In this document: in pieces, positions 1 through 36,291 of the stretch
Layout of the letters: each line of letters opens with the position of its first letter
Numbering within the stretch: the stretch's first letter is position 1
Origin: Prevotella sp.
GTDB lineage: Bacteria; Bacteroidota; Bacteroidia; Bacteroidales; Bacteroidaceae
Direction: 5' to 3'
Length of the DNA: 36,291 bases
Assembly (NCBI GenBank): GCA_017474515.1
Contig: JAFVHN010000111.1
Span: 1 to 36,291 of the forward strand
Program-made: the position numbers and the translations under genes
Notes under the pieces: generated by a model
The model's database searches: none
Seen by the model: the letters and a program-made list of their open reading frames with translations, nothing else
Told to the model about the DNA's origin: nothing

Positions 1-1270
1 ACTTGATGTTGCTGCTCAGGTACTGCATAAGTGCTGACTGACCACCGGGATAAGAAGGCATCTGCTCCACAACGTCGAACACCTTGTTGTCCTCAGCAGG
101 GGGAGGTGGCGGGGGAGTTTCTTCCTTGATTTCTTCCTTAGAAGGTTGAGCAGAAGGCAATTGTTCGATCTCTTCTTGTGGTTTCTCAGGCGAACAAAAT
201 TTGACCAGCCATGTCCCAAGAAAAAGCACCGCGGCCACGATAGCTGCCACCAAGCCATATTTAAGGTATTTGTTGCCGCTACTATTTCCCTTTATCTTGG
301 TTTTGCCTCCTATAGAAGGAGGAGATGGAGGAGTTACCGGAGGTGGTGGTGAAGGAGGTGGTGGTGGCGTCTTCACAATCTCTCCATTCAACAAGCGCAG
401 GAATTCGGCGGCATCCGCGGGGCGGTCTTCAGGATTGGGCTGCATGCTATGAAGGATGAGCTGCCACAGATCTTCAGGAATGTTGACAGGACGAGTCGCG
501 GACAATACATTATTGATGTTATACGACGCCTTGCCGGGTGCCTTGCCAGTCAACAAATAGTAAAGCGTGGCACCGAGGGCATAGACATCGGTCTGGGGCG
601 AGAAGCTCGCCACGCTATCGGTATATTGTTCCAAGGGTGCAAAGCCCTCGCTCAAGCCCATGTAAAGCAGGCTGCTGGTGTGGCGGTCATCGGCACCGTA
701 GCGTTTGGACAGGCCGAAGTCGATGAGCACCGCCTCCCCGTTTGCGCCGAGCATCACGTTGCCGGGCTTCACGTCGAAATGGCACAGGTGCTGACCATGC
801 ATAAAGGCCAGGGCACGGGCCACTTCGGAAATGCGCTGCGTGGCATCGGCGGCACTGAGTACACCGTGGCTTTCCACATAATCCCGCAAGTTGCCGCCCG
901 GCAGGTAGTCCATGACGATGTATTCCGTCTGGTTCTCTGAGAACAGGTCAATGACGTGGACGATGTTCGGATGGTTCATCTGAGAGAGGTTGCGTGCCTC
1001 CTTGCCGAATTTCTTCAGCCCGGCCGCCACGGCATCGTTGAAACGCTGGGAAATAACGGTCACGGTGTGCGTGTCGGAGCCGCGCTCACAATAGTCGCCG
1101 ATGAAAAACTCCTTCACCACCACGTCGGCCTGGGTTGTCACCGTGCCCAGTCCGCGCTGCACCTCCACGCGCATGGTGGCCAGGTAGGTGATGCCCATGC
1201 CGCCCTGCCCCAGTTTGCGTTTGATGATATATTCTCCGCCCTTGAGAGCGGTTCCGTTTTTCAGTTCCAT
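1..1270 (-). CDS. Ser/Thr protein kinase with C-terminal TonB-like domain (partial)
   Basis: The reading frame starts at ATG 1270 and stays open to the left edge (423 codons visible, no stop), so the 3' end is missing. It opens with a protein kinase domain: Gly-rich loop GQGGMG (residues 21-26), Lys53 in VVKEF, a likely alpha-C Glu91, catalytic loop HFDVKPGN (164-171) and DFG (184-186); all key catalytic residues are present. The kinase domain ends near residue 290. A Pro-rich linker follows, then one transmembrane helix (about 338-357), another Glu/Pro-rich linker, and VFDVVEQMPSYPGG (397-410), which resembles the start of Bacteroidetes TonB C-terminal domains. Predicted topology is a cytoplasmic kinase and a periplasmic TonB-like end. 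The kinase call is firm; the TonB call rests on about 27 residues. Confidence 0.9.
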   Translation of the reverse strand, partial: MELKNGTALKGGEYIIKRKLGQGGMGITYLATMRVEVQRGLGTVTTQADVVVKEFFIGDYCERGSDTHTVTVISQRFNDAVAAGLKKFGKEARNLSQMNHPNIVHVIDLFSENQTEYIVMDYLPGGNLRDYVESHGVLSAADATQRISEVARALAFMHGQHLCHFDVKPGNVMLGANGEAVLIDFGLSKRYGADDRHTSSLLYMGLSEGFAPLEQYTDSVASFSPQTDVYALGATLYYLLTGKAPGKASYNINNVLSATRPVNIPEDLWQLILHSMQPNPEDRPADAAEFLRLLNGEIVKTPPPPPSPPPPVTPPSPPSIGGKTKIKGNSSGNKYLKYGLVAAIVAAVLFLGTWLVKFCSPEKPQEEIEQLPSAQPSKEEIKEETPPPPPPAEDNKVFDVVEQMPSYPGGQSALMQYLSSNIK

Positions 1271-1295
1271 ATTTCAGGGTTTTGGTTTGAAAATG

Positions 1296-1326
1296 CAAAA
1301 ATACTGAAAAAAGGCGAAATGCCAAA
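1296..1326 (-). promoter_or_regulatory. Promoter of the kinase gene
   Basis: On the minus strand TTTG (1326-1323) is followed after 19 nt by TATTTTTG (1303-1296), matching the Bacteroidetes -33/-7 consensus. The predicted transcript would start near 1289, about 20 nt before ATG 1270. It suggests that the kinase is transcribed separately from the sigma-factor operon upstream. Confidence 0.6.
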
Positions 1327-1364
1327 GGATTGAACCGCTTTTTATTTTTTCATCATGGGTTGAC

Positions 1365-1413
1365 GGACATAAATGAAGTATGTCCCTGCACCAGTCGGTC
1401 GCCCGGTGGCGAC
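1365..1413. repeat. REP-like hairpin pair
   Basis: GGACATA (1365-1371) and TATGTCC (1379-1385) form a 7-bp stem, followed by a GTCGCC/GGCGAC hairpin (1398-1413). The first stem is nearly identical to the one at 4174-4194, marking a dispersed family. Lying just after the beta-barrel gene stop, it could also act in transcript 3'-end formation. Confidence 0.55.
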
Positions 1414-1447
1414 AAATCAACCGGATATGATTTCCTTGTTTGGGGCA

Positions 1448-2734
1448 CTATTTCCTCAGCCTTATGCCTATTTGCATGCTGACGTTCAGGGGGTTGTCCT
1501 TGAAATAGGTGGCGGCCTGGCTGCCGTTGTCGAAACAATATCTCAGGGCAGGCTCGGCAAACACGCCGATTTGCGGCAGGAGGTCGAATTGCAATCCCGC
1601 GCCGGCCTCGGCCGAGAGTTGCACGCGGTCGCGGGAGATGCTTCCCTCAAGGTCCTCCATGCGCATGCGTGCCTTCACGTTCACGTCCATTTCCCCTCCC
1701 GCCACGGCATATACCGTCAGGCGGTTGTATTGCCAGGCCTGCCATGAAATGCGCACCGGCACCCCCACATAATGGTAAAATTTCTCGGTCACCACGTCGG
1801 TTGTATTGACCGTTTGCACCAGATCGGTCTGAAGTTTCTGATAAACCACGCCCGTCTGGAGGCTCCACCGCGGGGCCAACGGCAACTCCACCGACAATCC
1901 GTATTTCAACGGATAGTGGCATACGGTGTGCTCCATGAACCGGTCGTCGTAAACGGTCGGCATGTCACTCTTGGCCCCGGAAATGCCATCATTGAAGCAA
2001 TATTTTTCCGAGGCGCAATAGGCCATCAGGTTGGGCCCGCTCATCAAGACCTGTTCCAAGTGACCGGACCTGTCGCCAAAGGTGTTCTGCGCATAGAACG
2101 CCAGGGCAACTTTCCCTCTTTTTTTCTCCCGAACAGGGTAAATATCATCATCCGCGACAAGCATGGAAGGCTGATGCCGAGGTGTCGAAATCATCTTATT
2201 GTTCTCATTTTCAGAAGCCTTTCCCTCTTGGCTTTTCTCCTCCTCGTGCGGAGCCGGCATGTTGTCGGGCACCTGCGCAACGGGTTCCGTTTCTCCATCT
2301 GCCAATTCTTCGCCGGCCGTTGTGGGCAGGGGTTCCGACGGATTTACGGAGCCTCTCCTTCTGACCGTGTTTACGGCCAGGGCGTGCGAGGGAATATCCG
2401 ACGGACTTTCGACTTGAGGTTCTTCGGCAACAGGTTTTTCCATAACTGATTGCATAGAAACAGGTTCGTTCGATTCCGACAAGGCACCGGCGACCTTGTC
2501 AACTTGCGAATTTCTCAAAACCATGGTCCCCCCGCCGATCATCAAGAGCAGCACGGCGGCAGCGGCCATCCGCCGCATCCACACCACCCATGCGGGCCGC
2601 TTCGTTGTCGGTCCGGCATTGACGGCACCCTGCACCACCTTTTCCTCTATTTGTTGCCACAAATCAGCGGGAGGTTCCATTTCAAAGCCCTCCATCTGCT
2701 TGCGCAATTTCGACTCAAAATCTCCTTCTTTCAT
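1448..2734 (-). CDS. Single-TM protein with C-terminal outer-membrane beta-barrel-like domain; putative partner of ECF sigma
   Basis: A 428-residue protein whose ATG overlaps the stop of the sigma gene by one base (TAATG), so translation is probably coupled. Residues 1-48 are charged and contain FESKLRKQMEGFEMEPPADLW, a segment typical of Bacteroidales proteins encoded next to ECF sigma factors. One hydrophobic helix follows (about 49-73), then a low-complexity Glu/Pro/Ser-rich spacer (about 75-205). From about 207 to the end, alternating aromatic/hydrophobic strands resemble PorT-like outer-membrane barrels. A single-pass protein with a cytoplasmic N-terminus and a barrel-like C-terminus would have to span the periplasm. 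Anti-sigma activity is inferred from gene order only, with no recognisable zinc motif. Confidence 0.75.
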   Translation of the reverse strand: MKEGDFESKLRKQMEGFEMEPPADLWQQIEEKVVQGAVNAGPTTKRPAWVVWMRRMAAAAVLLLMIGGGTMVLRNSQVDKVAGALSESNEPVSMQSVMEKPVAEEPQVESPSDIPSHALAVNTVRRRGSVNPSEPLPTTAGEELADGETEPVAQVPDNMPAPHEEEKSQEGKASENENNKMISTPRHQPSMLVADDDIYPVREKKRGKVALAFYAQNTFGDRSGHLEQVLMSGPNLMAYCASEKYCFNDGISGAKSDMPTVYDDRFMEHTVCHYPLKYGLSVELPLAPRWSLQTGVVYQKLQTDLVQTVNTTDVVTEKFYHYVGVPVRISWQAWQYNRLTVYAVAGGEMDVNVKARMRMEDLEGSISRDRVQLSAEAGAGLQFDLLPQIGVFAEPALRYCFDNGSQAATYFKDNPLNVSMQIGIRLRK

Positions 2735-3276
2735 TATATATTACCTTTAAGATAATCTTTTATTTTCTTTTGTAACAACTTTTTAGCCCTCAGGTACTGC
2801 GATGCCGACGTGCCTTCAGCAATGCCGAGCCTTCGGGCAATTTCCTTGTGCGGCAACTGCTCAAAGACGAACAGGTTGAGCACCGTGCGATAGCCGTCGG
2901 GAAGCGAGGCGACCATCGAGGACAACACCTCCGGAGGAATGTTCTGAGGTTCACAGCCGTCATCGTCGGCCACGTCGTGGCTGGGCTGGCCAATGACCAC
3001 AAGCGACGGGCGTTTTCTCAGGTGGTCGAGTGCCTCGTTGACGGCAATGCGCGTGGCCCACGCCTTGAGCGACCCCTCGCCGCGATACTGGAAGTTGGCA
3101 ATGTGGGTCAGAATCTTTATGAAAGCATCTTGCAACACGTCGCGCACCTCGTCGCCACCGCCCATATAGCGCATGCAGACCGCCATGAGGTGCCCGCTAT
3201 AACGTTCGTAGAGGCGCCGCTGCGCTCCGCCGACGTGCCGTCTTATGTCTTCAAGAAGTTCTTGCTCTGTCTCCAC
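2734..3276 (-). CDS. ECF-type RNA polymerase sigma factor
   Basis: A 180-residue sigma-70 family protein of ECF size. Region 2 is visible around residues 25-95 (DVLQDAFIKIL for core binding, then the WATRIAVNEALDHLRKR stretch). Region 4 is a helix-turn-helix at about 125-175 (LPDGYRTVLNLFVFEQLPHKEIARRLGIAEGTSASQ spans it). The start codon is GTG: the base triplet at 3274-3276 reads GTG on the minus strand, and an in-frame TAA lies directly upstream, so no longer form is possible. It lies 34 nt after the lipoprotein gene and overlaps the barrel gene. Its regulon is unknown; the surface-linked neighbours suggest an envelope signal. Confidence 0.9.
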   Translation of the reverse strand: METEQELLEDIRRHVGGAQRRLYERYSGHLMAVCMRYMGGGDEVRDVLQDAFIKILTHIANFQYRGEGSLKAWATRIAVNEALDHLRKRPSLVVIGQPSHDVADDDGCEPQNIPPEVLSSMVASLPDGYRTVLNLFVFEQLPHKEIARRLGIAEGTSASQYLRAKKLLQKKIKDYLKGNI

Positions 3277-3310
3277 TTATATAATTGAAAAACTGGCGGT
3301 TATCAACATT

Positions 3311-3937
3311 CTATCGGGCGGTCAGCCTGAGTGTTTTTTCTTTATTATACAAAGCCTTGGGCAACGACTGGTTGTCAACGGGAACATAGCCGGCCACGCT
3401 GAGCATGACGGTCCAGACGGAGAGTTCCAAATTCTTCAAGGCGTAGCACTCCTTTCCAAACACGACGCGCAACACCGCCCTGCGACCGTCGGCCGACACG
3501 ATGTGGAAGGATAAATCAGGCATCGTCAGGTCGTGGTACTGGCTTGAGGTAGAATACGCATTGGGAGCAGCGACACACATCAACGGGAATGTATTATCTT
3601 CGTGCGAGGTGTCAACGCTCCACCCGCTCTCGCCCGTCATGGCCATCCATTCATCGGTAAACCGACGAATGGGCAAATTGCTCAGCATCAGGAGGTTGGG
3701 CTGTATGTAGCTGACCATGCCCTGCCCTGCCGGCTCGTCATCGAAAAGCCAAGTGCCGGTCATCACTAGGGTGAGGGCGCCTTTGTTCATATCGTTCATA
3801 TATTGATTCGGTATATCACTCGAATCTTCGTCTTCATAATCGCTACAACCCGACAACCAGGGCATCAGGACCGACAAGAGGACAAGCCGGGCCAGCAGGC
3901 GGAAGGTGGCGGAAGCGTTGTTTGATATTCTATACAT
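3311..3937 (-). CDS. Putative lipoprotein, first gene of sigma operon
   Basis: A 208-residue protein with a lipoprotein signal: hydrophobic residues about 13-27, then the lipobox LSGC with Cys31. An acidic stretch follows (DYEDEDSSD), of the kind that can favour surface export of Bacteroidetes lipoproteins. The remainder is a beta-rich domain with no motif I recognise. It precedes the ECF sigma gene by 34 nt on the same strand, so it may be part of the signalling unit or a product the sigma factor controls. Function unknown. Confidence 0.75.
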   Translation of the reverse strand: MYRISNNASATFRLLARLVLLSVLMPWLSGCSDYEDEDSSDIPNQYMNDMNKGALTLVMTGTWLFDDEPAGQGMVSYIQPNLLMLSNLPIRRFTDEWMAMTGESGWSVDTSHEDNTFPLMCVAAPNAYSTSSQYHDLTMPDLSFHIVSADGRRAVLRVVFGKECYALKNLELSVWTVMLSVAGYVPVDNQSLPKALYNKEKTLRLTAR

Positions 3938-4081
3938 AGTCGATTTTGGTGAATTGTATTATTGCTGTTTATTATATAAATGCAAAAGGTGTGGAAATCT
4001 TGCATCGAAAAGAGATTTTTATTTTCTTCACCGGTGATTTTTCAATTTTGCACCATGTTCCTCCGGTCTGGGGAATATACT

Positions 4082-4108
4082 CCGACGCTTGGAAGCGTCG
4101 GCTCCTAC
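4082..4108. repeat. REP-like hairpin
   Basis: CCGACGCTT (4082-4090) and AAGCGTCGG (4093-4101) are a perfect 9-bp inverted repeat with a 2-nt gap, followed by CTCCTAC. On the minus strand this reads GTAGGAG followed by a palindrome, the layout of bacterial REP sequences. A related copy is at 21161-21188. Confidence 0.55.
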
Positions 4109-4167
4109 CTCGTCGGGTCAATAATGGAGATTGAATTCAAAGTCAGACCGCATCGGCACAATCGCGT

Positions 4168-4205
4168 GTTTTCGGACATACATAAAGTATGTCCCTACGG
4201 AAAAC
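4168..4205. repeat. REP-like hairpin
   Basis: GGACATAC (4174-4181) pairs with GTATGTCC (4187-4194), followed by CTAC (GTAG on the minus strand). Outer GTTTTC (4168-4173) and GAAAAC (4200-4205) extend the symmetry. It shares its stem with the repeat at 1365-1385. Confidence 0.55.
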
Positions 4206-4260
4206 AGCGGATGGCAAATTTGCCAGAACAGAAGGCCGGTGAAAATAGCCGCCTACTTTA

Positions 4261-4288
4261 TCATTTTTCATTTATCATTTATAATTTA
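4261..4288. repeat. Heptamer array, TCATTTA type
   Basis: Four consecutive 7-mers, TCATTTT TCATTTA TCATTTA TAATTTA, lie directly before copy 1 of the 203-bp element. They match the 7-bp period seen at 7471, 17163 and 19226. Confidence 0.5.
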
Positions 4289-4302
4289 GCGAAGCGCCAT
4301 CA

Positions 4303-4505
4303 TTTTGTCAAGATTTTTCAACAATTTTCTCATTCCTCAAATCGTTTGACCGCAAATTTCAAGGAGAAATCTTGAAGATTGAGAGGAGAGATCTTGAAGA
4401 TTTCTCCCCGAAATTTGCGGTCAAACTCCGGGGCATTTTCAAACCATTGATAATCAACAAGTTATAAAACCAGTCCAAATTGGCCAATTTTGTCAAGATT
4501 TTTCA
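4303..4505 (+). repeat. 203-bp intergenic repeat element, copy 1
   Basis: Box TTTTGTCAAGATTTTTCA occurs at 4303-4320 and again, in the same orientation, at 4488-4505. Between them is an 81-bp core (4345-4425) with arms 4345-4373 and 4397-4425: the outer 16 bp (TTTGACCGCAAATTTC and its complement) are perfect and the inner 11 bp (GGAGAAATCTT / AAGATTTCTCC) are perfect, with two unpaired bases between them. A conserved AT-rich stretch at 4441-4470 contains the imperfect palindrome TTGATAATCAA. This is the best-preserved copy and lies in a divergent promoter region. Confidence 0.8.
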
Positions 4506-4705
4506 TAAATTTTACACCGCTTCCTATCCACCTTCCTGATGCCCGACGAAGGTGGTTTTCCACGACATTTCATCGGCCCGGACAAGATGTTCAAAAGTAC
4601 CATTTTCTTTGCATGGTGTTGCAAACGGGCCCGAAAGCGGGCGACATTAGGGGAAATATATAAAAATAGGTATAAAAAAGCAACGTGTTATATCGAAAAA
4701 TCTGC

Positions 4706-4713
4706 TATCTTTG
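4706..4713 (+). promoter_or_regulatory. Candidate -7 box for the xylanase gene
   Basis: TATCTTTG fits the Bacteroidetes -7 consensus about 73 nt before the ATG. No good -33 TTTG is found at the right distance, so a regulator may be needed. Confidence 0.4.
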
Positions 4714-4785
4714 CAAAGGAATCATGGAAAGCGATGAGAAAAAGCCGTGAACGATTACGAACTATAACAAATAAATAATCAGCTT

Positions 4786-7464
4786 ATGAACACGAATTTC
4801 AGAGCCGTCAACCCGATGGCGGCATGGAAGGCGGCCTGTGTCTGCCTGGTGTTGTGCTTTTTCCCGATGACGGGGAGCGCACAACTTTCGACGAATGCCG
4901 ACAAGTTCCTTGGAAACATCACCACCCGCGGCCAGGTGGACTACGGCAACGAGCCGTTCTGGACCCTGTGGAACCAAATCACTCCCGAGAACGAATCGAA
5001 ATGGGAGTCGATAGAAGGCCGGGGCCGCGGCGTCTTCAACTGGGGCAGCGACAATGCCTACAACTATGCCAAGCGCCACAATTTCCCGTTCAAGTTCCAC
5101 TGTCTCATCTGGGGTGCCCAATACCCCTCGTGGCTCAACTCACTGAGCACCGAAGAGCAATACAAGGCCATTGAGGAATGGTTCGATGCCGTGAAGGCCC
5201 ACTATCCCGACCTGCCCATGATTGACGTAGTGAACGAAGCCGTGGCCGGTCACCAGCCCGCCCCCTACAAGAATGCGCTGGGCGGTGACGGCAAGACGGG
5301 CTTCGACTGGATTATCAAGGCTTTTGAAATGGCCCACGAGCGCTGGCCCGATGCCATCCTCATCTACAACGACTACAACACCTTCCAGTGGCAGCGCACT
5401 CAGTTCATCGACCTGGTGAGAACCCTGCGCGATGCCGGCGCACCCATCGACGCCTACGGATGCCAGTCGCACGACCTCACCGACATGAACGTCAACGACT
5501 TCAAGGCTGCCATGACCGAGATTCAGAATGCGCTGAAGATGCCCATGTACAGCACCGAATACGACATCGGCACCACCAACGACAGTCAGCAATTACAACG
5601 CTACAAGGAACAGATTCCCTATATGTGGGAGTCCGACTATTGCGCCGGCATCACCCTTTGGGGCTACATCTACGGCGCCACCTGGACCACCGACGGCAAT
5701 TCCGGCATCATCAGGAACGGACAGGACCGCCCGGCCATGACGTGGCTGAGGGAATACATGGCCAGCGATGCCGCCAAGAACGCCAAAAGTCCCTTCCCGG
5801 GAATGAAGAAAGAGGCATCGGTGTATGTGAAACCCTCATCTATCATCGTCACCAAGGGCGACGATGTACCGGTGACGGTGCGTGCACGGTTAAGCACCAA
5901 GACCATCGACCATGTGGATTTCTACGTGAACAACAACCTTGTGAGCACCATGACCGAAGCTCCCTACACAACGAGTTTCAACGCTCCTAATCTGGGGCAC
6001 TACAATCTGAAAGCCGTGGTGGTGGCCACCGACGGCACAGAGTATGAGCGCCTGTCGGGAGTAACCGCCTACAACCCGCGCCAGCCCTACAAAGGCGTGA
6101 CCGACCTGCCCGGAACCCTGGAGGCCGAAGACTTCGACTCGGGCGCTGAAGGCATTACGTTCCACGATAGCGACAACAACGACGAAGGAAACACCCACTA
6201 CCGCTCGGACAACGGTGGCGTGGACATCGTTACCGGCAACAACAGCCATGCCATCGGCTACACCAGCAACGGCGAATGGCTGGAATATACGGTGAATGTT
6301 CAGGAAGAGGGCATCTACAGTTACGACGCTTTCGTGTCGTCGGGCGTCACCTCGTCGTCGTTCAGCCTGTCGCTCAACACCGACGAGGGCCTTGTGCAAC
6401 TCACGCCGACCATTGCCGTGCCCAGCGCCGGGTCCAATAACTGGAGCACCTATTTCGACGTTTACGGACGGCTGCTCGTGCCGCTGAAGGCCGGGCAACA
6501 AGTCATTCGCATCAACATCACCGGCAGTAGCTGTAACATCGACAAAATTGTGTTCAACCACGTCAATATCGACAACGACATGCAGGTGGCCGTGAGCACC
6601 GACCCCGTGCAGGGCACCGTGAAAGAACCCGTCACCATCAAGGTTGACGCCTCGTCGCCCACCAGCACGATTGCCAACGTGAAAGTCTATGTGAACAACA
6701 TGCTCCAGAAGACCGTGACCGAGGCACCCTTTGAAGCCACCTACACGCCGAAGGAGAAAGGGTCATATACGATAACGGTATTTGCCACCGATGCAGAAGG
6801 CAGGGAGTCGGCACTGAAGACCTACAAACTGACCGTGAACAACAAGCGCATCGCCCACAAGGGCATTGTCAACATTCCCGGCATCTTCGAGAGTGAGAAC
6901 TTCGACCGGGGTGGTGAGGGCTTCACCTTCCACGATAGCGACAACAACGACGAGGGCGGTGCCAACTACCGCAGCGACAACGAGGGCGTGGACATCATTG
7001 CCGCCAACACCGGCTACGGCATCGGCTACACCAGCACCGGCGAATGGCTGGAATATAGCGTCAACGTGACGGAGGCCGGAGAATACACCTGGGAGGCCAT
7101 CGTTTCATCGGGACTCACCGGCTCGGGCTTCTCCATCGGCCTGGTACAAAACGGGCAGGTGCAGGAACTGGCCAAGGTGTCGGTACCTCAGACGGCAAGC
7201 AATAGCTGGGGCACCTACAAAACCGTGAAAGGAAATATCAGCAAGCGATTGGAGGCTGGCCAGCAAATCATCCGCCTCACCATTACCGGCTCTTATTGCA
7301 ACATCGACAAGGTGGAACTGAAGCTGAAACAGGAAACGGGCATCAGCACAGTGGCCGACGACGGACAAGCCCAGGGCCGCATCTTCAACCTTTCGGGCCA
7401 GGAGGTCAACGCTTCCTACAAAGGCATCGTTATCAGCAATGGGAAGAAGATGGTAAGGAAATAA
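4786..7464 (+). CDS. Secreted modular GH10 endo-1,4-beta-xylanase with two CBM6-like domains
   Basis: An 892-residue exported enzyme predicted to cut internal beta-1,4 bonds of xylan. A signal peptide covers about 1-33. The GH10 barrel (about 40-330) is recognised from ITPENESKW (65-73), the acid/base Glu151 in DVVNEA, the QSHD motif (227-230), and the nucleophile Glu258 in YSTEYD; LWGYIYGATW (291-300) is the late conserved strand. Next come an Ig-like domain (about 345-432), a CBM6-like domain (about 444-590), a second Ig-like domain (about 598-685) and a second CBM6-like domain (about 697-847). The two Ig-CBM6 pairs are internal duplicates: both CBMs carry FHDSDNNDEG and GEWLEY. A short C-terminal tail (about 853-892, GRIFNLSGQEV) resembles the Por-type sorting tails of Prevotella enzymes. 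The hydrolase gene downstream is convergent. Confidence 0.93.
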   Translation: MNTNFRAVNPMAAWKAACVCLVLCFFPMTGSAQLSTNADKFLGNITTRGQVDYGNEPFWTLWNQITPENESKWESIEGRGRGVFNWGSDNAYNYAKRHNFPFKFHCLIWGAQYPSWLNSLSTEEQYKAIEEWFDAVKAHYPDLPMIDVVNEAVAGHQPAPYKNALGGDGKTGFDWIIKAFEMAHERWPDAILIYNDYNTFQWQRTQFIDLVRTLRDAGAPIDAYGCQSHDLTDMNVNDFKAAMTEIQNALKMPMYSTEYDIGTTNDSQQLQRYKEQIPYMWESDYCAGITLWGYIYGATWTTDGNSGIIRNGQDRPAMTWLREYMASDAAKNAKSPFPGMKKEASVYVKPSSIIVTKGDDVPVTVRARLSTKTIDHVDFYVNNNLVSTMTEAPYTTSFNAPNLGHYNLKAVVVATDGTEYERLSGVTAYNPRQPYKGVTDLPGTLEAEDFDSGAEGITFHDSDNNDEGNTHYRSDNGGVDIVTGNNSHAIGYTSNGEWLEYTVNVQEEGIYSYDAFVSSGVTSSSFSLSLNTDEGLVQLTPTIAVPSAGSNNWSTYFDVYGRLLVPLKAGQQVIRINITGSSCNIDKIVFNHVNIDNDMQVAVSTDPVQGTVKEPVTIKVDASSPTSTIANVKVYVNNMLQKTVTEAPFEATYTPKEKGSYTITVFATDAEGRESALKTYKLTVNNKRIAHKGIVNIPGIFESENFDRGGEGFTFHDSDNNDEGGANYRSDNEGVDIIAANTGYGIGYTSTGEWLEYSVNVTEAGEYTWEAIVSSGLTGSGFSIGLVQNGQVQELAKVSVPQTASNSWGTYKTVKGNISKRLEAGQQIIRLTITGSYCNIDKVELKLKQETGISTVADDGQAQGRIFNLSGQEVNASYKGIVISNGKKMVRK

Positions 7465-7470
7465 TAAGTG

Positions 7471-7655
7471 AAGAGCTTTTTTAAGTGAAGAGTGAAAAGT
7501 GAAGAGTGAAGAATTTGCTGCTGCCATCGCTTAAAAGTGAAGAGTGAAAAGTGAAGAGTGAAGAATTTGCTTCCGCCATTGTTTGAGGCTGATTGCAAAT
7601 TCTTCACTCTTCACTTTTCACTCTTCACTTAAAAATACTCTTCACTTAAATATAC
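7471..7655. repeat. Inverted AGTGAAG heptamer array between convergent genes
   Basis: Two direct copies of an about 50-bp unit (heptamers AGTGAAG AGTGAAA AGTGAAG AGTGAAG then AATTTGC) start at 7481 and 7531. An inverted copy follows at about 7594-7635, and a further partial inverted heptamer at about 7639-7648. It begins a few bases after the xylanase stop and ends at the hydrolase stop. A transcript from either strand could form a long hairpin, so it may serve as a bidirectional terminator; no ordinary GC-rich terminator is seen here. Confidence 0.7.
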
Positions 7656-8561
7656 TCATTTAAGGAGCGCATTCTTTTCAATCGTCCAATCCTGACGCTT
7701 CAAAATTTCGCAGTTGTCGCCGACGAACATGGCGGCACCTTTCTTGTCGCCCTTCAGCTGCCAGTTGAGCCAGGCAAGGGCCACCACCGAAAATTCTCCG
7801 CCATGCGGCTGTCCGTAGGTTCCGCCATGACCCACAGGGTAATTGACGGCACAGGCCGGCACATGGTCAATGCGGTGGAAGTCATCCATGCCGTTGCCAT
7901 AGGCGATGTCTTTCTCGCCACCGAGGATATAGATGATTGACGAATGGATTTCCTTCAACTTCGACTTCGGCGGCATAGGCATTCCACCGACGGCGCTCGA
8001 CGCATTCTCATTGTTAAAAAGGCCGCTGTTGCACACCATGAGGGTTTTGATGCGCGGGTCGGCGCAGTTGTAGAGCGTTTGCAAGCCGCCGCACGACATG
8101 CCAGCCACGGCAATGTTCTCCAAGTCGATTTTCTGGTAATAAGGAGAATTTTTGTCGGCATTTTGAGCGAATGCCCAGTCGATGGATTCTATCTGCTGCT
8201 CGGTGGTTGACATGGGGCCGCGGTATCGTTCATCGTCCATGGGGATGTATCCCGTGGCCAACACGATGTAGCCGTAAGAGGCAATTTCGTTGAGGAACTT
8301 GTAGTGCTCATAGGGCGAGTTGGTGCAAGCCCCGTTGCCCCACACCAGGACGGGGAGCGCATTCTTCTTTCCGAAAGGCTTCAGGTCTTGCGGCACGAAA
8401 ATGGTGTGGGCCGGCAGCGACGCCTCTTCCTTCATGATGGCCTTGTAAGGCCCTTGTCCGCCGTCTTCCACCACGCGCTGTTTCTCTTCGGTTGTAAAAC
8501 TCATGCATGCGGCACTGGCCATCAGCAACAATGCCGCTCCGAAAAATGTCTTTGCTTTCAT
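7656..8561 (-). CDS. Exported alpha/beta hydrolase (esterase-like)
   Basis: A 301-residue alpha/beta-hydrolase-fold protein. An N-terminal signal (about 1-20) ends near SAAC, a weak lipobox, so it may be a lipoprotein or a cleaved periplasmic protein. The nucleophile elbow is GMSCG with Ser156. A candidate acid is Asp218 (GGEKDIAY), and candidate catalytic His residues lie in GHGGTYGQPHGG (244-255). An oxyanion-type motif WGNGACTNS (74-82) precedes the fold. The family includes dienelactone-hydrolase/PETase-like esterases. Its place next to the xylanase suggests action on ester-linked groups of plant polysaccharide, but this is inference: the genes are convergent, not co-transcribed. Confidence 0.8.
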   Translation of the reverse strand: MKAKTFFGAALLLMASAACMSFTTEEKQRVVEDGGQGPYKAIMKEEASLPAHTIFVPQDLKPFGKKNALPVLVWGNGACTNSPYEHYKFLNEIASYGYIVLATGYIPMDDERYRGPMSTTEQQIESIDWAFAQNADKNSPYYQKIDLENIAVAGMSCGGLQTLYNCADPRIKTLMVCNSGLFNNENASSAVGGMPMPPKSKLKEIHSSIIYILGGEKDIAYGNGMDDFHRIDHVPACAVNYPVGHGGTYGQPHGGEFSVVALAWLNWQLKGDKKGAAMFVGDNCEILKRQDWTIEKNALLK

Positions 8562-8603
8562 AATTGTAATGATTGATAATAAGTAATGAAATGATTTTCA
8601 GTG

Positions 8604-8633
8604 CAAAATTAGATATATTTTCCGAATTACAAG
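8604..8633 (-). promoter_or_regulatory. Promoter of the hydrolase gene
   Basis: On the minus strand CTTG (8633-8630), 18 nt, then TAATTTTG (8611-8604), about 43 nt before the ATG. The -7 box is good, the -33 box has one mismatch. Confidence 0.45.
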
Positions 8634-8728
8634 CAACTCGGAGAAAGGAATTTTGTATTCTTAAGAGGAAAGTTGAGAAAAAACTACGAATTATAAGAGT
8701 AGAATGATGATTTATGAAAAATTTTTCT

Positions 8729-8736
8729 TATTTTTG
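8729..8736 (+). promoter_or_regulatory. Candidate -7 box for aroB
   Basis: TATTTTTG lies about 97 nt before the aroB ATG; no matching -33 box is visible. The implied leader is about 90 nt. Confidence 0.35.
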
Positions 8737-8832
8737 CAGGCGGAAAAGCGTTTCGATGATTTTTGTGGTGGGTTGTGGTTTCTGACGAATCAGCCTGAAG
8801 CCCATCATTTATCAATATAAAGGTAGTTTGTT

Positions 8833-9891
8833 ATGGAGCAGAGAATTGTAATTTCAGGAAACTTGCAAAGCGACTTGGCCATGGCCATCGCAGAATGTGA
8901 GCACGACCGCATTTTCGTGCTTGCCGACGAAACTACTGCCGTTGCCTGCTGGCCGGCAGTAGAAAATGCCTTGTGCCTGCGAGGAGCAGAGCTGATCACC
9001 ATTGCCGCCGGCGACGAGCACAAGGGGCTTGAGAGCGTATGCCATGTTTGGGACCAGCTGCAATCGAAAGGGGCCACACGCCACTCGCTGCTCATCAACC
9101 TGGGCGGCGGCATGGTCACCGACCTGGGTGGCTTTGCGGCCTCCACCTTCAAGCGCGGCATCAATTTCATCAACATTCCAACCACCCTGTTGGCCATGGT
9201 CGATGCCAGCGTGGGCGGAAAGACCGGCATCAACTACGGTGGACTGAAAAATGAGATAGGCACGTTCTGCGATGCCAACATTGTCATTATCAGCACCCGG
9301 TGGCTGAAAACCCTCGACCGCGGGAACCTTCTCTCAGGATACGCCGAAATGCTGAAGCACGCGCTTATCAGTGACGAGAAAATGTGGTACGAACATGTCT
9401 CCATCGACTTCAACGGCCACCACCTCTACGAAAAATTGCAGCCAATGATTGGCGAAAGCATCAGGGTGAAAGAACGCATTGTTGAGGAAGACCCCCATGA
9501 ACGCGGGCTAAGGAAAGCCCTCAACCTGGGACATACCGTGGGGCACGCCTTCGAGAGCTTTGCCATGCTGAAGGGCGCACCGGTCCTCCACGGATATGCC
9601 GTGGCATGGGGCTTGGCTTGCGAGTTGTGGCTGAGCGCCGTGAAATGCGGATTTCCCACCGACCGCCTCCGGCAGACGGTCAGCTTCATCAAAGAGCACT
9701 ACGGCTCGCTGGCCATCAACTGCCGCCACTACGACGAACTTCTCTCACTGATGCGCCACGACAAGAAAAACACGTCGGGGAGCATCAACTTCACCCTGCT
9801 CGGAGGCATCGGCGACGTGCACATCAACCAAATCATAAGCGACGAGGACATCAAGTCGAGCCTTGACTTCTTTCAGGACAACTTCCTTTAA
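8833..9891 (+). CDS. aroB: 3-dehydroquinate synthase
   Basis: A 352-residue cytoplasmic enzyme that converts DAHP to 3-dehydroquinate in the shikimate pathway, using NAD and a divalent metal. The NAD-binding region is INLGGGMVTDLGGF (88-101), and the family signature IPTTLLAMVDASVGGKTGIN (115-134) is complete. Predicted zinc ligands are Glu172 (GYAEMLKH), His234 (LNLGHTVGH) and His253 (LHGYAV). Length is normal for AroB. The gene is monocistronic here, with its stop only 3 bp from that of the convergent PAP2 gene. Confidence 0.95.
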   Translation: MEQRIVISGNLQSDLAMAIAECEHDRIFVLADETTAVACWPAVENALCLRGAELITIAAGDEHKGLESVCHVWDQLQSKGATRHSLLINLGGGMVTDLGGFAASTFKRGINFINIPTTLLAMVDASVGGKTGINYGGLKNEIGTFCDANIVIISTRWLKTLDRGNLLSGYAEMLKHALISDEKMWYEHVSIDFNGHHLYEKLQPMIGESIRVKERIVEEDPHERGLRKALNLGHTVGHAFESFAMLKGAPVLHGYAVAWGLACELWLSAVKCGFPTDRLRQTVSFIKEHYGSLAINCRHYDELLSLMRHDKKNTSGSINFTLLGGIGDVHINQIISDEDIKSSLDFFQDNFL

Positions 9892-9894
9892 GAA

Positions 9895-10464
9895 CTAAAA
9901 AACCACGTTGAAGGCGAACGACTGCGGCGCGACGGCCACTTGGCAACTACCGCTGCTCTTTTTCAGCAAATGTTTACCAAGGAAATAAGAAAACTCGGTG
10001 GAAAGGATGCCGATGGCTGCTCCGGCGCACACATCTTCCCACTCGTGACGGTTACGGCGCAGGCGGTCGGCAGCGGTGACTCCCGCCACGGCATAGCCCG
10101 CCACGGAAATCCAAGGCGACACACGGCCGTACTCCTTGTGCAACAAATGGGCACCCGAAAAGGCGAACGAAGTATGCCCCGAAGGGAAGGCGCGGTGGTC
10201 GGTGCCGTCGGGACGCTCCTTGCTCACCGACTGTTTCAGGCCATAAGTGACGGCGACTGTAACCAACGTGGAAACTCCGGCATGGAAAAAGAAGTCGCGG
10301 GTTGTGCTACGGCTTTCAACGCCACACGCCTTCATGCCCACCGCCGCCGTCAGCGGCACAAAGCGCAGCACGTCGTCAATGCCGTCGCCATGGTAGGCCT
10401 TCTGCGCCGACGCCGTTGTTGCACAGAGAAAAATGAAGAAAAAAGCAGCGGCAAGTGTTCGCAT
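9895..10464 (-). CDS. Exported PAP2-family phosphatase
   Basis: A 189-residue type 2 phosphatidic acid phosphatase-like protein. The three family motifs are present: KQSVSKERP (K-x6-RP), FPSGHTS, and DRLRRNRHEWED (R-x5-H-x3-D, with Asp in place of the usual Ser before the Arg). An N-terminal hydrophobic stretch ending in ASA-QK looks like a signal peptide; two or three further hydrophobic segments follow. Likely substrates are lipid phosphates or undecaprenyl pyrophosphate at the envelope, but this cannot be decided here. The start used is ATG 10464; an in-frame codon two triplets upstream is TTG. Confidence 0.88.
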   Translation of the reverse strand: MRTLAAAFFFIFLCATTASAQKAYHGDGIDDVLRFVPLTAAVGMKACGVESRSTTRDFFFHAGVSTLVTVAVTYGLKQSVSKERPDGTDHRAFPSGHTSFAFSGAHLLHKEYGRVSPWISVAGYAVAGVTAADRLRRNRHEWEDVCAGAAIGILSTEFSYFLGKHLLKKSSGSCQVAVAPQSFAFNVVF

Positions 10465-10480
10465 CTTCAACTTTTTGCTG

Positions 10481-10512
10481 CAAAGGTAAGTAAAATAAAC
10501 TTAATACGGAAA
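10481..10512 (-). promoter_or_regulatory. Candidate promoter of the PAP2 gene
   Basis: TACCTTTG on the minus strand (10488-10481), with TTTC 20 nt upstream (10512-10509) as a weak -33 box. The -7 box lies 17 nt before ATG 10464. Confidence 0.4.
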
Positions 10513-10563
10513 TAAAAGGCTTAAAGTCCACAATATTTCACAATAACTCACATTATTATAATA

Positions 10564-10673
10564 GATTCAGAATGATTTACCAATAAGTAAAGGCTGACAA
10601 CCTCGTAACTAAATTGGCAGAAAAGCGAACGACAGGGGCTTTGGCATGATGTTTGTAAGTAACATTCTGAATC
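10564..10673. promoter_or_regulatory. Paired palindromic sites upstream of clpC
   Basis: GATTCAGAATG (10564-10574) and its exact complement CATTCTGAATC (10663-10673) flank the promoter region. Each contains a 9-nt palindrome (ATTC-A/T-GAAT), so they look like two binding sites of one dimeric regulator with centres 99 bp apart. The upstream site is near -98 and the downstream site covers the predicted start of transcription. Confidence 0.4.
10642..10657 (+). promoter_or_regulatory. Sigma-54-like promoter of clpC
   Basis: TGGCATGATGTTTGTA matches the sigma-54 consensus TGGCAYR-N4-TTGCW at every fixed position except the C of the -12 GC. Transcription would start near 10667, giving a leader of about 25-30 nt. 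Rests on sequence only; no rpoN gene is in the window. Confidence 0.45.
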
Positions 10674-10695
10674 ATTGAACAAAAAAGGGATGAAT

Positions 10696-13254
10696 ATGAA
10701 GAATCAATTTTCACCAAATGTGTCGCAGGTCTTGGCTTTCAGCCGTGAAGAGGCTGAGCGCCTGTGCAGCCATTCGGTGGGGCCGGAGCATTTGTTGCTC
10801 GGGCTGATGAGGGCCAAGAGCGGACCGGTGAGGAAAGCTTTTGACGACTTCGACATCAATTTGCAGATGTTGAAGTCGGCCTTGGAGATGAAAGTGAGGG
10901 AGGACGACTTCATAAGCGCCACCACAACCACCGAACTGGTATTGAACGAAAAAGCCAGCAACATATTGAAGCTGGCCGTACTTGAGGCACGGCTGCAGAC
11001 CAAGCAAATGGTTGACGTGCAGCACCTGCTGCTGGCCATACTGCACGACCAGATGAATAACGGAGCAAAAGAAATACTTGAAACGAACAATATGAACTAC
11101 GAAGACGTACTGACATATTTCATGCATGACAAAAAACTTGCCGAAACCAAAGACGGCATGAACCTCAGCGACGAGGAAGAAGTGGACGACGAAGACGTGA
11201 CCGGCAACGAGCAGGGACAAGGTGCCCAGGCTCAGGGAACCGCCGTGCGGCAGAAGAAGGGCGAGGGGAAAACTCCGGTGCTCGACAACTTCAGCACTGA
11301 CCTCACGCAGGCTGCACTGTTGGGGAAACTCGACCCCGTGGTGGGACGCGAGAAAGAAATTCAACGCGTTACCGAAATCCTCTGCCGCAGGAAAAAGAAC
11401 AACCCCATCCTCATCGGTGAGCCCGGTGTGGGAAAAAGCGCCATCGTGGAAGGGCTGGCGCAGAGGATTGCCCTCAAGCACACCTCACCCGTACTCTTCA
11501 ACAAACGGCTGGTGAGCCTCGACATGACCGCCATCGTGGCCGGAACGAAATACAGGGGGCAGTTTGAGGAAAGGCTGAAAGCACTCATCCGCGAACTGGA
11601 AACCAATCCCAACATCATTGTCTTCATGGACGAAGTACACACCATTATCGGTGCCGGCGGCGCTCCCGGCTCCATGGATGCCGCAAACATCCTGAAGCCG
11701 GCACTGGCCAGGGGCGGCATACAGTGCATCGGTGCCACCACGCTCGACGAGTACCGCAATTCCATTGAGAAGGACGGGGCACTCGAAAGACGTTTCCAGA
11801 AAGTCATGGTGGAGCCAACCACTGCAGAGGAAACAACCGAAATACTGCATAACATCAAGGAAAGATATGAGGCCCATCACCACGTTACCTATACCGAAGA
11901 TGCCATTATGGCGTGTGTCAAACTGACAGAAAGGTATGTGACCGACCGTTTCTTCCCCGACAAGGCCATCGATGCCATGGACGAGGTGGGCTCCAAGGTT
12001 CACTTGCAACATGCCAGCATGCCACCGGAAATGGACGAGACCGAAAAGGAACTGGCCGAAGTGAAGGAGAAAAAACAGATGGCCGTGAAAAAACAAAACT
12101 TTGAACTGGCTGCCGCTTACCGCGACAAACAGGTGAACCTGGAGGAAAAACTCAGGAACATCCAGAAAGAATGGGAAAAAGGTGATGAAACGTCGCGCGA
12201 ACAGGTAACAGAAAAAGAAGTGGCCGAAGTGGTGTCAACGATGACGGGCATTCCCGTTCAACGCATGGCGGAAGCCGAAAGCGTAAGACTGAAAAACATG
12301 GCCGCCGAACTAAAGTCGGAAGTCATCGCGCAGGATGCCGCCATCGAGAAAATGGTGAAAAGCATTCAGCGCAACCGCATCGGACTGAAAGACCCCAACC
12401 ACCCCATCGGCGTTTTTATGTTCCTCGGTCCAACTGGCGTGGGCAAAACCTATCTGGCCAAGAAACTCGCCGAGCAGATGTTCGGCAGCGGCGACGCGCT
12501 TATTCGCATAGACATGAGCGAATATAGCGAGAGCTTCAACACCTCAAGACTGGTGGGAGCGCCTCCGGGTTATGTGGGATATGAAGAGGGCGGACAACTA
12601 ACTGAAAGGGTGCGCCGCCACCCCTACTCCATCGTCTTGCTCGACGAAATAGAGAAAGCCCACGGCAATGTGTTCAACATGTTGCTGCAAGTGCTCGACG
12701 AAGGCCGACTCACCGACGGCAACGGAAGGCTGGTGGACTTCAGAAACACCGTCATCATCATGACATCCAATGCCGGCACGCGTCAGCTGAAAGAGTTCGG
12801 GCGCGGATTGGGCTTCAACGCCTCACACATGGGGCTGGTGGCCAACGAGAAAGACAAGGAATATGCCCGCAGCATCATCCAGAAAAGCCTCAGCAAACAG
12901 TTTGCACCGGAATTTCTCAACAGGCTCGACGAAATCATCACCTTCGACCAGTTGGACCTCACGGCTATTAAGAAAATTGTAAACATCGAGTTGAAAGGCC
13001 TCTACAAACGGGTGAAAGACCTGGGCTATGACCTGCAGGTGACGGAAGAAGCCAAGGAACTGGTGGCCACTAAGGGCTATGACGTGCAATTTGGTGCAAG
13101 GCCACTGAAACGCGCCATTCAGACCTATATCGAGGACGGCGTTTGCGAGAAGTTGCTGGCCGACGAGTTGCAACCGGGCGACACCATTCTTGTGGAAAAA
13201 CATCCCGAAAAAGAAGAACTGATATTCAGCACGCCACAGCCTGCTGAAGCGTAA
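10696..13254 (+). CDS. clpC: ClpC-type Clp ATPase
   Basis: An 852-residue Hsp100 unfoldase that feeds substrates to ClpP. Order: Clp N-domain repeats (about 1-145), an acidic linker, AAA-1 with Walker A GEPGVGKS (241-248) and Walker B IIVFMDE (307-313), a coiled middle domain with a UVR-like motif (about 452-500), AAA-2 with Walker A GPTGVGKT (580-587) and Walker B IVLLDE, then the D2-small domain. The short middle domain marks ClpC rather than ClpB. The ATG at 10696 gives MKNQFSPNVSQ, aligning with known ClpC N-termini; ATG 10690 is an alternative, and a longer form would need TTG 10675. A terminator follows closely. Confidence 0.93.
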   Translation: MKNQFSPNVSQVLAFSREEAERLCSHSVGPEHLLLGLMRAKSGPVRKAFDDFDINLQMLKSALEMKVREDDFISATTTTELVLNEKASNILKLAVLEARLQTKQMVDVQHLLLAILHDQMNNGAKEILETNNMNYEDVLTYFMHDKKLAETKDGMNLSDEEEVDDEDVTGNEQGQGAQAQGTAVRQKKGEGKTPVLDNFSTDLTQAALLGKLDPVVGREKEIQRVTEILCRRKKNNPILIGEPGVGKSAIVEGLAQRIALKHTSPVLFNKRLVSLDMTAIVAGTKYRGQFEERLKALIRELETNPNIIVFMDEVHTIIGAGGAPGSMDAANILKPALARGGIQCIGATTLDEYRNSIEKDGALERRFQKVMVEPTTAEETTEILHNIKERYEAHHHVTYTEDAIMACVKLTERYVTDRFFPDKAIDAMDEVGSKVHLQHASMPPEMDETEKELAEVKEKKQMAVKKQNFELAAAYRDKQVNLEEKLRNIQKEWEKGDETSREQVTEKEVAEVVSTMTGIPVQRMAEAESVRLKNMAAELKSEVIAQDAAIEKMVKSIQRNRIGLKDPNHPIGVFMFLGPTGVGKTYLAKKLAEQMFGSGDALIRIDMSEYSESFNTSRLVGAPPGYVGYEEGGQLTERVRRHPYSIVLLDEIEKAHGNVFNMLLQVLDEGRLTDGNGRLVDFRNTVIIMTSNAGTRQLKEFGRGLGFNASHMGLVANEKDKEYARSIIQKSLSKQFAPEFLNRLDEIITFDQLDLTAIKKIVNIELKGLYKRVKDLGYDLQVTEEAKELVATKGYDVQFGARPLKRAIQTYIEDGVCEKLLADELQPGDTILVEKHPEKEELIFSTPQPAEA

Positions 13255-13270
13255 AGAACAAACAGACAAC

Positions 13271-13325
13271 AAGCCCGGCTTACAGAAGCGACAACCTTTG
13301 TCCCTCCGTGAGCCGGGCTTTTTTG
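13271..13325. terminator. Bidirectional intrinsic terminator
   Basis: AAGCCCGGCT (13271-13280) pairs with AGCCGGGCTT (13311-13320), followed by a T run; the plus strand serves clpC and the complementary strand could serve the acid-sugar kinase operon. The loop is long (30 nt). Confidence 0.75.
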
Positions 13326-13327
13326 TG

Positions 13328-14470
13328 TTATAACAGCCACTGCCCTATCGTCCCCCAAGCGTAACTGCCGGGTTTCAAGATAAGGCGAAGAGGCTTTTCT
13401 TTCCAAGTAGTACAAAGGGCCACCACGCCTGGCGAAAGCTCGCCTTCCACTTTGAAGGATGTCAGGCGGGCATGATGCAGAATGGCGAATGCCGTGGCAC
13501 CACCTTCCACCACCATGGTGTGATAAAGGCCAGTGTGAAGTACTTCAATGGCGGCATGAGCCATTATCTCACGAAGACGCACCGCATAGCTGCGTCCCAT
13601 CACGGGTTTGGAACCGATGGCTATGGCAAAGGAGTTTCCATTTAAGGCATGAAGGGCCAAACTGTTAATCCAACGGTCAGCACAGGCACCATGGAAAACG
13701 TCTTCCGGCATTTCAAAAGTAAAGAGCGAAGAGGGAAGATTGAAAAAAGTGCTTCCACAAACCACAAACGTCCCATGTTGCAAGTTGGGAAGAGAGGGCA
13801 TGGCAGAGCGAGACCGGCAACTTGTAAATACGGAGGAAAGCAAAGCATCGAAAAAGTCGGCACCACCCGCTAAAAGGGTGTCGTTACGGGCTTTCAACAG
13901 TTGCACTCGCACATCATCGATTGAAGAAGCATCGGCCACACAAATACCATCTGCAAGGGGTTGCGACAATGAAAGGCAACAACAACCTGGCAGGATGTCG
14001 GCAACAAAAGAACTGGTAGCCGGAAATTCAGGGTCATGGCCAAAGGGCGTTTCATTCAGCGGCACTCCGTCAATGGTATAGATGCCGTCCGCCACCCTGC
14101 GCCCCTTGGAAGGATTTTGTGGCAACAAAAGAGAAGAAGGCGCATGGAAAATTTCCATGAGCACTGATAACTCCACAACGATATGGCCGCGCAAGGCAGA
14201 GTCGGTTTTCTTGAAAAAAAGGAAGGAAGAAAAAGAACTAAGCAAAACGGTCGCCATACGTTTTACCGTGGCCACTGCCTCTTCGTTGGTCATGGAACGG
14301 GTGTCGGTGGCGACAATGAGCACGTCAACATCTTCTTTTAATGTGCAATCCACCTCAGAAGACAAGGCATTAAACACCACCCTAAGCCCATGGCGCCAAG
14401 CAATGCCGGCCATTTCGGCGGCACCCGTCAGGTCGTCCGCCATAACGACAACCAGCCGCTTTTCTCTCAT
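13328..14470 (-). CDS. Four-carbon acid sugar kinase (DUF1537 family)
   Basis: A 380-residue kinase of the DUF1537/OtnK-DtnK family, which phosphorylates four-carbon acid sugars such as threonate or erythronate at C4. The N-terminal motif ADDLTGAAE (11-19) and KKTDSALRGH (87-96) form the sugar-acid site; near the C-terminus GGATA and LKPGSYAWG match the nucleotide-binding GGxT and K-x-G-x-x-G region. Its ATG overlaps the pdxA stop by 4 bases (ATGA), so the two are surely co-translated. In characterised pathways a DUF1537 kinase plus a PdxA2 enzyme turn D-threonate into dihydroxyacetone phosphate and CO2. The segment around residues 242-252 is encoded by a low-complexity tract like the heptamer arrays. 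Confidence 0.85.
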   Translation of the reverse strand: MREKRLVVVMADDLTGAAEMAGIAWRHGLRVVFNALSSEVDCTLKEDVDVLIVATDTRSMTNEEAVATVKRMATVLLSSFSSFLFFKKTDSALRGHIVVELSVLMEIFHAPSSLLLPQNPSKGRRVADGIYTIDGVPLNETPFGHDPEFPATSSFVADILPGCCCLSLSQPLADGICVADASSIDDVRVQLLKARNDTLLAGGADFFDALLSSVFTSCRSRSAMPSLPNLQHGTFVVCGSTFFNLPSSLFTFEMPEDVFHGACADRWINSLALHALNGNSFAIAIGSKPVMGRSYAVRLREIMAHAAIEVLHTGLYHTMVVEGGATAFAILHHARLTSFKVEGELSPGVVALCTTWKEKPLRLILKPGSYAWGTIGQWLL

Positions 14471-15495
14471 TTCTTACGATGAAGTGCCATGCGCACGGCA
14501 TAGCTGATGGAAAGCAGGAGCGCATCGGGAGAGGCCACGCCGCGCCCTGCCACGTCGAAGGCGGTGCCATGGTCCACGCTGACTCGAATGATGGGCAGTC
14601 CCAGCGTGATGTTCACGCCCTTTGCCGCCGTCATCTGTCCTGTTTCCTGGTCCCATTGGAAGCCAACCACCTTAAATGGAATGTGCCCTTGGTCGTGATA
14701 CATGGCCACGCATCCGTCGTATTTCCCGCACCGCGCTTTTGCAAAAAGGGTGTCAGGCGGCACGGGACCTTCCACAATCATTCCTCGCTTCCGTAGTTCC
14801 TCTACGGCAGGTGCAATCTCGCGCTCCTCCTCCCATCCGAAGAGTCCTCCGTCGCTGGCATGGGGGTTTAGGCCGGCAATGCCTATGCGTGGCTGCTCAA
14901 TGCCAAATTGCCGGCAGGCATCGTCAATGAGTTCTGCCACCTCAATGATGCGTGCTTTCTTCACGCGGTCGCAGGCCTCCCTGAGCGACACATGCGTTGA
15001 CACATGAATGACGCGCAGGAAGTCGTCGGCCAGCAGCATGGCGTATTTCTTGGTATGGGTGAAATGGGCATAGATTTCGGTATGTCCGTCGAAATGATGT
15101 CCGGCCAGATGGAGGGCTTCCTTGTTGAGTGGAGCCGTCACCGTGGCATCCACTTCGCCGCTCATGGCCAGTTCAATGGCTTTCACCACACTCACGAATG
15201 CGGCATTTCCGCATTGTGCCTGCACTTGTCCTGGCACGAACGTTGTCATATCAACACAGTCGAGATGGAGCACATCAATGGTGCCATGCTCAAAACGTGC
15301 CTCATCCACGCTGGCAATGGAACGCACATTCAACGGGGCGTTCATCATCTCCACCGCCCACTGCATCACCCGGGCGTCACCGGTGACCAGAGGACGACAC
15401 ACTTGGTAAGTAGAAGCCAACGACAGGGACTTCACAATGATTTCCGGGCCGATGCCGGCCGGGTCGCCCATGGTAATTGCTATGATTGGGAGCAT
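14467..15495 (-). CDS. pdxA: PdxA-family 4-phosphohydroxy-acid dehydrogenase (probably PdxA2)
   Basis: A 342-residue NAD-dependent dehydrogenase of the PdxA family. Visible are GDPAGIGPEI (10-19) near the N-terminus, the GHTEIYA metal/phosphate motif, and HDQGHIPFK with another metal-ligand His. PdxA proper oxidises 4-phosphohydroxy-L-threonine in vitamin B6 synthesis; PdxA2 paralogues oxidise and decarboxylate 4-phospho-threonate or -erythronate to dihydroxyacetone phosphate. The overlap with a DUF1537 kinase, the transporter just upstream and the lack of pdxJ nearby favour the catabolic role. The sequence alone does not separate the two functions. Confidence 0.88.
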   Translation of the reverse strand: MLPIIAITMGDPAGIGPEIIVKSLSLASTYQVCRPLVTGDARVMQWAVEMMNAPLNVRSIASVDEARFEHGTIDVLHLDCVDMTTFVPGQVQAQCGNAAFVSVVKAIELAMSGEVDATVTAPLNKEALHLAGHHFDGHTEIYAHFTHTKKYAMLLADDFLRVIHVSTHVSLREACDRVKKARIIEVAELIDDACRQFGIEQPRIGIAGLNPHASDGGLFGWEEEREIAPAVEELRKRGMIVEGPVPPDTLFAKARCGKYDGCVAMYHDQGHIPFKVVGFQWDQETGQMTAAKGVNITLGLPIIRVSVDHGTAFDVAGRGVASPDALLLSISYAVRMALHRKK

Positions 15496-15561
15496 TTTTA
15501 TCTCATTTTTAAGACCATGTCCCCCTCACTTTAAATGTACTCGGAGTGAGGGAGGCGGCCT

Positions 15562-17145
15562 TTATTTATTCTTATTTCTTTTCCTTTCTTCTAAATAGCC
15601 ATACACGGTAAGTTCCTTGTCGGCAAGGGGCGTGTTGAAAAACAGGCTGGCCACATAGCCCACAATGAGCACGATGAGATGGCTGTAAACACCGAGCATG
15701 TATTTATGATGTGTGAAATTCCAGCCTCCCAGGTCGAGCAGCAGCTCTTTCTCACCCGAAGATGTTTCAAAACGGCTTGATGTCAGCACGGCGTAGGCGG
15801 TGAAAAGAACGGCGGCGGCAATGCCGATATAAAGCCCCTGCCAGTTGGCACGCCGCGAGAAAAGGCCGAGCAGGAAAATGCCCACGATGCCCGCCGACAC
15901 GATGGCATAGAGGCCGAACAGCGTGCCGAGCACCCCTTCGCCGCCCCACGCCACGTAGAGCAGGGCGATGAATATGCTGAGAACGCCGATGATGAGCACT
16001 GCCAACCTGCCCACGCGCAATTTCTGCTTGTCGGTGGCATTTTTCTTGAAACGCCCATAGTAGTCTTCCACCACAATGGCCGAGATGCAGTTCACGTCGC
16101 TGTCAATAGACGAAATGGCCCCTGCCACCAGCGCAGCAATAATCAGTCCCGTGATGCCCACCGGCAGCTCGGTAGCAATGAAGAAGGGGAACACCTCGTC
16201 GCTCTTGATGCCCTCGGGCAACAGGCCACTGTTCACCTTATAATATACGAAGAGACAGGTTCCCACGAACATGAAAAGAGCCCATGCGGGAACGCTCATC
16301 AGCACACCCATATAGGTGGCACGCTTGGCGCTCTTCTCGTCTTTGGCCGCCAGATAGCGCTGCACCATGCTCTGGTCGGTGCCGTATTTCTGTACGGCGT
16401 AGAAGATGCCGTTCAGCACCAGCACGATAAACGTCAACTGCGTGAGGTCCCAGTCATAGGGCCCGAAGTCTATCTTGTCGTATTCCGCAGCCACGCTAAA
16501 GATGGTTGACGGCCCGCCGTCGGTCAGCCAGAACAGCATGCCCACCGTAAGACAACCGCCCAGTATGAGCAGGAAGCCCTGCACCACGTCCATCCAGATG
16601 ATGGCTTCCATGCCGCCGAGATAGGTCAGCAGGATGACCACCAAGCCAATGAAAACAATGATATAGGTTATCCTGATGCCGGTAAAGGTGGCCATGGCAA
16701 TGCCCATAAGGTAGAGGATGGTGCCCATCTTGGAGAAATGCTCCAGGACGAAGGCCACCGAGCTATAGAAACGTGCGAAGGCACCGAATCGCCGCTCAAA
16801 ATACTCGTAGGTGCTCAGCCGTATCACCCTGCGGAACAGTGGCACTATAAACCACACCATGCCAAGGAGCACAATGGGCACCATAAGCCCCTGCACCAGC
16901 AGAATCCAGTTGCCCGCAAAAGCGGCACCGGGATAAGCCAGGAAGGTGACGCTGCTGATGATGGTGGCAAACATCGACATGCCCACCGCCCAAGCCGGCA
17001 CGTTGCCGTTGGCGGCATAATAGCTCTCGGTGGAGTTCTGCTTGCGCGAGAACCATACGCCCACCGCCACGGCAGCCACTAACGACAATACCACAATGGT
17101 GTGGTCTATCCAATGCAGGCCGCCACTCATAATTTCATTATTCAT
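15562..17145 (-). CDS. Sodium:solute symporter (SSS/SLC5 family)
   Basis: A 527-residue inner-membrane transporter with about 13-14 hydrophobic helices, the LeuT-type SSS fold. Family signs are the early SRKQNSTESYYAANGNVP segment (34-51), the substrate-site helix with FATIISSVTFLAYPG, and AGAISSIDSDVNCISAI in TM8-like sequence, which provides Na+-site Ser residues. Relatives carry sialic acid, sugars or carboxylates; the operon argues for an acid-sugar substrate. It lies 66 nt before pdxA and 79 nt after the aldolase gene. Confidence 0.88.
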   Translation of the reverse strand: MNNEIMSGGLHWIDHTIVVLSLVAAVAVGVWFSRKQNSTESYYAANGNVPAWAVGMSMFATIISSVTFLAYPGAAFAGNWILLVQGLMVPIVLLGMVWFIVPLFRRVIRLSTYEYFERRFGAFARFYSSVAFVLEHFSKMGTILYLMGIAMATFTGIRITYIIVFIGLVVILLTYLGGMEAIIWMDVVQGFLLILGGCLTVGMLFWLTDGGPSTIFSVAAEYDKIDFGPYDWDLTQLTFIVLVLNGIFYAVQKYGTDQSMVQRYLAAKDEKSAKRATYMGVLMSVPAWALFMFVGTCLFVYYKVNSGLLPEGIKSDEVFPFFIATELPVGITGLIIAALVAGAISSIDSDVNCISAIVVEDYYGRFKKNATDKQKLRVGRLAVLIIGVLSIFIALLYVAWGGEGVLGTLFGLYAIVSAGIVGIFLLGLFSRRANWQGLYIGIAAAVLFTAYAVLTSSRFETSSGEKELLLDLGGWNFTHHKYMLGVYSHLIVLIVGYVASLFFNTPLADKELTVYGYLEERKRNKNK

Positions 17146-17162
17146 TTTCGGGAGTTTGGAGG

Positions 17163-17244
17163 GGAATTAGGAATGAGGAATGAGGAATGAGGAGTTAGGA
17201 ATCAAACTTTTGGAAATTCCTCATTCATAATTCATAATTCCTGA
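17163..17244. repeat. Inverted GGAATGA heptamer array
   Basis: Six plus-strand heptamers (GGAATTA, three GGAATGA, GGAGTTA, GGAATCA; 17163-17204) face four reverse-type heptamers (TTCCTCA, two TTCATAA, TTCCTGA; 17217-17244). The reverse half runs into the aldolase gene: its last residues and TGA stop (17225-17227) are made of repeat sequence. Confidence 0.7.
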
Positions 17245-18124
17245 TTTTCAAAATCACTTCTTCCGCTTTATCGTCGGAAAGACGGGTCAGCGGCGGCAAC
17301 ATATAGTCCTCGCACATTCCCTTGGCCTTCATGATGACCTTCAGGGCGGCGATCGACTCACCGAGGGTGAAGCCCGAAAGATATGCCTGCGACATGTCCA
17401 TCACTTCCTTTTGTTTGTTCTCCGCAGCCTCGAAATCGTGTGCAATGCCGGCGCAATACAGTTCTTCGCATTTCTTGGGAGTGAAGTTGCCGGCACTGGG
17501 CACAATGCCGTCGGCACCCAAGCGGAGGGCGGCAGTGCTGTTCACCGTGCAACCGCAGAAATAGGCGAAATCCTCGCGGTCGGCAAAAAGCCGCAGGGCT
17601 TCCTCCATCCTCGGAATGTTGTTCTCTGAGTCCTTCATTCCCACGATGTTGAGATGATGGCTCAGCTTTTCCACCACGTCCAGGGGAATGCTCATGTGAG
17701 TGGTGATGTCAATGTTGTAGAGCATGAGGGGCACGCGCAGGAAGTCGGCCAAGTTCTTGTAATACTCATACATCTGTGCCGGCGTAAGCAGATAATAGGA
17801 AGGCAGTGTGGCGGCCACCACATCGGCTCCAGCAGCCTCATACCTGCGAGCGGTGGCAAACTGTTCAGAAACGCAGTTACCCGCCAGCCCGGCATAAATG
17901 GTCTGACCGGGAGCGGCAGCCTCGCGAGCGGCCTCTATGAGTACCACGCCCTGGTCGGCACTCACCGAGTTGCCCTCGCCGTTGGTGCCCATCAGCAGGG
18001 GCGACACATCATAGCGTGCAAAGTCGTTCATAATTTTCTTCACCGCCTCGCGGTCGATGTTGCAGTCGGCATCCACGGGCGTCACCATGGGCACCACAAC
18101 ACCGTGATACTTCTTTAAATTCAT
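17225..18124 (-). CDS. DapA/NanA-family (dihydrodipicolinate synthase-like) aldolase
   Basis: A 299-residue class I aldolase/lyase of the DHDPS/N-acetylneuraminate lyase family. The Schiff-base Lys164 lies in VGMKDSEN, the proton-relay Tyr136 in LMLYN, and the carboxylate-binding loop is GTNGE (46-50). The family covers dihydrodipicolinate synthase, sialic acid lyase and 2-keto-3-deoxy sugar-acid aldolases; the exact reaction cannot be read from sequence. As first gene of an operon with a symporter, a PdxA homologue and an acid-sugar kinase, a role in cleaving a keto-acid sugar is more likely than lysine synthesis. The last codons lie in a heptamer repeat. Confidence 0.88.
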   Translation of the reverse strand: MNLKKYHGVVVPMVTPVDADCNIDREAVKKIMNDFARYDVSPLLMGTNGEGNSVSADQGVVLIEAAREAAAPGQTIYAGLAGNCVSEQFATARRYEAAGADVVAATLPSYYLLTPAQMYEYYKNLADFLRVPLMLYNIDITTHMSIPLDVVEKLSHHLNIVGMKDSENNIPRMEEALRLFADREDFAYFCGCTVNSTAALRLGADGIVPSAGNFTPKKCEELYCAGIAHDFEAAENKQKEVMDMSQAYLSGFTLGESIAALKVIMKAKGMCEDYMLPPLTRLSDDKAEEVILKIRNYEL

Positions 18125-18424
18125 ATTTTTTCGTTGTTTGGGAGATTAGTTGTATGGGGAATTGAGTGTTCGGGAGATTGGCCGTTTGACCGCCCCCACG
18201 GACACTTTTCCCTTTTCATTATAATGACTCGCAACCGCCAATAATGTAACCATCCAAAATTAAAGGTGGGTGATAAAAAACTCATGCTTATAGATAGTTG
18301 TGCCCGCCTCGACCTGCTTCTTCGCAAAGGTTGGAGGGGAAAGGGAGAAAAGTAAGGCGCAAAAGTTTGCGGTCTCGGTTTTTTATCTTAATTTTGCAAC
18401 GACATTCTAAAAACCCTGTTATTT
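18125..18424. other. Divergent promoter region
   Basis: This 300-bp gap separates the aldolase operon (minus) from the flavodoxin gene (plus). It holds TAATTTTG on the minus strand (18262-18255), a candidate -7 box for the operon without a clear -33, and the flavodoxin promoter. Near-repeats of GGGAGATT at about 18138 and 18171 may be decayed heptamer sequence. Confidence 0.5.
18366..18396 (+). promoter_or_regulatory. Promoter of the flavodoxin gene
   Basis: TTTG (18366-18369), 19 nt, TAATTTTG (18389-18396): a full match to the Bacteroidetes -33/-7 consensus, 28 nt before the ATG. Confidence 0.7.
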
Positions 18425-19225
18425 ATGAAAAAGTTCTTATTATCATTAGTAACCGTGGTGGCCATCACTTCGGGCTACGCACAGAAAAATCTTGTACTCT
18501 ACTATTCGGAAACAGGAACGACAAAGACTGTTGCCGAGGAAATTCAGAAACAGCTCGGCGCCGACATCGAGGTCATTGAGGCCGTGGAGCCTTACACCGG
18601 CAATTTCCAGGAAACCATGCAACGCGGACAGCGCGAGAGGCAGAGCGGACAGACGCCGGCCCTGAAACCGCTGAAGAAAAAGATTGCCGACTACGATGTC
18701 ATCTTCCTCGGCTATCCCATCTGGTTCGGCACCTACGCCATGCCCATTGCCACGCTGGTCAAGGAAAACGACTTCGCCGGCAAGACCGTCATACCGTTCT
18801 GCACTTTCGGCAGCGGAGGGCTGAACACCTCCACGGAGGCACTGAGGAAAGCGCTGCCGAAGGCCAACATCCGGGAGGGCTACGGCGTGCGCACAGCACG
18901 GGTGAAAGCAGTGGAAAAAGAACTCGACCGCTTCTTGAAAGAGAACGGCTACAAGAAAGGAAAGGTAGAAAAATTGCCCGATTACTCCGAGCAAGTGCCG
19001 GTGACCGACGAGGACAAAGTACTTTTCAACGAAGCCTGCTCAAGCTATCAGTTCCCGTTGGGCACCCCGAAGACGGTTGGCAAGCGTTCCACACCATACG
19101 GCACCGACTATAAGTTCACGGTGAGCAGCAGGGGCATGGACGGAAAAGAGGCCACTTCCACCATCTTCGTAACCATAGAAAACACCGCCGGAGCCAAGCC
19201 CGAATTTACTCAAGTGGTCAGATGA
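18425..19225 (+). CDS. Exported flavodoxin-like protein with C-terminal extension
   Basis: A 266-residue protein with a signal peptide (about 1-19, ending SGYA-Q). A flavodoxin domain follows at about 21-178: the FMN phosphate loop is YYSETGTTKT (26-35), with flavin-contact loops in GYPIWFGTYAMP and TFGSGGLNTS. Residues from about 190 form an extra C-terminal domain (beta-rich, with SSYQFPLGTPKTVGKRSTPYG) that I do not recognise. Flavodoxins are usually cytoplasmic electron carriers; export to the periplasm suggests a reductase role for envelope or extracellular substrates. It is transcribed alone, divergent from the acid-sugar operon. Confidence 0.82.
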   Translation: MKKFLLSLVTVVAITSGYAQKNLVLYYSETGTTKTVAEEIQKQLGADIEVIEAVEPYTGNFQETMQRGQRERQSGQTPALKPLKKKIADYDVIFLGYPIWFGTYAMPIATLVKENDFAGKTVIPFCTFGSGGLNTSTEALRKALPKANIREGYGVRTARVKAVEKELDRFLKENGYKKGKVEKLPDYSEQVPVTDEDKVLFNEACSSYQFPLGTPKTVGKRSTPYGTDYKFTVSSRGMDGKEATSTIFVTIENTAGAKPEFTQVVR

Positions 19226-19568
19226 TTTTAAAGTGAAGAGTGAAAAGTGAAGAGTGAAGAATTTGCTTCCGCCTTTTAAGTGAAAAGTGAAAAGTGAAGA
19301 GTGAAGAATTTGCTGCCGCCTTTTAAGTGAAAAGTGAAAAGTGAAGAGTGAAGAATTTGCTGCCGCCTTTTAAGTGAAGAGTGAAAAGTGAAGAGTGAAG
19401 AATTTGCTGCCGCCTTTTAAGTGAAAAGTGAAGAGTGAAGAATTTGTGTCGATTATCAGATGGCGGCAGCAAATTCTTCACTCTTCATTCTTCACTCTTC
19501 ACTTAAAAAGCGGCAGCAAATTCTTCACGCTTCATTCTTCACTCTTCACTTAAAAAGGCTCTTCACTT
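19226..19568. repeat. 47-bp tandem repeat array with inverted units
   Basis: About four and a half plus-strand units start at 19226, 19274, 19321, 19368 and 19415, at an exact 47-bp period apart from a one-base insertion in the first. Each has AGTGAA-G/A heptamers followed by GAATTTGC and a TGCCGCC tail. Two inverted units follow, again 47 bp apart (GGCAGC at 19465 and 19512). The array fills the gap between the convergent flavodoxin and sulfoxide reductase genes, and its unit is clearly related to the array at 7471-7655. Confidence 0.85.
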
Positions 19569-19569
19569 T

Positions 19570-20025
19570 TTATAGGTGTCGCGAAATGGTTTTCGCAATG
19601 ATTTCAAGGTAATGGGCATCGGTGGCATCGAATGTTGAAAGTTCCTTGCTATCGATATCGAGCACGGCTTTCACATTTCCCATATCATCAAATACCGGCA
19701 CCACAATTTCCGACCTCGACAGGCTGCTGCAAGCAATATGCCCGGGGAATTGCTCCACGTCGGGCACCACAATGGTTTGTTTGCGCTCATAGGCCGTGCC
19801 GCACACGCCCTTGCCGTGGGGAATGGTGTAGCAAGCCACGGAGCCTTGAAACGGTCCCAATTTAAGCATATTGTCTTTTTCAACATAGAAGCCGGTCCAG
19901 AAAAAGCCCATGGTTTCGTGAATGGCGGCACTGACGTTTGCCATGAGGGAAACGCTGTTGTCGCATCCCTCGACAAGACATTCCACCTGTTTGACCAGGA
20001 GGCCGTATTTCTCTTCTTTCGACAT
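19570..20025 (-). CDS. msrC: Free methionine-(R)-sulfoxide reductase (GAF domain)
   Basis: A 151-residue single GAF-domain enzyme that reduces free L-methionine-(R)-sulfoxide with thioredoxin. The redox cysteines Cys65 (ACYTI), Cys75 (GVCG) and Cys99 (GHIACS) have the spacing of the E. coli enzyme (10 and 24 residues apart). The surrounding GPFQG and SRSEIVVPV motifs are also family-typical. It lies 37 nt after the lipid kinase gene on the same strand and is probably co-transcribed with it. Confidence 0.92.
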   Translation of the reverse strand: MSKEEKYGLLVKQVECLVEGCDNSVSLMANVSAAIHETMGFFWTGFYVEKDNMLKLGPFQGSVACYTIPHGKGVCGTAYERKQTIVVPDVEQFPGHIACSSLSRSEIVVPVFDDMGNVKAVLDIDSKELSTFDATDAHYLEIIAKTISRHL

Positions 20026-20062
20026 TAGTATAATCTATTTATTATTAGGGAAATATGTCCGT

Positions 20063-21073
20063 TTACTTCAACTTTTCCACGATGTTTCTTCCTTGCCTGT
20101 AGATGTCCTCCCGCATGATGTTGATGTCGTTGAAAAACTCGCTCATGGCCGTCTGCATCATGTTGGGTTTCCGCTTGCTTTTGTCGGCATTGGGGTTCAC
20201 CACCACGCGGATGCCTTTCTCCACAAGCCTCACGTCGATTTCCTTTCCCGCCATCACGGGGTCGCCGTCATAGTGAATGAGCCCCGGATTTTCGCGGGTG
20301 ATGTGTATGTGCCTGGTCCTGAACGACTTGATTTTCTGGTTCTTGTCGAGCGTCTTGCTCATCATCTCGATGGCCACCTGCGGGGCTTCAATCATGCTGA
20401 AAGGCTCCATCACGATAACGTCGAGCAATCCGTCGCTCATCGATGCTTGCGGGGCTATATAGGCGTTGTTGCCATATTGCGAGGCGTTGGCACAGGAAAT
20501 GAGGAACGCCTTGAACACCTCCGTACCGTTCTCATCCTCAATGGTATAGGTTTCGGGCTTATAGGAAAGGCCTTCGCGCAACACATTCTCCACGTATGAG
20601 ATGGGCCCGCGCTTTCCGGCCTCGGCAAACTTCATGCTGATGAAGGCATCGAAGCCCATGCCGCAAGTGCAGAAGAAAGGATTGTCGTTGATGATGCCAT
20701 AGTCCAGCTGGTGAACCTCACACTGGTTGATGATGCCGATGCTGCCTTTCACGTCCAACGGTATCATCAAATGGCGCGCCAGGCCATTGCCACTGCCACA
20801 GGGCACGATGGCCAGGGCCGTCTGCGAACCCACGATGGCGCGCGCCACCTCGTTCACCGTGCCGTCGCCTCCCACCGCGGCCACCACGCTGGTGCCACGT
20901 TCTCTTTCGGTAGCGGCAATCTCGGCGGCATGGCCGGCATGAAGGGTCTCAATGATTTCATAATCAAACACATCATGGTCGAGCACCTCCTCAATGACCT
21001 TGGGGATGCCGGCCTTTTTCACCGTTCCAGAAATGGGGTTAAGGATAAACGCTATTCGTTTCTTGTCTGCCAT
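20063..21073 (-). CDS. Diacylglycerol kinase-family lipid kinase (YegS-like)
   Basis: A 336-residue soluble lipid kinase of the DAGK catalytic family. The nucleotide-binding motif is GGDGTVNEV (68-76) and PCGSGNGLAR (91-100) closes the site; the N-terminal ILNPISG (10-16) is also diagnostic. Likely substrates are diacylglycerol or other lipid alcohols; sphingoid bases are possible in Bacteroidales. ATG 21073 (MADKK) is preferred because a -7 box sits at 21089-21082; the ATG at 21094 would lie upstream of it. The C-terminal domain is normal for the family. Confidence 0.88.
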   Translation of the reverse strand: MADKKRIAFILNPISGTVKKAGIPKVIEEVLDHDVFDYEIIETLHAGHAAEIAATERERGTSVVAAVGGDGTVNEVARAIVGSQTALAIVPCGSGNGLARHLMIPLDVKGSIGIINQCEVHQLDYGIINDNPFFCTCGMGFDAFISMKFAEAGKRGPISYVENVLREGLSYKPETYTIEDENGTEVFKAFLISCANASQYGNNAYIAPQASMSDGLLDVIVMEPFSMIEAPQVAIEMMSKTLDKNQKIKSFRTRHIHITRENPGLIHYDGDPVMAGKEIDVRLVEKGIRVVVNPNADKSKRKPNMMQTAMSEFFNDINIMREDIYRQGRNIVEKLK

Positions 21074-21081
21074 ATCTTTTG

Positions 21082-21089
21082 CAAATATA
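21082..21089 (-). promoter_or_regulatory. Candidate -7 box for the lipid kinase operon
   Basis: TATATTTG on the minus strand, ending 9 nt before ATG 21073; no -33 TTTG at the proper distance. It would give an almost leaderless mRNA. Confidence 0.4.
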
Positions 21090-21160
21090 GGCATATTTTC
21101 CGAATTATAAGCCAGTTGGACAAAGAAATTAAGTTTTCTTTAGAGAAAAGAGGAACAAGA

Positions 21161-21188
21161 GCCAACGCTTACAAACTTTGGCTCCTAC
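21161..21188. repeat. REP-like hairpin
   Basis: GCCAACGC and its imperfect complement ACTTTGGC enclose a short loop and are followed by CTCCTAC (GTAGGAG on the minus strand), as in the hairpin at 4082-4108. Confidence 0.4.
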
Positions 21189-21261
21189 GGGAGTGTATGA
21201 AAAAACAGAAACCACACTTTTTATACAAAAATCAGGTGGATAACAAGGCGTATAGAAATTA

Positions 21262-21464
21262 TGAAAAATCTTGACAAATTAAACAAAAAACAAGGCGTTT
21301 TCTAACTAGTTGAAAATCAGATGGTTTAAAAACGCTGCAAGTTTGACCGCAAATCTCGGGGAGAAATCTTCAAGATCTCTCCTCTCAATCTTCAAGATTT
21401 CTCCTTGAAATTTGCGGTCAAACCTTTCCCATGGTAAATGACAGCTTGAAAAATCTTGACAAAT
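21262..21464 (-). repeat. 203-bp intergenic repeat element, copy 2
   Basis: Reverse orientation. Left box at 21464-21447, core 21422-21342 (81 bp), right box at 21279-21262. Box-to-core distances are 42 and 63, identical to copy 1. Core arms retain TTTGACCGCAAAT and GGAGAAATCTT with their complements. ATCAGGTGGATAACAAGG beyond the right box resembles the sequence following copies 1 and 4. Confidence 0.8.
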
Positions 21465-21549
21465 CGCCGTTTCTGCAAATGAATATTTATTCACCATCCT
21501 CAAGAGATACGACTCCGTCAGCCGGCAGAACATTTAGGGAAGGTCATGA

Positions 21550-21582
21550 AAAAAGCCCGTGAACGAGTTTGTTCGCGGGCTT
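21550..21582 (-). terminator. Intrinsic terminator of the bamD-rpoZ-DUF4293 operon
   Basis: On the minus strand AAGCCCGCGAAC, a 6-nt loop, then GTTCACGGGCTT and a T run, about 20 nt after the DUF4293 stop; one mismatch in a 12-bp stem. Confidence 0.8.
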
Positions 21583-21602
21583 CCTATATAAATATAAAGA
21601 TG

Positions 21603-22061
21603 TCATCTGATGCGGTCCATCGATTTTACCAGTGCTTCGTCGGCAAGAACGCCGCGGCGGGCCAGCCAATACATAATGAAGGCCAAGGGAACGAGGAAAG
21701 CGGTCCAATGGATGTGGAAGGTCTGTGCGCCGTCTTTTCCCAGACTGTAGGCCAGCCATCCAAAGTAGCACATCCATGCCAGGAGGAGGAACATGTTCAA
21801 CAGGCAGAGCCTGGCCTGAAGCATGCGGTTCTTGAAAGTGGCAATGGCGGCCACGGCAACCGGGCAGCTGATGAGCAGAATGGCAAACAACGGCCACGGC
21901 GTGAAAGAGCGGGCACCCTCGCCAGTCTCAATCCACAGGTTGAAGACCGCTGACCCTATGCCCATGCCCACAGGTTGCAGGCTGGCAACGGGCTGGCAGA
22001 GACATACAACGCTGAGAATGATGGCCAGAAGAAGGAAGATGGTCTGCTTGCGCTGTATCAT
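21603..22061 (-). CDS. DUF4293 family membrane protein
   Basis: A 152-residue protein with four hydrophobic segments (about 7-27, 52-74, 82-102, 117-137) and the MIQRKQT start that is typical of the Bacteroidetes family DUF4293. Function is unknown. Its ATG overlaps the rpoZ stop by 4 bases (ATGA), so it is the coupled third gene of the bamD operon, an arrangement commonly seen in this order of bacteria. A clear terminator follows. Confidence 0.85.
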   Translation of the reverse strand: MIQRKQTIFLLLAIILSVVCLCQPVASLQPVGMGIGSAVFNLWIETGEGARSFTPWPLFAILLISCPVAVAAIATFKNRMLQARLCLLNMFLLLAWMCYFGWLAYSLGKDGAQTFHIHWTAFLVPLAFIMYWLARRGVLADEALVKSMDRIR

Positions 22062-22384
22062 GACTGCTCCTTGCTGGGGTCGCGGAAATAGACGTTGCCC
22101 TCGATGAACTCTTGGGTGGCGAGGAGCGATGCCTTGGGAAGTTTCTCGTAATAGCGCGAGATTTCTATCTGCTCGCGGTTCTCAAACACCTCTTCGAGGG
22201 TGTCGTTATAGGATGCGAACTCGGCAAGCTTCTTGCTGAGGTCCTGCTTGATTTCCACTGAAATCTGGTTGGCACGCTTGGCAATGATGGCCACACTCTC
22301 ATAGATGTTGCCGGTGTCCTTGCAAAGGTCCATGATGTTGCGTGTTACGGTGTTTACCGGTGCTTTTGACTTCTTGTAATCCAT
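22058..22384 (-). CDS. rpoZ: RNA polymerase omega-like subunit (Bacteroidetes type)
   Basis: A 108-residue protein with the omega-family core VTRNIMDLCKDTGNIYESV (residues 13-31) and IIAKRANQI, which binds near the beta' C-terminus and helps RNA polymerase assembly. Bacteroidetes omega is longer and divergent from the proteobacterial form, which fits. The gene follows bamD by 27 nt and overlaps DUF4293 by 4 nt. Confidence 0.85.
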   Translation of the reverse strand: MDYKKSKAPVNTVTRNIMDLCKDTGNIYESVAIIAKRANQISVEIKQDLSKKLAEFASYNDTLEEVFENREQIEISRYYEKLPKASLLATQEFIEGNVYFRDPSKEQS

Positions 22385-22411
22385 TTTCTATAATATCTAA
22401 ATTGTTTGTTT

Positions 22412-23257
22412 TCAGTCTTCATTCATCTTTTCGCCCAGTGCTTTCTTGCATTGTGCAATGTACTTCTCGGCGGTGGTGCGGTCCTTGCTATCGGGAAATT
22501 CGTTGATGAAACCGTAGCATTCGTCCTCGGCGTCGCGGAAACGGTCCTCGCGCTTTTCCTCAACGCTCTGCTGGGCCAGTTCGAACTTGCTCTTCATGAT
22601 GAGGAGCGAGAAATCCTCGCGCATGGAGGTGTAGGGATAATCTTTCAAGGCGTTTTGCGCCGTGATGATGCAGGCCTCGTAGTTGGAACCGCCATTGGTG
22701 CAGTTGCCGAAATACGGGCCCAGGTTATAATAGAGCTGTGCCGAAAGGAGTTCTTTCTTCACCAACTTGTCTTGCAGGGTGTAGAGCCGCTGCTGGGCCT
22801 GGTGTTTCAACGAGGCGTCGGGGTAACGGTCGAGAAAGTCCTGAAAAGCGGAAATGGCCAGGATGGTGGGACTCTGGTCGAGGCGCGGTTCCGGCGTGCT
22901 CATGTAAAGGCTCTCGCCGGTATAGTAGGAAGCCATTTCGGCATAAATGCCTTTGGGATACGACTGCACATATTTCTTGAACCATGTGGAGGCCGTCTCA
23001 AAATCGTAGTTGCAATATTCGGCCATGGCCAGCATGTAGAGGCACTCCTGACCGTTGTCGGTGCCTTTCATGATGGTGACAAGTTCCTGAAGAAGGGTGA
23101 TGGCTTGGTTGTATTTGCCATTGGCGAAACACTCCTTGGCAAATTCATACTTGTATTCATAATCCGTGGATTTATAGACGGCGTTGAACTCTTTGGCACA
23201 ACCCGACAATAAACCCGCTAAGCAAGTAAGAAGCAGAAAATAGTGGATTTTCTTCAT
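22412..23257 (-). CDS. bamD: Outer membrane assembly lipoprotein BamD
   Basis: A 281-residue lipoprotein of the BAM complex that folds outer-membrane proteins. The lipobox is LLSGC with Cys20. TPR-like repeats run through the rest: ECFANGKYNQAITLLQ, YNYDFETAS-type helices, YPDASLKHQAQQRL and FPDSKDRTTAEKYI are visible. ATG 23257 is chosen over ATG 23269 because the latter lies within the -7 box. First gene of bamD-rpoZ-DUF4293. Confidence 0.9.
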   Translation of the reverse strand: MKKIHYFLLLTCLAGLLSGCAKEFNAVYKSTDYEYKYEFAKECFANGKYNQAITLLQELVTIMKGTDNGQECLYMLAMAEYCNYDFETASTWFKKYVQSYPKGIYAEMASYYTGESLYMSTPEPRLDQSPTILAISAFQDFLDRYPDASLKHQAQQRLYTLQDKLVKKELLSAQLYYNLGPYFGNCTNGGSNYEACIITAQNALKDYPYTSMREDFSLLIMKSKFELAQQSVEEKREDRFRDAEDECYGFINEFPDSKDRTTAEKYIAQCKKALGEKMNED

Positions 23258-23266
23258 ATCAAGGTG

Positions 23267-23296
23267 CAAAGTTAGCCAAATTCCATGAATTACAAA
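23267..23296 (-). promoter_or_regulatory. Promoter of the bamD operon
   Basis: On the minus strand TTTG (23296-23293), 18 nt, TAACTTTG (23274-23267), ending 10 nt before ATG 23257. Transcription would begin at or within a few bases of the start codon. Confidence 0.55.
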
Positions 23297-23348
23297 GCAT
23301 GGATGACGTTTTTTTGCGAAAAATGGCCACTAATTAGGTTATTTTTAG

Positions 23349-23356
23349 TAATTTTG
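23349..23356 (+). promoter_or_regulatory. Candidate -7 box for uvrB
   Basis: TAATTTTG lies 84 nt before the ATG. The nearest upstream TTTG (23313-23316) is 32 nt away, too far for a normal -33 box. Confidence 0.4.
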
Positions 23357-23439
23357 CAAATTACAAAGAACTGGAAACGCCATTTTAGGCAACAAAAAGA
23401 AATCAGAAAGGCATAAAAAGTGAAAAAGGTTGTTGGGTT

Positions 23440-25476
23440 ATGGATTTTAAACTGACATCGAAATACCACCCCACCGGCGACCAGCCCGAGGCCATTGCGC
23501 AGCTGACCGCCGGACTGAGGAACGGCGACAAGTCGCAGGTGCTGCTGGGTGTCACCGGGTCGGGAAAGACGTTTACCATTGCCAATGTCATTGCCAATGT
23601 CAACCGGCCCACACTCATCTTGAGCCATAACAAAACGCTTGCGGCGCAACTCTACGAGGAAATGAAAGGCTTTTTCCCGGAAAATGCCGTCGAATATTAT
23701 GTCAGCTATTACGATTATTATCAGCCCGAGGCCTATTTGCCCCAGACCGACACCTATATAGAGAAAGACCTCGCCATCAACGACGAAATAGACCGGCTGA
23801 GGCTTTCGGCGGTGTCGTCGCTGCTCTCGGGAAGGAAAGACGTGGTGGTGGTGTCGTCGGTGTCGTGCATCTACGGAATGGGAGGGCCCACGGCCATGGC
23901 CAACAGCATTATTTCGATAAAAAAAGGGCAGACGCTTAGCCGCAACATGTTCCTAAGACAACTCGTGGAAGCGCTTTATGTTAGAAACGACATTGAATTG
24001 AAGCGAGGAAACTTCAGGGTGAAAGGCGACACCGTGGACATCTTCATGGCTTATAGCGAAAACGTGCTGAGGATTACATGGTGGGACGACGAGATTGACG
24101 ACATCGAGGAGATAGATAGCGTGAACTACACGACGATGGCAAAATTTGAAGAATATCAGATTTATCCTGCCAACCTCTTCGTGACCAGCAAAGAACAGAC
24201 CGAGGGCGCCATCAGGGCCATTCAAGATGACCTGGTAAAGCAAATTGACTACTTCAATGAAATAGGCGAACCCATTAAGGCACAGCGGATTAAGGAGCGC
24301 GTGGAATATGACATTGAAATGATAAGGGAACTCGGCCACTGCTCGGGAATAGAAAACTACTCAAGGTATTTCGACGGCCGAAGCGCGGGACAAAGGCCCT
24401 ATTGCCTGTTCGACTTCTTTCCCGACGATTACCTGTTGGTAATTGACGAAAGCCATGTCAGCGTGCCGCAAATCAGTGCCATGTACGGGGGCGACAGGGC
24501 CAGGAAGACCAACCTCGTGGAATATGGTTTCCGCCTGCCCGCCGCTTTCGACAACAGGCCGCTGAAATTTGAAGAGTTTCAGCAGATGATCAACCAGGTC
24601 ATCTACGTCTCGGCAACACCCGCCGACTACGAGTTGCGCGAAAGCGAAGGGGTGGTTGTGGAACAGGTGATTAGGCCCACCGGACTGCTCGACCCGGAAA
24701 TAGAAGTAAGGCCGAGCGTCAACCAGATAGACGACCTGATGGAAGAAATTTTGGTGCGGACGGAAAACGACGAGCGCGTGCTCGTTACGACACTTACGAA
24801 ACGAATGGCCGAGGAACTGACCGAATACCTGCTCAACAACGGCGTAAGGGCCAACTATATCCACAGCGACGTGGCCACGCTCGACAGGGTGAAAATCATG
24901 GCCGACCTGAGGGCGGGAACATTCGACGTGCTGGTGGGCGTCAACCTTCTCAGGGAGGGCCTCGACCTGCCCGAAGTGTCGCTGGTGGCCATCCTCGATG
25001 CCGACAAGGAAGGGTTCCTGCGCAGTCACCGCTCCCTTACACAAACGGCGGGAAGGGCGGCAAGAAATGTAAACGGAAAAGTCATCATGTATGCCGACAC
25101 CATCACACAAAGCATGCAGATGACCATTGACGAAACGCTTCGAAGAAGGGCGAAGCAGCTGAAATACAACGAGGATCACGGCATTACACCGCAACAGATT
25201 ATAAAGGACATCAGGCAAGACGGACTCGGTCACCGCCCCGGCGACGGCACTCAGAAGAAACAATCTGCCACCACCTACAGGCCATACATAGAGCCCGAGA
25301 ATGTGGACATGGCCGCCGACCCCATCGTAAAGCAGATGAGCCGGGAACAGCTGGAAAAGAGCATTGCCGACACCACGGCATTGATGAAGCAGGCCGCCAA
25401 GAACCTCGACTTCCTTCAGGCCGCACAATACCGCGACGAAATCATCAGAATGCAGGACCTGCTAAAAGAAAAATGA
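23440..25476 (+). CDS. uvrB: Excinuclease ABC subunit B
   Basis: A 678-residue DNA-damage helicase-like subunit of UvrABC, full length. Walker A is GVTGSGKT (37-44); the damage-probing beta-hairpin is in YYVSYYDYYQPEAYLPQTD; the DEAD-like box is VIDESH; the later helicase motifs include YIHSDVATLDR and QTAGRAARNVNG. The C-terminal UVR motif (about 640-675, AAQYRDEI) binds UvrC. It is monocistronic and ends at a strong terminator shared with the convergent acyl-CoA ligase gene. Confidence 0.97.
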   Translation: MDFKLTSKYHPTGDQPEAIAQLTAGLRNGDKSQVLLGVTGSGKTFTIANVIANVNRPTLILSHNKTLAAQLYEEMKGFFPENAVEYYVSYYDYYQPEAYLPQTDTYIEKDLAINDEIDRLRLSAVSSLLSGRKDVVVVSSVSCIYGMGGPTAMANSIISIKKGQTLSRNMFLRQLVEALYVRNDIELKRGNFRVKGDTVDIFMAYSENVLRITWWDDEIDDIEEIDSVNYTTMAKFEEYQIYPANLFVTSKEQTEGAIRAIQDDLVKQIDYFNEIGEPIKAQRIKERVEYDIEMIRELGHCSGIENYSRYFDGRSAGQRPYCLFDFFPDDYLLVIDESHVSVPQISAMYGGDRARKTNLVEYGFRLPAAFDNRPLKFEEFQQMINQVIYVSATPADYELRESEGVVVEQVIRPTGLLDPEIEVRPSVNQIDDLMEEILVRTENDERVLVTTLTKRMAEELTEYLLNNGVRANYIHSDVATLDRVKIMADLRAGTFDVLVGVNLLREGLDLPEVSLVAILDADKEGFLRSHRSLTQTAGRAARNVNGKVIMYADTITQSMQMTIDETLRRRAKQLKYNEDHGITPQQIIKDIRQDGLGHRPGDGTQKKQSATTYRPYIEPENVDMAADPIVKQMSREQLEKSIADTTALMKQAAKNLDFLQAAQYRDEIIRMQDLLKEK

Positions 25477-25489
25477 TGAGGGGGTAAAC

Positions 25490-25519
25490 AAAACAAGGGG
25501 ACAAAAGCCCCCTTGTTTT
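25490..25519. terminator. Bidirectional terminator between uvrB and the acyl-CoA ligase gene
   Basis: AAAACAAGGGG (25490-25500) and CCCCTTGTTTT (25509-25519) form a perfect 11-bp stem with an 8-nt loop and T-rich ends on both strands. Confidence 0.8.
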
Positions 25520-25555
25520 CTTGAAATTGTTATCTTAAACGGAATTAGCTCCATC

Positions 25556-27223
25556 TTAAACATCCTGGTACAGGAAGCGCTTGATGCTCTTCTTGGGAGT
25601 TTTCTCAAATTCTTCCTCATGGAGTCGCACGCTGGAAATCTTGCTATAAGAAGGCAGTTCCTGGTTGATTTCCACCCTGTTCTGTTCCATAATTTTTTCA
25701 AGGTCGTCGGAATTCAGACCAAGATTGCGCGCTTCTTCGTAGTCGGGGTGAACGAGCGCCACCAACTTGTCTTCTTTCTGTATGACAATGCTTTCCACCA
25801 CCATGGCCATAGAGTTGAGTTTGTCCTCTATTTCCTCGGGGTAGATGTTCTGCCCATTGGCTCCGAGAAGCATGTTCTTAGATCGTCCTTTTATGAAGAC
25901 ATTGCCCTCGGCGTCCATGGTGCCAAGGTCGCCGGTGTGATACCAACCCTCGTTGTCGAGGGTCGTTCTTGTGGCCTCCTCGTTCTTGTAGTAGCCAAGC
26001 ATCACGTTCAATCCCCTTGCCAAAATCTCTCCGGGCACATTCTCGGGGTCGGGGCTGTCTATCTTCACCTCCATGTGTACAACGGCTTTTCCGCACGAAC
26101 CCGGCATGAAATTCTTGTAGTCCTCATAGCAGATGATGGGCGCACACTCCGTGGCACCATAGCCCACGGTATAGGGGAAATTGATGCGGTGCAGGAACGA
26201 TTCCACCTCCTGGTTGAATGCGGCCCCACCAATGATGACCTCATAGAAATTGCCTCCGAACGCCTTGACCACCTGCTCGCAAATGCGCTCGCGCACCCTC
26301 ATGTTGATGACGGGCATATTGAGCAACAGGCGCATGCGGTTGTTCTGAATCTTGGGGAAGACTTTCTTGCGGATGATTTTTTCGATGATAAGGGGAACGG
26401 CAATGATAATGGCGGGCTTGATGTCGGCAAAGGCCTGTGCGATGATGGCCGGAGAAGGCACTCGGGTGAGATAGAACACATGGCAGCCGGAACAAAATTC
26501 AAAGATGAATTCAAAGGCCATGCCATACATGTGTGCCATTGGCAATATGCTGAGCGTATTGTTTCCGCGCTTAATTTCCTTTCCCAGCACTGAGCAGGCA
26601 AAATCGTAGTTGCTCCATAATGCGCGGTAAGGAATCATCACGCCTTTTGAAAATCCCGTCGTGCCGCTGGTATAGTTGATAAGCGCCAAACCGTTGGGGT
26701 CTTCGTCGGTAAACCAGTTCACATGCTCCTTCCGGAAATATTTGGGGTATTTTCTTCCGAACATCTCGTTGAGATGCTCGCGGGCATAGGTCAGCCGGTC
26801 GGTTCTCGACAACACCAGGCTATAGTCGGGAATGTAGATAATTCCCTCCAACCCCGGCATCTTGGCAGGGTCGATGGTGGTGGCCACCACGTCGCCCACA
26901 AAGAGCAGCTTTGCACCACTGTGGTTGACGATGTTATGAATCTGGTCGGCCACAAACTCATGAAGAATGGGCACGGCAACCGCACCATAGGTGAGCGTGG
27001 CCAGAAAAGCCGTGGCCCAATGGGCACTGTTGCGCCCGCAGAGGGCTATCTTGTCGCCTTTTTTCACACCGCTGTTCTCGAACATGATGTGAAGTTTCTC
27101 TATTTTTCTCGCAACGTCGTGATACTGAAGGGTGGCTCCCCGATAATCGGTCAGTGCATCAAAATCCCAGTTATCAACAATGCTTTTCTGTATGATGGCA
27201 ATAAAACTCGGTACTTTTTCCAT
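25556..27223 (-). CDS. AMP-forming long-chain acyl-CoA synthetase-like ligase
   Basis: A 555-residue member of the ANL superfamily that activates a carboxylic acid, probably a fatty acid, with ATP and CoA. The ATP loop is YTSGTTGFSKG (184-194), followed by the GYGATE motif and NEGWYHTGDLG. The C-terminal catalytic Lys lies in KTPKKSIKRF. ATG 27223 (MEKVPSF) is used: a strong promoter lies at 27277-27247, and the longer frame begins with a TTG inside it. Monocistronic. Confidence 0.9.
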   Translation of the reverse strand: MEKVPSFIAIIQKSIVDNWDFDALTDYRGATLQYHDVARKIEKLHIMFENSGVKKGDKIALCGRNSAHWATAFLATLTYGAVAVPILHEFVADQIHNIVNHSGAKLLFVGDVVATTIDPAKMPGLEGIIYIPDYSLVLSRTDRLTYAREHLNEMFGRKYPKYFRKEHVNWFTDEDPNGLALINYTSGTTGFSKGVMIPYRALWSNYDFACSVLGKEIKRGNNTLSILPMAHMYGMAFEFIFEFCSGCHVFYLTRVPSPAIIAQAFADIKPAIIIAVPLIIEKIIRKKVFPKIQNNRMRLLLNMPVINMRVRERICEQVVKAFGGNFYEVIIGGAAFNQEVESFLHRINFPYTVGYGATECAPIICYEDYKNFMPGSCGKAVVHMEVKIDSPDPENVPGEILARGLNVMLGYYKNEEATRTTLDNEGWYHTGDLGTMDAEGNVFIKGRSKNMLLGANGQNIYPEEIEDKLNSMAMVVESIVIQKEDKLVALVHPDYEEARNLGLNSDDLEKIMEQNRVEINQELPSYSKISSVRLHEEEFEKTPKKSIKRFLYQDV

Positions 27224-27246
27224 TGCACAATAATGAAAATTTTGTG

Positions 27247-27277
27247 CAAAGATAACACTTCTTTGCGCATTTGCAAA
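27247..27277 (-). promoter_or_regulatory. Promoter of the acyl-CoA ligase gene
   Basis: On the minus strand TTTG (27277-27274), 19 nt, TATCTTTG (27254-27247), a full consensus match, 23 nt before ATG 27223. Confidence 0.7.
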
Positions 27278-27529
27278 AAAAATGTGCAATTTTTTTCATC
27301 TTAAAGGCGAAAAAGCATGGGAAAAGGGACTTTATGGGAAGCAAACAGGCAGACAAATCATTATTTTGCGTCTTTTAAAAGGATTTGTCAATCATTTGAA
27401 TTATGTCGATTTCTTTCATTTACCCCCAAAATCGGCCATTTGAAAGCTGAGCCATGGATTATGGTCGCCTTGTGACCGATTTGAATTTACTCTTTATCTT
27501 GCGACGGATTGTGGAATGGGTAAAAATGG

Positions 27530-27733
27530 TAAAAGATTTTGACAAAATACACAGTTTTAACAATCATCTTGTAATTTATTGAATTTCAATGGTTTGCAAA
27601 TCGACTTTGGTTTGACCGCAAATTTCGGGGAGAAAAATGGCAGTTTGAGAGGAGAGATTTGGCAAATCTCTCCCCGCAATTTGCGGTCAAACCTTCTGGA
27701 GCAACCCAAAAACCATGAAAAATCTTGACAAAA
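27530..27733 (-). repeat. 203-bp intergenic repeat element, copy 3 (204 bp)
   Basis: Reverse orientation. Left box at 27733-27716, core 27691-27611 (81 bp), right box at 27547-27530 (diverged). Distances are 42 and 64. The outer arms TTTGACCGCAAATT are intact; the inner arms have changed together so that pairing is kept: the plus strand now has GGAGAGATTTG facing CAAATCTCTCC. That exchange suggests selection for the hairpin or gene conversion between arms. Confidence 0.75.
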
Positions 27734-27810
27734 AAAAGGGGCTCTTGCGCAAAGCCCGTTATCAAATTGTTATGAAGAAAGCTACGAAAACAACCATCCT
27801 AACGACCGAT

Positions 27811-27860
27811 TGGAAAAAAACAACCGTGCTCATTACTGAAATGGGCACGGTTGTTTTTAA
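27811..27860 (-). terminator. Intrinsic terminator of the glycine-cleavage operon
   Basis: AAACAACCGTGC (27818-27829) pairs with GCACGGTTGTTT (27845-27856), a perfect 12-bp stem with T runs on the minus-strand side, about 20 nt after the lpd stop. Confidence 0.8.
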
Positions 27861-27876
27861 AAACGATTTGATGTGT

Positions 27877-29208
27877 TCAGCTGCAGGCGGCACTGTGAAG
27901 GATTTCGCCGATAGTGGGGTGAATGTGTGTGATGTCGGCGAGTTGCTGCAGTGTTGTTTGCCGGCAGATGAGTGCCGCCACCTCCTGAATAATGTCGGCA
28001 GAATGACTGCCACAAGCGTGGCAACTGATGATGGTGCCGTCGGGCCGGGCAAGGAGCTTGAGCATGCCGTCTGACTGTCCAGTGGCCAGTGCGCGGCCAT
28101 TGGCCCTCCAGTAGGCTTTCTTACAAATGTAGTCGATGCCTTGTGCTTTGCATTGTTCCTCAGAAGGTCCCACTGCCGCAGCCTCGGGATTGGTGAAGAT
28201 GGCAGCTGGCATGGGAGCAGGCAGCAGCACCTCCTCTTTTAGAATATGCCTCACGGCAGCTACGGCCTGCTGCTCCGCGGCATGGGCGAGCATGTGATGG
28301 GTGTTGACGTCGCCGATGGCATAGATGCCACTGACGGCTGTCTCACAGGTAGCACTGTCTGCGACGATGCCGCGTTTAGCATCCCACGTTAAGCCGGCAT
28401 TGTCAAGGCCAGGACTGAAGCGCGGTTTCCTTCCCACGGCCATGAGCACTTTAGCAACTTGCAGCGTTTCTTCCTTGCCCTTGCGGGTGTAAGTAACGGT
28501 GCCGTCGCCGATGGCGGTGACAGCGGCTTGCATGATGAAAGTAATGCCGCGCTGTGCAAGAATTTTCCTAAGCCGCCGCGCTATGTCATCGTCGATGGCG
28601 GGAAGACATTCCTTCAAGTATTCCACGACGGTGACTTCCACACCGAGGGCGTTGTAGATGCTTGCGAACTCCATGCCGATGACTCCGGCCCCGATGATAC
28701 AGAGCGACAGGGGCAGGGTGTCTTCAGAAAGAAGTTGGGTGGAGTCCACCACCATATCGTGGCCCGTGACAGGCAGAGGAAGGGTGTTGTTCTCAGAGCC
28801 TGTGGCAATAATGATGTTGGGGGCTGTGTATTCCTGCCCCGTGCTCTCGGCCACCACGGTGTGGTTGTCGCGAAGCAGGGCGCGGTCCCTTACAAGCGTG
28901 ATACCAGGCCTGGCGAGCATGGTTTCCAGCCCCTGCCTCAGCTGAGCCGTCACGGCATCCTTCCTGGCCACGATGGCCTTGAAATCAATGTCGAAAGCGA
29001 GGTTGGCAATGCCAGCCGGCTGTTGGCGCAACTGCTGTATGAGCTCAGCGTCGTGGGCATAGCACTTCGTGGGAATGCAACCGTGATTGAGGCATGTGCC
29101 TCCAAGCTGGTCTTTCTCAAAGATGACGACCTGCAAGCCATTGCGTGCGGCATAGTCGGCTGCACGGCAACCGCCGGGACCAGCACCTATTATAATAATG
29201 TCGGCCAT
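27877..29208 (-). CDS. lpdA: Dihydrolipoyl dehydrogenase (E3 / L-protein)
   Basis: A 443-residue FAD/NAD enzyme that reoxidises dihydrolipoyl groups on GcvH. The FAD fold is GAGPGG (8-13); the redox disulfide is GGTCLNHGCIPTK with Cys39 and Cys44; a second GAGVIG marks the NAD domain; the C-terminal HPTIGE has the active-site His430 and Glu435. His in place of the common Val between the cysteines is a mild variant. It ends the glycine-cleavage operon, 61 nt after gcvPB, so it probably serves this system. Confidence 0.92.
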   Translation of the reverse strand: MADIIIIGAGPGGCRAADYAARNGLQVVIFEKDQLGGTCLNHGCIPTKCYAHDAELIQQLRQQPAGIANLAFDIDFKAIVARKDAVTAQLRQGLETMLARPGITLVRDRALLRDNHTVVAESTGQEYTAPNIIIATGSENNTLPLPVTGHDMVVDSTQLLSEDTLPLSLCIIGAGVIGMEFASIYNALGVEVTVVEYLKECLPAIDDDIARRLRKILAQRGITFIMQAAVTAIGDGTVTYTRKGKEETLQVAKVLMAVGRKPRFSPGLDNAGLTWDAKRGIVADSATCETAVSGIYAIGDVNTHHMLAHAAEQQAVAAVRHILKEEVLLPAPMPAAIFTNPEAAAVGPSEEQCKAQGIDYICKKAYWRANGRALATGQSDGMLKLLARPDGTIISCHACGSHSADIIQEVAALICRQTTLQQLADITHIHPTIGEILHSAACS

Positions 29209-29269
29209 TTTTACTTCGTTGTTTAGAAAAAGTTGGAAAACGCTTGCGAAGATTTATCGCAAGCGATTA

Positions 29270-30745
29270 TCACTTTTCATTTACATATTTCACTACCGGA
29301 TGCCTGGCGGCGAGCACGTCGTCCACCCGTCCGGCTGGCGTGCGCCGCGGAGCCTCCTTCAGGGCATCGGGATTCGTTATGGCCTCTTCCGCTATTCTCC
29401 GCATGACGCCGATGAAGCTGTCGATAGTCTCCTTGCTCTCGTTCTCCGTGGGCTCTATCATCATGCTCTCATGGAAAAGCAAAGGGAAATAGATGGTTGG
29501 TGCATGATAGCCTTCGTCGAGCAACCGCTTGGCAATGTCCATCGTGGTGACGTGCGTTGATTTGTCTTTCAGCCCGTCGAACACAAATTCATGCTTGCAG
29601 AGTCCCTCAATGGGCAACAGGTAAAGGTCCTTGAGGCTTTCCTTGATATAATTGGCATTGAGCGTGGCCAGGGGGCCGACCATCTTTATGTTCTCCTTGC
29701 CAAGCGAAAGGATGTAAGCAAAAGCCTTGAGCACCACGGAGAAATTGCCGAAGAATGCCCCCACGCTGCCGAGCGCTTCGTCGCCGTCGGTATTTACAAA
29801 GAGGCGACCGGCCTTGTCCTTCTCCACGCGGGGAACGGGCAGGAATCTCTCCAGTCCTTTCCTTACTCCAACAGGACCCGAACCGGGACCGCCGCCGCCA
29901 TGAGGCGTTGCAAATGTCTTGTGGAGGTTGATGTGCATGACGTCAAAGCCCATGTCGCCAGGACGACATACACCCAACATGGGGTTGAGATTGGCACCGT
30001 CGTAGTACATCAGCGCGCCACATCCATGAACGATTTTCTCTATCTCGGGAATATTCTTCTCAAAGAGTCCGAGGGTGTTGGGATTGGTCATCATAATGGC
30101 CGCCACCTCGTCGGGAAACCTGTCCACTACGGCGCGAAGGTCGTCAAGGTCGACAAGGCCGTCGGCGCCGCTCTTCACCTCCACCACGTCGAGTCCGCAG
30201 ACGGCTGCCGAAGCAGGGTTGGTGCCATGGGCTGAGTCGGGAATGATGACCTTGGTGCGGCAGTCGTCATGGCGGCTGCGGTGATAGGAACGTATGACCA
30301 TGAGGCCCGTCAGTTCACCATGTGCACCGGCAAAGGGATTAAGGGTGAAGGTTTCCATCCCCGTGATGGCAGCAAGCATCTGTTGCATGGCGTCATAAAC
30401 CTTCAGGGCACCTTGGCAGGTGTGGGCGGGCTGCAATGGATGCAGGGCGGTGAAGGCCGGCATGGCAGCCACCTCCTCATTGATGAGGGGGTTATATTTC
30501 ATTGTACAGCTGCCCAGGGGGTAGAAACCGTTGAAGACGCCAAAGTTGTTCTGGCTGTGGTTGGTGTAGTGTCTCACCACTGTCATCTCGTCGCATTCAG
30601 GCAGGGAGGGTTGCTCACGACGTAACAACTCCGGAGGAAGTTCTTTTGTGGAATGTCCGCCATAACGGTTGTTGGGCAGTGAATAGCCGCGGCGACCGGG
30701 GCGTGACAATTCAAAAATCAGGTTGCCGTATAGTTTGTTGTTCAT
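29270..30745 (-). CDS. gcvPB: Glycine dehydrogenase (decarboxylating) subunit 2
   Basis: A 491-residue PLP-dependent half of the glycine cleavage P-protein. The PLP Lys276 is in NLHKTFATPHGGGGPG; SAHGTNPAS (171-179) and DGANLNP are other active-site segments. Many Bacteroidales have fused P-protein, while split forms occur too; here PA and PB are separate genes 33 nt apart. PB carries the cofactor lysine. Confidence 0.95.
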   Translation of the reverse strand: MNNKLYGNLIFELSRPGRRGYSLPNNRYGGHSTKELPPELLRREQPSLPECDEMTVVRHYTNHSQNNFGVFNGFYPLGSCTMKYNPLINEEVAAMPAFTALHPLQPAHTCQGALKVYDAMQQMLAAITGMETFTLNPFAGAHGELTGLMVIRSYHRSRHDDCRTKVIIPDSAHGTNPASAAVCGLDVVEVKSGADGLVDLDDLRAVVDRFPDEVAAIMMTNPNTLGLFEKNIPEIEKIVHGCGALMYYDGANLNPMLGVCRPGDMGFDVMHINLHKTFATPHGGGGPGSGPVGVRKGLERFLPVPRVEKDKAGRLFVNTDGDEALGSVGAFFGNFSVVLKAFAYILSLGKENIKMVGPLATLNANYIKESLKDLYLLPIEGLCKHEFVFDGLKDKSTHVTTMDIAKRLLDEGYHAPTIYFPLLFHESMMIEPTENESKETIDSFIGVMRRIAEEAITNPDALKEAPRRTPAGRVDDVLAARHPVVKYVNEK

Positions 30746-30778
30746 TTGTTCAACTGTTTTTAGAATTTACCTTTTCAC

Positions 30779-32101
30779 TCACAATCCCCGGATGATTTCG
30801 ACCAGGCGGTCGGTTTCTTCCTTCGTCCTCTTTTCAGTAACGGCAAACATGACGGTGTGGTCCGACACCTTCACCCCGGCCATAAATCCGTGCTGGGCAC
30901 AAATGCGTTGCAAAGCGTCGATGTCGCCATCGTAATCGAGGCAGAACTCATTGAAGAAAGGCTTCCGCCAGGTCATCCTGAACTTGCCGGTCTTGAGGAG
31001 TTCGTCACAGAGGTAATGGGCACCTTGGTAAGAGAGTTCAGCGGCCTCCTGAAGCCCCTGCTTTCCCATGAGTGCCATATAAACGGTGACGAAAAGCGCC
31101 ATGAGGCTCTGGTTGGAACAAATGTTCGACGTGGCTTTCTGCCTGCGAATATGCTGCTCGCGGGCCTGCAGGGTGAGCACAAAAGTGCGTTGCCCGCGGT
31201 TGTCGGTTGTCATGCCGACAATGCGCCCGGGCATCTTGCGAATCAGTTTCTCCGTGCAGCAGAAATAACCCAAGTACGGACCACCGAACGACATGGGAAT
31301 GCCAAGGCTTTGCGCATCGCCCACGGCAATGTCGGCACCCCATTCCCCGGGCGACTTCAGCGCGGCAAGGTCCGCGGCCACGGCGTTCATAATAAGAAGT
31401 GCCTTGGCATCGTGGATGCAGTCGGCAAAGCCCGTATAGTCTTCTACTATGCCGAAGTAGTTGGGCGTCTGCACCACCACGCCGGCCACGCCGCCTTCCT
31501 TAAGCAACCGTACCAATTCCTGGCGGTCGGTAACGCCGTCGGTGGCCTTGACGGATGCTATTTCAATGCCATGGAATTTGGCGTAGGTGTCCACCACCCT
31601 ACGGACCTTGGGGTCCACGGTGTCGCTGACAAGCACCTTGTTGGCTTTCTTGGCGGCCTGCACAGCCATGATGACGGCTTCGGCCGTGGCCGTGGCGCCA
31701 TCATACATCGACGCATTCGACACCTCCATTCCCGTCAGTTCGGCCATCATACTCTGGTACTCAAAGATGTAATGGAGGGTGCCTTGGGAAATCTCTGCCT
31801 GATAAGGGGTGTAGCTGGTGAGAAATTCCGAACGCGAAACGATGGCCGGCACCACCGCCGGCGTGTAGTGGTCATAGCTGCCGGCACCGGCAAAGCACAC
31901 CAGGGGCGTGTTGCACTTGGCCAGCTCTTCCATGTAGCGCCTGATTTCCATCTCGCTCATGGCAGGGGGAATGTCGTAGTCGCCTACGAAGCGAATGGAC
32001 TCGGGAATGTCGGCAAACAGCTCTTCAAGCGAGCCAGCCCCCGTGCGCTCAAGCATTTCCCTGATGTCCTGCTCGGTATGTGGAAAATACTTATACGTCA
32101 T
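30779..32101 (-). CDS. gcvPA: Glycine dehydrogenase (decarboxylating) subunit 1
   Basis: A 440-residue N-terminal half of the P-protein. It starts MTYKYFPHTEQDIREMLE, with FAGAGSYDHYTPAVV, SRSEFLTSYTPYQAEISQG and NASMYDGATA as family-typical blocks. It lacks the PLP lysine, as expected, and acts as a heterotetramer with GcvPB. Its ATG is 3 nt after the gcvH stop. Confidence 0.95.
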   Translation of the reverse strand: MTYKYFPHTEQDIREMLERTGAGSLEELFADIPESIRFVGDYDIPPAMSEMEIRRYMEELAKCNTPLVCFAGAGSYDHYTPAVVPAIVSRSEFLTSYTPYQAEISQGTLHYIFEYQSMMAELTGMEVSNASMYDGATATAEAVIMAVQAAKKANKVLVSDTVDPKVRRVVDTYAKFHGIEIASVKATDGVTDRQELVRLLKEGGVAGVVVQTPNYFGIVEDYTGFADCIHDAKALLIMNAVAADLAALKSPGEWGADIAVGDAQSLGIPMSFGGPYLGYFCCTEKLIRKMPGRIVGMTTDNRGQRTFVLTLQAREQHIRRQKATSNICSNQSLMALFVTVYMALMGKQGLQEAAELSYQGAHYLCDELLKTGKFRMTWRKPFFNEFCLDYDGDIDALQRICAQHGFMAGVKVSDHTVMFAVTEKRTKEETDRLVEIIRGL

Positions 32102-32104
32102 AAC

Positions 32105-32488
32105 TCATAACTTCGATATAAAAGCCTCGTAGTCCTGGGCACTCATCAGTTGGTCAAGCTCTGCCTTGTCAGACAATTCCACCTTGATAATCCAGTTTTC
32201 AAAGGCGTCGGTGTTGATAAGTTCCGGTTCGTCTTCCAGGGCCTCGTTCACTTCCACCACCACGCCGCTGACGGGCGAAATGAGGTCGCTGGCGGCTTTC
32301 ACGCTCTCCACGGCCCCGAACTCTTCGCCGGCCGTCACCTCGTCGTCCACTTCGGGCATGTCAACATAAACGACATTCCCCAGCGCATTCTGCGCATAAT
32401 CGGTAATGCCGATGTAGCCAAACGCTCCGTCCACTCTCACAAACTCATGACTCTCTGAGTAATAGAGTCCTTCCAATACTTTTGCCAT
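32105..32488 (-). CDS. gcvH: Glycine cleavage system H protein
   Basis: A 127-residue lipoyl carrier of full length. The lipoylation site is Lys64 in AVESVKAASD. It shuttles the aminomethyl group from P-protein to T-protein and is reoxidised by the E3 in the same operon. The lipoate ligase two genes upstream can supply its cofactor. Confidence 0.96.
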   Translation of the reverse strand: MAKVLEGLYYSESHEFVRVDGAFGYIGITDYAQNALGNVVYVDMPEVDDEVTAGEEFGAVESVKAASDLISPVSGVVVEVNEALEDEPELINTDAFENWIIKVELSDKAELDQLMSAQDYEAFISKL

Positions 32489-32506
32489 AATATTCTAATG
32501 ATTTGG

Positions 32507-33598
32507 TTATTTTTTATAATGTTTATCGTAGAACTTTTTCTTGACGACCACGCCGGGAAACACCTTCTTGCGTATCTGAATGTCGAGGGCCGTACCCAAC
32601 TTGGCGTATTCGGCATCCACCAACGCCATGCAGACGCTCTTGTCGGTGGAAATGGTATGGTAGCCGGTGGTCACTTCCCCCACCCTTTCGCCGTCTTTCA
32701 GCACGGTGTAGCCATGGCGTGGAATGGCTTTGTCGCTCAGCTCAATGCCGACGACGCGCTGTTTCACGCCCTCCGTCTTTTGTCTGAGCAATGCCTCACG
32801 CCCCACAAAGTCCTCTTTGTTGAACTTGCAGAACATGCTCAGACCGGCCATCACGGGCGAAATGTCGGCCGAAAGCTCGTCGCCATAGAGCGGCAACCCC
32901 ACCTCAAAGCGCAGGGTGTCGCGGCAACCCAGGCCACACGGCACAGCCTTCCCCGATGCCATGAGCAGGTCCCACTGGCGGCGTATGTATTCATGCGAGC
33001 CGTAAATCTCGAAACCGTCCTCGCCGGTGTAACCCGTGCGACTGATGATGATTTCCTCCGTGCCGGTGTTGATGGTCTTGGCGGTGTAGAACACCAGTTC
33101 GCCGCACTTCAGCCCCATCACTTCTTCAACCACGGCCTCGGCCTCGGGACCTTGCACGGCCAACTGGCCGTAGTAGTCGCTTTGGTTTTCCAGCACGACA
33201 TCAAATCCCGCCGACTGCTTCTGTATCCATTCCCAGTCCTTGTCGATGTTGGCGGCATTGATGACCAGGAAGAAGTGGTTGTCGCCTATTTTATAAACAA
33301 GCAGGTCGTCAACCGTTCCGCCGTCGTCATAGCACATCATGCCATAATAAATCTGGCCCAGCGGGGCGGCGGTCACGTCGTTGGTGAAAATATGGTTGAC
33401 ATACCGCTCTGCGTCGGGCCCGCATACGGTCACCTCTCCCATGTGCGACACATCAAACACGCCGCAATGTTGTCTGACGGCCTGGTGCTCACTGACAATT
33501 CCCGAATACTGGATGGGCATGTCGAAGCCTCCGAAAGGCGACATCTGTGCACCCAGCGCCACATGTTTGTCGTAAAGGCAAGTTCTCTTGTTTTCCAT
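32507..33598 (-). CDS. gcvT: Glycine cleavage system T protein (aminomethyltransferase)
   Basis: A 363-residue tetrahydrofolate-dependent aminomethyltransferase. N-terminal GGFDMPIQYSGI and HCGVFDVSHMGE and the ISRTGYTGEDGFEI segment are family-typical, as is the C-terminal barrel. It releases ammonia and makes methylene-THF. The ATG is one base after the lplA stop. Confidence 0.96.
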   Translation of the reverse strand: MENKRTCLYDKHVALGAQMSPFGGFDMPIQYSGIVSEHQAVRQHCGVFDVSHMGEVTVCGPDAERYVNHIFTNDVTAAPLGQIYYGMMCYDDGGTVDDLLVYKIGDNHFFLVINAANIDKDWEWIQKQSAGFDVVLENQSDYYGQLAVQGPEAEAVVEEVMGLKCGELVFYTAKTINTGTEEIIISRTGYTGEDGFEIYGSHEYIRRQWDLLMASGKAVPCGLGCRDTLRFEVGLPLYGDELSADISPVMAGLSMFCKFNKEDFVGREALLRQKTEGVKQRVVGIELSDKAIPRHGYTVLKDGERVGEVTTGYHTISTDKSVCMALVDAEYAKLGTALDIQIRKKVFPGVVVKKKFYDKHYKK

Positions 33599-33599
33599 T

Positions 33600-34571
33600 T
33601 TAATCTATTATTAAGTTAAGAAATTCTTGTTTGCTGAGATTGCGGACAATGCTCTCCAGGTGGTCGGGCAGCACCGACGACAGGGTGTCCGCGTCAAGCC
33701 TCTTGCCCACCAGCGGGCGGCAGATGAGCGCATCGGTGTCGGCCAGCGCAAAGAAGTCGCCTTTCAGCTCCATGCCCTTCACAACGCCGTTCTTCAGCGA
33801 CATCATCACCGTCACCGTTCCCACGCCGTCAATACGCCTTTGTTTTTTCACCGTATAACGGGGGTCTTTGCCATAGATGAAGCCAGCGTCGAGATATTCT
33901 TTCTCTATTTCCTCAATGCTTCTGCACTCCCCGGCCGTCATGATGTGCTCCTGGTTGCACAGGAAGGCGGTCATGCCGCGGTTGATGTCATCCAGCGACA
34001 ACGATGTAAAGTCTTTCAGAAGCGAGATGCGGCTTTTTACACTCCTCACGCCATGGCTTTCCAACTTCTCACCGTCGGGCGTCAGGCAGCAGGTCATGTT
34101 CTCCATGTCGGTGTCATAGAGCAGCGTGCCATGCACAATGCAACGGCTACCGAGACGGAAAAAAGCCGTGCCGCTCACCTTGCCGCCGCTCAGCAACAGG
34201 TCGTTGCGGCCGGTCACCTCCACAAGGATGCCCATGCTACGAAGCGCCATCTTTATATATTGTACATATTTATTATATGCCAGGCCCACATGCGAGCCGC
34301 TGGTGACATACGAAAGCATGAGGTTGCCCCTGTCGGCATATACGCAGCCGCCGCCGCTCTTCCTGCGATAGAGGGCCACGCCTTGCCGACGGCAGTAGTC
34401 CTGGTCCACTTCATTGGCCACAAGCTGGTTCCTGCCGATAATGACGCTGGGCGGAACGCTCCATGTGAAGAAGGCATCGTCGTCATCCATTGTCCTGGCC
34501 ACATATTCCTCCATGGCGAGATAATAACTTAACCGCCGTTCGTCGTCAAAAGGAAGGACCATGTGGACCAT
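33600..34571 (-). CDS. lplA: Lipoate-protein ligase A-type
   Basis: A 323-residue ligase with the LplA fold: ATP/lipoate motif RRKSGGGCVY (69-78), DRGN, and the catalytic Lys131 in KVSGTAF. A C-terminal accessory domain follows. ATG 34571 (MVHMVLPF) is chosen because the promoter at 34634-34603 precludes the longer 387-codon frame. First gene of the operon, so lipoate attachment to GcvH is its likely main job. Confidence 0.92.
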   Translation of the reverse strand: MVHMVLPFDDERRLSYYLAMEEYVARTMDDDDAFFTWSVPPSVIIGRNQLVANEVDQDYCRRQGVALYRRKSGGGCVYADRGNLMLSYVTSGSHVGLAYNKYVQYIKMALRSMGILVEVTGRNDLLLSGGKVSGTAFFRLGSRCIVHGTLLYDTDMENMTCCLTPDGEKLESHGVRSVKSRISLLKDFTSLSLDDINRGMTAFLCNQEHIMTAGECRSIEEIEKEYLDAGFIYGKDPRYTVKKQRRIDGVGTVTVMMSLKNGVVKGMELKGDFFALADTDALICRPLVGKRLDADTLSSVLPDHLESIVRNLSKQEFLNLIID

Positions 34572-34602
34572 AGCGTTTGATGTAGTTGAAAAGATTACCC
34601 TG

Positions 34603-34634
34603 CAAATATAATAACATTTTGCGGGGAAACCAAG
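34603..34634 (-). promoter_or_regulatory. Promoter of the lplA-gcv operon
   Basis: On the minus strand CTTG (34634-34631), 20 nt, TATATTTG (34610-34603), about 32 nt before ATG 34571. No glycine-riboswitch-like structure is apparent in the short leader. Confidence 0.6.
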
Positions 34635-34802
34635 AAAAACGACACTTTTTTTCTTCTCCCACCCACCAACGGCACTTCCTTCCAAATAAGCATTTGAAAC
34701 TTTAAATGGCCTTAAAAAATCAAAATGACAGAAAAAGCCCGTTTTCGCAACATACAGAAACAAGAACCCCCTTTTAGATGAAAAAATATAAGGATGAAAA
34801 AA

Positions 34803-34950
34803 CTCAACTTTCTGATATAGTTCAGGAGTTACAGGAGTTCAGGAGTTCAGACAATACTTCCAACCTCTGCAAACTGACGAAAAAGGAATCTTCAGAACTA
34901 TTGTCTGAACTTCTGTAACTCCTGAACTCCTGTAACTCCTGAAAGTTGAG
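34803..34950. repeat. Long inverted array of CAGGAGTT units
   Basis: The left arm (34803-34856) starts CTCAACTTTC and holds three CAGGAGTT units of 8-9 bp, ending in CAGACAATA. The right arm (34899-34950) is its inverted form with four units, ending GAAAGTTGAG. The arms differ by one unit and a 10-nt insert; the loop is about 42 nt. It is a third unit family with the same folded design as those at 7471 and 17163. Confidence 0.75.
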
Positions 34951-34987
34951 CGAATGCAAAACTTTTGTCATTTAGCGAAGCGCATTG

Positions 34988-35190
34988 TCTTGTCAAGTTT
35001 TTTTACCGGTTTTTTCTTCCCCAAAATAGTTTGACCGCAATTTTCGAGGAGAAATCTTGAAGATTGAGAGGGGAAATTTGCGGTCAAACTCCCCGAAATT
35101 TGCGGTCAAACTCCGGGCATTTTTAAACACACTGATTATCAATACGTTACAAAACTAACAAAATTTTCACGATTTTGTCAAAATTCTTTA
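34988..35190 (+). repeat. 203-bp intergenic repeat element, copy 4 (rearranged core)
   Basis: Left box at 34988-35005, core 35030-35110 (81 bp), right box 35173-35190; distances 42 and 63. The right half of the core has two copies of the terminal arm GAAATTTGCGGTCAAA (35073-35088 and 35095-35110), 22 bp apart, the first replacing the usual inner arm without changing the length. TTTAGCGAAGCGC (34971-34983) before the left box is shared with copy 1, and TATCCGCCTTC follows the right box. Confidence 0.75.
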
Positions 35191-35262
35191 CCAATTTTGA
35201 CCTGGTTTACTATCCGCCTTCATCTCCCGGACAACCGTTTTACCTGACTGAACAATGGGGAG

Positions 35263-35922
35263 CTATTTCAGCAATCGCAGGATTTGTTTCTCGGACGCAG
35301 CAGGCAAAATGGTCTTGAAATGAGCGTACAACCGCCGGTAGGATTCCTCTGGCGTGCGCTCACAACGACACGCCTCGCGCCCGAGCAGTTGTTCGGGCGT
35401 GGTGAGCAACGACCAGCCCCAGCCGTATTCGCGGTGATGGCGGTCAAGAGGATAGACAAAGTCCTCAGTGACAATACGGCAGGCCATCTGCAACCGCGTG
35501 ACATAACCGTCGAAACGGCTACGCATCTTCGGGCCCGTAAAGCCGCAGGCGGCACGCAGTTCGCGCGTGATAAGGCTGCCATGCTCCTGCAACGTCAGGA
35601 GGATGGCCTCTTCGATGCTTCCCTCCGCGGGTGCCGGACGGCTGCGGCGGCGATAGTTGCAGAAGTCGGGCCACCACTCACGGCTGATAAAGCCGGCCTT
35701 CCCCGCGAAAAACTTACCATAGACGCAGTTGCCCTCGGTCACTACGGGCCCTTTCCATTTCCACAGCGGCCAGTCCCACCCGCCGTCGGCATATACCACA
35801 TAGCGGCAATCGTCGTCAACCATTTCCTCGGCCGAGAAGCCGCGGATGCCACTGTCGAGCAGGGGCAGAAAACCCATCTGCCCTATCACCTCCATCAGTT
35901 CTATTTGAGAATGTATTTCCAT
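35263..35922 (-). CDS. AlkZ-related winged-helix protein
   Basis: A 219-residue protein with the look of a short AlkZ/YcaQ-related (HTH_42) protein: WDWPLWKWKGP and CVYGKFFAGKAGFISREWWPDF near the N-terminus, then a winged-helix-like part SLITRELRAACGF (115-127). AlkZ glycosylases unhook DNA crosslinks, but this protein is far shorter than AlkZ and the QxQ catalytic motif is not seen; it is more likely a nucleic-acid-binding relative. Function open. Confidence 0.7.
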   Translation of the reverse strand: MEIHSQIELMEVIGQMGFLPLLDSGIRGFSAEEMVDDDCRYVVYADGGWDWPLWKWKGPVVTEGNCVYGKFFAGKAGFISREWWPDFCNYRRRSRPAPAEGSIEEAILLTLQEHGSLITRELRAACGFTGPKMRSRFDGYVTRLQMACRIVTEDFVYPLDRHHREYGWGWSLLTTPEQLLGREACRCERTPEESYRRLYAHFKTILPAASEKQILRLLK

Positions 35923-35944
35923 CGGCGCATTTGATTATCGGGCA

Positions 35945-35952
35945 CAAAGATA
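35945..35952 (-). promoter_or_regulatory. Candidate -7 box for the AlkZ-related gene
   Basis: TATCTTTG on the minus strand, 22 nt before ATG 35922; -33 box not seen. A short run of GGAATGA-type heptamers (about 35967-35987) lies in the -33 region. Confidence 0.4.
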
Positions 35953-36077
35953 CGAATATTTTTGGGGAATGAGGAATAAGCAATGAGTTTTTTCATAAAC
36001 AAGACCACAGACTAATCATCTAGTATAATTCAATATGCTTCTATCACTCGGAAATAAAAAGAAAAACAAGTTTTCCT

Positions 36078-36108
36078 TTTGCATTTCGCTCGTTTATTCG
36101 TAACTTTG
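36078..36108 (+). promoter_or_regulatory. Promoter of ilvB
   Basis: TTTG (36078-36081), 19 nt, TAACTTTG (36101-36108), a full consensus match, 27 nt before the ilvB ATG. Confidence 0.7.
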
Positions 36109-36135
36109 TCGCCCGAAAAGAATTATGTTGAGAGA

Positions 36136-36291
36136 ATGAAGGAAAAGATAACAGGCTCAGAGGCGCTCATGCGGTCGCTACAGGCCGAGGGCGTGAAAAC
36201 CATTTTCGGCTATCCCGGCGGAAGCATCATGCCGGTGTATGACGCCCTCTACGACTACACCCGCGGTGAAAAGAAAGCGTTTGACCATATC
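36136..36291 (+). CDS. ilvB: Acetolactate synthase large subunit (partial, 5' end)
   Basis: 52 codons are visible before the right edge. [20 protein letters not shown] matches the N-terminus of the ThDP-dependent acetohydroxyacid synthase large subunit, with the catalytic-Glu-preceding [14 protein letters not shown] motif typical of AHAS. It makes acetolactate/acetohydroxybutyrate in branched-chain amino acid synthesis. A four-codon frame (36125-36139) ends overlapping its ATG. Confidence 0.85.

Follow-up and report, generated by a model that had tools for sequence, protein, structure and literature searches.

In plasmid iterons and at the 22-bp end sites of Tn7 and Mu, protein sites follow one another in a row at a spacing of about two helical turns, and MatP, SlmA and Noc have dispersed chromosomal docking sites. 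Several bacterial intergenic repeats have also been described. In PMC2817692, REP/BIME sequences are high-copy intergenic palindromic units, regularly spaced, of varied orientation and species-specific, and BIME-1 is reported to interact with IHF, with a suggested role in chromosome organisation. PMC4596501 presents the BrickBuilt MITE of Porphyromonas gingivalis as 23-nt units without spacers, with small IS-like inverted-repeat ends and 19 copies, and PMC2229807 presents Correia/NEMIS elements as small intergenic repeats with an IHF site and terminal inverted repeats. We describe here a repeat in the 36,291-nt contig JAFVHN010000111.1 of Prevotella sp. (the window), for which neither Rfam at gathering thresholds (searched over the window) nor a literature search returned a match or a description, in agreement with the first-pass annotation, which knew of no matching family.

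A genome-wide family of intergenic elements

Four copies were found at the places and in the orientations already annotated, each with a box, an 81-bp core and a second box in the same orientation. The whole elements span 4302..4533 (copy 1, + strand), 21234..21465 (copy 2, - strand), 27502..27734 (copy 3, - strand) and 34987..35219 (copy 4, + strand). In the same order and on the same strands, box 1 maps to 4303..4320, 21447..21464, 27716..27733 and 34988..35005, and box 2 to 4488..4505, 21262..21279, 27530..27547 and 35173..35190. The extent had been put at 203 bp; boxes and core are as claimed, but the conserved unit reaches ~27 bp beyond box 2, giving an element of ~232 bp in the order box, core, dyad TTGATNATCAA, box. 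Both boxes are AT-rich and 77% alike as direct repeats (59 copies).

These copies belong to a family spread over the genome (G000), further copies having been set beforehand as the test of the annotated repeat. A covariance model gave at least 150 matches, each spanning model positions 1-162, and BLAST with copy 1 as query scored at least 40 places, copy 1 itself included. In an 824-kb sample, 60 places were picked by reading a table of 122 model matches, the remainder being taken for repeat hits on places already counted; this amounts to one element per 13.7 kb and extrapolates to ~255 copies per genome. Origin by one local duplication is unsupported. Edges are sharp in the 60 copies, and 58 of them are 231-232 bp long despite a mean identity of 65% (maximum 86%). 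A profile built from these copies yielded one extra match only, of 25 bp at E 0.09, and apart from it no truncated copies. The constant length, together with recurrence of the architecture under different sequences in further genomes of the genus, supports the proposed selection on architecture; given these identity values, recent spread in G000 is unsupported. The claim that copies lie outside genes held for most: with a crude ORF caller, 56 of 60 sit between two ORFs and two at contig edges, but two overlap a predicted ORF.

Near-palindromic words at a 22-bp pitch

The core, annotated as an inverted repeat, is present at 4344..4426, 21341..21423, 27610..27692 and 35029..35111 (copies 1 to 4), but a row of four near-palindromic 15-bp words that repeat every 22 bp (15+7+15+7+15+7+15) describes it better than a plain hairpin does; in copy 3 the inner words have TGCCA/TGGCA centres. 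Between core and box 2 lies the conserved dyad, with TTTACAAA-like arms, at 4440..4469 in copy 1 (around TGATAATCA, with an IHF-like sequence inside), 21298..21331 in copy 2, 27569..27602 in copy 3 and 35119..35154 in copy 4. The IHF consensus occurs in 27 of the 60 elements (expected 0.0135 each), next to the core rather than between units; shared descent accounts for part of this count.

Across 26 cores from 19 genomes, words differ and the pitch is kept, with autocorrelation reaching 0.546 (lag 22) and 0.464 (lag 44) against 0.25-0.26 after shuffling; two cores (L159 and L170) lack the 22-bp peak. This comparison took 22 of 28 loci, omitting L160, L165, L172, L173, L174 and L177. A sequence-blind census over lags 15-30 revealed 35 arrays at lag 22 in G000 and 55 in a second species (G383), compared with 0-9 at each other lag in both, and 28 in 15 other genomes of the genus (0-6 per other lag), five of which had none in the stretches read. 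The same census found no lag-22 array in 200 kb of E. coli. Conserved position is demonstrated at one locus only. In this single orthologous array, the word arms show no difference over 40 sites and the centres differ at 7 of 20. For one G383 array, the flank stops aligning beyond the gene in the closest relative found (77% identical). In G383 elements, complementary word pairs exceeded column shuffles but were not counted as pairing, because the column shuffle also breaks two word classes.

Spacing and gene context

On these sequences, arrays avoid each other at short range in G000 and G383, those with unrelated words included. Only 1 of 49 gaps in G000 is shorter than 4 kb, against 10.9 expected (0 of 5000 simulations as low; 49 rather than 51 gaps, copies outside called intergenic regions being dropped), and 13 arrays whose words are unrelated keep a greater distance from the main elements than expected by chance (P 5e-5 to 2.5e-4). 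The corresponding count in G383 is 0 of 54 gaps against 9.5 expected (0 of 5000), under a null in which divergent regions were given an assumed weight of 3. All 17 G383 arrays outside family A lie at least 5.95 kb from any A array (P 5e-5), their mean distance to A arrays being ordinary (P 0.46), and overall evenness in this genome does not reach significance (P for the CV 0.18 in family A and 0.40 over all arrays). The frame of the element is absent from these non-A arrays and from the 13 unrelated-word arrays of G000. A REP spacing control comprised six clusters, too few to inform. Speaking against a spacing rule of general validity, arrays in P. histicola lie closer together: 10 of 18 gaps within 8-kb loci are below 4 kb, one of them 0.4 kb.

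Elements in G000 occupy 29 of 58 divergent, 24 of 185 tandem and 3 of 47 convergent regions, and the divergent preference holds among long regions too. It is absent in G383, where divergent regions account for 16 of 55 arrays and for 66 of 318 regions, which likewise speaks against general validity. By phmmer, 6 of 28 examined loci have an HU-like gene next to them, and these six come from G380, G003 and G240; such linkage is therefore local and was discarded as a general feature. Bacteroidetes promoters were likewise dismissed as a reading of the boxes, whose spacing to the -7 box misfits by eye.

Interpretation of the arrays

The sequence comparisons establish how the element is built, that its length is constrained, that the pitch stays while words change, how many copies there are, that they lie between genes and that arrays exclude each other at short range, those with unrelated words included. 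A layout common to related species despite different words suggests docking sites for a protein. We tentatively interpret the element, at slightly under even probability, as a DNA-level docking array for a putative protein, in which an IHF/HU-like factor would bend the DNA and which may serve to organise the chromosome; protein binding or chromosome organisation is also the best fit among the roles first listed, though unproved. Each ~15-bp word would be a likely dimer site, occupied by a putative fast-evolving dimeric DNA-binding protein, and since the 22-bp pitch is about two helical turns, bound proteins would line up on one DNA face. An IHF/HU-like protein may bind the dyad and bend the DNA beside the core, with the AT-rich direct boxes bracketing the presumed complex, and placement may reflect chromosome organisation, for instance if arrays mark the limits of domains or serve as points of bridging. 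Elements probably dispersed as discrete units at some time and were later retained by selection. Counting against a docking array are the non-significant evenness, the ordinary mean distance of non-A to A arrays and the missing divergent preference in G383, the close gaps in P. histicola and its duplicates as in a mobile element, the two cores without a peak and the five genomes without lag-22 arrays.

The main rival is a mobile, BIME-like element, that is, a non-autonomous MITE- or REP/BIME-like unit moved by a putative transposase and devoid of host function, whose spacing would result from transposition immunity or purging. We regard this as possible but doubtful. Sharp edges, a discrete ~232-bp unit, high copy number, species-specific words and, as in BIME-1, an IHF-like site accompanying palindromic units would all agree with it. 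So would the P. histicola loci, which share element-sized segments (213-345 bp long and 68-89% identical in the 25 longest among 47 alignments >200 bp). However, target site duplications showed no enrichment (3-9 bp matches, offsets scanned, 60 copies), and no terminal inverted repeats emerged, the best end-to-end identity being 0.43 against 0.41 for mismatched partners (59 copies). Length is kept at low identity with truncated copies absent, and exclusion extends to unrelated-word arrays that lack the frame. A RAYT/REP origin was rejected, as 8 of 12 carrier genomes have no RAYT (PF01797) match and the single RAYT of G000 is flanked by a different palindrome, GGACATAC..GTATGTCC. Carriage by a plasmid, phage or virus was equally unsupported by database matches: copy 1 matched nothing among plasmids and phages, nor did the exact arms and AAAAG word pattern in IMG/VR.

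Arrays of operators for a global regulator of transcription would explain words that resemble dimer operators and the more frequent occupancy of divergent regions in G000, long ones included, but we consider them improbable, given that this preference is absent in G383, that exclusion over several kb is unexpected for operators and that words change between species. Least probable is an RNA hairpin, possibly one cut by RNase III as in NEMIS or ERIC repeats. In the window copies the core can form a long, imperfect hairpin, pairs with both sides changed number 3 against 1.2 in shuffled alignments (20 of 500 as high), and further pair types 15 against 13.1 (14 of 500). Yet standard pairs (97.0% versus 96.7%) and the covariation score (0.078 versus 0.074; 115 of 500 as high) stay near the shuffled level, leaving the RNase III-processed hairpin first proposed unsupported; the tandem pitch is the feature kept across genomes, and at gathering thresholds Rfam is silent on the window.

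Extended to the genus, the docking-array interpretation becomes rather unlikely as a whole: 22-bp-pitch arrays would partition Prevotella chromosomes, their format (pitch, dyads, kb-scale exclusion) being kept while words from a small per-species alphabet are rewritten with a fast-evolving binding protein. One spacing rule for different word families would then mean that the cell reads the arrays as one system. If so, word classes within a genome could be addresses for like-with-like bridging, and the arrays would correspond, in bacteria, to boundary elements, with a turnover resembling drive. Sites that are recognised by a 22-bp pitch instead of their sequence can be located in any genome, and their putative binding protein directly fished. 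Short-range exclusion among unrelated-word arrays in two species is hard to reconcile with the usual behaviour of repeats, and opens chromosome-scale selection in Bacteroidota to direct testing.

Comparison with known systems

The Prevotella arrays resemble REP/BIME in consisting of palindromic units that lie outside genes in high copy number, form regular rows, vary in orientation and are specific to a species. They differ in that 8 of 12 carriers lack a RAYT match, in 15-bp words at a fixed 22-bp pitch that is kept while words are unrelated between species, and perhaps in excluding each other. Relative to BIME-1, the IHF consensus adjoins the core instead of lying between units, and its binding is a prediction. 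With BrickBuilt, as portrayed in PMC4596501, they share an intergenic position, internal tandem units, a leader and a tail, many copies and a host that is a related member of the order; unlike it, they have a pitch of 22 and not 23, varied words, no inverted ends and ~255 extrapolated copies. Correia/NEMIS elements are likewise small intergenic repeats with an IHF-like site (predicted here), whereas the Prevotella element has an array core in place of terminal inverted repeats. Finally, in contrast to iterons, Tn7/Mu ends and the MatP, SlmA and Noc sites, Prevotella has many arrays per chromosome, with words that change between species.

Anatomy and copy number of the element

The four copies of a 203-bp intergenic repeat described in the first-pass annotation, which extend over 4302..4533 (+), 21234..21465 (-), 27502..27734 (-) and 34987..35219 (+) of the window, do bear the reported box, core and second box, with a mean column identity of 74% over 317 alignment columns including the flanks. 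Box 1 (TTTTGTCAAGATTTTTCA) is followed by the 81-bp core, then by a dyad (ATTTnnAAnnnnTTGATNATCAAnnnnTTACAAAA) and by box 2, which points the same way as box 1; the element continues for ~27 bp more. Left of box 1, information is at most 0.22 bits at the first base; right of box 2, the last base above 0.5 bits is the 24th. Of 32 copies measured whole, 31 were 231-234 bp long; the remaining one came to 257 bp, probably because of how its end was aligned.

In the window's own genome (G000; 3.51 Mb, 118 contigs, 88% complete), BLAST with copy 1 hit no fewer than 40 places, and a covariance model built from the core through box 2 returned at least 150 matches, every one spanning model positions 1-162. 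Surveying 824 kb (the window and 40 stretches from eight contigs) yielded 60 element places from 122 model matches, or one per 13.7 kb, which extrapolates to ~255 elements provided that the remainder of the genome is alike; a profile of these 60 copies added only one further match in the survey (25 bp, E 0.09). With box 1 at a fixed offset, such that only the core-to-box-2 part could vary, 58 of them measured 231-232 bp, one 228 and one 185, at a mean pairwise identity of 65% (range 38-86%). Were length unimportant, many indels would be expected at that mean identity.

Some elements have a further repeat, TCATTTATCATTTAGCGAAGCG, directly beside them, both in the window (about 4262-4296 and 34966-34981) and in another genome, G383 (about 497250-497280), which is complete and belongs to the same genus. 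The window also holds 47-bp tandem units rich in AGTGAAGAGTGAAAAGTGAAG at 7432-7650 and 19180-19568, with inverted copies nearby, and an ORF (4786-7464) with a 288-bp repeat of 72% identity (6064-6351, 6832-7119).

A 22-bp pitch conserved across genomes

The core is a row of four near-palindromic 15-bp words. Clusters of three or more units [AG]AAAG-N5-CTTT[TC] numbered 20 in 552 kb of G383; one had three units and the other 19 had four, over a span of 81 bp, and the centres were chiefly TGGCA/TGCCA, TTGAA/TTCAA and GGGAA/TTCCC. The arms of the G000 core (TTTGACCGCAAATTT, two AAATC-TTGAA-GATTT-like words, AAATTTGCGGTCAAA) are unlike these but the pitch is equal; window copy 3 has TGCCA/TGGCA centres. 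Lags 22 and 44 gave autocorrelations of 0.546 and 0.464 (shuffled, 0.25-0.26) over 26 cores, four from the window and 22 from other genomes (18 genomes, 22 of 28 loci used); two of the 26 (L159 and L170) had no peak at 22. The loci from other genomes were found with a model, R1, that builds in a similar core length, and their words nonetheless differ. Words within a G383 element mostly belong to one class out of two (agreement 0.93 vs 0.50, 0/5000, 34 elements). In one orthologous array, P. vespertina L267 against P. histicola L299 (319 bp with the flank, 80% identical), differences fell on 0/40 arm, 7/20 centre and 5/21 spacer sites; in this pair the letters change and the frame is kept.

A sequence-blind census (at least 34/59 matches, each lag between 15 and 30 counted by itself, short-period repeats excluded) scored 35 arrays at lag 22 in G000 and 55 in G383 (946 kb), vs 0-9 at every other lag in both. 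Fifteen other genus genomes (561 kb) gave 28 vs 0-6, with at least one array in 10, and 52 P. histicola loci chosen for holding arrays gave 70 vs 0-2. Stretches picked regardless of arrays (nine genomes, 260 kb) held seven, in four of the genomes, and 200 kb of E. coli K-12 held no lag-22 array. The 35 G000 arrays comprise 22 of the 232-bp element and 13 others, the latter labelled intergenic; all 55 of G383 lie within intergenic regions on a crude ORF map. This intergenic array class is real, and pitch defines it more than sequence does.

Distribution within the genus

R1 detected weak relatives in at least 19 of 397 other genus genomes, seven candidates being scored per genome, and in 1 of 79 in an earlier draw. 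Four AAAAG/CTTTT units occurred in at least 120 stretches of named GTDB contigs; the 80 listed were from P. histicola (52), P. brunnea (4), P. bivia, P. vespertina, P. jejuni and Segatella baroniae (one each), uncultured Prevotella/Prevotellaceae assemblies (18), Candidatus Onthomorpha (1) and Mediterranea (1). The three-unit pattern was present in 31/299 genus genomes (25/130 of good quality), with up to 133 matches per genome, and in 1/295 genomes drawn from the order; it was absent from G000, whose arms differ, and the reversed-pattern control gave none among the matches listed. Exact G000 arms matched neither GTDB contigs, a set possibly devoid of the window's near relatives, nor viral contigs, and copy 1 matched no plasmids or phages. 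The array class is widespread in the genus.

Six loci of two other genus genomes, G380 and G003 (L152, L163, L171, L173, L176, L177), carry cassettes of an HU-like gene, an element and a gene whose end differs strongly among copies and by eye resembles C-lectin-type variable proteins; one copy had 17 matches in G380.

Spacing and gene context

The 51 gaps among the 60 G000 copies had a CV of 0.58 and a minimum of 3.7 kb, against a CV of 0.94 under uniform placement (0/5000 as low). Against an intergenic class-weighted null, 1/49 gaps fell below 4 kb vs 10.9 expected (0/5000), and the CV was 0.57 vs 0.89 (P 0.0002). The 13 other arrays, with unrelated words, no dyad and no clear box, were a mean 9.9 kb away from the closest main element, against 5.5 kb for intergenic sites that hold no array (P 5e-5 under uniform and 2.5e-4 under class-weighted placement). 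Likewise, gaps below 4 kb were missing among the 55 G383 arrays (9.5 expected, 0/5000) and within one family of them, A, alone (4.6 expected, P 0.006), and all 17 non-A arrays were at least 5.95 kb from any family A array (P 5e-5), their mean distance to it being ordinary (P 0.46). Against a simple spacing rule stand the CV of G383, which is non-significant both within family A (P 0.18) and over all arrays (P 0.40), its 112 kb without any lag-22 array (C1, about 106700-219000; mean gap 17 kb) and the short gaps of P. histicola (10/18 below 4 kb, one of 0.4 kb), seen within 8-kb loci where only short gaps can show.

G000 elements occupied 29/58 divergent, 24/185 tandem and 3/47 convergent regions (19/30, 9/42 and 2/9 of those of at least 400 bp). 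This bias is not general, because G383 lacks it (16 arrays vs 66 regions divergent, 28 vs 192 tandem and 11 vs 60 convergent).

Possible function and relation to known repeats

That the element acts as RNA is unlikely: standard pairs made up 97.0% vs 96.7% in shuffled alignments, and the covariation score was 0.078 vs 0.074 (115/500 as high), with slight rises in both-side pair changes (3 vs 1.2, 20/500) and further pair types (15 vs 13.1, 14/500). We favour a candidate protein-docking, possibly chromosome-organising, site. WATCAANNNNTTR, the IHF consensus of E. coli, occurs in 27/60 elements vs 0.0135 per element expected from genome density, a count partly due to common descent. Most simply, the words would be putative dimer sites two helical turns apart, with a bend site alongside.

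As for mobility, scanning revealed no terminal inverted repeats on the element and no target duplications at the offsets covered, and 8 of 12 carrier genomes had no match to RAYT, the transposase partner of REP/BIME elements. Among P. histicola loci, 47 alignments exceeded 200 bp, the 25 longest (213-345 bp, 68-89% identity) being about element-sized; past dispersal as a unit is therefore likely. A dyad score above 10 was confined to family A in G383 (36/38 arrays, 0/17 others); arrays with the frame may therefore have another origin than bare ones. Separately from the element, a REP-like palindrome (GGACATAC..GTATGTCC) lies at 1352-1387 and 4161-4196 of the window and flanks the lone RAYT-like gene of G000 (L031:1354-1899). 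Though here without evidence of the BIME transposase, the array class finds its nearest kind in BIMEs.
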